Positions 1 to 64,000 of a stretch of DNA of 64,000 bases are shown in pieces. Below the pieces are notes generated by a model, which worked only from the letters and a program-made list of their open reading frames with translations, ran no database searches and was not told where the DNA came from. The stretch is from Hydrogenophaga pseudoflava NBRC 102511 (GTDB lineage: Bacteria > Pseudomonadota > Gammaproteobacteria > Burkholderiales > Burkholderiaceae_C): the NCBI RefSeq assembly GCF_001592285.1, contig NZ_BCWQ01000002.1:124001-188000 (forward strand), written 5' to 3'. The position numbers and the translations under genes are program-made. The number at the start of each line of letters is the position of its first letter. Position 1 is the stretch's first letter.

Positions 1-2459
1 TGGGTGGCGCCTTTTTTCCCGCTCGCCGAGCGGCCGTCGGTAATGCTCAGATAGGCCGCGCGGAGGTTCTCGTCGGGCAGCAGTGCCGCGTAGAACGCCA
101 GCTGCGTGTCCTCGAACGGGTGCCTGACCCGGTCTTCGGTTTTCTGCCGGCTTTCGGTCTTGTAGTCGATGACCAGCGGCAACCGGCCCTCCGGGCTGTC
201 CTGGCGGTCGATCCGGTCGAGCTTGCCCCAGAGGCGCCAGGGCGGCAGTTCTGCCGCCAGCTCGGCCTCGGCGCGTTCGAACACGGGGCCGGGACGGCCG
301 GGCTGGGCCTCGTGGCCGGCCAGCCAGTCGAGATAGCCCTCGCGCAGCGCCGGCCAGACCGCCTGGTACGGAAGAAAACCCGCCTCGGTGGCGTCGCCCT
401 GCAGGCCCATGGCGGCCGCCACTTCGTCCCCGATCTGGTCCAGCCGCTGCGCATCGGCCTCGCGGCCCGGGCGCTGGTCGCCGCGCTCCTCGTGAAAAAC
501 CTTGAGCACCGCGTGCAGCCAGTTGCCCAGGTCGCGCTGGTCGGGCTCGGCCTCCAGCTCGGACGCATCGCTCACCCGCAGCTGCCGCAGCGCGAAGAAG
601 CGGTAGGGACAGTCGCGCAGGTCCTGGTAAGCGCTGGCCGACAGCCGGGCCGGCACCAGCGCCGGCGCCGACGGCTGGGGTGGCGGCACCGGCGCGGGGT
701 CCAGGCGGCGGCGCAGGTCGTGGCTGCCTGCGGAGGCAGCGACCGATTCACCATCCGGCAGCGCCAGCACCCAGGGGCTGGGCGACAGCGGCTCGCCGTC
801 TTTCTGGCAACGCCAAAGAACGTCGACCGAGGGCGCACAGAGCGCAGCGGTCCAGGCGCCTTGTGCCGCGGCCGACAGCTGCTCCCGCGTCGGCAGCCCC
901 AGCGCCACCCGCTGTGCGGCCGTCCAGGGGCCGGGCAGCTCGGGGCTGGGATCGAGCGTGACCTCGTCACAGCCCGGCATCACCACCGCCGCGAAGCCGC
1001 GCCCCAGCAACTGGGCCATCGGCAGGATTGTCACAGGCGCTTCGGCGTCGCTGCGCGGCAGGAAGCTGACGCTCTCCAGCACGCTCCGGACCCAGGCAGA
1101 GAACGCCGCAAGACCCATGCGCGGCGCCGTCCGGGCGCCATCGGCCAGCGCCTGCCCGACCTGCCGCAGCTCGGACGAGGCCCCTTCGTTCAAACGCAGC
1201 ACCTGCAGCACCTGCTGCCCGGCCGGATCGTTGCAGAGCGTGGACCACAGCCCGCATGCCTCCAGTGCGGAGCGCAGATCGTCGAGCCAGCGCTCCAGCG
1301 GGCGCGCCGCCTGCAGAGACTCGAGCATCGCCGTGAGCCCCTCGGGCACCAGGGGCGCCAGCGCCGCGTGCCGAAGCACCGCCCGCCAGGATGAGAGACC
1401 ATGCTCGCGCGCCAGTTGTTCCAGCGCTTCCACGCCGCCGGCCGGCCAGATGCCGCCCTGCTTGAGAAGGTCGAGCACGTCGTCGGTGCGGGCCCGGGGA
1501 TCCGCGGCTCGCAGCAGGCTCATGAGCCTTGCGGCCGCCTGGGTGGTGGAGAGCTTCCAGCCGGTGTCGTCGCGCAGCGGCACGCCGACCGCGTGCAGCA
1601 TGGCGCTGATGCGGCGGACCAGCAGGCGGTCGTTGGCCACCAGGGCCAGCGGCACCCGCCCCTCGTTGACGCGGGCGATCACCGTTGCAGCGGCGCGGCG
1701 CGCCTCGTCTTCCGGGTCGGTGCAGGCCTGAAGGCACAGCGCACCGTCGTGGGTGCTTTCAGACACGCCCAGCAGCTCTGCCAGCGAGAACACCTCGGAA
1801 CGCCCGACCCAGTGCGCGGCCAGCGCCTGTCCCAGCGGGTCGTCCTGAAAACCCTGCAGCAGCCAGAGCCGGTCGGCCGCGTGGCCGGGCGCCGCGCGGT
1901 CCGACCAGAGCACGTCGGTGGCAAACCCTGCACTGCCCACCCAGGCCAGGGCCAGGGAGGCCACCAGCGCCTCCCACTGCGGGCCGGGCGTCATGGCGGC
2001 GCGTTGCCGTTCGGCCCAGGCCGCCCGCTGCCCCGGCGGCACCGCTGCTGCGAGCGGCACCAGCTGGCGGGCCGCATCGACCAGACGCGACACCAGCTCG
2101 GCGCGCAGCGCCGGGTCCCGCTGGCCCCTGGCCATGCGGTCGACCAGGGCCTCGGCCACCAGACTGTCTCGCGCCATGTCGCCGCTGAGATCGGTGGGCG
2201 CGGGCCACCAGGGCGCCAGCCCGGCCGCCCAGTTGCGGGTGGTCTCGAAACGGGGCGCAAAGCCGGTGGGATGAGACGCGGCCCAGGCCCGACGGGCCGG
2301 ATCGATCAGCTGGGCATACGGCAGCAGCACCAGCCACCGATCCGGCGAGCCGCCGCCTGAAGCCAGCGCGGCCTCAATGCGGCGCACCACCGCCTGCCAT
2401 CCGTCAGGGGCGACCGGCATGGGCCCAGGCGCTGTGGGGTGGTCTGGCGCAGGCGTCAT
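1..2459 (-). CDS. AddB-like PD-(D/E)XK nuclease/helicase-type protein (3' end cut by window)
   Basis: One open frame runs from the ATG at 2459 off the left edge, giving 819 codons in the window. The C-terminal part carries a RecB/AddB-type nuclease motif, I-D-Y-K-T with D765 and K767, followed by a Q..FYA motif of the kind seen in this nuclease superfamily. The N-terminal 600 residues look like the inactivated helicase-like half of AddB proteins, ending in a conserved 'PGCDE' segment. Such proteins pair with an AddA/UvrD helicase to process double-strand breaks; that partner would lie just off the window, downstream. The gene is divergent from trxA, 105 bases away. Family assignment rests on motifs and on the usual Burkholderiales neighbourhood. 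The missing C-terminus should be only a few tens of residues if it has the family's usual length. Confidence 0.8.
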   Translation of the reverse strand, partial: MTPAPDHPTAPGPMPVAPDGWQAVVRRIEAALASGGGSPDRWLVLLPYAQLIDPARRAWAASHPTGFAPRFETTRNWAAGLAPWWPAPTDLSGDMARDSLVAEALVDRMARGQRDPALRAELVSRLVDAARQLVPLAAAVPPGQRAAWAERQRAAMTPGPQWEALVASLALAWVGSAGFATDVLWSDRAAPGHAADRLWLLQGFQDDPLGQALAAHWVGRSEVFSLAELLGVSESTHDGALCLQACTDPEDEARRAAATVIARVNEGRVPLALVANDRLLVRRISAMLHAVGVPLRDDTGWKLSTTQAAARLMSLLRAADPRARTDDVLDLLKQGGIWPAGGVEALEQLAREHGLSSWRAVLRHAALAPLVPEGLTAMLESLQAARPLERWLDDLRSALEACGLWSTLCNDPAGQQVLQVLRLNEGASSELRQVGQALADGARTAPRMGLAAFSAWVRSVLESVSFLPRSDAEAPVTILPMAQLLGRGFAAVVMPGCDEVTLDPSPELPGPWTAAQRVALGLPTREQLSAAAQGAWTAALCAPSVDVLWRCQKDGEPLSPSPWVLALPDGESVAASAGSHDLRRRLDPAPVPPPQPSAPALVPARLSASAYQDLRDCPYRFFALRQLRVSDASELEAEPDQRDLGNWLHAVLKVFHEERGDQRPGREADAQRLDQIGDEVAAAMGLQGDATEAGFLPYQAVWPALREGYLDWLAGHEAQPGRPGPVFERAEAELAAELPPWRLWGKLDRIDRQDSPEGRLPLVIDYKTESRQKTEDRVRHPFEDTQLAFYAALLPDENLRAAYLSITDGRSASGKKGAT

Positions 2460-2564
2460 CGGTGGGGGGTTTCTGTCACAATGTCTCGGTTCACAGGCTC
2501 CCGCTCTTGCAGCTGCCCTGTTTCCGACTTTAACTTCCCCGATCCACGTTCTTCAGGATGAACC

Positions 2565-2897
2565 ATGGCCAGTGAGCTGATCACCCACGTTTCCGATGCA
2601 ACCTTTCAGGCCGATGTGCTCGACGCCAAAGCCCCTGTGCTGGTCGACTTCTGGGCCGAATGGTGCGGCCCCTGCAAGATGATCGCGCCGATCCTGGACG
2701 AAGTGGCCGGCTCCTACAACGGCAAGCTCAAGATCGCCAAGGTCAATGTCGACGAAAACCGGGACATCCCCGCCAAGTTCGGCATCCGCGGCATCCCCAC
2801 GCTGATGCTGTTCAAGGACGGCCAGCTGGCTGCCACCAAGGTGGGCGCCATGAGCAAGGCCCAGCTGACGGCATTCATCGACCAGCAACTGGCCTGA
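2565..2897 (+). CDS. trxA: Thioredoxin 1
   Basis: Cytoplasmic dithiol-disulfide oxidoreductase of 110 residues, the usual length. The active site W33-C-G-P-C37 follows the buried D28, and the cis-proline is at P78 in the G-I-P-T loop. It reduces cytosolic disulfides, such as those of ribonucleotide reductase and peroxiredoxins, using thioredoxin reductase. In this window it could also reduce the ArsC at 29.9 kb if that enzyme is thioredoxin-linked. A purine-rich stretch (caggatg) precedes the ATG. Rho follows on the same strand, separated by a strong hairpin terminator, so the two probably belong to different transcripts. Confidence 0.97.
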
Positions 2898-2908
2898 CCG
2901 GCCCGGCG

Positions 2909-2966
2909 CCGGCCACCGCTGCTCCGGGTGCAAGGCCTGGGGTCGGCTCCGGTGGCCGGTTTTTTC
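2909..2966 (+). terminator. Rho-independent terminator after trxA
   Basis: A perfect 10-bp stem (CCGGCCACCG at 2909-2918 with CGGTGGCCGG at 2950-2959) encloses a 31-nt loop and is followed by a run of T residues. It lies 12 bases after the trxA stop and separates trxA from rho. The loop is longer than usual. Confidence 0.75.
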
Positions 2967-3090
2967 CTGTCATAATTCTCGCGTCAGCTGGCCTACCAAC
3001 GCCCAGCCCCTCCTGACAGCGCCAGTCCGCCATCCGGACATCAGCGCCCCCTCCCCGGTTCTGACAAGACTCCCTTCCGGAGCGATTTCC

Positions 3091-4353
3091 ATGCACCTTA
3101 ACGAACTCAAGGCACTGCACGTGTCTGAAGTCCTCAAGCAGGCCGAAGCGCTTGAGATCGAAAACACCGGCCGCATGCGCAAGCAGGAGCTGATGTTCGC
3201 CATCATCAAGAAGCGCGCCAAGGCCGGCGAACAGGTGAACGCGGACGGCGTGCTGGAAGTGCTGCCCGACGGCTTCGGCTTCCTGCGCAACATGGACACC
3301 AGCTTCACGGCGTCCACCGACGACATCTACATCTCCCCCAGCCAGATCCGCCGCTTCAACCTGCACACAGGTGACATGATCGAGGGCGAGGTCCGCATTC
3401 CCAAGGACGGCGAGCGCTACTTCGCGCTGAACAAGCTGGATGCCATCAACGGCCTGCCGCCCGAGGCGAACAAGCACAAGGTGATGTTCGAGAACCTGAC
3501 GCCGCTGTTCCCCAAGCAGCAGATGCGCCTGGAGCGTGACATCAAGACCGACGAGAACATCACCGGCCGCGTCATCGACATCATCTCGCCCATCGGCAAG
3601 GGTCAGCGCGCCCTGATCGTCGCACCGCCCAAGAGCGGCAAGACGGTGATGATGCAGCACATCTGCCACGCCATCACTGCCAACCACCCCGAGGTGGAAC
3701 TGATGGTGCTGCTGGTGGACGAGCGCCCGGAAGAAGTGACCGAAATGCAGCGCACGGTGCGCGGCGACGTGATCGCTTCCACCTTCGACGAGCCGGCCGC
3801 CCGCCACGTGCATGTGGCCGAGATGGTCATTGAGCGCGCCAAGCGCTTGGTCGAACTCAAGAAGGACGTGGTGATCCTGCTGGACTCCATCACCCGCCTG
3901 GCCCGCGCCTACAACAACGTGCTGCCCAGCTCTGGCAAGGTGCTGACCGGCGGCGTGGACGCCAACGCCCTGCAGCGTCCCAAGCGCTTCTTCGGTGCCG
4001 CGCGCAACGTGGAAGAAGGCGGTTCGCTGACCATCATCGCCACCGCCCTGGTCGATACCGGCAGCCGCATGGACGAGGTGATCTTTGAAGAATTCAAGGG
4101 CACCGGCAACAGCGAAATCCACCTCGACCGCCGCCTGTACGAAAAGCGCGTCTTCCCCTCGATCCAGCTCAACCGCAGCGGCACCCGCCGCGAAGAACTG
4201 CTGCTGGCACCCGAGATCCTGCAGAAGACCCGCATCCTGCGCCAGTTCATGTACAACATGGACGAGATTGAGGCCATGGAGATGGTGCTCAAGAGCATGA
4301 AGGCGACGAAGAACAACTCCGAGTTCTTCGACATGATGCGCCGCGGCGGTTAA
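3091..4353 (+). CDS. rho: Transcription termination factor Rho
   Basis: Hexameric RNA-dependent ATPase/translocase that ends transcription at C-rich unstructured sites. At 420 residues it matches the E. coli protein (419). It has the N-terminal helical and cold-shock-like RNA-binding domain (about 1-130), the P-loop P-P-K-S-G-K-T at 179-185, a Walker B segment V-V-I-L-L-D near 270, and the Q- and R-loop region of the RecA-like domain. The start M-H-L-N-E-L is typical of betaproteobacterial Rho, and a cggag sequence precedes it. The 190-base leader between trxA and rho could hold autoregulatory sites, as known for E. coli rho, but I see no specific element beyond the trxA terminator. rpmE follows with its own promoter-like sequence. 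Confidence 0.98.
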
Positions 4354-4370
4354 TACCGCAGCAAACATCA

Positions 4371-4376
4371 TATAAT
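4371..4376 (+). promoter_or_regulatory. Candidate -10 element for rpmE
   Basis: A perfect TATAAT lies 17 bases after the rho stop codon and 77 bases before rpmE. No convincing -35 hexamer is seen 16-18 bases upstream, where the sequence is the 3' end of rho. It suggests that rpmE has its own promoter in addition to read-through from rho. Confidence 0.45.
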
Positions 4377-4452
4377 TCAAGGCTTTGCAACTTGCGACAA
4401 GTACGAGAGAACGGTTCTCCCGCGGCTGCCGCACCTGACCCAAGGAATCGCC

Positions 4453-4701
4453 ATGAAAGAAGGCATTCACCCCAACTACCGCGAAGTCTGCTTCGTGGAC
4501 CTGTCGAACAACTTCAAGTTCGTGACGCGTTCCTGCGCGAACACCAAGGAAACCATCAAGATGGAAGACGGCCGCGAGCTGCCGCTCTACAAACTTGATA
4601 CCTCCAGCGAGTCGCACCCCTTCTACACCGGTACCCAGAAGTCGGTGGACAACATGGGTGGCCGCGTCGAGAAGTTCCGCAATCGCTTCGGCAAGAAGTA
4701 A
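4453..4701 (+). CDS. rpmE2: 50S ribosomal protein L31, type B
   Basis: Ribosomal protein of 82 residues. The opening M-K-E-G-I-H-P-N-Y and the motif [10 protein letters not shown] are typical of L31. The zinc-binding C-x2-C pattern of type A L31 is absent, so this is the zinc-independent type B (RpmE2/YkgM-like) form. Rho followed by L31 is a common order in betaproteobacteria. An aagga sequence precedes the start at good spacing, and a strong terminator follows 40 bases after the stop. Where both forms exist, the type B form is often induced by zinc limitation; here its position suggests it is the standard L31. Confidence 0.95.
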
Positions 4702-4739
4702 TCGGACCGATCGACCCTGCGGGCCTGCGCCCGGGAAAG

Positions 4740-4770
4740 AAAGCAGCCGATCTCCCGGCTGCTTTTTTTT
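4740..4770 (+). terminator. Rho-independent terminator after rpmE
   Basis: A 10-bp stem (AAAGCAGCCG at 4740-4749 with CGGCTGCTTT at 4756-4765) with a 6-nt loop is followed by a run of eight T in total. This is a textbook intrinsic terminator ending the rho-rpmE segment. Confidence 0.9.
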
Positions 4771-4809
4771 CGCCCTGCGTGCCCCGCGTACCCCTGTATA
4801 TTCCCCGCC

Positions 4810-6516
4810 GTGAGTCTTGCCACCCCCGCCATCGTGACCCAGTCGGCCGTGCGCCGCCTGCCGCGCATCGCCTTGCTGCTGCTGGGTCTGGCCTATGTGC
4901 TGCCCGGATTTCTGGGGCGGGAGCCCTGGAAAAACCTGGACGTGGCGGCCTTTGGCGCCATGATGGAAATGGCCCGGGGCAGCAGCGGCTGGTGGCAGCC
5001 CCAGGTGCTGGGACAGCCAGCCGAGATGGTGGGCCCTCTTCCTTACTGGCTGGGAGCACTGGCCATCCGGTTTTTGCCGTTTCTGCCGCCCGACCTCGCC
5101 GTCCGGGTGCCGTTCGGGATGCTGCTGGCACTGACCCTGGTCTGCACCTGGTACGCGACCTACCACCTCGCGCGCCAGGCCAGCGCACAACCCGTGGCCT
5201 TTGCCTTCGGTGGCGAGGCGGACCCGATCGACTATGCGCGCGCGATGGCGGATGCGGCGCTGCTGGCGCTGGTGGCCTGCCTGGGCCTGGCCCAGATGTC
5301 GCATGAAACCACGCCGGACCTGGCGCGGCTGGCCATGGTCAGTGCGGTGCTCATGGCGGCCACGCGCATGGCGCTGCCGCTCACCCGCCACCCATGGAAA
5401 GCCGTGGCCCTGTGGGGTGCGGCCACGCTGGGCCTGGTGCTTAGCGGCGCGCCCTGGATTGCGCTGGCCCTGGGCACCGGTCTGCTGTTGCTGGTGTGGA
5501 CCAGCCGGTCGGCTCAGGGTGCGGCAGCGCCGCAGGAGCTGAGCTGGGTGGTGGGACTGCTGGCACTGGCCGCCTTGCTTGCTTCGATCACTGAGCAGAT
5601 CCACTGGCCCCAGGCGCTGTCGCTGCCCGCTTCCATGGCAGACTGGAAGCGCTGGGGCAAGCTGCTGGTGTGGTTCACCTGGCCCGCCTGGCCTCTGGCG
5701 CTCTGGACGCTCTGGCGCTGGCGCCACCAGCTGCGCAGCCCACATGTGGCGCTTCCGTTGTGGGCCGCACTGGTGAGTGTTGTCAACAGCGCGATCAACC
5801 CGGATTTCGACCGTTCGCTGCTGCTGGCCCTGCCGGCCATGGCTGTACTGGCCGCGTTCGCGCTGCCCACGCTCCGGCGCAGCGTGTCCGCCCTGATCGA
5901 CTGGTTCACGCTGGTGTTTTTCAGCGGATGCGCTCTGGTGATCTGGGTCATCTGGTTCGCCATGCAGACCGGCGTCCCAGCCAAACCCGCCGCCAACGTC
6001 GCCAAGCTGGCCCCCGGGTTCAATCCCGAGTTCTCCTGGCTGCTCCTGCTGCCCGCGCTGCTGGCCACCATCGCCTGGGGCTGGCTGGTGGCGTGGCGCG
6101 TGGGACGCCATCGGCAGGCCATCTGGAAGAGCCTGGTGTTGCCAGCCGCTGGCGCCACCCTCTGCTGGCTGCTGCTCATGACGCTGTGGCTGCCGCTGCT
6201 GGACTATGGCCGCAGCTATGGGCCGGTGGCGCGCCGCATCGCCACGCTGGTGCCGCCTGGCTCCCCCTGCGTGCTGGTGGACGGGCTTGGCCAGGCGCAG
6301 ATCGCGTCGCTGCAGTTCCAGGGTGGGCTCAGCTTGCGCCGCACCGGTGACGGGGCCGCAGACGGCTGCCGCATCATGGTGGTGAACCCGGACACCCAGC
6401 CGACGCTGGACGAGCGGGTGGCGCTGACCGAATGGGCCTACAAGGCCACGGTGCGGCGCCTCAACGACCGCGAACGGCTGCTGATCTACCAGCGGGTCGG
6501 CGGCCCGGCTCGCTAG
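4810..6516 (+). CDS. GT39/ArnT-like polytopic membrane glycosyltransferase
   Basis: Protein of 568 residues with about 11-12 hydrophobic segments and a C-terminal soluble tail of about 130 residues, the layout of GT-C glycosyltransferases (PMT/ArnT family). The first periplasmic loop contains G-R-E-P-W-K-N-L-D-V near residue 40; the aspartate fits the position of the metal-binding acidic residue of GT39 enzymes. Such proteins transfer a sugar from a polyprenyl-phosphate donor to lipid A or another envelope acceptor; the substrate cannot be told here. The start is a GTG without a Shine-Dalgarno sequence. A TATATT hexamer at 4797-4802 places a possible transcription start at or next to the GTG. 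Its stop codon shares the CTAG palindrome with the stop of the convergent phoR. Confidence 0.75.
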   Translation: MSLATPAIVTQSAVRRLPRIALLLLGLAYVLPGFLGREPWKNLDVAAFGAMMEMARGSSGWWQPQVLGQPAEMVGPLPYWLGALAIRFLPFLPPDLAVRVPFGMLLALTLVCTWYATYHLARQASAQPVAFAFGGEADPIDYARAMADAALLALVACLGLAQMSHETTPDLARLAMVSAVLMAATRMALPLTRHPWKAVALWGAATLGLVLSGAPWIALALGTGLLLLVWTSRSAQGAAAPQELSWVVGLLALAALLASITEQIHWPQALSLPASMADWKRWGKLLVWFTWPAWPLALWTLWRWRHQLRSPHVALPLWAALVSVVNSAINPDFDRSLLLALPAMAVLAAFALPTLRRSVSALIDWFTLVFFSGCALVIWVIWFAMQTGVPAKPAANVAKLAPGFNPEFSWLLLLPALLATIAWGWLVAWRVGRHRQAIWKSLVLPAAGATLCWLLLMTLWLPLLDYGRSYGPVARRIATLVPPGSPCVLVDGLGQAQIASLQFQGGLSLRRTGDGAADGCRIMVVNPDTQPTLDERVALTEWAYKATVRRLNDRERLLIYQRVGGPAR

Positions 6517-7829
6517 GTGCCGGTCGCGCGCACACGCGTGGCCGGCAGCGAGATGATGAAGGTGGAGCCGCGCCCGACTGTGCTGCGCACCACCACCTGA
6601 CCACCGTGGCGCTGCGCCACGTGTTTGACGATGGCCAGCCCCAGACCTGTGCCACCGGTCTCGCGCGAGCGGCTGCGGTCCACGCGGTAGAAGCGCTCGG
6701 TGAGGCGTGGCAGGTGCTCGGCCTCGATCCCCGGTCCCGTGTCTTCCACAAAGAACTCCCCCGCCCCCTCATCGACAAGGCGCCAGCCGGCCCGGATGCT
6801 CCCCCCCGGCGGCGTGTAGCGGACCGCATTGCTCAGGAGGTTGGACATGGCGCTGAGCAGTTCGTTGCGGCTACCGGCCACCTGCAGCTCCGACCCGGGC
6901 ACCACCTCGATCTGATGCACCGGATCGGCGATCACGGCGGACAAGCCCTGCGCCTCCAGCACCGCCTGGCGCAGCAGCTCGGAAACATCGACCCACTCAC
7001 CGGTGCCTGGCACGGGACTGCCTTCCAGGCGGGACAGCGTCAGCAAGTCGCTCACCAGCGTCTGCATGCGCTGGGCCTGCTGGCCCATGAGCCCCAGGAA
7101 GCGCTGGCGGTCGGCCTCCTCCAGCGGCAGGCTCTGCATGGTCTCCACAAAGCCGCTGAGCACCGTCAGAGGCGTGCGGATTTCATGCGAGACGTTGGCC
7201 ACAAAATCCCGGCGCATCGAGTCGGCCAGCTGCACCGCCGTGACATCGCGCGTGAGCATCAACTGCCGCTGGTCACCATAGGGGTGGATCTGCAGCGAGA
7301 TCTTTCTGGGCTGGGTCGGACGCTGGCCGGGACCATCGACCTCGATCTCGGCACCGAAGTTGCCTGCGTCCATGTAGGCGTTGAAGCTCGGATGCCGCAC
7401 GAGGTTGCGCACGTACTGCCCGATGTCTCGCTGCGGATCGATGCCCAGGTGCTGCGCCGCCGTCAGGTTGCACCACTCGATGCGCGCCATGCTGTCGAGC
7501 AGCACGACGCCGTTAGGTGAGGCCTGGATCGCGGCCAGAAAATCCTCCAGCCGCTCGTCGCTGCCATGGGCCTTCTGTTCGAGGGCGCGGAACCGCTTGC
7601 GCGTGCGCTCCAGCAGCTCACCCCAGAGCCCGGAGAGCCTGGGGATGTGAATGTCGTCGGCCCGGCTCAGCCAGCGCAGCAGCTGCGCAGCGCGCACGCT
7701 GTCCCAGGCCAGCCAGAGCATGGCCCCCAGGCCCGCCCCCGCCAGCGTCCAGGTCACCGAGCCTCTGGTCCAGCCCCACGCGCCAGCCGCTGCCACCAGC
7801 AGCATCAGCCCAAACGCCCGCCCGATCAT
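6513..7829 (-). CDS. phoR: Phosphate regulon sensor histidine kinase PhoR
   Basis: Membrane-bound sensor kinase of 438 residues that phosphorylates PhoB when Pi is scarce and dephosphorylates it otherwise, under control of PhoU and the Pst transporter. Two hydrophobic segments near the N-terminus (about 5-50) are followed by a charged linker, a PAS domain (about 95-200), the HisKA box V-S-H-E-I-R-T-P-L with H215, and the ATP-binding N, G1 and G2 boxes (L-L-S-N-A-V-R-Y, D-T-G-P-G-I, G-G-T-G-L-G-L-A). I chose the ATG at 7829 because it overlaps the phoB stop (ATGA), begins a hydrophobic signal-anchor and gives the family length; the frame is open further upstream only as antisense-type sequence inside phoB. 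It is the last gene of the pst-pho operon. Confidence 0.95.
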   Translation of the reverse strand: MIGRAFGLMLLVAAAGAWGWTRGSVTWTLAGAGLGAMLWLAWDSVRAAQLLRWLSRADDIHIPRLSGLWGELLERTRKRFRALEQKAHGSDERLEDFLAAIQASPNGVVLLDSMARIEWCNLTAAQHLGIDPQRDIGQYVRNLVRHPSFNAYMDAGNFGAEIEVDGPGQRPTQPRKISLQIHPYGDQRQLMLTRDVTAVQLADSMRRDFVANVSHEIRTPLTVLSGFVETMQSLPLEEADRQRFLGLMGQQAQRMQTLVSDLLTLSRLEGSPVPGTGEWVDVSELLRQAVLEAQGLSAVIADPVHQIEVVPGSELQVAGSRNELLSAMSNLLSNAVRYTPPGGSIRAGWRLVDEGAGEFFVEDTGPGIEAEHLPRLTERFYRVDRSRSRETGGTGLGLAIVKHVAQRHGGQVVVRSTVGRGSTFIISLPATRVRATGT

Positions 7830-8548
7830 GCTGCGCTGTCGCCGCTTCCCTGCCCGACAGCCACGCGGGACGTGAGGCGGTAGCCCGCGCCGCGCACCGT
7901 TTCCACCATGCCGGCAGCGTCGCCCAGGGATTCCCTCAACCGCTTGACGTGTACGTCCACGGTGCGCTCCTCGATGAAGACATGGTCGCCCCATATCTTG
8001 TCGAGCAGGGTACCACGCGTGTGCACGCGCTCCGGGTGCTTCATCAGGTAGTGCAGCAGCTTGAATTCGGTCGGTCCGAGCTTGAGCTCGACCTCGCGGA
8101 AGCTCACGCGGTAGGTGGCCGCGTCCAGCGACAGCTCGCCCACCTGCACCGAGTCGTTGACGATCTCGGGGGCACGGCGGCGCAGCACGGCGCGGATGCG
8201 CGCCAGCAGTTCCTGGGTGGAAAACGGCTTGGTGATGTAGTCGTCGGCACCGGCGTCCAGGCCCTGCACCTTGTCCGACTCGTCGCTGCGGGCCGTCAGC
8301 ATCAGGATGGGCACGGTCTTGGTGCGCTCCTGGCGGCGCCAGGTGCGGGCCAGGGCAGCGCCGCTCTCGCCGGGCAGCATCCAGTCCAGCAGGATCACGT
8401 CGGGCAGAACCGCGTCGATCTCGCGGCGAGCCGACTCACCGTCGAACACCACCGTGGGTGCAAAACCGTTGTGGCGCAGGTTGACCGCGATCAGCTCGGC
8501 GATCGCCGGCTCATCCTCGACCACCAGCACGCGGGGAAGTTTTTTCAT
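7826..8548 (-). CDS. phoB: Phosphate regulon response regulator PhoB
   Basis: OmpR-type regulator of 240 residues: a receiver domain (about 7-125) with the acidic pocket E11/D12, phospho-acceptor D55 in L-L-D-W-M-L-P-G, and K in I-T-K-P-F, then a winged-helix DNA-binding domain (about 140-232). The recognition region K-R-L-R-E-S-L-G and the hairpin V-R-G-A-G-Y-R are typical. When phosphorylated it binds Pho boxes, candidates for which occur before pstS and in the olsB-phoX gap. The gene overlaps phoU upstream and phoR downstream by four bases each, showing translational coupling. Confidence 0.97.
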   Translation of the reverse strand: MKKLPRVLVVEDEPAIAELIAVNLRHNGFAPTVVFDGESARREIDAVLPDVILLDWMLPGESGAALARTWRRQERTKTVPILMLTARSDESDKVQGLDAGADDYITKPFSTQELLARIRAVLRRRAPEIVNDSVQVGELSLDAATYRVSFREVELKLGPTEFKLLHYLMKHPERVHTRGTLLDKIWGDHVFIEERTVDVHVKRLRESLGDAAGMVETVRGAGYRLTSRVAVGQGSGDSAA

Positions 8549-9246
8549 CCGACCACCGACTGCACTTTGTCCATCGAGCTGTGGCGCACGTCCTCGCCCT
8601 TGACAACGAAGATGATCTGCTCGGCGATGTTCTTGGCGTGGTCGCCCACACGCTCCAGCGACTTGGCCAGGAACAGCAGGTCCAGGCTGGGCGAGATGGT
8701 GCGCGGGTCTTCCATCATGTACGTGATGAGCTTGCGCAGGAAGCCGTTGTACTCGCCGTCGATGGCGTCGTCCTCCTTGATGATGGCCAGCGCCATGTTG
8801 GTGTCCAGCCGCGCGAACGAGTCCAGCGTCTTGCGAAGCATGCCGGCGGCCAGGTCGGCGGCCAGCCGCAGCTCGGAAATCGGCAGCGAGCGCGGCGAGC
8901 CGCTTTCGATGATCGACTTCACCATGCGGGCCACGCGGGCGATCTCGTCGCCGGCGCGCTCCAGGTTCTGGGTAGTGCGCGAGATGGCCATCAGGAAGCG
9001 CAGGTCGCGCGCGGTGGGCTGGCGGCGGCCGATGGTGGAGATGATCTCGTGGTCGATGTTCATCTCCATCTGGTTGATCCGGTTCTCGGTCTCGATCACC
9101 TGCTCGGCCGTCTCCTGGCTCAGATGGACCAGGGCGTAGACCGCCTGGTGCAGCTGAGATTCGACCAGCCCGCCCATCTCCAGCACGTGGGTGGAAATGG
9201 AATTGAGCTCGGCGTCGAACTGGCTGGAAATGTGTTTGTCACCCAT
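8545..9246 (-). CDS. phoU: Phosphate transport/signalling accessory protein PhoU
   Basis: Cytoplasmic helical protein of 233 residues that links the PstSCAB transporter to PhoR and restrains both Pi uptake and PhoR kinase activity. Two PhoU repeats (about 20-110 and 120-215) each carry the metal-binding E/D-x3-D pattern, seen for example as E-R-A-G-D-E and E-R-V-G-D-H-A-K-N. I chose the ATG at 9246 (M-G-D-K-H), preceded by ggagacc, because the frame upstream is only open inside pstB antisense-type sequence. It overlaps phoB by four bases and follows pstB after 14 bases. Confidence 0.97.
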   Translation of the reverse strand: MGDKHISSQFDAELNSISTHVLEMGGLVESQLHQAVYALVHLSQETAEQVIETENRINQMEMNIDHEIISTIGRRQPTARDLRFLMAISRTTQNLERAGDEIARVARMVKSIIESGSPRSLPISELRLAADLAAGMLRKTLDSFARLDTNMALAIIKEDDAIDGEYNGFLRKLITYMMEDPRTISPSLDLLFLAKSLERVGDHAKNIAEQIIFVVKGEDVRHSSMDKVQSVVG

Positions 9247-9260
9247 GGTGGTCTCCCTGA

Positions 9261-10052
9261 TCAGCCGAAGCGGCCGGTGATGTAGTCCTCGGTCTCGGTG
9301 CGCGTGGGCTTGAAGAAGATCTGCTCGGTGGAGCCGAACTCGATCAGCTCGCCCAGGTACATGTAGGCCGTGAAGTCGCTGCAGCGTGCGGCCTGCTGCA
9401 TGTTGTGCGTGACGATGGCAATCGTGTAGTCCTTCTTGAGCTCGTGCACCAGCTCTTCCACCTTGCCGGTGGAGATCGGGTCCAGCGCCGAGGTCGGCTC
9501 GTCCAGCAGCAGCACCGAGGGCTTGACCGCCACGCTGCGGGCGATGCACAGGCGCTGCTGCTGACCGCCGGAGAGCGACAGGCCGCTCTGGTGCAGCTTG
9601 TCCTTCACCTCGTTCCACAGCGCTGCCTTGCTCAGGGCCCACTCCACGCGGTCGTCCATCTCGCTGTTCGAGAGGCTTTCGTAGAGGCGCACACCGAAGG
9701 CGATGTTGTCGTAGATCGACATCGGGAACGGCGTCGGCTTCTGGAACACCATGCCGATGCGCGCGCGCAGCAGGTTCAGATCCTGCTTCGGGTCGAGGAT
9801 GTTGTCGCCGTAGAAGTTGATCTGGCCTTCGGCGCGCTGGCCGGGGTAGAGGCTGTACATGCGGTTGAGCGTGCGCAGCAGCGTGGACTTGCCGCAGCCC
9901 GACGGGCCGATGAAGGCGGTGACCTTCTTCTCGGCGATGTTCATGGTCACGTTCTTCAGACCCTGGAACTTGCCGTAGAAAAAGTTGAGATTGCGCACCT
10001 CGAGCGCGTTGCGCTGTTCGACGGCGGCGGGAGCGATGGCGGTGGCGGTCAT
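9261..10052 (-). CDS. pstB: Phosphate ABC transporter ATP-binding protein PstB
   Basis: ATPase of the high-affinity Pi importer, 263 residues. It has Walker [10 protein letters not shown], the Q-loop (V-F-Q-K-P), the ABC signature L-S-G-G-Q-Q-Q-R, Walker [12 protein letters not shown] and the H-switch (V-T-H-N-M). The start at 10052 (M-T-A-T-A) agrees with the usual PstB length; an in-frame start 69 bases upstream would add an unconserved extension reaching toward pstA. It probably works as a dimer under PstA and PstC in the inner membrane and relays transport status to PhoU and PhoR. Confidence 0.97.
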
Positions 10053-10083
10053 GTGGGTGGTTTCCGTGTGGGTGGCGCCTGGC

Positions 10084-10941
10084 TCAGGCAGGAGTCTTGT
10101 TCCGGAAGAAGACGCGGGCAACGATGTTCAGGATGAGGACGGCCAGGGTGATCAGCAGCGCGCCGCCCCAGGCCAGACGGATCCAGTTGTCGTAAGGGCT
10201 CATGGCGAACTGGAAGATCACGACCGGCAGGTTGGCCATGGGCTTGCTCATGTCGGCGTTGAAGAACTGGTTGTTCAGCGCAGTGAACAGCAGCGGTGCG
10301 GTCTCGCCGCTGATGCGGGCCACGGCCAGCAGCAGGCCGGTCATCACACCGCTCTTGGCGGCGCGCAGCGTGACCATGGAGGCCACCTTCCAGCGCGGCG
10401 CGCCCAGGGCGAACGCCGCCTCGCGCAGGCTGCCCGGCACCAGTCGCAGCATGTTCTCGGTGGTGCGCACGATCACCGGCACCGCGATCAGCGACAGCGC
10501 CAGCGTGCCGGCCCAGCCGGAGAAACCGCCGACCGTGGCCACCGCGATGGCGTAGACGAACAGGCCCAGCACGATCGAGGGGGCCGACAGCATGATGTCG
10601 GTGACGAAGCGGGTCAGCTCGGCCGTCTTGCTGGTGTCGCCGTACTCGGCCAGGTAGACGCCGGCAAAGATGCCGATGGGCGTGGCGAACAGCACGGTGG
10701 CGCCCACCATCAGCAGGCTGCCGACGATGGCGTTGCGCAGGCCGCCGCCTTCCGAACCCGGCGCCGGCGTGTCCTGGGTGAACATGTTCAGGTCCAGCGC
10801 AGCCAGGCCGTTGGACAGCAGCACGTACAGGATCCACAGCAGCACCGCCAGGCCCAGCACCATGGAGCCCATGGACAGGGTCAACCCGACGGCGTTGGAG
10901 AGCTTGCGGCGCTGGTAGAGGGTTTTGTTGAAATCGGTCAT
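10084..10941 (-). CDS. pstA: Phosphate ABC transporter permease PstA
   Basis: Inner-membrane permease of 285 residues with about six transmembrane segments. The cytoplasmic EAA-type loop that contacts PstB reads [11 protein letters not shown] near residue 175. The N-terminus is short and basic (Q-R-R-K-L) before the first membrane segment, as usual for PstA. It lies between pstC (one base apart) and pstB (31 bases), and with PstC forms the Pi channel. Confidence 0.96.
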
Positions 10942-10942
10942 G

Positions 10943-11941
10943 TCAGAGTCCCTTGGCCTTTTCGCCGCGCACGATCATCCACTTGGCCAAGGCCAGCACG
11001 ATGAAGGTGATGACAAACAGCAGGAAGCCCAGCGCGAACAGGGCCGAGATGTGGAAGTCGGCGGCTTCGCCGAATTCGTTGGCCAGGGTCGAGGCGATCG
11101 AGGTGCCCGGCGAGAACAGCGAGCTCGGCATGCGGTTGGCGTTGCCGATCACGAAGGTGACGGCCATGGTCTCGCCCAGCGCGCGGCCCAGGCCCAGCAT
11201 CACGCCACCGATCACGCCCTTCTGCGTGTAGGGCAGCACCACGCGCCGCACCACTTCCCAGGTCGTGCAACCCAGGCCGTAGGCCGACTCGCGCAGGATG
11301 GGCGGCACGATCTCGAACACGTCGCGCATCACCGCGGCGACGAAGGGCAGCACCATGAAGGCCAGCACGATGCCGGCGGCCAGGATGCCCATACCGTTGG
11401 TGGAACCACCGAACAGGAAGCCGATCAGGGGCATGCCGCTCATGAGCTTCTGCACCGGCACCTGGAAGTAGTCGGCGAACAGCGGTGCGAACACGAACAG
11501 GCCGAACATGCCGTAGATGATGGACGGCACGGCGGCCAGCAGCTCGATGGACGTGCCCAGCGGGCGGCGCAGCCAGGGCGGGCAGGTTTCGGTCAGGAAC
11601 AGCGCGATGCCGAAGGCCAGCGGCACCGCGATCAGCAGCGCGATGCCGGCGCTGGCCAGGGTGCCGACGATGGCGATCGCGGCACCGAATTCTTCGTTGA
11701 TGATGTCCCACTCGACGTACCAGATGAACCGGGCGCCGAACTTCTGCAGGACGGGCAGCGCATTGATGAACAGCGAGACGATGATGCCCAGAAGGGCGAA
11801 CAGCACCAGCAGCGAGAACAGCTGGGTGATGCGGTGAAAAAGGGCATCCTGCAACCGCTGCTTGCGCGCGATCGACAGCATGCGGGAGTTGGCTGGCGCT
11901 GCAGCCTCGGATGGCGACGTCATGGTGATGCCCACGCTCAT
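10943..11941 (-). CDS. pstC: Phosphate ABC transporter permease PstC
   Basis: Inner-membrane permease of about 332 residues with six or more transmembrane segments and the EAA-type loop L-R-E-S-A-Y-G-L-G, partner of PstA. Two starts are possible: ATG at 11968 and ATG at 11941. The second has a well-placed aagggga seven bases upstream and gives M-S-V-G-I-T, so I prefer it. The gene is separated from pstS by a strong stem-loop that may trim or protect the transcript, which fits the need for much more PstS than PstC. Confidence 0.95.
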
Positions 11942-11978
11942 GATGGGGTCCCCTTCAGGTGCTTTCATACCGTTGAAA

Positions 11979-12019
11979 GGCCCGGGAACCGGTGCAAAGT
12001 GTGCACCAGAGCCCGGGCC
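11979..12019 (-). promoter_or_regulatory. Stem-loop between pstS and pstC
   Basis: GGCCCGGG (11979-11986) pairs with CCCGGGCC (12012-12019), and inside it GGTGCA (11991-11996) pairs with TGCACC (12002-12007), with a 5-nt loop and a 4x4 internal loop. No T-run follows on the minus strand, so it is not a full intrinsic terminator. Its place, 14 bases after the pstS stop, suggests an RNA-stabilising or processing hairpin that sets the pstS:pstCAB ratio (inference). Confidence 0.6.
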
Positions 12020-12032
12020 ACGGGTGCCGGTC

Positions 12033-13064
12033 TTACTTGGCGACCTGGTTCCAGACCTTGCTGCGGATCTGGGCGGTCAGGGCATCGGGCAGCGGCACAT
12101 AGTCCAGTTCGGTGGCCAGGGTCTTGCCCTTGCTGAAGGCCCAGTCGAAGAACTTCAGGGCTTCGGCCGACGCGACCTTGTCGGCCGGGTTCTTGTACAT
12201 CAGGATGAACGAGGCGGTGGACACGGGCCAGGCATTGTCGCCCTTGGCGTTGACCATGGAGATGCCCATGCCCGGCACGCTGAACCAGTCGGCGCTGGCG
12301 GCGGCGGCTGCGAAGGTCGCGTCGTCGGGGCTGACGTACTTGCCGTTGGCGTTCTGCAGCTGCATGAAGTTCATCTTGTTCTTCTTCACGTAGGCGTATT
12401 CCACGTAGCCGACCGCACCCTTGATGCGGTTGACGTTGGCGGCCACGCCTTCGTTGCCCTTGCCACCGACAGACGAAGCGGCCGGCCACTTGACGGCGGC
12501 ACCCTTGCCCACGGAATCGGCCCACTCCTTGCTGACGGCGCTGAGGTAGTCGGTCCAGTTGAAGGTGGTGCCCGAACCGTCGGCGCGGTGCACCACGGTG
12601 ATGTTCTCTTCCGGCAGCTTCTTGCCGGGGTTCAGGGCGACCAGCTTGGGGTCGTTCCACTTGGCGATCTTGCCCATGAACATTTCGGCCAGCACGGGGC
12701 CGGTCACGCGCAGTTCGCCAGGCTGGAAGCCTTCCAGGTTGATCACGGGCACGGTGCCGCCGATGATGGCCGGAAACTGAATCATGCCGTCCTTGTCCAG
12801 CTCTTCACCCTTGACCGGCGCGTCGGTGGCACCGAAGGTCACGGTCTTGGCGCGGATCTGCTTGATGCCGCCGGAGGAACCGATGGACTGGTAGTTCAGG
12901 CCGGTGCCGGTTTCCTTCTTGTAGGCCTCGGCCCACTTGGCATAGACCGGGAACGGGAAGGTGGCGCCCGCGCCTGTGATGTCGGCGGCAAAGGCCGGGG
13001 CAATCGCCATGGTGGCCAGGGCGGCAGCGGCGACGGTCTTCAGAAGGGAACGTTTGGTGATCAT
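12033..13064 (-). CDS. pstS: Phosphate ABC transporter periplasmic Pi-binding protein PstS
   Basis: Secreted binding protein of 343 residues. A signal peptide of about 26 residues (M-I-T-K-R-S-L-L-K, hydrophobic core, A-F-A-A) precedes the mature [13 protein letters not shown] start, the hallmark of PstS. Phosphate-contact motifs include Q-S-I-G-S-S-G-G near 60 and H-R-A-D-G-S-G-T-T near 160. I chose ATG 13064 because it begins the signal peptide and is preceded by gagga; the frame upstream runs into the promoter. It is the first gene of pstSCAB-phoU-phoB-phoR and has a Pho-box promoter just upstream. Confidence 0.97.
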
Positions 13065-13104
13065 TCGGGTCCTCACGGGTTGGTGAAAAGGTTCACAACC
13101 CGGG

Positions 13105-13110
13105 ACTCTA
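13105..13110 (-). promoter_or_regulatory. Candidate -10 element of the pst operon
   Basis: On the minus strand TAGAGT lies exactly 10 bases downstream of the Pho box at 13121-13138. This is the spacing known for PhoB-activated promoters, where the Pho box replaces the -35 element. Confidence 0.55.
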
Positions 13111-13120
13111 GGCACCCACC

Positions 13121-13138
13121 GTGACAGCTCTGTGACAA
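13121..13138 (-). promoter_or_regulatory. Pho box before pstS
   Basis: Read on the minus strand, TTGTCAC-AGAG-CTGTCAC is two 7-bp direct repeats 11 bp apart, close to the PhoB consensus CTGTCAT-N4-CTGTCAT. A further perfect half-site, CTGTCAT, lies upstream at 13153-13159, roughly in helical phase, with a degenerate unit between. The tandem array points to cooperative PhoB binding and autoregulation of the pst-pho operon. Confidence 0.8.
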
Positions 13139-13162
13139 AACGGCGATGTCATATGACAGCCG

Positions 13163-13723
13163 TCAGAAAAGGCGGGCCATGTCCTGCACGTCTTCCGCAA
13201 ACATCTGGCCTCTTTCGGCCAGCAGCAGGCGGCCGTCCGCCCCCGCCAGCAGCGTCACCGGCAGGCCCTTGGGCTTGGGGAATGCCTGGCGCCAGGCCGG
13301 GGAGGCCCAGGCGGCCGGGAATCCGTAGCCTTTCTTCTTAAGATACTCCGCCGCATCGGCCGGCTTCCGGTCGATCGACAGGGCCAGCATCTGCAGGCCG
13401 CGCCCCTGCTGCGCCTTCCAGAAGGCGTCCATCTCCGGGCTCTGCAGGGCGCAGAACGGACAGATGCTGGACCACCAGTACACCAGCAGCGGCTTGCCGC
13501 GCGCCTGCGCGGGGTCGAAACGCCCGCCACCAATGAGGTCGACCGGCGGCACCGCGAGGGTGCTGCCCAGTGCTGGCAGCGGCGGCGCCTTGGCTTCTTC
13601 GGCGGCAGCCGACACCGGCTGACCCAGGACGGGTCTCACCAGCCCGCCAGCGACCAGGGTCATCGCCGCGCCCAGCCACTGGCGACGGCCGGAAGAGGTT
13701 TTGAAGCGGGTGCGCGGGTTCAT
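13163..13723 (-). CDS. TlpA-like periplasmic thioredoxin-fold protein
   Basis: Exported protein of 186 residues with a signal sequence containing R-R-Q-W-L-G followed by a hydrophobic stretch. The thioredoxin-like domain (about 50-180) carries the redox motif C-P-F-C in W-W-S-S-I-C-P-F-C and a cis-proline loop G-L-P-V-T. This is the TlpA/ResA-like family, which acts in periplasmic disulfide reduction or cytochrome c maturation; the substrate is unknown. The R-R motif could mark a Tat signal, but the twin-arginine context is incomplete. It ends just before the pstS promoter on the same strand and starts divergently from ppx, 130 bases away; I see no clear promoter motif in that gap. Confidence 0.85.
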   Translation of the reverse strand: MNPRTRFKTSSGRRQWLGAAMTLVAGGLVRPVLGQPVSAAAEEAKAPPLPALGSTLAVPPVDLIGGGRFDPAQARGKPLLVYWWSSICPFCALQSPEMDAFWKAQQGRGLQMLALSIDRKPADAAEYLKKKGYGFPAAWASPAWRQAFPKPKGLPVTLLAGADGRLLLAERGQMFAEDVQDMARLF

Positions 13724-13853
13724 GTGGGCGGGTCCGGACAGGAAATGGGACGGGCGTGCGAAGAACGCAGCATACGCAGCCCGGGCCACGGCTTCAAGCC
13801 GGACGGCGCGGTCCATGCGTCACAATCGGCCCACTTTCGTCAGCGCCTGCCCC

Positions 13854-15335
13854 ATGCAAAACGGTACCCTGCTCGCCGCCATCGACCTTGGCTCCAACAG
13901 CTTCCGCCTCGAAATCGGGCGCCTCCAGGCGGGCCACATCGAGCGCATCGAGTACCTCAAGGAAACCGTGCGCCAGGGCAACGGGCTGGACGACAACAAG
14001 ATGCTCAGCCCGGCGGCCATGCAGCGCGGCTGGGACTGCCTGGCCCGCTTCGCCGAGCGCCTGCACGGCTTTCGCAAGCAGCAGGTGCGCGCGGTGGCCA
14101 CCCAGACCCTGCGCGAGGCGCGCAACCGGGACGACTTCCTGCAAAAGGCGCAGGCCATCCTCGGTTTCGGCATCGAAGTGATCTCGGGCCAGGAGGAGGC
14201 GCGGCTGATCTACCAGGGCGTCTCCCACCTGCTGCCGCAGTCGGACGAGCGGCGGCTGGTGGTGGACATCGGTGGCCGCTCCACCGAACTGATCATCGGC
14301 CAGGGCTACACCGCCCGCCAGATGGAGTCGTACCGGCTGGGCAGCGTGGCCTGGTCCACGCGCTACTTTCCCAAGGGACAGTTCACCGCCGACGCCTTCC
14401 GCACGGCCGAGATCGCGGCCAAGGCGGTGCTCGACCAGGCGCTGGACAGCTTTCCGCCGTCGCTGTGGTCGGTCGCCTACGGCTCCTCGGGCACGGTGGG
14501 CGCAGTGGCCGACGTACTGGCCGCCAACGGCCGGCCGGCCGGCGTGGTCACGCGCGACGGCCTGGACTGGCTGGTCGAGCGCCTGATCAAGGCCGGGAGC
14601 GCCGACCAGCTGCGAATGGAAGGCATGAAGGACGACCGCCGGCCGGTGATCGGCGGCGGCGTGAGTGTGCTGCGCGCCGTGTTCGACCTGTTCGGTATCC
14701 AGGAGATGATTCCCGCCCAGGGTGCGCTGCGCCACGGCGCCCTCTACGACCTGATCGACCGCGACACCGGGGGCGGCGACGTGCGCGAGCGCACGGTGCG
14801 CTGGCTCAGCGAGCGCTTTTCGGTGGACGCCGCGCAGGCGCAACGGGTGAGCGAGGTGGCCACCGCCCTCTTCGCCCAGGTCGCCGCCGGCGAGGCCAAC
14901 GAGCGCTTCTCGCAGAAGCTGGCCTGGGCGGCGCGGCTGCACGAGATCGGCACCCACATTTCGCACGACCGCTCCTACCACCACGGCGCCTACATCCTGG
15001 ACAACGTGGACGCCTCGGGCTTCTCGTTCCCCGAACTGCACCGCATGAGCCAGCTGGTGCTGGGTCAGCGGGGCAAGCTGCGCAAGCTGGAGGAACCCCT
15101 GCAGGACGAGCTGTTCGCCAAACAGCTGCTGTGCCTGCGGCTGGCGGTCATCCTGTGCCACGCGCGCCGGATGCCCGAACACGAGACCCTGAAGCTGGGC
15201 TACAAGCCCGGTGCGTTCCGGCTGGTGACACCCGAGGGATGGGCCCGGCGTTTCCCGCAGTCGGCCTGGTTGCTCGGCGAGGAGTTGCTGGCCTGGCAGA
15301 AAACAAACTGGAAATTCTCCGCCGACATCCGTTGA
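13854..15335 (+). CDS. ppx: Exopolyphosphatase (Ppx/GppA family)
   Basis: Cytoplasmic enzyme of 493 residues that removes terminal Pi from polyphosphate; GppA-type activity on pppGpp is also possible. The ASKHA-fold motifs are A-A-I-D-L-G-S-N-S-F-R at the N-terminus and V-V-D-I-G-G-R-S-T-E near 140; the usual G-G-G/G-G-S is G-G-R here. The C-terminal HD-like helical part (about 310-490) contains R-L-H-E-I-G and H-D-R-S-Y-H-H. I chose ATG 13854 because M-Q-N-G-T-L-L-A-A-I-D-L-G matches the family N-terminus; an ATG at 13815 would add 13 residues. Its setting between pst-pho and ppk1 fits a role in Pi release from stored polyphosphate. Confidence 0.93.
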   Translation: MQNGTLLAAIDLGSNSFRLEIGRLQAGHIERIEYLKETVRQGNGLDDNKMLSPAAMQRGWDCLARFAERLHGFRKQQVRAVATQTLREARNRDDFLQKAQAILGFGIEVISGQEEARLIYQGVSHLLPQSDERRLVVDIGGRSTELIIGQGYTARQMESYRLGSVAWSTRYFPKGQFTADAFRTAEIAAKAVLDQALDSFPPSLWSVAYGSSGTVGAVADVLAANGRPAGVVTRDGLDWLVERLIKAGSADQLRMEGMKDDRRPVIGGGVSVLRAVFDLFGIQEMIPAQGALRHGALYDLIDRDTGGGDVRERTVRWLSERFSVDAAQAQRVSEVATALFAQVAAGEANERFSQKLAWAARLHEIGTHISHDRSYHHGAYILDNVDASGFSFPELHRMSQLVLGQRGKLRKLEEPLQDELFAKQLLCLRLAVILCHARRMPEHETLKLGYKPGAFRLVTPEGWARRFPQSAWLLGEELLAWQKTNWKFSADIR

Positions 15336-15437
15336 AAGCGGCACGGCGACGTGTGTTCCGCGCCACATCGCTGCCCGATCAACCGATACCATCGCCCCCC
15401 AAAGGGCCTTCGGCGGCCTGAAAAACGAAGAAAAACA

Positions 15438-16553
15438 ATGGCTCTGATCGTGGTGGCGGAAGACGACGCAGGAACAATGCGTCTCATCGAGGCGGCCCTG
15501 CACCTGCAGGGGCATGAGGTGCTGACAGCCAACAACGGGCAGTCGGCGTGGATGACCATCCGGCAGTACCGGCCGGACCTGGTCGTCAGCGACATCAACA
15601 TGCCGGGTGTCAACGGCTTCGACCTGCTCAAGGCGGTGCGCGAACACGCGGCCCTGCAGCAGACCCCGTTCATCCTGCTGACCTCGCTGCAGGAGCGGCG
15701 CAACATGCGCCAGGGCATGACGCTGGGCGCCGACGACTACCTGACCAAACCCGTGCACCCGCGCGAACTGGTCGACGCGGTGGCCGCCCAGCTCAACCGC
15801 AAGGCCATGCGCACCGCGGCGCTGGAGCTGCAGGTGAAGGAGGCCGTGAACGAGGCCCTGGACGAACAGGCCTGGACCCTGCAGGAGCAGTACGAACTGC
15901 GGCTGGCCCACGAGCTGAGCGAACAGTGGCCCGGCGAGGCCCAGGGCGACCGCGAGGACTTCCACCCACAGGCCACCGTGCTGTTCGCCGACATCCGCAA
16001 CGACCGCGAGTGGGCCCGCGCCCTGGACCCGCAGCAACTGGCCATGATGCTCAAGCGCTACTACGAGGGTGGCGGCGACACGGTCCACCTGTTCGGCGCC
16101 ACCTCGGCCCACTTTGTCGGCGACGGGTTGCTGGCGGTGTTCACCGACCGCACGTCCAAAACCTCCGCCCACCAGGGCCTGCGCGCGGTCAAGGCCGCCT
16201 TTGGCCTGCGCAAGTCGGCCGCGGCGATGCAGGGCTGGGTGCAGCAGCAGTTCCCCGACCTGGCGCTGCCGCGCTTCGAGGCGGGCATCGCCATCCACAG
16301 CGGTCCGGTGGCGATGATGCGGCTGGACGGCCTGCTGGGCGGCGCGGCCCAGGTGCTGCCGGTGGGTGAAACTGTGGTCAACGCTCTGGCGATGCAGCGC
16401 GCCGCCGTCGGCCCGCACCCGGTGACGCTGTCGATCCCGGTGCTGCGCGCGGTGACCGGGGCGGTGCAGCCCGTCTCGCGCCACTTCGTCACCCTGCCCC
16501 AGTGTCCCGAGCCGCTGGAGGTGTGCGCCGTCGACCCCCTGCCCGCGACCTGA
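15438..16553 (+). CDS. Response regulator with adenylate/guanylate cyclase output domain
   Basis: Protein of 371 residues. A CheY-like receiver (about 1-120) has acidic E/D residues in V-V-A-E-D-D, phospho-acceptor D52 in S-D-I-N-M-P-G and K104 in L-T-K-P. A helical linker leads to a class III nucleotide cyclase-like domain (about 175-365). Both metal-binding aspartates are present: D185 in V-L-F-A-D-I and D229 in F-V-G-D-G-L-L-A-V-F. The residue before F-V-G-D is His rather than the usual Lys/Arg and the first subdomain is short, so activity and base specificity are uncertain. The hybrid kinase begins three bases after this stop, so the two are probably cognate. Whether it makes cAMP or cGMP, or is a degenerate sensor of nucleotides, cannot be read from sequence. 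Confidence 0.85.
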   Translation: MALIVVAEDDAGTMRLIEAALHLQGHEVLTANNGQSAWMTIRQYRPDLVVSDINMPGVNGFDLLKAVREHAALQQTPFILLTSLQERRNMRQGMTLGADDYLTKPVHPRELVDAVAAQLNRKAMRTAALELQVKEAVNEALDEQAWTLQEQYELRLAHELSEQWPGEAQGDREDFHPQATVLFADIRNDREWARALDPQQLAMMLKRYYEGGGDTVHLFGATSAHFVGDGLLAVFTDRTSKTSAHQGLRAVKAAFGLRKSAAAMQGWVQQQFPDLALPRFEAGIAIHSGPVAMMRLDGLLGGAAQVLPVGETVVNALAMQRAAVGPHPVTLSIPVLRAVTGAVQPVSRHFVTLPQCPEPLEVCAVDPLPAT

Positions 16554-16556
16554 CCC

Positions 16557-19496
<2,940 letters not shown>

Positions 19497-19519
19497 CGGC
19501 GGTCAGCAGGCCGGTCCGC

Positions 19520-20002
19520 TCAGACCAGTTCCGGCGTCTGCACCGTCACAATCACGGTCTGCATGCGGCCGTTGCGCTCGCGCTGGCGCAGCCACCAGAC
19601 CGAGCCCTTGCGCATGGTGCACTCGCCCTCGGGCAGGTTCAGCAGCTGGGCGATCACCTGGCCCAGCGTCGGCTGGTGCCCGATCACCAGCACCGGGCCG
19701 CGGCCCTCGGGCCAGCCCACCAGCGCCAGCACCGCGGCCGGGTCCGCCCCGGGCAGCAACTCGTCGCGCACGCGCAGCTTGCGGCCGAGCGCGTGGGCGG
19801 TCTGACGGGCCCGCTCGGCGGGGCTAACGTACACCTTGGCGCCGTCGGGCAATTGCCGGTCCAGCCAGGCGGCCATGCGCGCGGCCTGCTTCTCGCCGCG
19901 CGGGGTCAGGCGCCGTTCCAGGTCCAGCGGGTCGCCCTGCGCGCCCTGCTCGCCATAGGGGTGGTCCTGGGCTTCGGCGTGTCGCCAGAGGATGAGGTCC
20001 AT
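19520..20002 (-). CDS. sixA: SixA-type phosphohistidine phosphatase
   Basis: Histidine phosphatase superfamily protein of 160 residues. The catalytic motif L-W-R-H-A-E-A is near the N-terminus, and the second histidine lies in V-I-G-H-Q-P-T near residue 105. SixA removes phosphate from HPt domains of phosphorelays; in E. coli it also acts on PTS-Ntr components. Its position next to a hybrid kinase with an HPt domain (convergent, 23 bases apart) suggests a possible target, while co-orientation with ppk1 (five bases apart) suggests co-transcription with polyphosphate kinase. I chose ATG 20002, which gives the typical M-D-L-I-L-W-R-H start. Confidence 0.9.
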   Translation of the reverse strand: MDLILWRHAEAQDHPYGEQGAQGDPLDLERRLTPRGEKQAARMAAWLDRQLPDGAKVYVSPAERARQTAHALGRKLRVRDELLPGADPAAVLALVGWPEGRGPVLVIGHQPTLGQVIAQLLNLPEGECTMRKGSVWWLRQRERNGRMQTVIVTVQTPELV

Positions 20003-20007
20003 GGGGG

Positions 20008-22074
20008 TCACTCCTGGGAACGGTGTCCGTAGCGGGCCATCAGCGCCGCCTGGGCCGACAGGCCCGGGCCTTCGATGGCGTCGCTGGCGCGGCGGTAGTC
20101 GCCGTCCGGCTGCAGCAGCCAGGCGTCGCGCGTGTCGTGCAGATAGGCCGACAGGCACTCGTCCTTTACACGCTGGCGCAGCGCCGGGTCGGTCACCGGC
20201 CAGGCCAGTTCGACCCGCCGCAGCATGTTGCGGTTCATCCAGTCGGCGCTGGAGAGCCAGAGCTCCTCCTCGTCGCCGAACCGGAAATAGAACACCCGCG
20301 AATGCTCCAGCAGACGGCCGATCACCGAGCGCACGCGCACCCGGTCGGTCACGCCGGGCACCTGCGCTGGCAGGATGCAGGCGCCGCGCACGATGAGGTC
20401 GATCGAAGCCCCGCGCTGCGAAGCGATCGCCAGTGCGCGCGCCATGGGCTCGTCGGTCAGGGCGTTCATCTTGAGGATGATGCGCGCGTCCTGGCCGGAC
20501 TGGGCCGCCAGCCCTGCCCGTTCGACCCGCTCCAGCATGGCCTTGTGCAGGTGGAAGGGCGCGATCAGGGCGCTCTTCAGGCGCGGCAGCCGGCTCTGGC
20601 TGGCCAGGTGCAGGAACACCTGCTCCATGTCCGCGGTGAGCGACTTGTCCGCGGTGAGGTAGCTCAGGTCGGTGTACAGGCGCGCCGTGCCGGGGTTGTA
20701 GTTGCCGGTGGAGAGGTGGCCGTAGCGGCGCAGCACCCCGCCCTCGCGGCGCGTGACCAGCAGCATCTTGGCGTGGGTCTTGAGGCCCACCACGCCATAC
20801 ACCACCTGGGCGCCCACCGATTCCAGCCGCTCGGCGTAGTTGATGTTGGCCTCTTCGTCGAAGCGCGCCTTGAGCTCGACCACCGCGGTCACTTCCTTGC
20901 CGCGCCGCACCGCCTCGCGCAGCAGCTCGATCATCTCGGCCTTGCTGCCGGTGCGGTAGATGGTCTGCTTGATGGCCAGCACGTCGGGGTCGTTGACCGC
21001 CTCGCGCAGGAAGGCCAGCACCGCGTCGAAGCTCTCGTAGGGCTGGTGGATCAGCACGTCGCCCTGCTGCATGCGCTCGAAGAAGGACTGGCCCGGCACC
21101 AGCTGGACCGGCCAGCCCGGCGTGTGCTGCTCAAAGCGCAGCGCGGGCTGGTCGACCTGGTCGATCAGCTGGTTCAGGCGCACCAGGTTCACCGGCCCGG
21201 GCACGCGGAACAGCGCCTGCGGCGGCAGCGCGAACTGCTCCAGCAGGAAGCTGGAGAGGAACTCGGAACAGCCCGCCGACACCTCCAGCCGCAGCGCCTC
21301 GCCGTAGTGGCGGTGCTGCAGACCCACACGCAGGGCGGTGCGCAGGTTCTTCACCTCTTCCTCGTCCACAGCCAGATCCGAGTGCCGCGTCACGCGGAAC
21401 TGTGAAAACTCCGTCACCTGCCGGCCGGGGAACAGGTCGGCCAGGTGCGAGCGGATCAGGCTGGAAATGGAGACAAAGACCGTCTTTTTCGAACCCTTGG
21501 ACCCGGGCACGCGCACATAGCGCGGCAACACGCGCGGCACCTTGACGATGGCGACCTCGTTTTCGCGCCCGAAGGCGTCGCGCCCCTTGAGGCGCACGAT
21601 GAAGTTGAGCGACTTGTTCGCCACCTGCGGGAACGGGTGCGCCGGGTCGAGGCCCACCGGCATCAGCAGTGGCTGCACCTCGCGCTCGAAATACGCCTTG
21701 ACCCAGCGGCGCTGGGCGGCGTCGCGCTCGCCGTGCGAGACCAGCTCGACGCCCTGCTTCTGCAGCAGCGGCAGCAGCTCGTCGTTGTAGATCGCGTACT
21801 GCTGCGCCACCAGTTCGTGCAGCTGGGCGCTCAGGCGCACATAGTCGTCCGCCGTCTGCGGGCCGCGCGGCTCGTTGGCATTGAAGGCGGCCAGATGCGG
21901 CGCCATGCGCACCTCGAAGAACTCGTCGAGGTTGCTGGAGACGATGCACAGGTAGCGCAGGCGCTCCAGCAGCGGCACCTGTTCGCGCCGCGCCCAGTCC
22001 AGCACGCGTTCGTTGAAGGCCAGGATGCTGTGGTCCCGGTCGAGAAAGGTCAGGCTGGGGGTGGGCGGGTTCAT
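20008..22074 (-). CDS. ppk1: Polyphosphate kinase 1
   Basis: Enzyme of 688 residues that makes polyphosphate from ATP reversibly. The N-terminal domain begins with F-L-D-R-D-H-S-I-L-A-F-N-E-R-V-L. The two catalytic histidines are H434 in G-L-K-T-H-A-K-M and H591 in E-H-S-R-V-F-Y-F, one residue off the E. coli numbering (H435, H592). The ATG at 22074 is preceded in frame by a TTG at 22077, so either could be the start. It follows the glycosyltransferase gene after nine bases and precedes sixA, forming the end of an olsB-plcP-GT-ppk1-sixA gene string. Its neighbours link polyphosphate formation to the Pho response. Confidence 0.97.
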   Translation of the reverse strand: MNPPTPSLTFLDRDHSILAFNERVLDWARREQVPLLERLRYLCIVSSNLDEFFEVRMAPHLAAFNANEPRGPQTADDYVRLSAQLHELVAQQYAIYNDELLPLLQKQGVELVSHGERDAAQRRWVKAYFEREVQPLLMPVGLDPAHPFPQVANKSLNFIVRLKGRDAFGRENEVAIVKVPRVLPRYVRVPGSKGSKKTVFVSISSLIRSHLADLFPGRQVTEFSQFRVTRHSDLAVDEEEVKNLRTALRVGLQHRHYGEALRLEVSAGCSEFLSSFLLEQFALPPQALFRVPGPVNLVRLNQLIDQVDQPALRFEQHTPGWPVQLVPGQSFFERMQQGDVLIHQPYESFDAVLAFLREAVNDPDVLAIKQTIYRTGSKAEMIELLREAVRRGKEVTAVVELKARFDEEANINYAERLESVGAQVVYGVVGLKTHAKMLLVTRREGGVLRRYGHLSTGNYNPGTARLYTDLSYLTADKSLTADMEQVFLHLASQSRLPRLKSALIAPFHLHKAMLERVERAGLAAQSGQDARIILKMNALTDEPMARALAIASQRGASIDLIVRGACILPAQVPGVTDRVRVRSVIGRLLEHSRVFYFRFGDEEELWLSSADWMNRNMLRRVELAWPVTDPALRQRVKDECLSAYLHDTRDAWLLQPDGDYRRASDAIEGPGLSAQAALMARYGHRSQE

Positions 22075-22083
22075 CAATGACGA

Positions 22084-23145
22084 TTATTCGACCAGCCGAT
22101 GACGTTTGTGTGACAGAACGGCGCGGCGCTGCCCGGGCAGCCGCACCAGGTGGGAGAGGAACAGATCGGCCACCCGCCCCCAGCCAAAGTCCAGCGCGCG
22201 CTGGCGGGCCTGGTGGCGGCGCACGCGCAGCGCCTGCGACCAGGCCTCGCGCAGGTCGGTGTGCATCGCGCCGGCGGGGGAGTCGCCGATCACCTCCAGC
22301 GGGCCGTCCACCGGGTAGGCGGCCACGGGCAGGCCGGTGGCCATGGCTTCGAGCATCACCAGGCCGAAGGTCTCGTGCAGGCTGGGGAACACGAACACGT
22401 CGGCCGCGGCGTAGACCTCGGCCAGCTCGCGCCGCGCCAGCAGCCCCACCCAGTGCACGCCGGGGTAGCGGTCGCGCAGGGCCTGCTCCAGCGGACCCAC
22501 GCCACACACCACCTTGCTGCCCGGGATGTCCAGGTCCAGGAACGCCTGGAGGTTCTTTTCGTGCGAGAGGCGGCCGACGAACAGGCTCACCGGCCGCGCC
22601 AGGTGGCCCAGCCCGGGGCATTCGCGCGGCTCGGGGTGGAACGCGAACAGCTGGGTGTCCACGCCATGGGTCCAGTCGCGCAGGTTGGCAAAGCCCCGCT
22701 GCTCCAGCAGGCGGCGCACCCCGCCGGTGGGCACCATCACCCCGCGGCTGGGCCGGTGGAAGCGCCGCAGCAGGGCATAGCCCCAGGATGCCGGTACGCC
22801 CAGCGCGAGCTGCAGCATCTCGGGAAAACGGGTGTGGAAGGCGGTGGTGAACGGCCAGCCGCGGCGCAGGCAGTGGCGCCGCGCGGCCCAGCCCAGCGGG
22901 CCTTCGGTGGCGATGTGGATGGCGTCGGGCTGGGCCTCGTCCATCAGCCGCCGCAGGCGCGCGCCCGGGAACAGGGCGAGGTCGATGCCGGCGTAGCCGG
23001 GGCACGGCCGCGTGCGGAACTGCCCGGGGTGGATCACCGTCAGCTCGTGCCCGGCGCCCTGCAGGTGCCGGACCAGCTCCACCAGCGTGGTGACCACGCC
23101 GTTGACCTGGGGCTGCCAGGCGTCGGTCACCAGCAGGATCTTCAT
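22084..23145 (-). CDS. GT4-family glycosyltransferase, probable diacylglycerol glycosyltransferase (Agt-like)
   Basis: Retaining GT-B glycosyltransferase of 353 residues without membrane segments. The N-terminal half starts M-K-I-L-L-V-T-D-A-W-x-P-Q-V-N-G-V-V, and the C-terminal half has the E-x7-E motif at E258 and E266 (H-E-T-F-G-L-V-M-L-E-A). The start overlaps the plcP stop by four bases (ATGA). In alphaproteobacteria a similar gene pair, plcP-agt, turns phospholipids into glycosyl-diacylglycerols under Pi starvation: PlcP yields diacylglycerol and Agt adds glucose or glucuronic acid. Pairing and Pho context make that the best guess here. Mannosyl transfer in glycolipid or exopolysaccharide synthesis is the alternative. 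Confidence 0.85.
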   Translation of the reverse strand: MKILLVTDAWQPQVNGVVTTLVELVRHLQGAGHELTVIHPGQFRTRPCPGYAGIDLALFPGARLRRLMDEAQPDAIHIATEGPLGWAARRHCLRRGWPFTTAFHTRFPEMLQLALGVPASWGYALLRRFHRPSRGVMVPTGGVRRLLEQRGFANLRDWTHGVDTQLFAFHPEPRECPGLGHLARPVSLFVGRLSHEKNLQAFLDLDIPGSKVVCGVGPLEQALRDRYPGVHWVGLLARRELAEVYAAADVFVFPSLHETFGLVMLEAMATGLPVAAYPVDGPLEVIGDSPAGAMHTDLREAWSQALRVRRHQARQRALDFGWGRVADLFLSHLVRLPGQRRAVLSHKRHRLVE

Positions 23146-24050
23146 GCGGGTGCCAGAACCCCCGGGATCGCCTGGGGCTCCTTCAGCGGCAGGGTCAGGC
23201 CGCCGTGCCCCATCGGGTGCCAGTGCACCAGCTCCAGCCGGCCGTCCTGGTGCTCGACCAGGGCCGAGAGGCTCTCGACCCAGTCGCCGTCGTTGGCGTA
23301 GAGCGTGCCGTCGATGGTGCGCATCTCGGGGCGGTGGATGTGGCCGCAGACCACACCGTGGTAGCCGCGCTCGCGCGCCTCCGCGGCCACGGCGCGCTCG
23401 AAGTCGTTGACGTGGCTGACCGCGCGCTTGACCTTGTGCTTGAGGTACTGCGAGAGCGACCAGTAGGGCAAGCCCAGCTTGTGGCGGATGCGGTTGAAGT
23501 GGCGGTTGAGTTCGAGCGTGACGCCGTAGGCCCAGTCGCCCACGTGGGCCAGCCACTTGGCGCACTGGATCACGCCGTCGAAGTGGTCACCGTGGATCAC
23601 CCAGAGGTGGCGGCCATCGGCGGTGGTGTGCACCGCCTCGTTGGCCACCTCGATGCCGCCGAAGTGCATGCCGTCGAACTGGCGCGCGAACTCGTCGTGG
23701 TTGCCCGGCACGAACACCACGCGGCAGCCCTTGCGAGCGCGGCGCAGCAGCTTCTGCACCACGTCGTTGTGCGACTGCGGCCAGAACCAGCGCCGCCGCA
23801 TCTGCCAGCCATCGACGATGTCACCGACCAGGTACAGCGTGTCGCTGGGGTGGTGCTTGAGAAAGTCGAGCAAGGCATCGGCTTGACACCCCGGTGTTCC
23901 TAGATGCACATCGGAAATGAACACAGCCCGCAGCGACAACGCCGCCGGAGAAGATGTCTCATCCAGTGGAGCCGTGGAACCGGCTATGCCGGGCCACAGG
24001 CTCCGCCCCCCTGGGGGGGTGACGCCGAAGGCGGCGCGGGGGGGAGCCAT
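23142..24050 (-). CDS. plcP: PlcP-like metallophosphoesterase (probable Pi-starvation phospholipase C)
   Basis: Calcineurin-like phosphoesterase of up to 302 residues, with all metal motifs: I-S-D-V-H-L-G, G-D-I-V-D-G-W, P-G-N-H-D-E, H-G-D-H-F-D and C-G-H-I-H-R. The segments F-W-P-Q-S-H-N-D-V-V-Q-K and W-L-A-H-V-G-D-W-A-Y match, from memory, the PlcP family of rhizobia, which removes the head groups of phospholipids under Pi limitation; automatic annotation often calls these LpxH-like. The ATG at 24050 has ggagt six bases upstream, but the first 17 or so codons lie within a GC-rich repeat element. The conserved domain begins only at about residue 40, so a TTG at 23939 is another possible start. 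It follows olsB and overlaps the glycosyltransferase gene. Confidence 0.85.
   Translation of the reverse strand: MAPPRAAFGVTPPGGRSLWPGIAGSTAPLDETSSPAALSLRAVFISDVHLGTPGCQADALLDFLKHHPSDTLYLVGDIVDGWQMRRRWFWPQSHNDVVQKLLRRARKGCRVVFVPGNHDEFARQFDGMHFGGIEVANEAVHTTADGRHLWVIHGDHFDGVIQCAKWLAHVGDWAYGVTLELNRHFNRIRHKLGLPYWSLSQYLKHKVKRAVSHVNDFERAVAAEARERGYHGVVCGHIHRPEMRTIDGTLYANDGDWVESLSALVEHQDGRLELVHWHPMGHGGLTLPLKEPQAIPGVLAPA
23999..24048. repeat. GC-rich hairpin repeat element (REP-like)
   Basis: A nested palindrome: GGCTCC at 23999-24004 pairs with GGAGCC at 24043-24048, enclosing a C6/G7 hairpin and a CGCC-gaa-GGCG hairpin. I recall sequences of this type as a dispersed intergenic repeat in Comamonadaceae genomes, but cannot verify copy number here. 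It lies at the junction of olsB and plcP and would encode the N-terminus of PlcP from the ATG at 24050. Confidence 0.6.
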
Positions 24051-24051
24051 T

Positions 24052-24909
24052 TCAGACTCCGAAGTGGCGCCGGTACCGCGCCGGCATGTCCGCGATGCGC
24101 ATGATCATCGGCAGGTCGGCGGCGTTGAAGTCCGGGTCCCAGGCCGGCGGGCCCATGACCTTGGCACCCAGGCGCAGGTAGCCCTTGATCAGCGCCGGCG
24201 GTTCCACCTCCAGCGAGCCGTCCAGCCGGTCCACCGGCAGCGGCAGCCGGGGCCGCACGTGGCAGTCGATCGGGGCCATGTGCTTGTCCTTCACCTGGCG
24301 CCAGATGCTGGCCGCCGCGTGGCCGCCGCCGATCATGCCGTGCGGGCCTTCGTACTGCATGGGGATGCTGGCGCAGCCGATCATGGTGTCCAGCCGGTTG
24401 CGCTGCATGAAGGCCGCGAGCGCGCCCCACAGGGCCATGATCACGCCGCCCTGGCGGTGGTCGCGGTGCACGCAGCTGCGGCCCAGTTCCACCATGCTCT
24501 CGCGCAGCGGGCGCAGGCGCACCAGGTCGAACTCGGTGTCGCTGTAGGTGCTGCCGGCGCGCTTGGCCTGCTGGGGGGTCAGCACGCGGTAGGTGCCGAT
24601 GACCTTGCGCGTGGCGCCGTCGCGCACCAGCAGGTGCTCGCAGTAGTCGTCGAACAGGTCGACGTCGTGGCCGGGCACGGCGTTGGAGAGAATGGCCCCC
24701 ATCTCGCCGGCGAACACCTCGTACCTCAGGCGCTGCGCCTCACGAACCTCGTCCAGGTGCCGCGCCCAGCCGACGTCGATGCCGGCCGGCGCCTGGACCA
24801 CCGCACCGGGGACCACCACCGCAGCGGGAGCGTCCGTGCGTGGGTGAAGTGACCTCCGGAAGTCGGGCAGCGGCGACAGGTCCAGCGTCGGGGTGGGCAG
24901 TTCTCGCAT
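24052..24909 (-). CDS. olsB: OlsB-like GNAT N-acyltransferase (ornithine lipid synthesis)
   Basis: Protein of 285 residues of the OlsB/hemolysin-like acyltransferase family. It has R-Y-E-V-F-A-G-E-M near 75, E-L-G-R-S-C-V-H-R-D-H-R in the acyl-carrier-binding region and the motif G-C-A-S-I-P-M. OlsB transfers a 3-hydroxyacyl chain from ACP to the alpha-amino group of ornithine, giving lyso-ornithine lipid; OlsA then adds a second acyl chain to make a phosphorus-free membrane lipid. No olsA is seen in this window. I chose ATG 24909 because aggag sits six bases upstream; an ATG at 24972 lacks a good ribosome site. It is the first gene of the olsB-plcP-GT-ppk1-sixA string, divergent from phoX, with Pho-box-like repeats between. 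Confidence 0.82.
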   Translation of the reverse strand: MRELPTPTLDLSPLPDFRRSLHPRTDAPAAVVVPGAVVQAPAGIDVGWARHLDEVREAQRLRYEVFAGEMGAILSNAVPGHDVDLFDDYCEHLLVRDGATRKVIGTYRVLTPQQAKRAGSTYSDTEFDLVRLRPLRESMVELGRSCVHRDHRQGGVIMALWGALAAFMQRNRLDTMIGCASIPMQYEGPHGMIGGGHAAASIWRQVKDKHMAPIDCHVRPRLPLPVDRLDGSLEVEPPALIKGYLRLGAKVMGPPAWDPDFNAADLPMIMRIADMPARYRRHFGV

Positions 24910-25017
24910 GGTGGGCTCCTGGGTGGGGATGGCGTCCACAACGGACGCTGGGTGGATGGATCGCTTGCTCATGGCCACGATGCTCCGGCCCCGCCATGTC
25001 CTTCCCGTGGCATCCCG

Positions 25018-25035
25018 ATGAAACTTTTTTGACGT
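25018..25035 (-). promoter_or_regulatory. Weak Pho-box-like repeat facing olsB
   Basis: On the minus strand ACGTCAA-AAAA-GTTTCAT gives two half-sites 11 bp apart that match the PhoB half-site only partly (4/7 and 5/7). No good -10 is seen 10 bases downstream. It is notable mainly because a better box for phoX lies 20 bases away in the opposite direction. Confidence 0.35.
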
Positions 25036-25054
25036 TGCAGGCCCGCCCCACAAA

Positions 25055-25083
25055 CTGCCGCACAAGCGTCATCAAACTTTCAC
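25055..25083 (+). promoter_or_regulatory. Pho box array before phoX
   Basis: Three 7-bp units at exact 11-bp steps: CTGCCGC (25055), GCGTCAT (25066) and CTTTCAC (25077). The last two form a good PhoB box (GCGTCAT-CAAA-CTTTCAC). A CAGACT hexamer lies 10 bases downstream at 25094-25099, the spacing expected for a PhoB-dependent -10, though it is a weak match. It lies 50 bases before the phoX start. Confidence 0.6.
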
Positions 25084-25133
25084 AGCCGCCGCACAGACTC
25101 CACGCGTTTTCCATCAACCCACGCGGAACCGAC

Positions 25134-27293
25134 ATGAGCCACAAAACCGAATCGCACTTCAACAACGAAGCGTCGAACACCTCCAGCAACCCGGCCTTCG
25201 AACAGGTCCTGGAAACCCGCCTGAGCCGCCGCAGCCTGTTCCGCGGCGCGGGGCTGGCGGGTGCCGCCGTGGGCGCCGCGTCTGTCACCGGCTGCGCCAC
25301 CACCATGGGCAGCGGCAGCGCCACCCAGCTGGACCGCCTGGGCTTCAAGGCCGTGCCCAAGAGCCTGGCCGACAAGGTGATCGTGCCCGAGGGCTACACC
25401 GCCCAGGTGATCTACGCCCTGGGCGACCCGCTGGCCGCCGGTGTCGCGCCGTTCAAGAACGACGGCACAGACACCCAGTTCGAGCAGCGCGCCGGCGACC
25501 ACCACGACGGCATGGAGTGGTTCGGCCTGGACGCGCAGAGCAAACCTTCGGCCAGCTACAACAGCCGCGGCATCCTGGGCATCAACCACGAAGCCACCAC
25601 CGACGAGAAGCTGGCCTCCTTCTTCATCCACGCCAATGGCGGCACCGCCACCCTGCCCCGCCCGGCCGCCGAGATCGACAAGGAGCTGGCCATCCATGGC
25701 CTGTCCTTCGTCGAGGTGCAGTCCGATGGCAAGCGCTGGGCCTACAAGGCCGCCTCTCCGTTCAACCGCCGCATCACCACCATGACCCCGGCCGTTGTGC
25801 ACGGCCCGGCCCGTGGCAGCGAGCACCTGGTCACCAAGTACAGCCCCGACGCCACCGCCTGCCGCGGTACCCTCAACAACTGCGGCACCGGCAAGACGCC
25901 CTGGGGCACCTTCGTCAGCGGTGAAGAAAACTGGTTCGGCTACTTCTTCCGCGACGCCAAGGACGATGACGCGCGCAAGAAGGACAAGCAGGTGCAGGCG
26001 CTCAAGCGCTACGGCCGCAAGGCCGGTGACGCCAGCCGCCACGGCTGGGAGAGCGGTGGCAGCGACGACCGCTTCGCGCGCTGGAACAACAGCGCCATCG
26101 GCGCCTCGGCCAAGGACGACTACCGCAATGAGATGAACACCTTCGGCTATGTGGTCGAGGTGGACGCCTACGACACCGCCGCCCCGATGCGCAAACGCAC
26201 CGGCCTGGGCCGCTTCGCCCACGAGAGCGTGGCCTTTGCCAAGCCGGTGGCCGGCCAGCCCATCGTGGCCTACATGGGCGACGACGCCCGCGGCGAGTAC
26301 ATCTACAAGTTCGTCTCCGACGCCAAATGGGACCCGAAGGACGCACGGCCGGCCAACCGCCTGGCCGCCGGTGACAAGTACCTCGACAAGGGCACCCTGT
26401 TCGCCGCCCGCTTCAAGGGCGACGGCACCGGCCAGTGGCTGGAACTGTCGATGAACAACCCGCAGATCGCCAACAGCTCCTACTTCGAGTTCAAGAGCAA
26501 CGCCGACGTGGCCATCTTCACCCGCCTGGCCGCCGACGCTGCGGGCGCCACCAAGATGGACCGCCCGGAATGGAACGGCGTGCACCCGCGCACCGGCGAG
26601 GTCTACTTCACGCTGACCAACAACAGCGCCCGCACCGCCGCCACCGCCGACGCCCCCAACCCGCGCGTCTACACCGACATGAAGGGCAGCAAGGAGCAGA
26701 AGGGCAACGTGCACGGCCACATCGCGCGCCTGGCCGACGCCTCGCCCGCCGGTCTGACGTTCAAGTGGGACATCTATGTGTTCGGTGCCGAGGCCGACGC
26801 CGACAAGGCCACCGTCAACCTGTCCAGCCTGACCGACGAGAACGACATGTCCGCGCCCGACGGCCTGGTGTTCAGCCCCGCCACCGGCATCTGCTGGATC
26901 CAGACCGACGACGGCGCCTACACCGACAAGACCAACTGCATGATGCTGGCCGCCATACCCGGCAAGCAGGGCGACGGCGCGGCCCGCACCATCAAGCACG
27001 GCGACCGGGAAGTCACCACCTACGTGGGCAAGACCCCGACGCCGTCGACGCTGGCGCGCTTCCTGGTCGGCCCCAAGGACTGCGAGATCACCGGCTGGTG
27101 CGAAACGCCCGATGGCCGCGCGGTGTTCATCAACATCCAGCACCCGGGTGAAGGCACCAAGATGGCCGACGTGACCAACCCGTCGAAGTACACCAGCCAG
27201 TGGCCTGCCAACGCCGGCTACGGCGCCGGCCAGCGCCCGCGCTCGGCCACCATCGTCATCACCAAGAACGACGGCGGCGTCATCGGCAGCTGA
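25134..27293 (+). CDS. phoX: PhoX-type alkaline phosphatase (Tat-exported)
   Basis: Calcium/iron-dependent phosphatase of 719 residues that releases Pi from organic phosphate esters outside the cytoplasm. The Tat signal is L-S-R-R-S-L-F-R-G (R32, R33) followed by a hydrophobic stretch; V-T-G-C (C54) could make it a lipoprotein. Family landmarks include R-A-G-D-H-H-D-G-M-E near 125, L-G-I-N-H-E near 150, T-F-V-S-G-E-E-N-W near 265 and the C-terminal F-I-N-I-Q-H-P-G. I chose ATG 25134 because it starts just before the Tat motif; the frame is open upstream through the olsB promoter. ppk2 overlaps its stop codon, so both are likely co-expressed under PhoB control. Confidence 0.95.
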   Translation: MSHKTESHFNNEASNTSSNPAFEQVLETRLSRRSLFRGAGLAGAAVGAASVTGCATTMGSGSATQLDRLGFKAVPKSLADKVIVPEGYTAQVIYALGDPLAAGVAPFKNDGTDTQFEQRAGDHHDGMEWFGLDAQSKPSASYNSRGILGINHEATTDEKLASFFIHANGGTATLPRPAAEIDKELAIHGLSFVEVQSDGKRWAYKAASPFNRRITTMTPAVVHGPARGSEHLVTKYSPDATACRGTLNNCGTGKTPWGTFVSGEENWFGYFFRDAKDDDARKKDKQVQALKRYGRKAGDASRHGWESGGSDDRFARWNNSAIGASAKDDYRNEMNTFGYVVEVDAYDTAAPMRKRTGLGRFAHESVAFAKPVAGQPIVAYMGDDARGEYIYKFVSDAKWDPKDARPANRLAAGDKYLDKGTLFAARFKGDGTGQWLELSMNNPQIANSSYFEFKSNADVAIFTRLAADAAGATKMDRPEWNGVHPRTGEVYFTLTNNSARTAATADAPNPRVYTDMKGSKEQKGNVHGHIARLADASPAGLTFKWDIYVFGAEADADKATVNLSSLTDENDMSAPDGLVFSPATGICWIQTDDGAYTDKTNCMMLAAIPGKQGDGAARTIKHGDREVTTYVGKTPTPSTLARFLVGPKDCEITGWCETPDGRAVFINIQHPGEGTKMADVTNPSKYTSQWPANAGYGAGQRPRSATIVITKNDGGVIGS

Positions 27294-28216
27294 TGGGCGG
27301 CACCATGAACGGCGACACCCTGGCCCGGACGGACCAGCAGATCGCGCAGCTGCGCGAGGACCTGCTCGACTCGATGGACGAGGAGTTCGAGCTGGAGATG
27401 GAGGACCGGCTGGGCGAGGACGCACGGCGCCCCGGCGCCAGCGCCTCCAGCCGCATCCACTACTTCCGCGAGCTGTTCCGGCTGCAGGGTGAGCTGGTCA
27501 AGCTGCAGGACTGGGTGGTCGCGACCGGGCACCGGGTCGTGATCATCTTCGAGGGCCGCGACGCCGCGGGCAAGGGCGGCGTGATCAAGCGCATCACCCA
27601 GCGGCTGAACCCGCGGGTCTGCCGCGTGGTCGCGCTGCCGGCGCCCAACGACCGCGAGCGCACGCAGTGGTACTTCCAGCGCTACGTGACGCACCTGCCG
27701 GCCGGCGGCGAGATCGTGCTGCTGGACCGCAGCTGGTACAACCGCGCGGGCGTCGAGAAGGTCATGGGCTTCTGCAGCGACGAGCAGTACGAGGCCTTCT
27801 TCCGCGACGTGCCCGAGTTCGAGAAGATGCTGGTGCGCAACGGCATCCAGCTCATCAAGTACTGGTTCTCGATCTCCGACGAGGAGCAGCACCTGCGCTT
27901 CATGGGCCGCATCCACGACCCGCTCAAGCAGTGGAAGCTCAGCCCGATGGACCTCGAGTCGCGCCGCCGCTGGGAGCTCTACACCAAGGCCAAGGAGGTG
28001 ATGCTGGAGCGCACCCACATCCCCGAATCGCCCTGGTGGGTGGTGCAGGCGGACGACAAGAAGAAGGCGCGGCTGAACTGCATCCACCACCTGCTGGGCC
28101 AGATACCCTACCACGAGATCGAGCGCCCGGCCATCGTGCTGCCGCAGCGCGAACGGCACGAGGACTACAAACGCCAGGCGGTGCCGGTGGACATGATGGT
28201 TCCTGCCATCTACTGA
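27293..28216 (+). CDS. ppk2: Polyphosphate kinase 2 (class I PPK2)
   Basis: Protein of 307 residues of the PPK2 family, P-loop kinases that use polyphosphate to phosphorylate nucleoside diphosphates, usually GDP or ADP. Walker A is E-G-R-D-A-A-G-K-G-G (K94), the lid and Walker B region is L-L-D-R-S-W-Y-N-R-A-G-V-E, and R-x-F-M-G-R-I-H-D-P-L-K-Q-W follows. It is a single-domain type with an acidic N-terminal extension of about 50 residues. The ATG at 27293 overlaps the phoX stop (TGATG); a second ATG at 27305 is also possible. With ppk1 and ppx nearby, the window holds a full polyphosphate cycle. Confidence 0.95.
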   Translation: MGGTMNGDTLARTDQQIAQLREDLLDSMDEEFELEMEDRLGEDARRPGASASSRIHYFRELFRLQGELVKLQDWVVATGHRVVIIFEGRDAAGKGGVIKRITQRLNPRVCRVVALPAPNDRERTQWYFQRYVTHLPAGGEIVLLDRSWYNRAGVEKVMGFCSDEQYEAFFRDVPEFEKMLVRNGIQLIKYWFSISDEEQHLRFMGRIHDPLKQWKLSPMDLESRRRWELYTKAKEVMLERTHIPESPWWVVQADDKKKARLNCIHHLLGQIPYHEIERPAIVLPQRERHEDYKRQAVPVDMMVPAIY

Positions 28217-28226
28217 ATGGAGACAC

Positions 28227-28251
28227 CACGCCGCGACCAGCGGCGTGTTTT
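28227..28251 (+). terminator. Terminator after phoX-ppk2
   Basis: CACGCCGC (28227-28234) pairs with GCGGCGTG (28240-28247) around a GACCA loop and is followed by TTTT. It lies ten bases after the ppk2 stop and just before the arsR promoter region. Confidence 0.75.
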
Positions 28252-28261
28252 CACCCCAATG

Positions 28262-28279
28262 TTTCAACTATCATTGAAA
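28262..28279 (+). promoter_or_regulatory. Candidate ArsR operator overlapping the -10 of the ars operon
   Basis: The interrupted palindrome TTTCAA-N6-TTGAAA resembles known ArsR-family operators (inverted TCAA/TTGA arms). It overlaps TATCAT (28269-28274), a good -10 match, and ends one base before the arsR ATG. Repressor binding here would block RNA polymerase directly. If the -10 is real, transcription starts near the ATG, implying a very short or absent leader. Confidence 0.6.
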
Positions 28280-28280
28280 T

Positions 28281-28631
28281 ATGGAAACAATCACACCCGC
28301 CGAACAGCAGGCCCTGAGCGCCCTCACCGCCCTCTCCCAGGTGGTGCGCCTGCGCGCCTTCCGCGAACTGGTGGTGGCCGGCCCGGCCGGCATGACACCG
28401 GGCGCCATCGCCGAGCGCCTGGGCGTCGCGCCCAGCTCGCTGTCCTTCCACCTCAAGGAACTGGTGCACGCCGACCTGGTGAGCGCCGAGCCGCAGGGCC
28501 GCAACCTCATCTACCGCGCCCACTTCGACCGCATGAACGCCCTGCTCGGTTACCTCACCGAGCACTGCTGCGGCGGGCAAGCATGCGAGGTCGCGCCCCC
28601 GGCCTGCACCGACTGCGGAGACCCGGCATGA
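28281..28631 (+). CDS. arsR: ArsR-family arsenic-responsive repressor
   Basis: Winged-helix repressor of 116 residues. The DNA-binding helices cover about 38-65 (A-I-A-E-R-L-G-V-A-P-S-S-L-S-F-H-L-K). The family's classic C-V-C-D-L-C motif is missing from the recognition helix. Instead the C-terminus has a Cys cluster, C96, C97, C102, C109 and C112, which resembles the C-terminal As(III) sites of the type found in Acidithiobacillus or Corynebacterium ArsR (from family knowledge). It probably represses its own operon and is released by As(III) or Sb(III). Its stop overlaps the next gene's ATG. No Shine-Dalgarno sequence precedes the start. Confidence 0.92.
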   Translation: METITPAEQQALSALTALSQVVRLRAFRELVVAGPAGMTPGAIAERLGVAPSSLSFHLKELVHADLVSAEPQGRNLIYRAHFDRMNALLGYLTEHCCGGQACEVAPPACTDCGDPA

Positions 28632-29908
28632 ACCTGGCCGACGCGCTCAACCTCGGCTGCGCCTGCCAGACGCTGGAAACGCCGCGCCTGCGCGAGCAGC
28701 TGGAGACCGAACCCGCGCTGGCCGGCCTCACCGCGCGGCTGGCCGAAAGCCACCCGCACCTGTTCTCGCGCTCGGCGGTGTTCCTGGATGCCGGGGTGAT
28801 GGACCAGATCACCGACGCGGTGGCCGCGCTGGAGCGCGTGATCGCCCTGCCCGGCTGGCAGCAGCAGGCGCTGGACCGCGCACCGCCGATCGCGCGCCTG
28901 GACCACGGCCCTGCCGGGGTCTTCATGGGCTACGACTTCCACTTGGCCGACGGCGGGCCGCGCCTGATCGAGATCAACAGCAACGCTGGCGGCGCCTTGC
29001 TCAACGCCGCCCTGGCGCGGGCGCACCGGGCCTGTTGCGAATCGTTCCAGCAGGTGTTCGACCCGCGGGACCGGCTGCGCCACCTTGACGAGGCCTTCGT
29101 CGCCATGTTCCGCGCCGAGTGGCAGGCGCAGCGCGGCGATGCGCCGCTGCGCAACATCCTGATCGTGGACGACGCGCCCGAGGCCCAGTACCTGGCGCCC
29201 GAATTCCAGATGGCGCGCGCGCTGTTCGCTGCGCACGGCCTGACCGCTGTGGTGGCCGACCCGCGCGAACTGCAGTGGCGCGATGGCGCGCTCTGGCACC
29301 CTGCCCTGCCCGCCGGCACGCCGGTGGACCTGGTCTACAACCGGCTGACCGACTTCTACCTGCAGGACGGTGGCCACGAGGCGTTGCAACAGGCCTATCT
29401 GGCCGGCGCCGCCGTGGTCACGCCCCACCCGCGCACCCACGCGCTGTACGCCGACAAGCGCAACCTGGTCACCCTGTCCGACGCCGCGCTGCTCGAACGC
29501 TGGGGCGTGAACGAAGCGGACCGTGCCCTGCTGCGCCGCGTGGTGCCCGCCACGCAGCGCGTCACCGCCGACCACGCCGAGGCGCTCTGGGCGCAGCGGC
29601 GCGGGCTGTTTTTCAAACCCGCGGCCGGCTTCGGCGCCCGCGCCGCCTACCGCGGCGACAAGCTCACCCGGCGCGTGTGGAGCGAGATCCTGGCCGGCGA
29701 CTACGTGGCCCAGGCCACCGTGCCGCCCAGCGAACGCCTGGTGTCGGTGGAAGGCCAGACGACCCGGCTCAAACTGGACCTGCGCGCCTACACCTACCGC
29801 GGCCAGGTGCAGCTGCTGGCCGCCCGCACCTGGGCCGGCCAGACCACCAACTTCCGCACCGAAGGCGGCGGCTTCTCACCCGTGGTGGTGCTGCCGCGCG
29901 CCCTCTGA
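28628..29908 (+). CDS. Uncharacterised ATP-grasp-like protein in the ars operon
   Basis: Protein of 426 residues. I do not know its function. An N-terminal C-x-C motif (L-G-C-A-C-Q-T-L-E) is followed by R-L-I-E-I-N-S-N-A-G-G near 115-125, which looks like an ATP-grasp metal-binding E-x-N motif. F-F-K-P-A-A-G-F-G-A near 330 and R-L-K-L-D-L-R near 375 look like the ATP-binding half. The E-x-N element precedes the ATP-binding K-P-x-x-G-x-G element, the reverse of normal order, suggesting a circularly permuted ATP-grasp. ATP-grasp enzymes join a carboxylate to an amine or thiol, so a thiol- or peptide-making role in arsenic defence is conceivable. It overlaps arsR by four bases and lies 20 bases before arsC, so it belongs to the operon. 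A second Cys pair occurs in R-A-C-C-E. Confidence 0.7.
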   Translation: MNLADALNLGCACQTLETPRLREQLETEPALAGLTARLAESHPHLFSRSAVFLDAGVMDQITDAVAALERVIALPGWQQQALDRAPPIARLDHGPAGVFMGYDFHLADGGPRLIEINSNAGGALLNAALARAHRACCESFQQVFDPRDRLRHLDEAFVAMFRAEWQAQRGDAPLRNILIVDDAPEAQYLAPEFQMARALFAAHGLTAVVADPRELQWRDGALWHPALPAGTPVDLVYNRLTDFYLQDGGHEALQQAYLAGAAVVTPHPRTHALYADKRNLVTLSDAALLERWGVNEADRALLRRVVPATQRVTADHAEALWAQRRGLFFKPAAGFGARAAYRGDKLTRRVWSEILAGDYVAQATVPPSERLVSVEGQTTRLKLDLRAYTYRGQVQLLAARTWAGQTTNFRTEGGGFSPVVVLPRAL

Positions 29909-29928
29909 CTTTTCCTGCACCCTCCACC

Positions 29929-30429
29929 ATGAACGTCCTCTTCCTCTGCACCCACAACTCCGCCCGCTCCATCCTGGCCGAAGCGGCGCTCAACCACCTG
30001 GGCCGCGTCGGCGGCGAACAGCGCTTCCGGGGCTTCTCCGCCGGCAGCAGCCCGCGCGAGAACCAGCAGCCCAACCCGCTGGCCCTGCGCGCGCTGCAGG
30101 ACGCGGGCATCGCCACCGAAGGCCTCTCCAGCAAGAGCTGGGACGTCTTCGCCCTGCCCGACGCGCCGCACATGGACCTCGTCATCACCGTCTGCGACAA
30201 CGCGGCGGGTGAGGTCTGTCCCTTCTGGCCCGGCCAACCGGCCACCGCGCACTGGGGCTACCCCGATCCGTCCAACGTGACCGGCTCCGAGGAAGAACGC
30301 CTGGACGCCTTCAAGCAGACCCTGCTCGCGATCCGCCGCCGGCTGGAGCTGCTGATCAACCTGCCGGCCAGCGGCGTGGACCGGTTGCGCCTGCAGCAGG
30401 CCGCGCGCGACCTGGCACAGAAGGGCTGA
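29929..30429 (+). CDS. arsC: Arsenate reductase, low-molecular-weight phosphatase type
   Basis: Protein of 166 residues. The P-loop L-C-T-H-N-S-A-R-S (C7, R13) and the D-P-S loop (D113) mark the LMW tyrosine phosphatase fold used by ArsC of Gram-positive type. Resolving cysteine candidates are C89 and C97 (V-C-D-N, V-C-P-F-W), so a three-cysteine relay recycled by thioredoxin is likely. It reduces arsenate to arsenite, which the Acr3 encoded four bases downstream exports. I chose ATG 29929, which puts the active-site Cys at the usual position; the frame is open far upstream only because of codon bias. Confidence 0.93.
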
Positions 30430-30433
30430 CGCG

Positions 30434-31474
30434 ATGGGACTCTTTGAACGCTACCTCACCGTCTGGGTCGGCCTGGGCATCCTGGCCGGCGTGGGCCTGG
30501 GCCTGCTCACACCTGCCACCTTCGCCGCCATCGCCGCGGTCGAGTTCGCGCACGTCAACCTGATCGTGGCGGTGCTCATCTGGGTGATGATCTATCCGAT
30601 GATGATCCAGATCGACTTCGCGGCCGTGCGCGACGTCGGCAAACGACCGCAGGGCCTGCTGCTCACCGTGGTCATCAACTGGCTGGTCAAGCCCTTCACC
30701 ATGGCGGCGCTGGGCGTGCTGTTCTTCCGCGTCGTGTTCGCAGACTGGGTCGACCCGCAATCGGCCAGCGAGTACATCGCCGGCATGATCCTGCTGGGCG
30801 TGGCGCCCTGCACCGCCATGGTCTTCGTGTGGAGCCAGCTCACCAAAGGCGACCCCAACTACACCCTGGTGCAGGTGTCGGTGAACGACCTGATCATGGT
30901 CTTTGCGTTTGCCCCCATCGCCGCCTTCCTGCTCGGCGTGACCGACCTCACCGTGCCCTGGCAGACGCTGCTGCTGTCCACCGTGCTGTATGTGGTGCTG
31001 CCGCTGGTGGCCGGCGTGCTGACCCGGCGCTGGTGGCTGGCGCGCGGCGGCGAGGCGGCCGTGAACGCTTTCGTGAAGCGGCTCAAGCCCTGGTCGGTGG
31101 TTGGCCTGATCGCCACCGTGGTGCTGCTGTTCGGCTTCCAGGCCCAGACCATCGTCGCCCAACCCGCGGTGATCGGCCTGATCGCCATCCCGCTGCTGAT
31201 ACAGACCTACGGCATCTTTGCCATCGGTTACCTGGGTGCGCGCTGGCTGAAATTGCCGCACGACATCGCCGCGCCGGCCTGCCTGATCGGCACCTCCAAC
31301 TTCTTCGAACTGGCGGTCGCTGTGGCCATTTCCCTCTTCGGCCTGCACTCGGGCGCGGCCCTGGCCACGGTGGTCGGCGTGCTGGTGGAGGTGCCGGTGA
31401 TGCTGTCGCTGGTGGCCTTCCTGAACCGCAACCAGCACCGCTTCGGAACGGCGCGGACCAGGCCCACGCACTGA
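30434..31474 (+). CDS. acr3: Arsenite efflux transporter Acr3
   Basis: Inner-membrane carrier of 346 residues with about ten transmembrane segments. The conserved cysteine C126 in V-A-P-C-T-A-M-V and glutamate E319 in V-L-V-E-V-P-V-M correspond to the essential Cys and Glu described for Acr3 proteins. It exports As(III), driven by the membrane potential or proton gradient. It is the last gene of [19 protein letters not shown]3; spacing to arsC is four bases. No clear terminator follows. Confidence 0.96.
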
Positions 31475-31562
31475 CCCCGCTCACTACAATCGACCGCAGC
31501 GACGCGGTCGTCCCCACACGGGGCTCCGCCATGCTGCACCGACCACGCACCAAGGAGCCCCC

Positions 31563-32003
31563 ATGCCCTCTTCACGACTGGCCCTGACCCTGGGCACCGC
31601 GACCCTCGTGCTGATGGGCTGCTCCAGCATCTCGCTGGACCAGCCTGCCCCCAAGGCGGATGCCGCTGGCAGCGGCAGCGACGTGCGGGTCGTGCGGTCC
31701 TACGACAACAGTTTCGACGGCGAAATCAGCGGCACGCCCGCGCCCGAGAGCCGCTTCGCCAAGGTGAAGATCGGCATGGAGCTGGAACAGGTCTACAAGC
31801 TGATCGGCGAGCCCGACCAGCTCTACAACCACACCACCGGCAAGAACTGGATTCCCTTCTACTTCGGCGCCGACGGCCAGCGCATCGTCACCCACTACCG
31901 CGGCGAAGGCTGCCTGACCTACAGCGCGGGCGGCGTGTTCAACGGCAAGAAGCAACTGCTGCGCATGGACGTCGACGCCGCCGGCCAGTGCTACAAGCCC
32001 TGA
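31563..32003 (+). CDS. SmpA/OmlA-like small lipoprotein
   Basis: Protein of 146 residues with a lipoprotein signal (L-V-L-M-G-C, lipid-modified Cys19). The mature part contains V-K-I-G-M-E-L-E-Q-V-Y-K-L-I-G-E-P-D, the helix-turn pattern of SmpA/BamE-like domains, and two further Cys residues. It probably sits in the outer membrane facing the periplasm. Its function is unknown; it is not BamE itself judging by the insert-rich C-terminus. The start follows aaggagc. A TACAAT hexamer at 31485-31490 may be its -10. Its stop overlaps the next gene by one base. Confidence 0.75.
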   Translation: MPSSRLALTLGTATLVLMGCSSISLDQPAPKADAAGSGSDVRVVRSYDNSFDGEISGTPAPESRFAKVKIGMELEQVYKLIGEPDQLYNHTTGKNWIPFYFGADGQRIVTHYRGEGCLTYSAGGVFNGKKQLLRMDVDAAGQCYKP

Positions 32004-32608
32004 TGTCCGGCGCACCATCCGGCGGTCTGCAAGCAGCTCCACTGCGTTTGCAGGTCCACCCCGGCGAACAAGGGCCCGCAGGTCTGGGCGTCTCGGCCTC
32101 CCTGGACCTGGTGGCGTCCGACGACGGGCCGGGCTGGCTGCTGCGCTACCGGCTGGAAGGCGATATCGACGCGCTGGCCCTTCCTCCGCCCGCCGTGGGC
32201 GCCACCGACGGCCTCTGGCGCCACACCTGCCTGGAAGCCTTTGTGCAGGACGGCGACGGTCCAAGCTACCACGAGTTCAACCTCTCACCCTCGGGGCAGT
32301 GGGCGGTCTACCGCTTCAGCGCCGAACGCCAGCGCGTGCCCGGCGACGCGCCACCGCCCAGCGGGCCGACGATCACCACCGAACGCTCCGCCGATTCGCT
32401 GGTGCTGCAGGCCTGGCTGCCCGGCGCGCTGCTGCCCGCACGACCAACCGCCATCGGCCTGACCGCGGTCATCGAAACCCTCGGTGGCCAGATCAGCCAC
32501 TGGGCGTTGCACCACCCGCGCGCCGACCGGCCCGACTTCCACCACAGCGCCGGTTGGACCTTCCGCCCCGCCCTGCCCCCGTTTCCACCCGCCCCTCCGT
32601 CCGCATGA
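32003..32608 (+). CDS. DOMON-like domain protein
   Basis: Protein of 201 residues without signal peptide. The beta-rich sequence with L-W-x3-C-L-E-A-F, Y-x-E-F-N-L-S-P-S-G-x-W-A-V-Y and C-terminal H-W-A-L-H-H-P matches the DOMON-like family often found as an uncharacterised cytosolic protein in proteobacteria. The ATG at 32003 overlaps the stop of the lipoprotein gene (TGATG), and its stop overlaps the ATG of the next gene, so all three are translationally coupled. The biochemical role is unknown; carbohydrate or ligand binding is the usual guess for this fold. Confidence 0.75.
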   Translation: MSGAPSGGLQAAPLRLQVHPGEQGPAGLGVSASLDLVASDDGPGWLLRYRLEGDIDALALPPPAVGATDGLWRHTCLEAFVQDGDGPSYHEFNLSPSGQWAVYRFSAERQRVPGDAPPPSGPTITTERSADSLVLQAWLPGALLPARPTAIGLTAVIETLGGQISHWALHHPRADRPDFHHSAGWTFRPALPPFPPAPPSA

Positions 32609-33819
32609 AATTCGGCCTCGAACGTTTCCTCGAAGACCCCGCCCTGCGCGCTCCGCTGGCCGGCCGCCGTGTCGCGCTGCTCGCCCACCCGGCCTCGGTC
32701 ACGCGCGACCTCACCCATTCGCTCGACGCGCTGGCCGCCCTGCCCGATGTGAAGCTCAGCGCCGCCTTCGGCCCGCAGCACGGCCTGCGCGGCGACAAGC
32801 AGGACAACATGGTCGAGTCGCCCGACTTCACCGACCCGCGCCTGGGCATCCCGGTGTTCAGCCTGTACGGCGAGGTGCGCCGCCCGACCGACGCGATGAT
32901 GGACACGTTCGATGTGCTGCTGGTGGACCTGCAGGACCTGGGCTGCCGCATCTACACCTTCATCACCACGCTGCGCTACGTGCTGGAAGCCGCCGCACAG
33001 CATGGCAAGGCGGTCTGGGTGCTAGACCGCCCCAACCCCGCCGGCCGCCCGGTGGAAGGCACGCTGCTGCGCGAAGGCTGGGAGAGCTTCGTCGGCGCCG
33101 GCCCCATGCCCATGCGCCACGGCATGACCATGGGCGAACTGGGTCACTGGTTCATCGACCTGCTCAAGCTCGACGTGGAGTACCGCGTCATCACCATGGA
33201 CGGCTGGCGGCCCGACGAGGGTCCCGGCTACGGCTGGCCCATGAGCGCCGATGACCAGCGGACCTGGGTCAACCCCAGCCCCAATGCCGCCAACCTCTGG
33301 ATGGCCCGCGCCTACGCCGGCACCGTGATGCTCGAAGGCACCTCGCTCAGCGAAGGCCGCGGCACCACGCGCCCGCTGGAGCTCTTCGGCGCGCCCGACA
33401 TCGACACCACCCGCCTGCTGGCCGACATGCGCCGCATCGCGCCGCAGTGGCTGGCCGGCTGCCGGCTGCGCGCCTGCTGGTTCGAGCCGACCTTCCACAA
33501 GCACGTGGGCAAGCTCTGCGCGGGCGTGCAGATCCACGTTGAAGACCCGCAGCACTACGACCACGCAGCCTTCAAGCCCTGGCGCCTGCAAGCCCTGGCC
33601 TTCAGAGCCGTACGCGAGCAGGCCTTCGACTACCCGCTCTGGCGCGATTTCCCCTACGAGTACGAGCGCGACCGCTTGGCCATCGACCTCATCAACGGAG
33701 GACCGGCGCTGCGCGAGTGGGTGGACGACATGAACGCCACGGCCGACGATCTGGAAGCTGTCGCCGCGCCCGATGAAGCGGCGTGGACGGAAGCCCGTCG
33801 GCCGTTCCTGCTCTACTGA
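32605..33819 (+). CDS. namZ: DUF1343 protein, NamZ-type exo-beta-N-acetylmuramidase (GH171)
   Basis: Protein of 404 residues spanning the whole DUF1343 domain. Landmarks are F-G-P-Q-H-G-L-R-G near 60, S-L-Y-G near 90, D-L-Q-D-L-G-C-R-I-Y-T near 110, D-R-P-N-P near 145 and L-E-G-T-S-L-S-E-G-R-G-T-T near 245. NamZ of Bacillus (YbbC) removes terminal N-acetylmuramic acid from peptidoglycan fragments. Here no signal peptide is visible, so action on imported fragments in the cytosol is likely. It is coupled to the DOMON-like gene by a four-base overlap. Convergent with the next gene, 51 bases apart. Confidence 0.85.
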   Translation: MKFGLERFLEDPALRAPLAGRRVALLAHPASVTRDLTHSLDALAALPDVKLSAAFGPQHGLRGDKQDNMVESPDFTDPRLGIPVFSLYGEVRRPTDAMMDTFDVLLVDLQDLGCRIYTFITTLRYVLEAAAQHGKAVWVLDRPNPAGRPVEGTLLREGWESFVGAGPMPMRHGMTMGELGHWFIDLLKLDVEYRVITMDGWRPDEGPGYGWPMSADDQRTWVNPSPNAANLWMARAYAGTVMLEGTSLSEGRGTTRPLELFGAPDIDTTRLLADMRRIAPQWLAGCRLRACWFEPTFHKHVGKLCAGVQIHVEDPQHYDHAAFKPWRLQALAFRAVREQAFDYPLWRDFPYEYERDRLAIDLINGGPALREWVDDMNATADDLEAVAAPDEAAWTEARRPFLLY

Positions 33820-33870
33820 GGCGAAAAGGCCGCTTGCGCCCCCGCTTGAAGCAACCGGTGCTGGCCTGGC

Positions 33871-34431
33871 CTAGCGCGGTGCCAGCACCACCTTGCTGAC
33901 CGACCCCATGTCGTATTGAACGACCTGCCGGACCCACGACGCCCGGGTCGCCCGCAGCTTCTCTGCCACCTGGGGCTGGCCCGAATGAAAGCGCTGCGCC
34001 ACCTGCAGCGACACCAGACCGCGACCGTCCGGACTCTTCACGTAGCGAAAAACGTTGAACTCCATGATGTCCTGCCCGTCGGTCCAGGTGAGAAAGTCGA
34101 TGGTGGCATCGGTCTTCGCCTCGTTGCTCATCACACTCGTGCGAGCCTGGGGATTGGCCTTCATGACCACCTGTTCAAGCCGCAGGGCCGCTGCCACCGG
34201 GTCATTGCCCAGAAACGGCATCTGCTGGTATCGAAGGCCGACCAGCCGGGTCCAGTTGTTCAAGCTCTCCGTGGGGCGCACAAATTCCACCAGCCGGTCA
34301 CCCTTGGATGGTGCGCCGACAAACTGCTGCGCGTAGTCCTCACCATCAAACCGGAACACCGAGGACTGCGCCCACAGCGCCGCACTGGGCAGCACGCACA
34401 ACAAGCCGCAAACCCATCTTCTTTTCATCAT
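33871..34431 (-). CDS. Secreted hypothetical protein
   Basis: Protein of 186 residues with a clear signal peptide (M-M-K-R-R-W, hydrophobic core, L-W-A-Q). I do not recognise the family. The mature part is a mix of beta-type segments with D-G-Q-D-I-M-E-F-N-V-F-R-Y and ends basic. A gggag sequence sits seven bases before the ATG at 34431. It stands alone between namZ (convergent) and the GNAT gene (same strand, 74 bases away). Confidence 0.65.
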   Translation of the reverse strand: MMKRRWVCGLLCVLPSAALWAQSSVFRFDGEDYAQQFVGAPSKGDRLVEFVRPTESLNNWTRLVGLRYQQMPFLGNDPVAAALRLEQVVMKANPQARTSVMSNEAKTDATIDFLTWTDGQDIMEFNVFRYVKSPDGRGLVSLQVAQRFHSGQPQVAEKLRATRASWVRQVVQYDMGSVSKVVLAPR

Positions 34432-34505
34432 CGCTCACTCCCCCTGAACACCATCCCTGCCGTGCGCGAAGCCCTGCGGCGCGCCGCACACACGTACGCT
34501 TGTGT

Positions 34506-35003
34506 TCAGCTGGCACCCAGCCACTTCTGCATGAACTGCGCCGTGCCCATCGCCGGGTCCAGCTGGTAGCCCTCGTAGCCGATGCGCCGGTAGAGCTTGA
34601 CCGCCGGCGCGTTGCCCGAGAGCACCTCCAATGTCATCTTCACCGCGCCACGTTCCACTGCGATGCGCTCGGCCTCGGCCAGCATGGCCTCGGCAATGCC
34701 GCGCCCCCGGTGGCTGGCGAGCACGGCCACATCGTGCACGTTCACCAGCGGCTTGCACTTGAACGACGAAAATCCTTCGATGCAGTTGACCAGCCCCACC
34801 GGCTGCTCACCGTCGAATGCGAGCACGCTGTAGGCCTGCGGGCGCGCAGCCAGCTCGCGTGCCAGATTGGCCTTGACGAAATCGGACAAGGGCTCGCCGC
34901 CGCCCGCCGGGTCGCTGGCGTAGGCATCGAGCAGGGCCACCACCGCGGCCGCGTCGGACGGGTGGCCGTAGTCGGCCTGCCGGACAGAGAACGCCGCCGC
35001 CAT
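34506..35003 (-). CDS. GNAT-family N-acetyltransferase
   Basis: Protein of 165 residues. The acetyl-CoA-binding motif A follows V-H-D-V-A-V and reads H-R-G-R-G-I-A-E-A-M-L near 95-107, and motif B is L-E-V-L-S-G-N-A-P-A-V-K-L-Y-R-R-I-G-Y near 125-143. The substrate is unknown. Its ATG overlaps the glmM stop by one base, so it is co-translated with glmM. A role in amino-sugar acetylation is possible from context but has no direct support. Confidence 0.85.
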   Translation of the reverse strand: MAAAFSVRQADYGHPSDAAAVVALLDAYASDPAGGGEPLSDFVKANLARELAARPQAYSVLAFDGEQPVGLVNCIEGFSSFKCKPLVNVHDVAVLASHRGRGIAEAMLAEAERIAVERGAVKMTLEVLSGNAPAVKLYRRIGYEGYQLDPAMGTAQFMQKWLGAS

Positions 35004-36340
35004 CAGAGCGCCTTCACCGCAGCGACCAGGCGCTCGGCGCAGGCCTGGGCCTGTGCCGCATCGCGGGCCTCGACCATCACCCGCAGCAGCGGTTCGGTGC
35101 CGCTGGCGCGTATCAGCACGCGCCCCGTCTCGCCCAGTTCGGCCTCGACCGCTTTCGTCTCGGCGGCCAGCGCCGGATTGTTTTTCCAGTCTTCCTGGCC
35201 GGGCTGCAGCCGCACATTGATCAGCGTCTGCGGGAACAGGGTCACATCGGCCAGCAGCTGCGCCATGGACTGCCCGCTGCCGGCGCAGGCCTGCATCACC
35301 TGCAGCGCCGAGACCAGGCCATCGCCCGTGGTGTGTTTGTCCAGCACCAGCAGGTGGCCCGAACCCTCACCGCCCAGGATCCAGCCGTGGCGCTCCAGTT
35401 CTTCGAGCACGTAACGGTCGCCCACCCGGGCGCGCACGAACTTGACGCCCTTCTTCCGGAACGCCACCTCGACGGCCATGTTGGTCATCAGCGTGCCCAC
35501 CACACCGGGCACGTCGATGTCGCGCGCGATGCGGTCCGAGGCAATCAGGTAGAGCAGCTCGTCGCCGTTGAACAGGCGGCCACTGGCGTCCACCAGCTGC
35601 AAACGGTCGGCGTCGCCGTCCAGCGCCACACCGTAGTCGGCGCCGGTCGCCTGCACAGCGGCCACCAGCGCCTGCGGGTGGGTCGCGCCCACCTCGTGGT
35701 TGATGTTCAGGCCATCGGGCGCGCAGCCGATGCGCACGACCTCGGCACCGAGCTCGTGGAACACCGCGGGCGCGATCTGGTAGGCCGCGCCGTGGGCGGC
35801 GTCCACCACGATCTTCAGTCCCTTGAGCGTCAGATCGTTGGGAAAGGTGCTCTTGCAGAACTCGATGTAGCGGCCGGCGGCATCGTCCATGCGGCGCGCC
35901 TTGCCCAGATTGCGCGAATCGGCCCAGACCGGGTCCTTGTCGAGCTCGGCTTCGACTGCCAGCTCCCAGTCGTCCGAGAGCTTGTTGCCCTGGGCGCTGA
36001 AGAACTTGATGCCGTTGTCACCAAACGGGTTGTGGCTGGCGGAAATCACCACGCCGAGGCTCGCACGCTGCGCCCGTGTCAGGTAGGCCACCGCGGGCGT
36101 GGGCACCGGGCCCAGCAGCACCACATCGACACCCGCCGAGTTGAAACCGGACTCCAGCGCCGACTCCAGCATGTAGCCCGAGATCCGGGTGTCCTTGCCG
36201 ATCAGCACCGTCGGGTGCTCTTCGCTGCGCTTGAGCACACGCCCCACGGCGTGGGCCAGCTTGAGAACGAAGTCGGGGGTGATCGGGGCCTGACCGACGG
36301 TGCCACGGATGCCGTCGGTGCCGAAGTATTTGCGCGTCAT
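35003..36340 (-). CDS. glmM: Phosphoglucosamine mutase
   Basis: Cytosolic enzyme of 445 residues that converts glucosamine-6-phosphate to glucosamine-1-phosphate for peptidoglycan and LPS precursors. The N-terminus [10 protein letters not shown], the phosphoserine loop I-S-A-S-H-N-P near 100, the metal loop D-G-D-A-D-R near 242, the sugar-binding G-E-x-S-G-H near 325 and the phosphate-binding R-A-S-G-T-E-P near 405 are all present. In most proteobacteria glmM directly follows folP; here the T4SS island lies between them. The gene itself is intact. Confidence 0.98.
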
Positions 36341-36381
36341 GCGATGGATTTTAGGGTGCCCTACCGGACCGCTCGACTCGC

Positions 36382-38280
36382 TCAGCGCTCCAGATGCGCC
36401 AGCATCGCATCAATCTCGCCACCGATGCCCGCCAGCCCGGTGTACTCCGCTGGCGGACTCGACACCTTGTTTCGGTCGGCGTCCGTCTGTCGTGCCAGCG
36501 ACTCCTGGACGCTGGGCACGGTCTCTGGCAGCTCAATCGGTGCCACCGCGGGCGGTGGCGCTGACCGTGTCGGAGGCGTCACCACCGGCGGGTCGGTCGC
36601 CAGGGTCAGCAGGGGTACGTCGACCTTGGGCAGCAGCCGCTCCTTGAACGCCGTCTCCTTGAAGTAGCGGATCTTGTCCGACATCACCGGATGCGCCATG
36701 CCCTCCACCAGCAGGATCTGCTTGTCGTCACCCATGGCCTTGAGCTCCTGCGGCAGCATCAGCGCCCGGCGCTCCTCGCTTTCGCTGCGGGTGTAGCTGC
36801 TCTCGCGCGAGCGGCTGCGGCTCACGCTGTCCTTGCGCATGCCGGTGTAACCCAGCATCTCGCTGTATTCGTTGGCATCCTGCTGCTCGCGCGGCGCGAA
36901 GATGATGCGCAGCGCGTGGTTGGTCATGATGGTGCGCGCGTTCTCCTTGCCGTAGGTCGACTCCAGCTGCGCCATGCTCTGGATGATGGGCATCAGGCGC
37001 AGGTTGTAACCCGCCATGAAGCTCACCGCGCTGGCGATGATGTCGACGCGGCCGATGCTGGTGAACTCGTCCATCAGCAGCAGGCACTGGTGCTTGAGCT
37101 CGGGATTGGCCTGCGGCAGCTCTCGCGTGTTCTGGTTGATCAGCTGGCTGAAGAACAGGTTGAGGATCAGGCGGCTCTCGGCCAGCTTGTTGGGCTGGAT
37201 AGCGACGTAGATGCTCATCTTCTTCTTGCGCACGTCGCGCAGGTCGAAGTCGTTGCCGCTGGTGGCGGCGTCCACCACCGGGTTCAGCCAGGGGTTCAGC
37301 GGCTCCTTGAAGGTGCCCATGATGCTGGCGAAGGTCTCGTTGGCCTGCCCCAGTAGTGTGGCGAAGGCGGTGCGCGCACTGGGGCTCAGGTGCGGCCAGG
37401 CCGCCAGCTCCGCCAGGTAGGCCTTGAACTCCTGGCCGGGGCGCCCCGACGCCAGGCGGTAGAGCCCGCCCATGGTCGGTTCCTGGAAAGGCACCCCGTA
37501 CTGCTCGGCCAGGTAGGCCGCCTGTTCGTAGGCATACAGCGCGAACGCGACGAAGGCGTTCTGCGCCTGGTTGGCCCAGAACGGGTCCTTGTGCAGGTCC
37601 GACACCGGGTACAGCATGGCCGCGATGCTCTGCACGTCGCTGATGCGGAACGCCGGATCGCGCGAGACGTAGGACAGCGGGTTCCAGCGGTGCGTGCGCC
37701 GGTCCTCGGCGAACGGGTTGAACAGGTAGACGGACTGCCCGTAGCGAGCCCGAAAGCCGCTGGTGAGCTCGAAGTTCTCCTGCTTGATGTCCAGCACCAC
37801 CACCGAGCCCTGGTAGCTCAGCAGGTTGGGAATGACGATGCCCACCCCCTTGCCCGAGCGCGTGGGCGCGGCCAGCAAGGCGAACTGCTGCCCATTGAAG
37901 TAGACGAACTGCCCGTCTTTCTTGCCCACCACCAGCGCCGTGTCCTCGGCCCGCAGCATCTTGCGCGACCGCAGGTCGGCCATGGTGGCGAAGCGGGCCT
38001 CGCCGTAGAGGCTCGGCTTCCGGCGCAACAACACGGCGAGCGCCAGCGCTGCCAGCGCCAGCAAGGGCACACCAAATCCCACCAGGCCACTGCTCTTGAT
38101 GACCGGGCCATGCTTGGGCGCATCGGCGTAGGCGGCCAGGTAGCGCCAGTAGTCGAACGCGCCGATGCGCTCCAGCGGCAGGCCCAGGCGCCAGGCCATC
38201 AGCCACCCGCTGAAATAGGTTCCCGCCACCAGTGCCAACACCAGCAGCACCAGCACGCCCCAGCCTAGGAAACGCCTCAT
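36382..38280 (-). CDS. virD4: Type IV coupling protein VirD4
   Basis: ATPase of 632 residues that recruits substrates to the T4SS channel. Two N-terminal transmembrane segments (about 5-30 and 70-95) precede the soluble ATPase. Walker A is A-P-T-R-S-G-K-G (P139-G145), then V-V-L-D-I-K and Walker [12 protein letters not shown] near 385. The proline-rich C-terminal tail of about 100 residues is probably disordered. I chose ATG 38280, which overlaps the stop of the upstream lipoprotein (ATGA). It is the last gene of the T4SS cluster and ends 41 bases before glmM. A coupling protein without a relaxase fits protein-substrate export. Confidence 0.94.
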
Positions 38281-39248
38281 TGCCGGACCTTGGCACCTTT
38301 GACTTCGCCCAGGCGCGCCATCTGGTCCTTGTAGCGCCTCAGCTGGTCGCGGGCCCACTCGTACCGGCACAGCTCGACCGAGGCGGGCAGCGCCTTGACG
38401 GGCACGGCCTGCTCGCGGGACTGCGTCGCGCAACGCGCATCGCGGTACTCGCGCCACCGGCTGTGGTCCAGGTCCTGGTGGCGCGCATAGGACTGCGCAT
38501 AGCTCTTGCCGTGCTCGGCCTGCAGCGACTGCATACGGCCCGCCCGGTAGTCGCGCACGAGGGTCAGCAGGGCCTTGTCCTGCTCGATGCGCGCGCGGCG
38601 GCAGGCCACCAGCTCGGGCGCCCCGCTGTCGCACACCGCGTCCACCCGGTCGGGCGCTGCCCCGCGCCGCGCCGCCGCCGGTGTGCCGCGCACCCAGCGC
38701 CCGCTGGCAGCCACATAGCAGTGGCTCTCCACCTTCGGGCTCCCCGAGGCGCCGGCCACCTTCAACGACACGCAGTTCGGTGCCGAAGGCTGGATCTCTC
38801 CCGCGTTGGACACCAGATCAATCTGCGCATAACGCCCGGTTTTCGGATCGAACTGGTAGAGGCTGTCCACCGGCAGCTTGCCGTCCATGGCGTACAGGCG
38901 CGTGACCTTGAAGTCCAGCAGCCCGTCGCCATTGAAGTCCCTGAACTGCAGCCATCCGCTGGCGTCCAGCCGCTCGCGCGGCATCTCGAAGGCGTGCGGA
39001 AGCGCCTGCAGTTCCTTGCCATCCTGCGTCACCACGATGTAGCCCGACCCCACCTCGCCCTCGGCGGCATCGGCCTTGTCGTCGAACTCGAAGCTGAACG
39101 CAAGCTCCGGCGCCTCGTGCCCGACCTTCTGGGTCATGGTGTCGAGACCCTGGGCCTGTGGGCGCAGGAAATCCAGGGACAACGGGGCACACGCCACCAG
39201 GGACAGCAGCAGCGCAAGGCTGCTGGCGCTTCTCAAAACCTTCTTCAT
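38277..39248 (-). CDS. Lipoprotein with LprI/DUF1311-like C-terminal region
   Basis: Protein of 323 residues with a lipoprotein signal (L-L-S-L-V-A-C, Cys20). The N-terminal half contains F-R-D-F-N-G-D-G-L-L-D-F-K, an FG-GAP-like or calcium-loop-like stretch. The C-terminal part (about 205-315) resembles the DUF1311/LprI pattern: paired Cys, a charged helix, W-R-E-Y-R-D-A-R-C and E-L-C-R-Y-E-W-A-R-D. LprI proteins inhibit lysozyme. A periplasm-facing lysozyme inhibitor next to virD4 would fit an immunity protein against a T4SS-delivered peptidoglycan hydrolase, but that is inference. gtgagg precedes the ATG, and its stop overlaps virD4. Confidence 0.7.
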   Translation of the reverse strand: MKKVLRSASSLALLLSLVACAPLSLDFLRPQAQGLDTMTQKVGHEAPELAFSFEFDDKADAAEGEVGSGYIVVTQDGKELQALPHAFEMPRERLDASGWLQFRDFNGDGLLDFKVTRLYAMDGKLPVDSLYQFDPKTGRYAQIDLVSNAGEIQPSAPNCVSLKVAGASGSPKVESHCYVAASGRWVRGTPAAARRGAAPDRVDAVCDSGAPELVACRRARIEQDKALLTLVRDYRAGRMQSLQAEHGKSYAQSYARHQDLDHSRWREYRDARCATQSREQAVPVKALPASVELCRYEWARDQLRRYKDQMARLGEVKGAKVRQ

Positions 39249-39275
39249 GTCCTCACTCCCTTGTTTTCACAGACC

Positions 39276-39728
39276 TCAGTAGCCGCAGCGCGCAAACACC
39301 GCTGTGTCCACGGGTTCATCCAGTGCGTCGGCGCCCCGGCGGCGGGACCAGAGCAGCTCGTCCTGTCGCAGCTCGAAGACATAGGTCTCCAGCGTTTTGG
39401 GCTTGTCGTAGGGCGGCACATCGACCAGGGCCTGCATGCGCCAGGTGTTGACGCGGCGAGGCTGTACATCGGTCACGAAGTACATGGTGGTCTGGGTGTT
39501 CTCCGCCCACTGCTGCAGTTGGCGTTCGTCGATCACCAGCGCCCCCGGATCGGGCTCCACCGGTTTGCGCCCGAGGTAGGCGGCGCACTTGGCGACCCCC
39601 TCCTCGTTCTTCAGGAACCACAGCCCCCGCATGTCGACCGGGGTGATGCCCGGTGTCGGCGTGGCGGCCTGCGCCGCCATGGCACAAAGCGCGACAAAGG
39701 CCGCCGCCACAACCTGACGATGTTTCAT
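39276..39728 (-). CDS. Secreted hypothetical protein of the T4SS cluster
   Basis: Protein of 150 residues with a signal peptide (M-K-H-R-Q-V-V, A-A-Q-A-A). The mature part has two Cys (one in V-A-K-C-A-A-Y-L-G, one at the C-terminal A-R-C-G-Y), likely forming one disulfide, and W-F-L-K-N-E-E-G. I do not recognise a family. ggagga lies four bases before the ATG. It lies between virB11 and the LprI-like lipoprotein, 18 bases from virB11, so it is part of the same operon. Candidate roles are a T4SS accessory or an immunity protein. Confidence 0.7.
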   Translation of the reverse strand: MKHRQVVAAAFVALCAMAAQAATPTPGITPVDMRGLWFLKNEEGVAKCAAYLGRKPVEPDPGALVIDERQLQQWAENTQTTMYFVTDVQPRRVNTWRMQALVDVPPYDKPKTLETYVFELRQDELLWSRRRGADALDEPVDTAVFARCGY

Positions 39729-39745
39729 GTTGTCCTCCTTGAATG

Positions 39746-40795
39746 TCATGACTCCAGCGCGAGCTTGCGCTGGGGATCGAAGTCGATGCCAGTGATGTAG
39801 CGCTGGCCGGCATGGGCCTTGATGTGCACCACGATGTCGATGGTGAGCATCAGCAATCGCTTGATCTCGTCGAAGTCCAGGCCTGAGCCCTCAGGCGAGG
39901 CCTTGACCATCAGCGCCATCTGGTCCCAGGTCTGGCTCGTGCTGCCGGCATGGCAGCTGGTGATCGAACCCGGGTGGCCGGAGGCGCAGTTGCGGATGTA
40001 GTAGAACGATTCGTCGCCCCGGATTTCGGCCAGGATGATGCGGTCGGGCTTCATCCGCAGGCAGGCCTCCATGCAGCCCTTGGCCGTGACATTGGCCGTG
40101 CCCTGCCCGCCCCGCGAATAGATCAGGTGCACGCGGTTGGGCTGCTCGATGAACAGCTCCCGCGCGTCCTCGATCGTGATGAGCCGCTCGTCTTCCGGTA
40201 TGTGCGTCACCAGCGACTTCATGAAGGTCGTCTTGCCGCTGCCTGTGGCACCCGACACGACGATGTTCTTCTTGTAGAACACGGCCTTGCTGAAGAAGTC
40301 GTGGTAGTTGCGGGACCGCTTGAGCGCCAGCAGTTCTTCGTCCATCTCGCTGACGCTGTCGGTGCCCTCCAGAATCCGGGCAAAAAAGCCGTCCTCCTGG
40401 TACTGGTTGAGCGTCTTGGTGTAACGCGAGGGCAGGCGGATGGTGATCGAGACGTGATCCGCCGGCACCGCGGGCGGCAGCACGAACTGCGCGCGCTGCC
40501 CGGTGGGAAAGGTCAGCGACACCACCGGGTCCACCGCAGTGATGCGCTGCCCGGTCTTGCTCTCGTTGACCACCGTGGTGCAGAACTGGCGCGCACGGTC
40601 GAAGGTCAGCCCGGGCACATCGATGCGCTCCCAGCCCCTGACCGTCTCCAGAAACACCTCTCCTGGGCGGTTGATGCAGATCTCGGTGACGCGCGGATCG
40701 CCCAAGAACGGGGTGATGCCCAGGACGTGGTACTGGTACTCCAGAAACTCGGTGGAGATGTTCGCGATCTGTTCCGCGCCGCCACTCTCTGACAT
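39746..40795 (-). CDS. virB11: T4SS traffic ATPase VirB11
   Basis: Hexameric cytoplasmic ATPase of 349 residues. Walker A is G-A-T-G-S-G-K-T-T (G182-T189), the Asp box is E-D-A-R-E-L-F, Walker B is I-L-A-E-I-R-G-D-E near 260, and the His box C-H-A-G-S near 286. It switches VirB4/VirD4 between pilus assembly and substrate transport. I use ATG 40795; a GTG at 40810 is in frame upstream. Confidence 0.95.
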   Translation of the reverse strand: MSESGGAEQIANISTEFLEYQYHVLGITPFLGDPRVTEICINRPGEVFLETVRGWERIDVPGLTFDRARQFCTTVVNESKTGQRITAVDPVVSLTFPTGQRAQFVLPPAVPADHVSITIRLPSRYTKTLNQYQEDGFFARILEGTDSVSEMDEELLALKRSRNYHDFFSKAVFYKKNIVVSGATGSGKTTFMKSLVTHIPEDERLITIEDARELFIEQPNRVHLIYSRGGQGTANVTAKGCMEACLRMKPDRIILAEIRGDESFYYIRNCASGHPGSITSCHAGSTSQTWDQMALMVKASPEGSGLDFDEIKRLLMLTIDIVVHIKAHAGQRYITGIDFDPQRKLALES

Positions 40796-40813
40796 GTCAG
40801 ACACCACCACCGG

Positions 40814-41896
40814 TCAGCGCATCACGCTCGAGAAATCCACGTCCCGGGCGGTGAAGATGTTGATCACCGTGCCGTTCAGCACCGTCACCGTCGCCTTGCG
40901 GTTGGCTGAGCGGGCCAACATATCGGAGGCGGCCTTCTTGGCAGTGGCCGCAGTGGCCGACTCCCAGGGATCGATGGACACCACGCCCACACCGCCGGCC
41001 CCCGTCACCGTCGTGCTGCCGCGAATGTTGTGTTCGTTCGCGAACCTCTGAGCCCCGGCATCGATGCCATCGGCCAGCAGGCTGACCAGCATGGCTGCGC
41101 CAATGCGCTCACCCCAGTGACCGTCGTAGTGACCGGGCACCCCGGCCCCACCGAGCGCGTCCGTGCCGTTGCTGTCGATCCGCACATCCAGACCCGTGGT
41201 GGTGAGCACGCGGGTCCAGACGATGCCGATCCGGTCGTAGTTCTCGTCGGCGTACTTGTACTCGCCTGTGACCTTCGACCCCTTGTCGATCAGCAACCGG
41301 CGCCCGTTGACCGAGTAGATGGGCTCGGTGACGATGCACGAGGTCATGCCAGGCAGGGTCGACACGATCTTGGTTTCCAGCGAGCAGCGGATGTACGTTC
41401 CACGGGTCAGCGTGAAGTCGGCATTGGCCAGGGCCTCGACCGCACCGCGCTTGACCGACGAGTACTCGTCCTCGAACAACTGGTTCTTCTTGCCCTTGTC
41501 CTGGGTCGCGACCAGGTTGTTCTCGCTCGCCATGCGGCGCTGCATCAGATCGTCCTTGGGCGCCTGGGCCTCGGCCAGCTGGGGCATCTCCGTAGGCAGT
41601 GACGGCACATCCGCCTTGGCCACCACTTCGGCAGGCGGCGGCGGTGGCAGCAGGTTGAGCTTCGGCTTGTTCGGCACGGTGACCTCTTCATAGGTCACCT
41701 GCTTCTTCTTGTCGTCGTCGGCCGAGAACGCATTGCTCGCAACCCACAGGGTCATGCCAATGGTGGCCAGCGACACCAGAACGATGTACGCCACCGCCGT
41801 CTTGTTCACGCCGCGCGACAGGCCCGCCGACAGCTTGGGCATGTTGTCGGACAGCACCGGGCCCTGTCCGCCGCCTTGGGGAAATTGCATGCTCAT
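40814..41896 (-). CDS. virB10: T4SS core complex protein VirB10
   Basis: Protein of 360 residues that spans both membranes: a short cytoplasmic N-terminus, one transmembrane helix (about 34-55), a proline-rich stretch (L-L-P-P-P-P-P) and a C-terminal beta-barrel domain (about 150-355) with R-G-T-Y-I-R-C-S-L-E-T and L-I-D-K-G-S-K-V-T-G-E-Y. It forms the outer-membrane pore with VirB7 and VirB9. Its start overlaps the virB9 stop by four bases. Confidence 0.95.
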   Translation of the reverse strand: MSMQFPQGGGQGPVLSDNMPKLSAGLSRGVNKTAVAYIVLVSLATIGMTLWVASNAFSADDDKKKQVTYEEVTVPNKPKLNLLPPPPPAEVVAKADVPSLPTEMPQLAEAQAPKDDLMQRRMASENNLVATQDKGKKNQLFEDEYSSVKRGAVEALANADFTLTRGTYIRCSLETKIVSTLPGMTSCIVTEPIYSVNGRRLLIDKGSKVTGEYKYADENYDRIGIVWTRVLTTTGLDVRIDSNGTDALGGAGVPGHYDGHWGERIGAAMLVSLLADGIDAGAQRFANEHNIRGSTTVTGAGGVGVVSIDPWESATAATAKKAASDMLARSANRKATVTVLNGTVINIFTARDVDFSSVMR

Positions 41897-42645
41897 TGGT
41901 TCCTCCTGAGTCCCACCACGTCATTGCCCAGCCGCATCACCAGAAACGGATAGACGCCCAGCACCACCATCACGTTCTTCTCGCTCTTGGTGTTCACCAG
42001 AAATTCCTCGCCATTGCGTTCATTGCGCCCGAACACGGCGGGGAAGTTCGCCATCGGCGGCAGGTGGATGTAGGTGAACTGACCGTTGTCGTAGACCCGG
42101 GTGGGCACGATGGTCGACACGTCGCTGACCGCCGAGTAGTCGTAGTTCAGGTGGTAGTTGCTCTGCGAGTTCAGCGCAGCCGCCGACGGCGACAGCACCG
42201 CATTGGCGGCGGCGAGCGGGCTGGCCTTGTCCGGCTCCTCGTTGCCGTAGACAAAGCGAATCTTGTAGAACACGCCCGCGTTCTTGGCCTCTTCCAGTGT
42301 CTTCCACTTGGTGGCCGACACGCGCAAGTCCAGCAGGTACGAACGCATGTTGGTGCGGATGTACATGTTGGTGTCCACATCCACGTTCTTCGGCCGGATG
42401 TAGAAGATGTTGTCGCGCCGCACCAGCTCCCAGCCATCGCTGAACCCGGTGCCGAAGTCCTTCACCTGCTCCTGGGCGCTGATCTCGATCTGGGTGGCGA
42501 TGCCCAGCCCAGTGTTCACGCGCACCACCTGGTCGCGCTGATACGGCACTTCGCGCACCTCCTGTGCGCCGGCGCTGCCCGCCCAGAGGCTGGCCGTGAG
42601 CGCCAGAACCGCCATGGCGCTGAAGTTTCGCAATCGATGGGTCAT
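41893..42645 (-). CDS. virB9: T4SS core complex protein VirB9
   Basis: Periplasmic/outer-membrane protein of 250 residues with signal peptide (cleavage after A-G-A). The N-terminal domain has E-V-P-Y-Q-R-D-Q-V-V-R-V, and the C-terminal VirB7-binding domain contains N-Y-D-Y-S and P-x-R-V-Y-D-N-G-Q-F-T-Y-I near 195. It forms the outer ring with VirB7 and VirB10. Spacing to virB8 is about 80 bases, the largest gap in this half of the operon. Confidence 0.94.
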   Translation of the reverse strand: MTHRLRNFSAMAVLALTASLWAGSAGAQEVREVPYQRDQVVRVNTGLGIATQIEISAQEQVKDFGTGFSDGWELVRRDNIFYIRPKNVDVDTNMYIRTNMRSYLLDLRVSATKWKTLEEAKNAGVFYKIRFVYGNEEPDKASPLAAANAVLSPSAAALNSQSNYHLNYDYSAVSDVSTIVPTRVYDNGQFTYIHLPPMANFPAVFGRNERNGEEFLVNTKSEKNVMVVLGVYPFLVMRLGNDVVGLRRNQ

Positions 42646-42725
42646 GCTTGTCTACTCCCTGTCATTTCAAACTCGATGGGGGCGCAACCACCGGGTGGCG
42701 CCCATGTGTGCGCTGGCTCAGGCCA

Positions 42726-43640
42726 CTACTGGCCCGGGGCTGGTGTCGCAGGAGCGCCGGGCAGTGCGGGCAGCGAAGGCTGGGCGGGCAGGGCACTTGC
42801 CGGCACCACCGCAGACGGCGCATCCTGCGCGTCGGCGCCGCGGTGCATCACACCCTCGTCCTCTGTCAGCAGCGGGATGCCCTTGTCCGGCTGACCCGCC
42901 TTGAACATCGGCGCGTTGAACTCGTCATCCACCCGGAACGAGGTCACCTGGAACCCCAGCGGATTGCGCAACCGCAGGTGGTCGCTCATCTTGAGGTTGG
43001 TCTTGTATTCATAGCTCATCGTGGCCACGTGGCTGCTGAGGTACTCGCTGCGCCCATTGGTCTTGTCGAACTTCCACTTCTCGAAGCGCACCGTGGCCCC
43101 GGTCGGCCGGGCACCGCGCTCCTCGTCCAGCCCGTTGAACACGATGCTGTTGACCTTCACCCGGATCGCGGCGTTGCGGCCCCACTTCTTCTCGGGGCTG
43201 TTGGCCGTGCCGTCGAACTGCTGCACGAAAAGGCCCTTGACCTGGTCGTTGGACATCGACGCGACGTACTCCCAGTCGTGCTCGTTGATGGTGTCGTAGT
43301 CGTAGCCCTCGCGTGCCTGCACGAAGCGGGCGACATGGCTGCGGTTGAGCGCCTCGCTGGCGTAGATGCCCGTGGCGGCGATGTTGTCGCGCAGCGGTGA
43401 CACGGTGCTGGTGCTGCGCTTGAGGTCGACCGTCACCAGGTACGGCACCTTTTCCTTGAGCGGCAGCATGTAGGCAATCGCCCCACCCAGCATCAAGGTC
43501 AGCACCATGGACGCACCCGCGACGATCCAGGCCCTGCGCTCGCTGCGCTTGACCATCGAGATCACGTTGGACTCGAAGTCCATCGACTTCTTGAGGATTT
43601 CCTGCGAGGCCTCGGACACCTCGCGCTTGAACAAAGCCAT
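42726..43640 (-). CDS. virB8: T4SS inner-membrane protein VirB8
   Basis: Bitopic protein of 304 residues: cytoplasmic N-terminus (1-36), one transmembrane helix (about 38-60) and a periplasmic NTF2-like domain (about 75-245) with D-Y-D-T-I-N-E-H-D-W and N-P-L-G-F-Q-V. A proline/alanine-rich tail of about 45 residues follows, longer than in the Agrobacterium protein. It helps to nucleate the inner-membrane complex with VirB6. virB7 ends seven bases upstream. Confidence 0.93.
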   Translation of the reverse strand: MALFKREVSEASQEILKKSMDFESNVISMVKRSERRAWIVAGASMVLTLMLGGAIAYMLPLKEKVPYLVTVDLKRSTSTVSPLRDNIAATGIYASEALNRSHVARFVQAREGYDYDTINEHDWEYVASMSNDQVKGLFVQQFDGTANSPEKKWGRNAAIRVKVNSIVFNGLDEERGARPTGATVRFEKWKFDKTNGRSEYLSSHVATMSYEYKTNLKMSDHLRLRNPLGFQVTSFRVDDEFNAPMFKAGQPDKGIPLLTEDEGVMHRGADAQDAPSAVVPASALPAQPSLPALPGAPATPAPGQ

Positions 43641-43647
43641 ACCGTCC

Positions 43648-44043
43648 TCAGGGCATCTTGGTGACCAGCATCGACCGGCTGGCCGACACCTGGATGCGCA
43701 GCTTCTGCGCCGCGTAGTTGCGCCTCACCGCGTTGAGGGCGCGCTGCAGGTTGTTGTCCTTGACCGACTCCAGGCCCGACACCAGGGTCAGGTCGCTGGG
43801 GTACTGCCAGTCCAGCGCACCCCCGTTCTCCTTGGCCCAGCGCTCCAGCATGTGGCGCAGCGTGGCATCGGTCGGCAGCATCTGGAACCGCGGCAGCTCG
43901 TTTTCTTCCTTGAGCGGAATCTCCTGCGGCTTGGCGGCCAGCGTGTTCACCGGCTTCCAGCTGTCGGAAATGTCGATGGGCTTGGGCGCTGCGCAGGCTT
44001 GCAGCAAGCCTGCCAGCAACAAGGCCCCCAGTACACGTGTCAT
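43648..44043 (-). CDS. virB7: VirB7-like lipoprotein with N0/TcpQ-like domain
   Basis: Lipoprotein of 131 residues; signal L-L-Q-A-C with modified Cys17. Canonical VirB7 is only about 55 residues. Here a C-terminal domain of about 80 residues follows (T-L-R-H-M-L-E-R-W-A-x-E, L-D-W-Q-Y-P-S-D-L-T-L), which resembles the N0/TcpQ-like domain described for VirB7 of Xanthomonas T4SS. Four in-frame ATGs exist (44088, 44073, 44058, 44043). I use the last because aaggga precedes it and it starts a compact lipoprotein signal. The domain would project from the outer ring into the periplasm around the core complex. Confidence 0.85.
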   Translation of the reverse strand: MTRVLGALLLAGLLQACAAPKPIDISDSWKPVNTLAAKPQEIPLKEENELPRFQMLPTDATLRHMLERWAKENGGALDWQYPSDLTLVSGLESVKDNNLQRALNAVRRNYAAQKLRIQVSASRSMLVTKMP

Positions 44044-44110
44044 CCGTCCCTTGGTCATGTTTGTATTGGTCATCTCGTAGTCACTCATTGGTCATTTCGA
44101 ATCGGCATCG

Positions 44111-45703
44111 TCAGCTCTGCTTTAGGGGCTTGTCTGCAGGCGCTCCGAATGGCACACGCGGCCTTGCCGGAGCTCCATTGCTTGTAGCAACAGGGCCTTG
44201 GTTGCCACGATGAACAGAGGTATCGCCTTCGCCCTGAGAAACCTTCAGCCGCCCCCCCTTGCCAGCGTCGCCGGCCAAGGCAGCCTCGGTGCCAGCGCCG
44301 ACGTACACCCCCCGTGTCGCGTCGTAGGTCAGGTCGGCCACCGGGGGCTGCACCGATGTGCTCTCAGCGCTTTCAACCTCAACCGGCCTGGAAGAGGAAG
44401 CGTTGCCTGGATCGCGGAACTCGTCGCTGCTCTGCTTCTGCCGAAGAAACGCCAACCCCTGAGATTCGGGTACCCGGCTGGCCACGCCCAAACTGCCAGG
44501 CGCGGGAGATGTGCCATAAGACAGGCGTTCGCCTGCGCCTGCCGACCCGAAAACGCCGGTGCGTTGAAGAGCCATCTGGGTATTGCGGGTGGCGGGGCTT
44601 TCAGTTGCGACACCAGCCCCTTCCCGAGAGGTCTCAAGGCGTGCGCCCGAGCCGCCGGACGAAGCACCAACACCAGCCGGCTGCTGCTGCCCGCCCATCG
44701 CGTTGGCCAGGCCCACCACGCCGCCGGCGGCCGCCCCACCGCCCATGGCCCCCATCATGGCGCCCGCTGCAAAAGAGGCCCCGGAGTTGAAGAACTGCAT
44801 GATCAGCGGCGGGATCATCACCAGCAACGCAGTCGACAGCGCCCCGAGCATGGCCATTCGCATCGCGCTCCCACCAACGTCCACCGACACCACACTGCCA
44901 AGGGCCGACGCATTGAGGAAGAAGCCGGCGAGCACGGTGGCGCCGTACATCATCATCATCTTCAGCAAGATGCCCGAGACCAGTGCCAACACCGCCAGCG
45001 AAAACATCGTTCCGAGCAGGAACTTCACCCAGCTCCAGAACATGGCCGCGGTCTGCTGGAACAGCAGGAAAAACAGGAACAAAGGCGCCAGCATGATGGC
45101 CAGCGTGATGGAGATCTCCGCCATGATCGCCATCACCGACACCAGCATGGCCGGTCCACTCTGGCCGACCAGACCGGCCATCTGGGTCAGAGACTTGCCC
45201 TCTGCGTTCGCCTGAGCGCCCCCTACAAAACCGTCAATCAGGGCATTGAACACCTGGGCCAGCGCCAGGTTGATGTCAATCGTGCGGTAGACGTCGGTCC
45301 CCTCGTCCACCACGACCGCCGTGACCAGTTCCTGAAAATCCAGCACGGTGTCGGCAATCACCGGTGAGTTCCGAGCCACCAGTGCGACCAGCGACAGGAT
45401 CAACACCATCTTCCCTGTCTTGTAGGCGAGCCCCAGAATGGGTTGGCGGTTGGCCCCGGAAATGATCATGAACCCCTGGTAAGCCACCCAGATGGTCACG
45501 AGCGTCGTGGACATATAGGCCAGCGCAGTAGCCAACTTGGCGGCCACCAACTCACGATAGGTACCGATCAACATGTCGTCGATCAAATACTCGCGAACGC
45601 TGCAGACGAACACGGCATCGTTGACCATGGCAACGTACCGGTTGTCCAAGCCAGTGAGGGCGGTCACCAGAAATGCGGGAAGCGCGGCGGTACTACAAGG
45701 CAT
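44111..45703 (-). CDS. virB6: T4SS inner-membrane protein VirB6
   Basis: Polytopic protein of 530 residues of the VirB6/TrbL family, with about six transmembrane segments between 60 and 330 and the conserved region containing F-Q-Q-T-A-A-M-F-W-S-W near 220. The C-terminal 190 residues are hydrophilic, Gly/Ser/Ala-rich and low in complexity, longer than in the Agrobacterium protein (295 residues). It likely forms part of the inner-membrane substrate path. I use ATG 45703; a TTG two codons upstream is in frame. Confidence 0.92.
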   Translation of the reverse strand: MPCSTAALPAFLVTALTGLDNRYVAMVNDAVFVCSVREYLIDDMLIGTYRELVAAKLATALAYMSTTLVTIWVAYQGFMIISGANRQPILGLAYKTGKMVLILSLVALVARNSPVIADTVLDFQELVTAVVVDEGTDVYRTIDINLALAQVFNALIDGFVGGAQANAEGKSLTQMAGLVGQSGPAMLVSVMAIMAEISITLAIMLAPLFLFFLLFQQTAAMFWSWVKFLLGTMFSLAVLALVSGILLKMMMMYGATVLAGFFLNASALGSVVSVDVGGSAMRMAMLGALSTALLVMIPPLIMQFFNSGASFAAGAMMGAMGGGAAAGGVVGLANAMGGQQQPAGVGASSGGSGARLETSREGAGVATESPATRNTQMALQRTGVFGSAGAGERLSYGTSPAPGSLGVASRVPESQGLAFLRQKQSSDEFRDPGNASSSRPVEVESAESTSVQPPVADLTYDATRGVYVGAGTEAALAGDAGKGGRLKVSQGEGDTSVHRGNQGPVATSNGAPARPRVPFGAPADKPLKQS

Positions 45704-45741
45704 GTGCAAACTCTGGAAGTGATTTCAATCAAAGCACCTCG

Positions 45742-46353
45742 CTATCTCGGCGGTGGCACGAAAGGCACCGCACCAAGATTGATGAGCGAGTTGGGTCGGG
45801 TGTCAGACACTCGTCGTGCTTCTGCCATTTGCATCTCGTAGGCTTTTTCTCGCTGCTTGTAACCGTCCATCAGGACTTGCAGCTTGAATGCATCTGATTG
45901 CATTTGCACATGCAGACCTTGAAGCTCAAAGTGATATCGCTGCATAACCCCGGACTCATTTGGAATACTGCGAGCATCCGCTATCAATTTATCAATGGAT
46001 CTGCGACGCCTATCGAGCACAGCCAACACGCTCTGGCTTTGCTTCAGGGTTTGGAGGCGCAGGTTTCGCAAACCCTGGCAAGCCTCATAGTGTTTAACAT
46101 TTAGCCGCTGATCCCCGCAGTCTTCTTTAGTTCCGACATATCTATCCTTCTCCGCCTCGGTCAAAGAAGTTAATTTCGAAAAATCAACATCAAGACCCTC
46201 AAATCTTTCAAAATCAGCAAGCCTATCAACCGCAGCATTCCGAACCCTATTGATCTTCTCAACTTCGAGTTTGACAGCATCATCATAGACAGCCCACTGG
46301 GCGTTGGAATTTGCTGACAAAAGCAAAGAGAACAGCAACAAAAAAGTCTTCAT
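45742..46353 (-). CDS. virB5: VirB5-like protein, copy B
   Basis: Secreted protein of 203 residues with signal peptide (A-N-S-N-A-Q-W-A-V). A helical body carries D-C-G-D-Q-R-L-N-V-K-H-Y-E-A-C near 85 and E-M-Q-M-A-E-A-R near 180. VirB5 proteins cap the T4SS pilus and act in target contact. It is a paralogue of the gene at 46789-47376, with shared motifs along the length and a 44-base stretch that is 95% identical in DNA. This copy is clearly AT-richer than its neighbours. The C-terminus diverges and ends P-F-V-P-P-P-R. ATG 46353 (gagtgag upstream) avoids overlap; ATG 46365 is the alternative. Confidence 0.82.
   Translation of the reverse strand: MKTFLLLFSLLLSANSNAQWAVYDDAVKLEVEKINRVRNAAVDRLADFERFEGLDVDFSKLTSLTEAEKDRYVGTKEDCGDQRLNVKHYEACQGLRNLRLQTLKQSQSVLAVLDRRRRSIDKLIADARSIPNESGVMQRYHFELQGLHVQMQSDAFKLQVLMDGYKQREKAYEMQMAEARRVSDTRPNSLINLGAVPFVPPPR
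45818..45861. repeat. Direct repeat within virB5 copy B
   Basis: This 44-base segment matches 46856-46899 at 42 of 44 positions. It encodes the Y/H-E-M-Q-M-A-E-A-R end of both VirB5-like proteins. Its conservation against otherwise diverged flanks suggests purifying selection, recent gene conversion or both. Confidence 0.8.
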
Positions 46354-46355
46354 AC

Positions 46356-46742
46356 TCACTCGCATTTATTGGGATCAAAATTCCGCTCAAGCTCACCACC
46401 CGGCACCTCATCCCAATCGACCCCATTCGAGACATACCCACCGGAACTTAATACTGCGAAGGTGGCCGTTAGGGTCTGATTGCCAGATCTCCAGCGCCGC
46501 AAGAAAGCATGTGGCACCTCATCTGGAGAGCGTCCAACCGCTCCATCAACATCCGCATATGTCATGCAATTCTGATTAATCCGGTCATACGCCGCCCGCA
46601 AGTCCACATCATCAGAACCATCCCCCCCACCACCGCCGCCACAAGCAGCCAGACTGGCAGACAGCACAGCAGCCAAAGCGAGACGAACCTTAACAAAGGA
46701 CCTCTTTGTCTGTTTCAAACCTTGGTCACATCGAACAAACAT
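46356..46742 (-). CDS. Small lipoprotein, copy B (paired with VirB5 copy B)
   Basis: Protein of 128 residues with lipoprotein signal (S-L-A-A-C) followed by a Gly run. The mature part shares D-L-R-A-A-x-D-R and M-T-Y-x-D-V-x-x-A-V-G with the lipoprotein at 47399-47761. The core resembles small SmpA/BamE-like domains, which would fit an outer-membrane accessory of the secretion channel. Function unknown. aaggag lies before ATG 46742. It ends three bases before virB5 copy B. Confidence 0.75.
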   Translation of the reverse strand: MFVRCDQGLKQTKRSFVKVRLALAAVLSASLAACGGGGGGDGSDDVDLRAAYDRINQNCMTYADVDGAVGRSPDEVPHAFLRRWRSGNQTLTATFAVLSSGGYVSNGVDWDEVPGGELERNFDPNKCE

Positions 46743-46788
46743 GAAACTCACTCCTTCAATAAAATGCTGCTGATTGAGAAAAAAATAT

Positions 46789-47376
46789 TCAAACCATTGC
46801 GCAGATTGCCCGCCCAGCGGGTCCAGTAATGGACGACGTGCCAATCACATTGCGCGCTTCTGCCATTTGCATCTCGTGGGCTTTTTCTCGCCGCTTGTAG
46901 CCGAAGTGCAGCGCCTGAAGCTTCATCGCGTCGTTCTGCATGCGCGTCTGCAGGCCGATCAGCTCGAACTGGAGGCGCTGCAGCTTCCCAGAGTCCTCGA
47001 CGGTTCTTCCGTCATCAATCACCCGTTTGATTTGTCCGTCCCTCGTCACGATGACGTTCACGAGGTCCACCGTTTCCTTGAGCGTGGTCAGGCGCAGATT
47101 GCGTAGGCCCATACAGGCGTTGTAGTGCTGCTGGTTGAGCTGGCGGTCGCCACAGTCAGCGGCCGTGCCAATGAACCGCTCTGGGTTCTGCGCCGCGACG
47201 GTTGCAAAGTCAATATCAAGATTGGACGTGGCCGAGAGATTGGCCATTTGGCCGGTGGCCCCCCCAACGTTGTTGATTCGACGGACGAGATCCCTCACCG
47301 CTTCGTCCAGCACCGCCCATTGCGCCTGCGCCGCTTGCGACAGCAGCATCGAGCTCAAAAACAAGAGTTTCTTCAT
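46789..47376 (-). CDS. virB5: VirB5-like protein, copy A
   Basis: Secreted protein of 195 residues with signal peptide (M-K-K-L-L-F, A-A-Q-A-Q-W-A-V). It has D-C-G-D-R-Q-L-N-Q-Q-H-Y-N-A-C-M-G-L-R-N and E-M-Q-M-A-E-A-R, both shared with copy B. The predicted helical structure and place in the operon before virB6 support VirB5. The C-terminal tail I-T-G-P-A-G-R-A-I-C-A-M-V differs from copy B. Base composition is near the island average, unlike copy B. Confidence 0.82.
   Translation of the reverse strand: MKKLLFLSSMLLSQAAQAQWAVLDEAVRDLVRRINNVGGATGQMANLSATSNLDIDFATVAAQNPERFIGTAADCGDRQLNQQHYNACMGLRNLRLTTLKETVDLVNVIVTRDGQIKRVIDDGRTVEDSGKLQRLQFELIGLQTRMQNDAMKLQALHFGYKRREKAHEMQMAEARNVIGTSSITGPAGRAICAMV
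46856..46899. repeat. Direct repeat within virB5 copy A
   Basis: Partner of the 44-base repeat at 45818-45861 (two mismatches). The distance between the copies, 1,038 bases, equals the length of one lipoprotein+virB5 cassette. Confidence 0.8.
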
Positions 47377-47398
47377 TGCATTTGCTCTGGGTCTTGCG

Positions 47399-47761
47399 TC
47401 ATTGATAACGGCGATGTATTTCTGGCTCCCCTGCCCGCCCTGCCAAAACTGCGACCGCAATGCGCCGTTCGCTCGCATTGGCAGGTGTTTGAAAGGTGAC
47501 CATCAAAAGTCGACCGTCGTGCGACCAGTTGTCGGGGCCTTCATTCGGCTGCCAACCCACTGCAGCCACCACCTCGTCGTATGTCATGCCCGCCTGCAAG
47601 CGGTCCAACGCCGCCCGCAGGTCTTTGGAGTCTTCAGACCTGTCATCACCGCCACCACCACAGGCAGACAAGCCCAACGCCAGGACACTCGCCAGGGTCA
47701 GTCTGATCGCGGCCCTGCGGGCCATCCCATGCATCGCTGCGTTACCTTCATTGCTTTTCAT
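47399..47761 (-). CDS. Small lipoprotein, copy A (paired with VirB5 copy A)
   Basis: Protein of 120 residues; lipobox G-L-S-A-C followed by four Gly. The mature part has D-L-R-A-A-L-D-R-L and G-M-T-Y-D-E-V-V-A-A-V-G-W-Q-P, an SmpA/BamE-like helix pattern, then a beta-type segment ending R-R-Y-Q. It is paralogous to copy B. The start at 47761 begins a long N-terminal region (about 45 residues) before the lipobox; the ATGs encoding M10 or M13 are also possible starts. Confidence 0.72.
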   Translation of the reverse strand: MKSNEGNAAMHGMARRAAIRLTLASVLALGLSACGGGGDDRSEDSKDLRAALDRLQAGMTYDEVVAAVGWQPNEGPDNWSHDGRLLMVTFQTPANASERRIAVAVLAGRAGEPEIHRRYQ

Positions 47762-47810
47762 GCCATCCACTCCTTGAATATGCGTTGGTGCGTCAAAAGG
47801 GGAAGCCCCA

Positions 47811-48368
47811 TCAGAAAAGGCGCGACTTGTTGCCCAAGCCGTACCACTTGCCGCCCGAGGCCTCACAGTTCTTCTTGCTCTTGCGCCACTCGAACAAGGT
47901 CTGCGGCGTGTAGTGGTAGTGGTTGGAGGTGGACTTTTCGCTGTCGGCGGCACCTCCGCTCTTGGCGCCGATGCAGGTGCCCAGCGCCTTGGGTGGGCAC
48001 TTCGGCACGAGGGTCGAGTCGATCTTCATCGGCGTCATCTGCACGGTGCAGGCCTTGTGCAGGGCCTCCACGTCGTCGCTGCCGGTGGTCGCACTCTCCC
48101 AGCAGCTGAGCAAGGGCAGGCCGGGCCGGGTGATGTCCATGTTGCCTTTTTGCAGGCAGGAGACCACCACGCCGACCTGCCCGGGCTCGGGCATTTCCGT
48201 GCCTTCGGGCAGCTTGTCGAGGATCTGGGTGTCGGGAATTTCAGGCTGCTCACCGGGCTTCGGTGGGCTTGGTGGCTTGGGCAGATTGACGGCGTGTGCG
48301 GCGGTGGCCAGCATCAGGGCGGCAGCCAGCGTGCCAAGGGCCCGCATGGCCCGTGTGGATGTGCTCAT
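47811..48368 (-). CDS. Cys-rich secreted protein of the T4SS cluster (185 aa)
   Basis: Protein of 185 residues with signal peptide (A-T-A-A-H-A-V) and then a proline-rich segment (P-K-P-P-S-P-P-K-P-G). The mature part has six Cys (71, 89, 107, 124, 132, 168), which could form three disulfides, and N-H-Y-H-Y-T-P near 150. I do not recognise a family. aggaggaa lies just before ATG 48368. It lies between virB4 and the VirB5 cassette, a slot that in X-type T4SS clusters can carry accessory or immunity genes. Confidence 0.7.
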   Translation of the reverse strand: MSTSTRAMRALGTLAAALMLATAAHAVNLPKPPSPPKPGEQPEIPDTQILDKLPEGTEMPEPGQVGVVVSCLQKGNMDITRPGLPLLSCWESATTGSDDVEALHKACTVQMTPMKIDSTLVPKCPPKALGTCIGAKSGGAADSEKSTSNHYHYTPQTLFEWRKSKKNCEASGGKWYGLGNKSRLF

Positions 48369-48408
48369 TGGTTTTCCTCCTATCTGTTGTTCTTGGTGCA
48401 AGCCGCCG

Positions 48409-48837
48409 TCACTCTTCCATCAGGTGCTGGCACTCCTCCAGCCCATCCGGTGCGCCGGCCTTGCCCTTGTAGTCAAAGGGCATCTTGCCCGGGCTCTTCC
48501 AGGTCCCCGGGCGGCGACCGTGAGGGCAGACCTGCTCGTACTTGCTGGTCCACTTGGGGTTGAAGCAGTACTGGTTGACGATCTTCCAGGTGCCGGCGAT
48601 GGGGTTCACCCCCACCCAGCAATGCGGCGGGTAGCCAAACGCACAGAAGGAAAACACGTCCTGCCCCGCCGGCAGGTCGTTGTCAAAGAAAGCGCCCCCC
48701 GTGGAGGTGCCTTCGGGGGCCAGGCCTCCGCAGTTGGACTGCCCCGCAGTCGCCGAAGCGGCCAGCGGGGCACCCGCCAGTACGAGTGCTGTCAGTAAGT
48801 GCATGGCGGTGGTTGTCGGTGTTCTGATTTGCTTCAT
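48409..48837 (-). CDS. Cys-rich secreted protein of the T4SS cluster (142 aa)
   Basis: Protein of 142 residues with signal peptide (L-A-A-S-A-T-A). Six Cys in the mature part (36, 65, 73, 91, 104, 136) again suggest three disulfides. Motifs such as F-C-A-F-G-Y-P-P-H-C-W-V-G-V-N-P recall small extracellular inhibitor or adhesin folds, but no family is recognised. It follows virB4 after 28 bases on the same strand and precedes the other six-Cys protein by 40 bases, so the two are probably a functional pair. Confidence 0.7.
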   Translation of the reverse strand: MKQIRTPTTTAMHLLTALVLAGAPLAASATAGQSNCGGLAPEGTSTGGAFFDNDLPAGQDVFSFCAFGYPPHCWVGVNPIAGTWKIVNQYCFNPKWTSKYEQVCPHGRRPGTWKSPGKMPFDYKGKAGAPDGLEECQHLMEE

Positions 48838-48865
48838 CTTTATTTCTGCTCCCTTGTGTATCCCG

Positions 48866-51361
48866 CTACCTCAGCAACGTCTCTTCGCTGCTCTCCTCCA
48901 GATCGGCTGTTGGCGCATGCCTGAGAAACTCATTGCTGTTGGCCATGAGCGCCTTGCGCTGGGTGCGCAACCCTTTGCGACGCAGGTGGAATTCGGGCAG
49001 CCATGTGTCTGGCAGGTGCGGCGTGGGGTGCTCCGCGAGCAGAGCCGTCAAGACCTCCACGTTGTCCGATGAACCCGACAGCACGGCGAGTTCGTCGTCC
49101 ATGCCATTGAGGTTGAGCTGGCACAGCACGGCGTTGTGGCCCTGCTTGACGAGGAAGCACCGGCTGCGCTCGTCCAGGCCCACCACCAGTTCGAACTCGG
49201 CCCGGGTGAGCTTGAGCCCCTCAAGGTAGTCCTTGGGGTCGGCGTTGGGGTTGGGCAGAAGGATCAGCGTCGCGGTCTGCTCTATGAGTGCGGCCGATAT
49301 GTCGCTGTTGAGCGCGTCCTGAGGACTCTGGGTGGCGAAGATGCCCAGGCCGTTCTGTTTCCGGATGGTCTTCTGCTTGTTCTTGGCGAAGTCCTTCAGA
49401 CCGCCTTTGCCCTCAAGCACCTTCCAGAACTCGTCCATCACATAGATGAACGGGCGCCCGTCAATGAGGCTTTCCATCCGGTGCAGTAGGTACTGGATGA
49501 TGGGCTCGCGGGTCTTGGAGTCCTCAATGACTTCGGTGTAGTCGAAGCCAATGATGTTGGAGCCTGAGAAGTCGATGTTGTCCTTGGGGTTGTCGAACAC
49601 CCAGGCAAACGGGCCGCCCTTGCACCAGACCGAGATGCACTCGAAGAGGCTGTTCTCGCCCATGTTGGGCAGGCTCTTCTGCAGGTTGGTCATAGTGCGC
49701 AGGTGCACCGGCGTGTCCAGGATGGCACGCACTGCACGTATCAGATCCTCCTGCTCGGTGGCGGCGTACTTCTCCTTGCCGCACAGCGTCTGCAGCAACT
49801 CCACGAGGAACTGCTCGTTCTCCGGCGTGTTGTCGCACTGGAGGGGGTTGAAGCCGGTCGGACGCCCCTTTTCCAGGGTGAAGTAGCGACCGCCGCAGGC
49901 GCGGATGAATATCTCGGCGCCGCGGTCTTTGTCAAAAAAGAAAATCATCGGCTCCGGATCGATCTTCTGCACCTGCGCCAGCAGGAAGTTGATCAGCGCC
50001 GTCTTGCCGGTACCCGACTTCCCGATCACCATTGTGTTGGCAATGGCCTTCTCGCCCAGCGAGTACTCATGCGGCTTGGTGGCGTGGAAGTTGAAGTGGT
50101 AGGCCTGATTGTTCAGCGTCTGAAGGATGCTGACCGACGGCCCCCAAGGGTTGAAGTTGGGCTTTCCGGTAGCGAAGTTGTGCAACGGACTCAGGCCCAG
50201 GAAGTTCAGTGAACTGAGATTGGCAATGCGCGGGCGGAAGCGCCAGTTGCAAGGCAACTGCGCATAGAAAGCCGCGGGCACAGCCACATCCTCCTTCACG
50301 GTCACGAAGCTGGCACCTGACAGCTGTGCGCGGGCCTGTGCGATGTGGCTGTACAGCTCGTCCTGGCTGGCCGCAAAGATGGCCATGTTGAAGTGGTATT
50401 GGCCGAGCACGAAATTGCCCGAGGCCAGTTGGTCCATGGCGAAGTCCAGCTCCACGATCTGACTCACCGCCTTGTCTTCGGACGAGAGCATGGCTCCCTT
50501 CGTCCGCTCCAAAGCCTTCATGGAGTCGTACCGACTCATGGGGGTGAAGGAGTGGGTAACGATGTACTCGAACTCGAGGTACTTCAGACCATTCAGAATG
50601 CCCGGCCAGGAACTGTCGGCGTATTCCTTGATGTTGAGGATGGCTCCGAAATAGTTGTCGCCATTGGCGGTGCGAACAGCGAAATCACCGCTCCCCGTCG
50701 AGAACAGGTGCTTGCTCGTCGGCAGGTAGTTGTAGATGGGTGCTGGCAGAACCGGCGCGGGTTCATCCACATGGTTGATGAGGTAGCCGAAGAACTCGAG
50801 GTTCTCGGAGAACACCTGCTTGTGCGTGCTCTCGTAAAGCCCCAGGCGGTACGGCGAGTAGTCCTGGAGGAGAGCTTCGACGTTGCCCACCAGCTCGTAG
50901 ATCTTCTCGAGGTAGGCCTTCTCCTCCTTGCGCAGGACCTCGATGTCGCGCGAGAGCGCCGCGAACTTCTTCCCACTGACCACGGGCCGGTACACCATGG
51001 TCAGGTACAGCTCGTTCTGCATCAACCGTTTGCTGGAGAGGCGTTCGATGTACTTGTCGTGCAGCTCTTGGCTGAACCTGTGGGGAAAGCGCGCCTCGGC
51101 CTTGATCGGCCTGCGGCGCCGAATGTCGTGGGCCCAGAAGGCCACGTTCTCGAAATCAGGCGCCCGCAGGCTTTGCAGCAGGTTGTTGAACGCCTTGTGC
51201 CGGTGCTCCAGCTCCCAGTCCTCACGCCCAACGAACGGAAAGCCGCAGAGCAGCCAGGTGACCATGTAGTCACCCTCGCGCGACTTCACCACATGGGCAT
51301 CCACATGGGTGCTGAAAGGGATGAAGTTGCTGTAGTCAGCGTCGGGAGAAAAGAGCGACAT
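48866..51361 (-). CDS. virB4: T4SS ATPase VirB4
   Basis: The largest T4SS ATPase, 831 residues. The N-terminal domain opens with N-F-I-P-F-S-T-H-V-D-A-H-V-V and F-W-A-H-D-I-R-R-R. The C-terminal ATPase domain has Walker A G-K-S-G-T-G-K-T (G447-T454), Walker B F-I-Y-V-M-D-E-F-W near 630 and the A-T-Q-S-P-Q-D-A-L motif near 670. It powers pilus biogenesis and substrate transport and matches the CagE/VirB4 family along its whole length. I use ATG 51361; a TTG at 51406 would add 15 residues and sits just after the virB3 stop. Confidence 0.94.
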   Translation of the reverse strand: MSLFSPDADYSNFIPFSTHVDAHVVKSREGDYMVTWLLCGFPFVGREDWELEHRHKAFNNLLQSLRAPDFENVAFWAHDIRRRRPIKAEARFPHRFSQELHDKYIERLSSKRLMQNELYLTMVYRPVVSGKKFAALSRDIEVLRKEEKAYLEKIYELVGNVEALLQDYSPYRLGLYESTHKQVFSENLEFFGYLINHVDEPAPVLPAPIYNYLPTSKHLFSTGSGDFAVRTANGDNYFGAILNIKEYADSSWPGILNGLKYLEFEYIVTHSFTPMSRYDSMKALERTKGAMLSSEDKAVSQIVELDFAMDQLASGNFVLGQYHFNMAIFAASQDELYSHIAQARAQLSGASFVTVKEDVAVPAAFYAQLPCNWRFRPRIANLSSLNFLGLSPLHNFATGKPNFNPWGPSVSILQTLNNQAYHFNFHATKPHEYSLGEKAIANTMVIGKSGTGKTALINFLLAQVQKIDPEPMIFFFDKDRGAEIFIRACGGRYFTLEKGRPTGFNPLQCDNTPENEQFLVELLQTLCGKEKYAATEQEDLIRAVRAILDTPVHLRTMTNLQKSLPNMGENSLFECISVWCKGGPFAWVFDNPKDNIDFSGSNIIGFDYTEVIEDSKTREPIIQYLLHRMESLIDGRPFIYVMDEFWKVLEGKGGLKDFAKNKQKTIRKQNGLGIFATQSPQDALNSDISAALIEQTATLILLPNPNADPKDYLEGLKLTRAEFELVVGLDERSRCFLVKQGHNAVLCQLNLNGMDDELAVLSGSSDNVEVLTALLAEHPTPHLPDTWLPEFHLRRKGLRTQRKALMANSNEFLRHAPTADLEESSEETLLR

Positions 51362-51412
51362 GTGCGAAAGCAGTTTGTTACCCGGAACGACCAGAAATGG
51401 CGACAACCAGAT

Positions 51413-51730
51413 TCACTGGTAAGGAGTCATCAGCTTCCGACGCTCCACCTTGCCAGCCGGCCCGAACGCCCAAGCCCCTCCGTATTGACCAACATTGCGA
51501 GGCAAAAACCGGAACACCAGATGCAATCCAACCAAGCGAAATATCATCTCGTCCCGCTTGGCCATCATTCGCATGACAAATATCGTCAACGGAATTAATA
51601 GCAAGATATAGAGAGAGATGTACATCGCCAGCAGCAGGGGGAGCCCCGCTCCGACTAGAAACGGGACATACGGAACCCCCAAAATCATGGGGGGGCGGGT
51701 GCAGCCCCGGAACAAAACATCCTTGTGCAT
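51413..51730 (-). CDS. virB3: T4SS inner-membrane protein VirB3
   Basis: Small protein of 105 residues. The N-terminus L-F-R-G-C-T-R-P-P-M-I-L-G-V-P and the following two hydrophobic segments (about 20-55) are typical of VirB3. It associates with VirB4, into which it is fused in some systems. No strong ribosome site is visible. The sequence from here to virB2 is richer in A and T than the rest of the island. Confidence 0.9.
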   Translation of the reverse strand: MHKDVLFRGCTRPPMILGVPYVPFLVGAGLPLLLAMYISLYILLLIPLTIFVMRMMAKRDEMIFRLVGLHLVFRFLPRNVGQYGGAWAFGPAGKVERRKLMTPYQ

Positions 51731-51751
51731 ACAAATGCCGCATGCGATACG

Positions 51752-52129
51752 CTATTCGCTTTGAGCGCCACAGGTTGTAGATGCACCTTCATTAGGCACC
51801 CAGTCTCCGACAAACCAACCCGCAATAGTGGCAGCCCCACCAATCAACAACCCACCAATCAGGATAGGTGCTACATCTGAGAGGCGCTTGTGCGCGAATG
51901 CGATCTGATACCCTGCAAAAACCACGGCAATTGTGACAATTGAGACGGAAGCCACTCTGAGAATGGTCTCGAATTGCGCAAAGAATCCAGTCACCTTGTC
52001 ACAGGCATCCGCAAAGGTCTGCGCAGACACATCAGGAATTATCGTCACCAGGGCTATTCCAAGCAATACAGTGATCATCAACTGACGCTCAAAACCCGAC
52101 TTCAATTTAAATTCTGAAAAACTCTTCAT
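51752..52129 (-). CDS. virB2: T4SS pilin VirB2
   Basis: Major pilin precursor of 125 residues. A long signal peptide (up to D-V-S-A-Q near 37) is followed by two hydrophobic helices (about 57-76 and 87-108) joined by a short basic turn (A-F-A-H-K-R-L), the standard VirB2 hairpin. Two Cys (C43 and C121) could form a disulfide, unusual for a pilin. A perfect aaggagga lies four bases before ATG 52129, consistent with high expression. Confidence 0.9.
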   Translation of the reverse strand: MKSFSEFKLKSGFERQLMITVLLGIALVTIIPDVSAQTFADACDKVTGFFAQFETILRVASVSIVTIAVVFAGYQIAFAHKRLSDVAPILIGGLLIGGAATIAGWFVGDWVPNEGASTTCGAQSE

Positions 52130-52139
52130 ACTTCCTCCT

Positions 52140-53150
52140 TTAAAAAACAAATGATTGATCAGCCGACTCGCCCGGCGCTTTTCCAACTCCTCCACTGGGG
52201 GGAGACAGGGAAGAAGACGCCGCCGGCCTCGCGACCGATCCCGGCGCCTCACCATGAACGATGGGGCCACCCTTGCGAGGCAACGTGACGCGAGACACTC
52301 CACCTCGCAAAGGGGCAGCAAGGGCTGTATCCCGCGACGATTCCGGTGTCAGAAAGGGATCAGGAAGGGGCAAGGCATTGCCAGGCACGGCTGGCGGTGG
52401 TTGCCGCGCCGGCAACTGTTTGGTCTGGTAAGGCTCGCCGTTAACCCCTACCAGCTGGGTCGGTATCTGCCCGATGCCAACCTTGTTGCGGTCAAGGTGT
52501 TCGCTCGACGCTTGAGACACCACCGCTCCCGGCCCCGGAACGGGAATGGCCGGCCGGCTTTCTGCCGTGCTCATTCCGGAAGCGCCACCTGCTTCAGCAC
52601 GAAGAGCAGCCCCAGACTGAGCAACTCCCAAGCCCTCTTGGTTTGTGACCGGAACGGCGTCTGGTGGCAGCGTCTTGCGGAGCCGGGGTCGGTTGGAAAT
52701 GATGCGAATGGGACCAGCGGTGGCAGACTCGCTGCTCGCTTTGCGCATGGACGCAAACACCTTCTGCACATACCCGTGCTGAAAACCCGTGGCAAAGTTG
52801 CCCGAGTAATAACAACTGAACGCCTTGCCCCAGTCCTGGGCACGGTCGTAACACTCTCTGAGGATGCGGGAGCCCGCTTGCAGGTTGGGGCAGACCTCGA
52901 ACGCCTGTTCGTAGGTCTTGAGGCCGTATTTCGCTAGGTTGTAGCGATTGACCTGCGAGATGCCGACGGAAAAGTTGTAGCCCTCGTCCTTGAGCTGGCG
53001 CACGGTGGCCAGGGCTTCTTCAAGGTTCTTGGGCTGGCGCGCCAAATATCCGTCCACCACCCCAATGGCGAACGGATTGCGCGATGACTCCACGTGCACG
53101 ACGTGTTGCATCACCTCCCAGGGTACCGCGAGATCCGGACAATCCAGCAT
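52140..53150 (-). CDS. virB1: T4SS lytic transglycosylase VirB1
   Basis: Protein of 336 residues. The SLT-type domain covers about 1-140 with the catalytic Glu in V-H-V-E-S-S-R-N-P-F-A-I-G-V and the conserved S-V-G-I-S-Q-V-N-R-Y-N-L and F-S-C-Y-Y-S-G-N-F. The remaining 190 residues are proline/alanine-rich and low in complexity. It opens peptidoglycan for the T4SS. No signal peptide is seen from ATG 53150; an in-frame stop lies 17 codons upstream, so a longer N-terminus in this frame is impossible from ATG. It is the first gene of the T4SS operon. Confidence 0.9.
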   Translation of the reverse strand: MLDCPDLAVPWEVMQHVVHVESSRNPFAIGVVDGYLARQPKNLEEALATVRQLKDEGYNFSVGISQVNRYNLAKYGLKTYEQAFEVCPNLQAGSRILRECYDRAQDWGKAFSCYYSGNFATGFQHGYVQKVFASMRKASSESATAGPIRIISNRPRLRKTLPPDAVPVTNQEGLGVAQSGAALRAEAGGASGMSTAESRPAIPVPGPGAVVSQASSEHLDRNKVGIGQIPTQLVGVNGEPYQTKQLPARQPPPAVPGNALPLPDPFLTPESSRDTALAAPLRGGVSRVTLPRKGGPIVHGEAPGSVARPAASSSLSPPSGGVGKAPGESADQSFVF

Positions 53151-53308
53151 GACGGCTGCGCGGGCGCGCAGGCCTGACCACGCTGTTTCGCGTTTGCGTC
53201 AGACCTGCTGCCACTTCCTCCTGAATATTTTTTTGGCAGGCGCGCATTGTAACTTGCGTACTAGTTAGTTTCTCCCCCAAAGCAAGGGATACACACTTTG
53301 TTGCGACT
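53151..53308 (-). promoter_or_regulatory. Upstream region of the T4SS operon with palindrome and orphan ribosome site
   Basis: The 158 bases between virB1 and folP are AT-richer than their surroundings. On the minus strand an imperfect palindrome AACTAGTACGCAAGTT (53251-53266) overlaps a TACAAT hexamer (a possible -10), so a repressor site is conceivable. Further down, aggagga is followed by a GTG, but in a frame different from virB1 and 60 bases before its ATG. No clear -35 element is found. Confidence 0.4.
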
Positions 53309-54151
53309 TCAGGCTGTGCCAGTCGCCGCGATCATCGCCTGCCATACGGCCAGTCCATCGACCGTGTCTCTGACATCGTGGACGCGAACCACCGAGGCAC
53401 CACGCTCTACAGCCAGTACAGCCGCAACCACGCTGGCAGACATACGTTCGACTGGAGCCGCTCGTCCGGTGACAGCACCCAGCGACGACTTGCGAGACCA
53501 ACCCACGAGCCAAGGGTACGGCAGTTGACCCAATGCGGATTGCTCCGCCAGAAGTTCAAAGTTCTGCTGCACCGACTTGCCAAAACCAATGCCGGGGTCC
53601 AGCACGATCCGCTCTCGGCGCACGCCTTTGGCCCCCAATGAAGCGGCCCGATCGCCAAGGAATTGCAGTACTGGAGCCAGCACACGTCCTTCCATGGGCG
53701 CGACCTGCATCGTCTGAGGATCGCGATGCATGTGCATCAGGCAGACTCCGCAACGGGGATGGGCCGCCACGACGTCAACGGCACCGGCCCGCCGCAGTGC
53801 CCAGATGTCGTTCACGATGTCTGCCCCAAGGTCCAACACCGATTGCATGACTTCCGGCTTATAGGTATCCACCGATACCGGCACCCCCAGTTTCACCGCT
53901 TCCCGCACGACAGGAATGACCCGTTCGAGCTCGGCCTCCAGAGGAACTGCTGGGCTGCCCGGCCGGGTCGACTCCCCTCCGATGTCGAGGATGTGAGCTC
54001 CCTCCTTGAGCACCTGCTCGCAATGCCTCAGTGCCGAAGAGGTGCTGTCGTGCTGTCCCCCATCGGAAAATGAGTCAGGGGTCACGTTAATGATGGCCAT
54101 GACCTTGGGCACATCCAGGTCGATGACGAAGCGGGAGGTGATCCACTGCAT
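53309..54151 (-). CDS. folP: Dihydropteroate synthase
   Basis: Folate-pathway enzyme of 280 residues that joins p-aminobenzoate to dihydropterin pyrophosphate; the target of sulfonamides. Motifs are M-A-I-I-N-V-T-P-D-S-F-S-D-G-G near the N-terminus, D-I-G-G-E-S-T-R-P-G near 56, I-V-N-D-I near 113, D-P-G-I-G-F-G-K near 185 and S-R-K-S near 220. The gene is complete and follows ftsH in the usual ftsH-folP order, but glmM, the usual next gene, is displaced by 17 kb. Confidence 0.97.
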   Translation of the reverse strand: MQWITSRFVIDLDVPKVMAIINVTPDSFSDGGQHDSTSSALRHCEQVLKEGAHILDIGGESTRPGSPAVPLEAELERVIPVVREAVKLGVPVSVDTYKPEVMQSVLDLGADIVNDIWALRRAGAVDVVAAHPRCGVCLMHMHRDPQTMQVAPMEGRVLAPVLQFLGDRAASLGAKGVRRERIVLDPGIGFGKSVQQNFELLAEQSALGQLPYPWLVGWSRKSSLGAVTGRAAPVERMSASVVAAVLAVERGASVVRVHDVRDTVDGLAVWQAMIAATGTA

Positions 54152-54168
54152 TGAAGGCTCGCTGAACG

Positions 54169-54191
54169 AAAACGGGGCCCAAGGGGCCCCG
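54169..54191 (-). terminator. Weak terminator/attenuator between ftsH and folP
   Basis: CGGGGCCC (54173-54180) pairs with GGGCCCCG (54184-54191) around a three-base loop. Read on the minus strand it is followed by TTTT. The short T-run suggests partial termination between ftsH and folP. Confidence 0.55.
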
Positions 54192-54219
54192 CAAAAAACA
54201 AATTGGCAGAAACCGCTGT

Positions 54220-56136
<1,917 letters not shown>

Positions 56137-56141
56137 GGTCG

Positions 56142-56146
56142 GCTCC
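56142..56146 (-). promoter_or_regulatory. Ribosome binding site that decides the TTG start of ftsH
   Basis: AGGAG on the minus strand lies five bases before the TTG codon at 56136. There is no ATG within 20 codons downstream that keeps the conserved N-terminus, so the TTG is the likely start. Confidence 0.75.
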
Positions 56147-56187
56147 TGACTAGAACGGATACAGGCATGTTGAGGCCATTTTAGGTG

Positions 56188-56194
56188 TTTCAAG
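56188..56194 (-). promoter_or_regulatory. Possible heat-shock -35 element for ftsH
   Basis: CTTGAAA on the minus strand equals the sigma-32 -35 consensus core. A good match to the sigma-32 -10 (CCCCATNT) is not seen at 13-14 bases; the sequence there is CCTCAACAT. ftsH is heat-induced in E. coli, which gives the site some meaning, but the evidence is weak. Confidence 0.25.
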
Positions 56195-56252
56195 CCATCA
56201 GGGACTTGACATTTAGGGAGGCAACGCCAATGAAATGGTTAGTATTTATTGA

Positions 56253-56924
56253 TCAACTCGGGCTTTTCAGACCCATGCCCACCAAAAAGGTTTCAGAGGA
56301 CTTGTCCCTTGACGCCTTGGGCTTGAAGGGCTTGACGACCTTGAATGTCTTGCGGAACAGAGCCACCAAGGGGTCGTAAGCCCCGCCATGGAACAGCTTG
56401 GCGACCAGGGCACCATCGGGCTTGAGGTGCTGACTGGCGAAGTCCACCGCAAGGCCAACCAGATCCTCGATGCGCGCGGCGTCTGCCGACCCGATGCCCG
56501 AGAGATTCGGCGCCATGTCGGACACCACGACATCGACCGCCTTCACCCCACGGTCGGCCAGTGCCTGCTCCAGCGCGGCCAGTACTTCGCTCTCGCGAAA
56601 GTCGCCCTGGATGAAGCGCACGCCTTCGACGGGTTCCATGGGCAGCAGGTCCAGCGCGATGATCTGTCCGTGCAACTCGCCGACAGCGGCGCCACCCGGG
56701 CTCAGGCGCCGGCGCACATACTGGCTCCAGGCGCCGGGCGCCGAACCCAGATCGACCACCACGTCACCCGGGCGTATAAGCCCCAGGGTTTCGTCGATCT
56801 CCTTGAGCTTGTAGGCCGCCCGTGCCCGGTAACCCTCTTTCTGGGCCAGACGCACATACGGATCGTTGACGTGCTCGTTCAGCCACGCCTTGTTGACCTT
56901 CTTGCTCTGAGTCTTGACTTTCAT
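56253..56924 (-). CDS. rlmE: 23S rRNA 2'-O-ribose U2552 methyltransferase
   Basis: SAM-dependent methyltransferase of 223 residues (FtsJ/RrmJ). Features are the basic N-terminus, [13 protein letters not shown] near 58 (SAM-binding), the catalytic K-D-K-E tetrad elements (K-L-K-E-I, S-D-M-A-P-N, K-L-F-H-G) and a C-terminal K-P-x-A-S-R. It methylates U2552 in the 50S subunit at a late assembly stage. I use ATG 56924; an ATG two codons earlier (56930) is in frame. It is divergent from yhbY, 54 bases apart. Confidence 0.95.
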
Positions 56925-56978
56925 GCCCATGGCGAAACCGGGGCTGTGAGCCGCCGCTGTGTAAACGATAATTGTCCC

Positions 56979-57449
56979 ATGCCCCAGATCCAACTCACGC
57001 CCGCACAGCGCAAGGTGCACCGCGCCGAGGCGCACCATCTCGATCCCGTCGTTCTCGTTGGCGGAGACGGACTGACCGCCGCCGTCAAAAAGGAGGTGGA
57101 CGCAGCGCTCAAGGCCCACGGCCTGATCAAGATCCGAGTGTTCAGCGACGACCGCCCATCCCGCGAGGCCATGCTCCAGACGCTGGCCGACGAGCTGGAG
57201 GCAGCCCCCATCCAGCATATCGGTAAGCTGCTGGTACTGTGGCGCCCGGTTCCGGAGAAGCAGAAAGTGGCCGATGAAGACCGCATGCCCGGGCCACGCG
57301 ATGTGAAGGTGCTCAAGTTCAGCAAGCGCGGAGGCCAGAAGCCCGAAGTCAAGGTGGTTCGGGTGCTGGGCAACCAGCGACTGACTCCCGGCGGCCAGGT
57401 CAAGCGCGCCAAGGTGCTCAAGAAGAGCATCAAGAAAAGCGCCCGCTGA
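56979..57449 (+). CDS. yhbY: YhbY-type RNA-binding (CRM domain) protein
   Basis: Protein of 156 residues. The CRM domain (about 1-98) has [19 protein letters not shown]-x-x-G-L-T and L-I-K-I-R-V; a basic extension (to 156) with S-I-K-K-S is longer than in E. coli (97 residues). It associates with pre-50S ribosomes. No Shine-Dalgarno sequence precedes the ATG. A GATAAT hexamer ends six bases before it, so the message may be leaderless. Confidence 0.9.
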
Positions 57450-57515
57450 GCCGGTGTTCCGGGTTCCAGCCGCCCAGGCCATTGAACTTTCTGTCCCGAG
57501 CCCCTACTGAGTTGC

Positions 57516-59597
57516 ATGAACACCGTCGCTGACAACCCACTGCTCGATTTCTCCGCACTGCCGCGGTTCGATGCCATCGCCCCTTCCCACGTGGCGCCCG
57601 CCATCGATGCCCTGTTGAAGGAAGCCGATGCCGCCCTGGAGAACGTCACGGCGCCGGAGTTTCCTGCGGACTGGAGCGCCTTGTCTGCCCGGCTCGACGT
57701 GTCCACCGAGCGACTGTCGCGCGCCTGGGGTGCAGTCGGACACCTCAACAGCGTGGCCGACACACCCGAGTTGCGGGCTGCCTACAACGAAGCGCTGCCC
57801 CGCGTGACGGAATTCTGGACGCGGCTGGGTGCCGACGAGCGTCTGTATGCCAAGTACAAGGCCATGGACGTCTCCCGGTTGAACCCTGAGCAGGCACAGG
57901 CCCACCGCAACGCCATGCGTGGATTCGTTCTGGGCGGTGCCGAGTTGCAAGGAGAGGCCAAGCAGCGGTTCGCCTGGCTGCAGGAACGACAGGCCGAACT
58001 CGCCCAGAAGTTCAGCGAAAACGCACTGGACGCCACCGACTCTTTCAGTCTGTACGTGTCACCAGAAGACCTCGAAGGGGTGCCGGCGGATGTGCAGCAG
58101 GCCACGCGCGCGGCGGCCCAGGCAGACGGCCAGGCCGATCACAAACTCACCCTCAAGATGCCCTGCTACCTGCCTGTGATGCAGTTTGCCCGCAGCAGCG
58201 CTTTGCGGGAAAAGCTCTACCGCGCCTACGTGACGCGCGCCAGCGACCAGGCCGAGGGCGACGCCACCCGCTTCGACAACACGACCATCATGGCCGAGCT
58301 GCTGGCGCTGCGCCACGAGGAGGCCCAGTTGCTGGGACATCGCCACTTCGCCGATGTCTCACTGGTGCCTAAGATGGCGGAATCGCCCGAACAGGTGATC
58401 GGTTTCCTGCGCGATCTGGCCCGCAAGGCCCGCCCGTACGCCGAGCAGGATGTGAAGGATTTGCGGGAGTTCGCCGCCCAGGAACTGGGGATCAGCGATC
58501 CACAGCCCTGGGACTGGCCCTACATCGGCGAAAAGCTCAAGGAAGCCCGTTACGCCTTCAGCGACCAGGAGATCAAGCCCTACTTCACCGCGCCCAAGGT
58601 GCTGGCGGGCCTTTTCCAGATCGTCGAAACCTTGTTCGAGGTGAGCATCCGCCGGGACATCGCCCCGGTCTGGCACCCGCTGGTGGAGTTCTACCGCATC
58701 GAACGCCGGACTGCGACCGGACCCGAACTTGTCGGCCAGTTCTACCTCGACCCCGCGGCCCGCAACGGCAAACGCGGTGGCGCCTGGATGGACGATGTGC
58801 GGGCCCGCTGGCTGCGACCGGACGACGGCAGCGTGCAGACGCCCGTGGCGCACCTGGTCTGCAACTTCGCCGAAGGCGTCGAGGTCAATGGAGTCCGGCA
58901 GCCCCCCCTGCTCACGCACGACGACGTGATCACCTTGTTCCACGAGTTCGGTCACGGCCTTCACCACATGCTCACGCGTGTCAACGAACGCGACGTGTCT
59001 GGCATCAGCGGTGTCGAATGGGACGCGGTCGAACTGCCCAGCCAGTTCATGGAGAATTTCTGCTGGGAATGGGACGTTCTCAAGCACATGACGTCGCACG
59101 TGGACACCGGTGCACCCCTTCCGCGCGACCTGTTCGACAAGATGCTGGCGGCCAAAAACTTCCAGAGCGGGCTGCAGACGCTGCGCCAAGTCGAGTTCTC
59201 CCTGTTCGACATGCTGCTGCACAGCCAGCCTGCCCCCGTGTCAAGCGGCGAGGACATCCTGGCGCTGCTGTCGCAGGTCCGCGATGAGGTCGCGGTGCTG
59301 CAGCCACCGCCCTACAGCCGCACGCCGCACACCTTCAGCCACATCTTTGCAGGCGGCTATTCCGCTGGGTACTACAGCTACAAGTGGGCGGAGGTGCTCT
59401 CGGCCGACGCCTACTCGGCCTTCGAGGAAGCTGCGCGCGCCAGTGGTCACAGCACGCTGGACGTGGCCACGGGCCGCCGCTACCGTGAAGCCATTCTCGA
59501 GGCGGGAGGAAGCCGCCCGGCCATGGAGTCGTTCAAGGCCTTCCGCGGCCGCGAACCCGGCCTGGATGCGCTGCTGCGCCACCAGGGCATGGCCTGA
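57516..59597 (+). CDS. prlC: Oligopeptidase A (M3 family metallopeptidase)
   Basis: Cytosolic zinc peptidase of 693 residues that degrades short peptides, including cleaved signal peptides. The zinc motif H476-E-F-G-H480 lies in L-F-H-E-F-G-H-G-L-H-H-M, with the third ligand E in the following helix (S-G-I-S-G-V-E-W-D-A-V-E-L-P-S-Q). The length equals that of E. coli OpdA (680). Glycine-rich G-G-Y-S-A-G-Y-Y-S-Y near the C-terminus forms the substrate loop typical of the family. The start M-N-T-V-A-D-N-P-L-L-D is typical. Confidence 0.95.
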   Translation: MNTVADNPLLDFSALPRFDAIAPSHVAPAIDALLKEADAALENVTAPEFPADWSALSARLDVSTERLSRAWGAVGHLNSVADTPELRAAYNEALPRVTEFWTRLGADERLYAKYKAMDVSRLNPEQAQAHRNAMRGFVLGGAELQGEAKQRFAWLQERQAELAQKFSENALDATDSFSLYVSPEDLEGVPADVQQATRAAAQADGQADHKLTLKMPCYLPVMQFARSSALREKLYRAYVTRASDQAEGDATRFDNTTIMAELLALRHEEAQLLGHRHFADVSLVPKMAESPEQVIGFLRDLARKARPYAEQDVKDLREFAAQELGISDPQPWDWPYIGEKLKEARYAFSDQEIKPYFTAPKVLAGLFQIVETLFEVSIRRDIAPVWHPLVEFYRIERRTATGPELVGQFYLDPAARNGKRGGAWMDDVRARWLRPDDGSVQTPVAHLVCNFAEGVEVNGVRQPPLLTHDDVITLFHEFGHGLHHMLTRVNERDVSGISGVEWDAVELPSQFMENFCWEWDVLKHMTSHVDTGAPLPRDLFDKMLAAKNFQSGLQTLRQVEFSLFDMLLHSQPAPVSSGEDILALLSQVRDEVAVLQPPPYSRTPHTFSHIFAGGYSAGYYSYKWAEVLSADAYSAFEEAARASGHSTLDVATGRRYREAILEAGGSRPAMESFKAFRGREPGLDALLRHQGMA

Positions 59598-59633
59598 CCC
59601 GCCTTCATCCGATCTCTTCCGAGGACAAACGAC

Positions 59634-60296
59634 ATGCGCTCCTTCTGCCGCCACTCGATCTTCTCTGTATCGAAGCTCGCTCCCGCAGTCGCACTCGCAG
59701 GCATGCTGGTCGCTCCGCTTGCTTCTGCCCAAGGCGTCTACCGGATCGTGGGGCCTGATGGCAAAGTCACCTATTCCGACCAGCCACCACCGGCTGCGAC
59801 CAACGCCCGCCCAGTCGACGGGGCCAGCTCAGCGGGATCGGCCGCACCCACGCTGCCGGTTGAGGTTCGTCAGGCAGCGAGCCGCTATCCCGTGACCCTC
59901 TACACCGGCGCCGACTGCTCGCCCTGCGACAGTGGCCGCAACTTCCTGAGCACGCGGGGCATTCCCTTTGCTGAAAAAACCGTCAACAGCAGCGACGACG
60001 TGGCCGCCTTCAAGCGACTGAGCGGCGCCACCAGCCTGCCGCTGCTGACCGTCGGAGGACAACAGCTCAAGGGCTATTCGGCCACCGAGTGGGGCCAGTA
60101 CCTGGATGCGGCCGGCTACCCGAAAAAGTCGGTGCTGCCCCCCAGCTACCGTCGCGAAGCAGCCACCCCGCTGGTCGAGGCCAAACCGGCTGCGGCGCCC
60201 GCCACCAGAACGCCCGCCGGTCAACCCGCTGCCGATACACCCGCGGAAGTCCCGGTGACGCCGCCGGCCAGCAATCCCAGCGGCATCCGCTTCTGA
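59634..60296 (+). CDS. Exported DUF4124-glutaredoxin fusion protein
   Basis: Protein of 220 residues: signal peptide (to A-S-A-Q near 33), a DUF4124 segment (G-V-Y-R-I-V-G-P-D-G-K-V-T-Y-S-D-Q-P-P), a glutaredoxin-like domain (about 85-165) with the redox motif C-S-P-C in G-A-D-C-S-P-C and a T-S-L-P-L-L cis-proline loop, and an Ala/Pro-rich tail. It probably acts as a periplasmic thiol-disulfide protein; the redox partner is unknown. It follows prlC on the same strand after 36 bases. Confidence 0.85.
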   Translation: MRSFCRHSIFSVSKLAPAVALAGMLVAPLASAQGVYRIVGPDGKVTYSDQPPPAATNARPVDGASSAGSAAPTLPVEVRQAASRYPVTLYTGADCSPCDSGRNFLSTRGIPFAEKTVNSSDDVAAFKRLSGATSLPLLTVGGQQLKGYSATEWGQYLDAAGYPKKSVLPPSYRREAATPLVEAKPAAAPATRTPAGQPAADTPAEVPVTPPASNPSGIRF

Positions 60297-60333
60297 GAAA
60301 CCGGGGGCAGTCGCCCTCTGGCCCCGCTGCTGG

Positions 60334-61005
60334 TCAGAACGTCAGTGTGCGCACCCCGCCCGGGGTACCGAGCAGGCACACGCTGGCTTTCTGGTGGGCA
60401 AAAACCCCCACGGTCACGACGCCAGGCCACTGGTTGACCTCGCTCTCGAAAGCCAGCGGATCGCTGATCTTCAAACCGGTGACATCCAGGATGTGCTGAC
60501 CGTTGTCGGTCACCAGGGGCTGGCCATCCTTGATGCGCAGCCTGGCGGAACCGCCCAGCCCGTCAAACTGGCGAGCCAGACGGGCAGCCGCCATCGGAAT
60601 CACCTCGACCGGCAGCGGGAAAGCCCCCAGCACCGGCACCATCTTGGACTCGTCGGCGATGCAGACGAAGCGCCTGGACATCGCGGCCACGATCTTCTCG
60701 CGCGTCAGTGCGGCACCGCCGCCCTTGACCATGTAGCCTTTTGCGTCGATCTCGTCGGCACCATCGATGTAGACCGAAAGCCCCTCGACTGCGGACGCCT
60801 CCAGCACAGGAATGCCCAGCGCCTTGAGGCGGGCGGTTGAAGCTTCCGAACTGGATACCGCTCCGGGAATGCTGCCTTTGATGGCAGCCAGCGCATCAAT
60901 GAACTTGTTGACCGTTGAGCCGGTGCCGACACCGACCACTTCACCCGGGGTCACGTACTGAAGGGCGGCCTGGCCGACCAGGGCTTTGAGTTCGTCTTGG
61001 GTCAT
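60334..61005 (-). CDS. rpiA: Ribose-5-phosphate isomerase A
   Basis: Cytosolic enzyme of 223 residues that interconverts ribose-5-phosphate and ribulose-5-phosphate. Motifs include [12 protein letters not shown] near 25, D-G-A-D-E-I-D near 85, the catalytic [11 protein letters not shown] near 97 and D-E-S-K near 125. Convergent with the DUF4124 gene and divergent from pyrD (40 bases apart). Confidence 0.97.
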
Positions 61006-61045
61006 TTGAGAGAATCAGGGTTTACGCGAATTTGTTGATTATCCG

Positions 61046-62125
61046 ATGTCACTTCTGCCCTACGCGCTCACCCGCCCGCTTCTCTTCGGTCTGGACCCTG
61101 AAACTGCGCACGAGTTGACGCTCGACAACATCGCGCGCTTCCAGCACTCGCCCCTGAGCTGCCTCTGGAGCGAGTCGCGCATCGACGACCCGGTGACGGT
61201 GGCCGGCCTGAGATTCCCGAACCGTGTGGGTCTGGCCGCCGGACTGGACAAGAACGCACGCTGCATCGACGGGCTGTCGGCCATGGGCTTCGGCTTTGTG
61301 GAGGTCGGCACCGTCACCCCCAAGGGCCAGCCGGGCAACCCCAGGCCGCGCTTGTTCCGCATCCCCGAACGCAACGCGCTGATCAACCGGCTGGGCTTCA
61401 ACAACGAAGGACTGATTGCCTTTGTGACCAATGTGCAGAAAGCGCGGTTTCGCAGCAAAGGTGGCACATCGCCCATGCTGCTGGGACTGAACATCGGCAA
61501 AAACGCCGCCACTCCCATCGAGCAGGCCACCAGCGACTACCTCACCTGTCTCGATGGCGTGTACCCGCACGCCGACTACGTGACGGTCAACATTTCGAGC
61601 CCCAACACCAAGAACCTGCGCAGCCTGCAGAGCGACGAGGCTCTGGATGCCTTGCTGGGCGCGGTCATGGAACGGCGCGAGCTGCTCGCACAGCGCTATG
61701 GCAAGCAAGCGCCGGTGTTCCTGAAGATTGCGCCCGATCTGGACGAGACGCAGATCGGGGTGATCGCAGCCACCCTTCTGCGCTACGGCAGCGACACCGC
61801 AGGCCAGCCCAACCAGCGGCTGGGCGTGATCGCAACCAACACCACGCTCAGCCGCGATGCGGTGGCGGGGCTGGCCCATGCCGAAGAGGCTGGCGGACTC
61901 TCGGGAGCACCGGTGCTGGCGGCCAGCAACAGGGTCATCCGGTTGCTGCGCGGTTCGCTGGGCGAGGGGTTTCCCATCATCGGTGTGGGCGGCGTGCTCA
62001 GCGGCGACGATGCCGTCAGCAAGGTGCGGGCGGGCGCGGATCTGGTGCAGATCTACACCGGTCTGATCTACAAGGGGTCCGCCCTGGTGCGCGAGGCCGC
62101 GCAGGCCCTCAAGGAAGCCCGCTGA
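61046..62125 (+). CDS. pyrD: Dihydroorotate dehydrogenase (quinone), class 2
   Basis: Membrane-associated flavoenzyme of 359 residues in pyrimidine synthesis. The N-terminal amphipathic helix ([12 protein letters not shown]) is typical of class 2 enzymes that pass electrons to ubiquinone. Motifs: A-A-G-L-D-K-N near 68, N-R-L-G-F-N-N-E near 113, catalytic Ser region N-I-S-S-P-N-T near 180, K-I-A-P-D-L near 227 and G-V-G-G-V near 310. It abuts the next gene's stop codon (convergent, no gap). Confidence 0.97.
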
Positions 62126-63238
62126 TCAGCGCAACAGGCTGACCACCCGCTCGGCAATCGCCAGGCAGCTGGTCAGGCCCGGCGACTCGATACCGAACAG
62201 GTTGACCAGGCCGGGCAGGCCATGCACGGCCGGCCCGTCGATGCGGAAATCCGCCGCGGGCTCGTCGGGTCCGCTGATCTTGGGCCGCATGCCCGCATAG
62301 CCCGGCTGTAGGGCACCGTCCGGCAGTTCGGGCCAGTATTTGCGCACCTCGGCATAAAAGGCATCGCCTCGCGCCGGGTCCACCACCAGATCCTCAGGAT
62401 CGTCGGTCCACTGAACGTCGGGACCGAACTTCGCCTGCCCGCCCAGGTCGATGGTGAGGTGGACGCCCAGCCCGGCCAGGTGTTGCGCCGGCTCGGGCGC
62501 CGGGTAGATCAATCGCTCGAACGGTGAACGCCCGGCCGCGAGCGTGAAGTAGTTGCCTTTGGCGTACCTCGCGCGAGGCACATGCACGCGGTCCAGCCCG
62601 GTCGTCCGCGACGCCACGGCACAGGCGTCGAGACCGGCGGCATTCACCACCGTTGTCGCCTGAAGTTCTGTGCCATCGGCGGTCCGGACCACGAACTGCC
62701 CACCGGTCGCAGCGACTTCGTCAACGACGCTGTGACAGACCACCATACCACCCGCATTTTCCAGATCGCCTTGCAGCGCGAGCATCAACCCGTGGCTGTC
62801 GACAATGCCCGTAGAGGGCGACAGCAAGGCCGCCGCACAGTGCAGGCGACTCTCCAGCGCGCGGGCTTCGTCGGCGCCGAGCAACACAAGATCGTCCACA
62901 CCGTTGGCGCGCGCCCTGGCCATGATGTCCGGCAAACCGGCGACCTGAGAAGGCGTATGGGCAACGATCAGCTTGCCGCAACGGCGATGGGCAATGCCTC
63001 GCTCCAAGCAGTATGCGTACAGCTGCGCACGTCCCCGCACGCACAGTTGCGCCTTGAGCGAGCCTGTCGGGTAGTAGATCCCGGCATGGATGACTTCGCT
63101 GTTGCGAGAGCTTGTGCCCATGCCGATACCCGCTTCACGCTCGAGCACCAGCACCTCGCGCCCGGACAGCGCCAGCGCCCGGGCCACCGCCAGCCCAACC
63201 ACGCCGGCGCCGATCACCAACACATCCACCTGGTCCAT
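62126..63238 (-). CDS. FAD-dependent oxidoreductase, LhgO-like (L-2-hydroxyglutarate dehydrogenase family)
   Basis: Protein of 370 residues of the DAO/glycerol-3-phosphate dehydrogenase superfamily. The FAD-binding dinucleotide motif is [10 protein letters not shown] near 8-17 with the E-R-E segment at about 35. [14 protein letters not shown] near 45 and the C-terminal F-x-I-x-G-P, [11 protein letters not shown] are shared with L-2-hydroxyglutarate oxidases/dehydrogenases (LhgO/YgaF) and their uncharacterised relatives. It likely oxidises a 2-hydroxy acid to the keto acid; the substrate is not certain. No downstream terminator is seen. Confidence 0.85.
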
Positions 63239-63257
63239 GGCCCGTCTCCATCGGCTG

Positions 63258-63295
63258 CCAAAAAGAAAAAGCCCCGAGCGTTCGCTCGGGGCTTT
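63258..63295 (-). terminator. Terminator after tRNA-Val
   Basis: AAAGCCCCGAGC (63268-63279) pairs with GCTCGGGGCTTT (63284-63295) around a 4-base loop. On the minus strand it is followed by a T-rich run (TTTTTCTTTTT in all). It ends the tRNA transcript four bases after the CCA end. Confidence 0.9.
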
Positions 63296-63298
63296 GAC

Positions 63299-63373
63299 TG
63301 GTGGGCGGTGCAGGGTTCGAACCTGCGACCCCTGCCGTGTGAAGGCAGTGCTCTACCACTGAGCTAACCGCCC
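63299..63373 (-). tRNA. tRNA-Val (anticodon CAC)
   Basis: 75 bases including an encoded CCA end. The acceptor stem GGGCGGT pairs with ACCGCCC, the D-arm is GCTC-AGTGGTA-GAGC, the anticodon loop is TTCACAC within a CTGCC/GGCAG stem, and the T-arm has GGTTCGAACC. The anticodon CAC reads GUG valine codons. The gene is a common integration target for mobile elements, but nothing is inserted here. It lies between dnaQ and the LhgO-like gene on the same strand. Confidence 0.97.
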
Positions 63374-63464
63374 GAAAATCTTGCCTGACTTGTCATCAGA
63401 TCCGATTGTTCGGAAGCCTCGCATTATAGCCTGATATTTTCCATTTTCCGACGACCGCCCAAAA

Positions 63465-64000
63465 TCAGACAGCGGGAGCGAGTTGGCGCCACAGGGTTTT
63501 GCCTTTGCAGGCCTTGTCGATATCCGCGAGCACGGCGTCATGGGCAGCCGCTTCCTGCTCGTTGGCGGTCAGCACCGGCAGCTCCAAGCGGCTCAGGTCG
63601 ACCTGCACCAGCTCTTCCCCAAGGCTCACCTCGGTCGGGATGCCCTCTTCAACAATCAGGGCATCCTGGCCCCGAGTCATGTTGATGTAGACATCGGCCA
63701 GCAGTTCGGCATCGAGCAAGGCCCCGTGCAGCGTGCGGCTGGAGTTGTCCACGCCCAGGCGGTCGCACAACGCATCCAGGCCATTGCGCTTGCCCGGAAA
63801 CATCTCCTTGGCCATCACCAGGGTGTCGATCACCCCGTCGATGTAGGCCTTGATCGGCTTGCGGCCCAGCCGCTCCAGCTCCTTGTTGAGGAAGGAGATG
63901 TCGAACGGCGCGTTGTGGATGATCAGCTCGGCGCCAGAGAGGTAGTCCAGGATCTCGTCGGCCAGTTGCGCGAACTTGGGCTTGTCACGCAAAAACTCGT
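63465..64000 (-). CDS. dnaQ: DNA polymerase III epsilon subunit (5' end beyond window)
   Basis: The C-terminal 178 codons of the proofreading 3'-5' exonuclease are present; the frame stays open through position 64000, so the N-terminus with Exo I lies outside. Visible are the Exo II motif H-N-A-P-F-D-I-S-F-L and the Exo III motif H-G-A-L-L-D-A-E-L-L-A-D-V-Y. The alpha-binding C-terminal tail follows (about 60 residues). It lies 91 bases upstream of tRNA-Val on the same strand. Confidence 0.93.
   Translation of the reverse strand, partial: EFLRDKPKFAQLADEILDYLSGAELIIHNAPFDISFLNKELERLGRKPIKAYIDGVIDTLVMAKEMFPGKRNGLDALCDRLGVDNSSRTLHGALLDAELLADVYINMTRGQDALIVEEGIPTEVSLGEELVQVDLSRLELPVLTANEQEAAAHDAVLADIDKACKGKTLWRQLAPAV

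What the first reader, a model, noticed from the sequence alone, without database searches (positions are those of the whole stretch)
36382..53150. Complete VirB/VirD4 T4SS inserted between folP and glmM, with no relaxase
folP and glmM are adjacent in most proteobacteria (rlmE-ftsH-folP-glmM). Here a 16.8 kb one-strand block of 19 genes separates them, both flanking genes are complete, and no integrase, transposase, tRNA or direct repeat marks the ends. All VirB1-11 and VirD4 genes look intact and there are at least six small exported accessory proteins, but no relaxase or DNA-processing gene. With a long VirB7 this points to a protein-exporting, possibly antibacterial X-type system rather than conjugation. 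No effector is in the window.
Basis: partly seen in the sequence, partly recalled or inferred. Interest (0 to 1): 0.72.

Follow-up and report, generated by a model that had tools for sequence, protein, structure and literature searches.

The report
Bacteria-killing secretion system with swappable tips
A soil and water bacterium carries a complete toxin-injecting machine of a known bacteria-killing type, and across its genus the tip and inner stalk of the machine appear to be swapped as a cassette and are sometimes encoded elsewhere in the genome beside the toxins, a layout we did not find described for this kind of machine.

Summary
Nineteen one-strand genes between glmM and folP encode VirB1-11 and VirD4 plus six small exported proteins. 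It is an X-type (Xanthomonadales-like) antibacterial T4SS of Hydrogenophaga: N0-type VirB7, all 12 subunits, VirB4 inside the X-T4SS group (100/100 branch), and an XVIPCD effector on another contig. A strict relaxase link is not seen. Hydrogenophaga X-T4SSs are in print, so the machine is a new member. The folP-glmM site holds it in 15 of 18 X-T4SS genomes of the genus and is empty in 22 of the 36 genus genomes examined.

New is the layout around VirB5-VirB6. With a small lipoprotein gene before every assessable VirB5 (28 of 28) they form a cassette that varies sharply (VirB6 mean 42% identity, VirB4 90%), differs between sister strains, is partly duplicated here, and recurs on unlinked islands with effectors; the window's genome has one on contig C13. 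Two main loci lack virB5 and virB6 altogether. A second effector C-terminal domain (CT2) occurs in 18 of 18 X-T4SS genomes, in a few cases on toxin bodies related to XVIPCD ones. That the lipoproteins exclude kin attack is inferred, not shown.

The parts
36382..38289 (-). virD4 coupling ATPase
   Evidence: PF02534 E 5.3e-116
38277..39248 (-). XAC2610-like lipoprotein, apparently an orphan immunity protein (X-Tfi) here
   Evidence: NCBIfam NF047539 XAC2610_fam E 1.2e-5, 25.7 bits, below its cut-off of 35. In G025 a CT2 effector frame lies directly before its homologue. No solved-structure match
39276..39749 (-). small exported protein of unknown function
   Evidence: signal peptide seen in the translation; homologue seen in 10 of 14 loci, some of which end before it
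39746..40810 (-). virB11
   Evidence: PF00437 E 4.1e-26
40814..41896 (-). virB10
   Evidence: PF03743 E 2e-42
41893..42645 (-). virB9
   Evidence: PF03524 E 2.9e-46
42726..43640 (-). virB8; 64 residues after the Pfam domain, 54.7% A+Q+G+P
   Evidence: PF04335 E 6.2e-42; composition
43648..44088 (-). virB7, 146 aa, lipoprotein with N0-like domain
   Evidence: PF10671 28.5 bits, cut-off 27
44111..45709 (-). virB6
   Evidence: PF04610 E 4.3e-18
45742..46365 (-). virB5a, next to virB6
   Evidence: position, signal peptide, cysteine pair invariant in 13 aligned relatives; no convincing Pfam match
46356..46751 (-). lipoprotein A, directly before virB5a
   Evidence: lipobox and glycine run; genus profile E 8e-25 (the profile includes it)
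46789..47376 (-). virB5b, second copy
47399..47761 (-). lipoprotein B, directly before virB5b
   Evidence: genus profile E 2.3e-26 (the profile includes it)
47811..48401 (-). exported protein with several cysteines, seen in 8 of 14 loci
48409..48837 (-). exported protein with several cysteines, seen in 14 of 14 loci; at least two allele classes by eye
48866..51406 (-). virB4
   Evidence: PF03135 E 4e-45; tree
51413..51730 (-). virB3
   Evidence: PF05101 E 5.6e-21
51752..52321 (-). virB2 pilin (the true start lies inside this open frame)
   Evidence: PF04956 E 9.2e-13
52140..53150 (-). virB1 lytic transglycosylase
   Evidence: PF01464 E 1.2e-8

Best explanation
This is a chromosomal, contact-dependent, antibacterial X-type VirB/VirD4 system. 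VirD4 selects toxins by a C-terminal domain (XVIPCD, and probably the CT2 domain) and the VirB machine injects them into other bacteria; cognate immunity proteins protect the producer. VirB5 (pilus tip) and VirB6 (inner stalk that carries the tip) form, with a lipoprotein gene before VirB5, an exchangeable cassette. The rest of the machine is kept while this cassette is replaced, duplicated in part, or carried on separate islands with toxins and supplied in trans. Shown from sequence: X-type membership, effector genes in the genome, the constant lipoprotein-VirB5 pairing, the replaced cassettes and the islands. Inferred: killing activity, CT2 as an export signal, use of island VirB5/VirB6 in trans. 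Weaker inference: the lipoprotein blocks attack by sisters that use the same tip, like the entry-exclusion lipoproteins of plasmids.
For: X-type: all 12 subunits and N0-type VirB7; VirB4 with 11 Hydrogenophaga and 7 Stenotrophomonas rows on one side of a 100/100 branch, 7 conjugative or plasmid rows on the other; VirB4 60-68% identical to the Stenotrophomonas loci, top-listed plasmid record 42.2%, all 5000 plasmid records kept under 60%; XVIPCD effector PF20410 30.1 bits, cut-off 24.9, with a 251-aa exported-protein gene overlapping its start; the genus XVIPCD profile matches chain 7r6s at E 1.1e-11, which is the Stenotrophomonas T4SS effector TfcB. Co-occurrence in 67 genus genomes, 18 with X-type VirB4: VirB5 18/18 and 0/49 others; XVIPCD 18/18 and 3/49; CT2 18/18 and 3/49; lipoprotein 17/18 and 4/49; none of the four in the 14 genomes that have a conjugative-type VirB4 (430-670 bits) and no X-type one. 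Leaving out the genomes whose sequences built each model (one search list): VirB5 7/7, XVIPCD 12/12 (one, G002, a weak match with a stop), CT2 11/11, lipoprotein 6/7. Cassette: mean pairwise identity VirB4 89.8, VirB11 89.3, VirB6 42.2, the lowest of 18 genes; three sister pairs with VirB4 97-100% but VirB6 32-54, VirB5 40-61, lipoprotein 26-37. Islands; main loci of G035 and G065 lack virB5 and virB6. A lipoprotein lies directly before 28 of 30 VirB5 genes or remnants, the other two being at contig ends. Lipoprotein and VirB5 distances: r 0.573 over 18 pairs, 0 of 20000 permutations as high, best of 48 within-genome swaps, partial r 0.56 given VirB4. Some toxin bodies occur with CT2 and with XVIPCD: 47% over 344 and 368 aa, E 5e-84 and 2e-80.
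Against: No experiment. Other genes vary too: XAC2610-like lipoprotein 50.7, two exported proteins 58-62, virB1-B3 64-71, virD4 69.7 mean identity, so VirB5-VirB6 is the deepest but not the only trough. Nearest neighbours of lipoprotein and VirB5 agree in only 7 of 18 pairs. The H. flava copy of lipoprotein A is frameshifted beside a VirB5 that is still open. Many lipoprotein matches have no VirB5 beside them, and a two-domain copy in this genome lies beside an aconitase-like gene (by eye), so the family may have other roles. Fold searches of the lipoprotein and of VirB5 gave no significant match, so VirB5 rests on position, features and co-occurrence. Relaxase PF03432 is somewhat more frequent with X-T4SS (p 0.014). 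No effector lies in this main locus.
Confidence: 0.8

Rival explanations
1. An X-T4SS as above, but the tandem and island VirB5/VirB6 copies are only variant tips for binding different prey or surfaces, as proposed for the Bartonella Trw system, and the lipoprotein is a periplasmic chaperone or anchor for VirB5 rather than a shield.
For: Lipoprotein directly before 28 of 30 VirB5, the other two at contig ends; Bartonella trwL and trwJ-trwH (virB5-virB7) tandem duplicates (passages of PMC2610397); Sgro et al. describe tandem virB5 in two Lysobacter.
Against: Intact lipoproteins remain beside decayed or shortened VirB5 in four places and without any VirB5 in others, which a chaperone would not explain; effectors sit inside islands.
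Confidence: 0.4
2. The lipoproteins are ordinary immunity proteins (X-Tfi) for effectors encoded near them.
For: Effector genes lie directly before the lipoprotein in several islands and main loci.
Against: The island effectors in G000 and G035 have another exported-protein gene directly before them, the usual place of an X-Tfi, and the window's two lipoprotein-VirB5 pairs, like those of several other main loci, have no recognised effector beside them.
Confidence: 0.15
3. A conjugative or mobilising T4SS that has lost or shares its relaxase.
For: A PF03432 relaxase exists elsewhere in the genome, C19:5643-5975; the family is more frequent in X-T4SS genomes, 14 of 18 against 21 of 49, p 0.014.
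Against: Four X-T4SS genomes lack it (G002, G025, G035, G068); VirB4 outside the conjugative rows; co-occurrence with XVIPCD effectors.
Confidence: 0.04
4. A T4SS for eukaryotic hosts.
For: None found.
Against: The effectors recognised carry XVIPCD, Tle1-like phospholipase or weak lipase matches, the kind described for antibacterial systems.
Confidence: 0.03

Closest known systems
X-T4SS of Hydrogenophaga (Sgro et al. 2019, PMC6536674: abstract, passages, sections 9, 11, 13 and 14 read)
   Same: Same genus; N0-type VirB7, all 12 subunits, XVIPCD effectors; an operon split into virB1-6 and virB7-11 blocks is described there for H. crassostreae.
   Different: What was read does not mention folP-glmM, a lipoprotein before VirB5, VirB5-VirB6 replacement, unlinked islands or CT2. 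Figures and supplements were not available.
Bartonella Trw T4SS (PMC2610397, passages)
   Same: Duplicated, variant virB5-virB6 homologues.
   Different: There in tandem with virB7, no VirD4 and no known substrate; here with lipoprotein partners, effectors, and on unlinked islands.
RP4 TrbJ/TrbK entry exclusion (PMC11045733 and PMC8923210, passages)
   Same: A VirB5 homologue and a small lipoprotein encoded together; expressing either protected recipients from RP4 T4SS antagonism.
   Different: There the lipoprotein gene lies between the virB5 and virB6 homologues, here before virB5; no sequence relation to TrbK was tested.
Orphan VgrG islands of type VI secretion (recalled, from no call)
   Same: Tip protein and effector encoded together away from the main cluster.
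   Different: Unrelated proteins and machine; analogy only.

Membership tests
X-T4SS (criteria of Sgro et al. 2019) | Chromosomal location | tested here: met
   Between folP and glmM on a 411,881-base contig
X-T4SS (criteria of Sgro et al. 2019) | VirB7 of about 130-185 aa with C-terminal N0 domain | tested here: met
   146 aa; PF10671 28.5 bits, cut-off 27; the motif before it reads QEIPL where [T/S]EIPL is described
X-T4SS (criteria of Sgro et al. 2019) | All twelve class A subunits | tested here: met
   11 by Pfam; VirB5 by position, signal peptide and cysteine pair, fold search inconclusive
X-T4SS (criteria of Sgro et al. 2019) | Effector with C-terminal XVIPCD in the genome | tested here: met
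   PF20410 over its cut-off at C8:111875-112141
X-T4SS (criteria of Sgro et al. 2019) | VirB8 AQGP-rich extension | tested here: met
   64 aa after the Pfam domain (my cut), 54.7%; published values 32-73%
X-T4SS (criteria of Sgro et al. 2019) | Contact-dependent killing that needs the machine | not testable with these tools
   needs an experiment
Entry-exclusion lipoproteins (TrbK/Eex) | Small lipoprotein encoded next to the VirB5 homologue | tested here: met
   28 of 30 VirB5 genes or remnants, two at contig ends; but before VirB5, not after it
Entry-exclusion lipoproteins (TrbK/Eex) | Sequence relation to TrbK/Eex | tested here: inconclusive
   No such family among the Pfam or NCBIfam matches of the two window lipoproteins; no direct comparison made
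Entry-exclusion lipoproteins (TrbK/Eex) | Protects recipients from the cognate machine | not testable with these tools
   needs an experiment
XVIPCD, for the CT2 domain | Recognisable homology to XVIPCD | tested here: inconclusive
   hhalign E 0.23; with more sequences E 0.0057 local and 9e-4 global over the full length, probability only 6-9%, against 0.11-0.92 (local) for three controls; no PF20410 match among the 4 CT2 proteins; no solved-structure match
XVIPCD, for the CT2 domain | Tied to X-T4SS in the genus | tested here: met
   18 of 18 against 3 of 49; 11 of 11 without the genomes that built the model. Absent from 8 Stenotrophomonas genomes with an X-T4SS, so not general to X-T4SS

The most novel reading that the evidence does not exclude
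An antibacterial T4SS with interchangeable, effector-linked tip-and-stalk modules (lipoprotein-VirB5-VirB6) kept in the main locus and on unlinked islands and fitted to one shared machine in trans, where the lipoprotein marks kin by blocking entry of its own tip type: a T4SS counterpart of the orphan VgrG islands of type VI secretion, with an added second class of effector address (CT2).
Probability: 0.4. Interest if true: 0.85.

Novelty: new variant of a known kind. Interest (0 to 1): 0.62.

Why it matters
If right, the tip of a killing T4SS is a replaceable part, so prey choice and self-recognition can evolve apart from the rest of the machine. It gives a test of the open question of what VirB5 does at the target cell, links antibacterial T4SSs with plasmid entry exclusion, and gives a genus-specific profile for candidate effectors that the XVIPCD model misses: in this genome XVIPCD finds one and CT2 three more.

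Tried and rejected
Insertion ends: no repeat longer than chance, so no mobile-element boundary is claimed. Relaxase link: not strict, though enriched; only PF03432 was searched, no other relaxase family and no oriT. Fold of the lipoprotein: OsmE and BamE lead the list but at E 0.19 and above, so not claimed. Fold of VirB5: only generic helical hits. Solved-structure searches with CT2, VirB5 and the XAC2610-like protein: nothing useful. Nearest-neighbour agreement of lipoprotein and VirB5, 7 of 18, is against strict co-divergence. The cassette is not always VirB5-VirB6 alone: between H. aromaticivorans and HGW-9 an exported protein before it differs too (44%); between the window and H. flava virB1-B3 (61-77%) and virB8-B10 (82-88%) also dip; between MAG_7 and A37 virB1 is 60%. 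A37's VirB6 is cut by a contig end. The site is not universal: in three of 18 X-T4SS genomes virB1 is not beside folP. The other virB genes of G007 were not found; its main site keeps virB1-4 only. The VirB4 tree carries long branches among the conjugative rows, which the tool warns about. One search used 14 of the 18 X-T4SS loci; G002, G007, G065 and G086 were left out. One search covers the loci fetched (57 matches), not every hit. Not-in-print statements rest (listings; open-licence papers only) and on the papers named.
Full report
What is there. Between glmM and folP (window 36382-53150) lie 19 genes on the minus strand. Pfam recognises VirB1-B4, B6-B11 and VirD4. Two VirB5-like genes lie between virB4 and virB6, each directly preceded by a gene for a small lipoprotein that starts with a cysteine and a glycine run. 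Both VirB5 copies have a signal peptide, and a cysteine pair is invariant in 13 aligned sequences of the family, as Sgro et al. describe for X-T4SS VirB5 (PMC6536674 section 9). Four more small exported proteins complete the set; one resembles the immunity protein XAC2610 below that family's cut-off.

Which kind of machine. It meets each X-T4SS criterion of Sgro et al. 2019 (Table 1 note) that sequence can test: chromosomal site, N0-type VirB7, twelve subunits, and an XVIPCD effector in the genome. The effector (contig C8, 454 aa) passes PF20410 and has a lipase match below cut-off; a 251-aa exported-protein gene overlaps its start. The genus XVIPCD profile matches solved chain 7r6s at E 1.1e-11, the Stenotrophomonas T4SS effector TfcB (PMC11253643, passages). 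In the VirB4 tree the window groups with 11 Hydrogenophaga and 7 Stenotrophomonas rows on one side of a 100/100 branch, seven conjugative or plasmid rows on the other; some of the latter are long branches. The searches found one VirB4 in the window's genome.

The site. In the 36 genus genomes have folP and glmM within 120 bases, 10 are occupied or partly occupied (G000, G002, G004, G005, G007, G015, G021, G025, G027, G035) and 4 could not be judged. Of 24 genomes of other families in the order 23 have them within 140 bases and one could not be judged. In G015 a virB1 remnant beside folP was the only recognised X-T4SS gene in 29 kb; G004 shows T4SS genes at the glmM side and none after folP. 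Of the 18 genus genomes with an X-type VirB4, 15 have the cluster beside folP or glmM and three have other genes before virB1, in two of them fatty-acid-oxidation-like genes by eye. So this is a standing address within the genus, not a fresh insertion in this strain, and not the state of the order.

A variable tip cassette. Over up to 14 of the 18 loci the mean pairwise identity is 89.8 for VirB4, 89.3 for VirB11, 78-83 for VirB8-B10, and 42.2 for VirB6, the lowest of 18 genes; the XAC2610-like lipoprotein (50.7), two exported proteins (58-62) and virB1-B3 (64-71) vary as well. Close pairs show replacement: MAG_7 and A37 share VirB4 at 100% but VirB6 at 37, VirB5 at 40, lipoprotein at 31 (virB1 60); HGW-9 and H. 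aromaticivorans are 89-100% in the genes listed except VirB6 32, VirB5 45, lipoprotein 26 and one exported protein 44; E9 and HGW-16 have VirB4 at 99 but VirB6 54, VirB5 61, lipoprotein 37; the window and H. flava have glmM at 99 but VirB6 at 38. Copy number in the main locus changes too: two lipoprotein-VirB5 pairs in the window, one in H. pseudoflava, three in H. flava (one with the frameshifted lipoprotein).

The lipoprotein. It lies directly before 28 of 30 VirB5 genes or remnants, with gaps of 62-348 bases between the profile matches; the other two VirB5 are at contig ends. Over 18 pairs its distances follow those of VirB5 (r 0.573, 0 of 20000 permutations as high; best of 48 within-genome partner swaps; partial r 0.56 given VirB4), but nearest neighbours agree in only 7 of 18. 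It occurs in 17 of 18 X-VirB4 genomes and 4 of 49 others; the four are G004, which has an X-type virD4, G015, which has a virB1 remnant, and two fragmentary assemblies. In G086, the X-VirB4 genome without it, VirB5 is cut by a contig end. Intact lipoproteins persist beside decayed or shortened VirB5 in four places and without any VirB5 in others, as orphan immunity genes would; the reverse case, a frameshifted lipoprotein beside an open VirB5, exists in H. flava. In IncP and IncN plasmids the exclusion gene lies between the virB5 and virB6 homologues (PMC8923210, passages), and in RP4 TrbJ or TrbK protects recipients against T4SS antagonism (PMC11045733, passages). That makes exclusion my best guess for its role, not a result.

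Islands. On contig C13 the window's own genome has an exported-protein gene, a Tle1-like effector, lipoprotein, VirB5 and VirB6 in a row. H. pseudoflava appears to have the same, split over two contig ends. G025 and G007 have one island each, G035 and G065 two each; in G035, G065 and G007 an XVIPCD gene stands opposite one island. The main loci of G035 (H. taeniospiralis) and G065 have the other virB genes and virD4 but no virB5 or virB6, so if those machines work, the islands must supply tip and stalk.

A second effector class. [quoted passage not shown] Seven of the 18 gave sequences to the model; in the other 11 it was found in all. XVIPCD gives 18 of 18 and 3 of 49, one of the 18 (G002) being a weak match with a stop. 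Three CT2 proteins are in the window's genome (C13, C16, C20); two match the Tle1-like phospholipase family. Of 18 CT2 and 17 XVIPCD bodies compared, two CT2 bodies (L104, L107) match two XVIPCD bodies strongly (38-47% over 323-368 aa) and four further pairs weakly, so the two C-termini can serve related toxins. CT2 may be a far-diverged XVIPCD: E 0.0057 local and 9e-4 global over the full length, at a probability of only 6-9%. It was not found in 8 Stenotrophomonas genomes with an X-T4SS.

Relation to what is known. X-T4SSs in Hydrogenophaga are in print (PMC6536674). Tandem virB5 copies are described there for two Lysobacter, and tandem virB5-virB7 homologues for Bartonella Trw (PMC2610397, passages). 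What I read of the papers, and the listings, showed no description of the lipoprotein partner, the cassette replacement, unlinked effector islands with VirB5-VirB6, or CT2; subscription papers, figures and supplements were not covered.

Verdict. The machine is a new member of a known kind; the modular tip with lipoprotein partner and effector islands is a new variant of it. The architecture is shown from sequence; the function of its parts is inferred.

Noticed in passing
G000 C19:5643-5975 (L114): A PF03432 relaxase of about 400 aa in a stretch that looks mobile by eye (a ParA-like gene nearby); the searches found no VirB4 in this genome other than the X-type one.
   Followed up: partly
window 47811-48837: Two exported proteins with several cysteines after virB4; the one nearer virB4 was seen in 14 of 14 loci with at least two allele classes by eye, the other in 8 of 14.
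   Followed up: partly
G000 C1:147042-147551 (L064): A two-domain relative of the lipoprotein beside an aconitase-like gene (by eye), with two-domain matches also in G004, G027 and G064; role unknown.
   Followed up: no
L033 (H. flava), second lipoprotein: Lipoprotein A is frameshifted within its glycine run while the VirB5 after it stays open; intact copies exist in relatives. Could be phase variation or a sequencing error.
   Followed up: no
L053-L054 (G015): 29 kb between glmM and folP with a virB1 remnant as the only recognised X-T4SS gene and a distant virB11-like gene (34%): a possible replacement by another element.
   Followed up: no
L059 (G004) and L055 (G005): XVIPCD proteins of about 820-830 aa between virD4 and glmM in relatives; in the window that gap is only some 40 bases.
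   Followed up: partly
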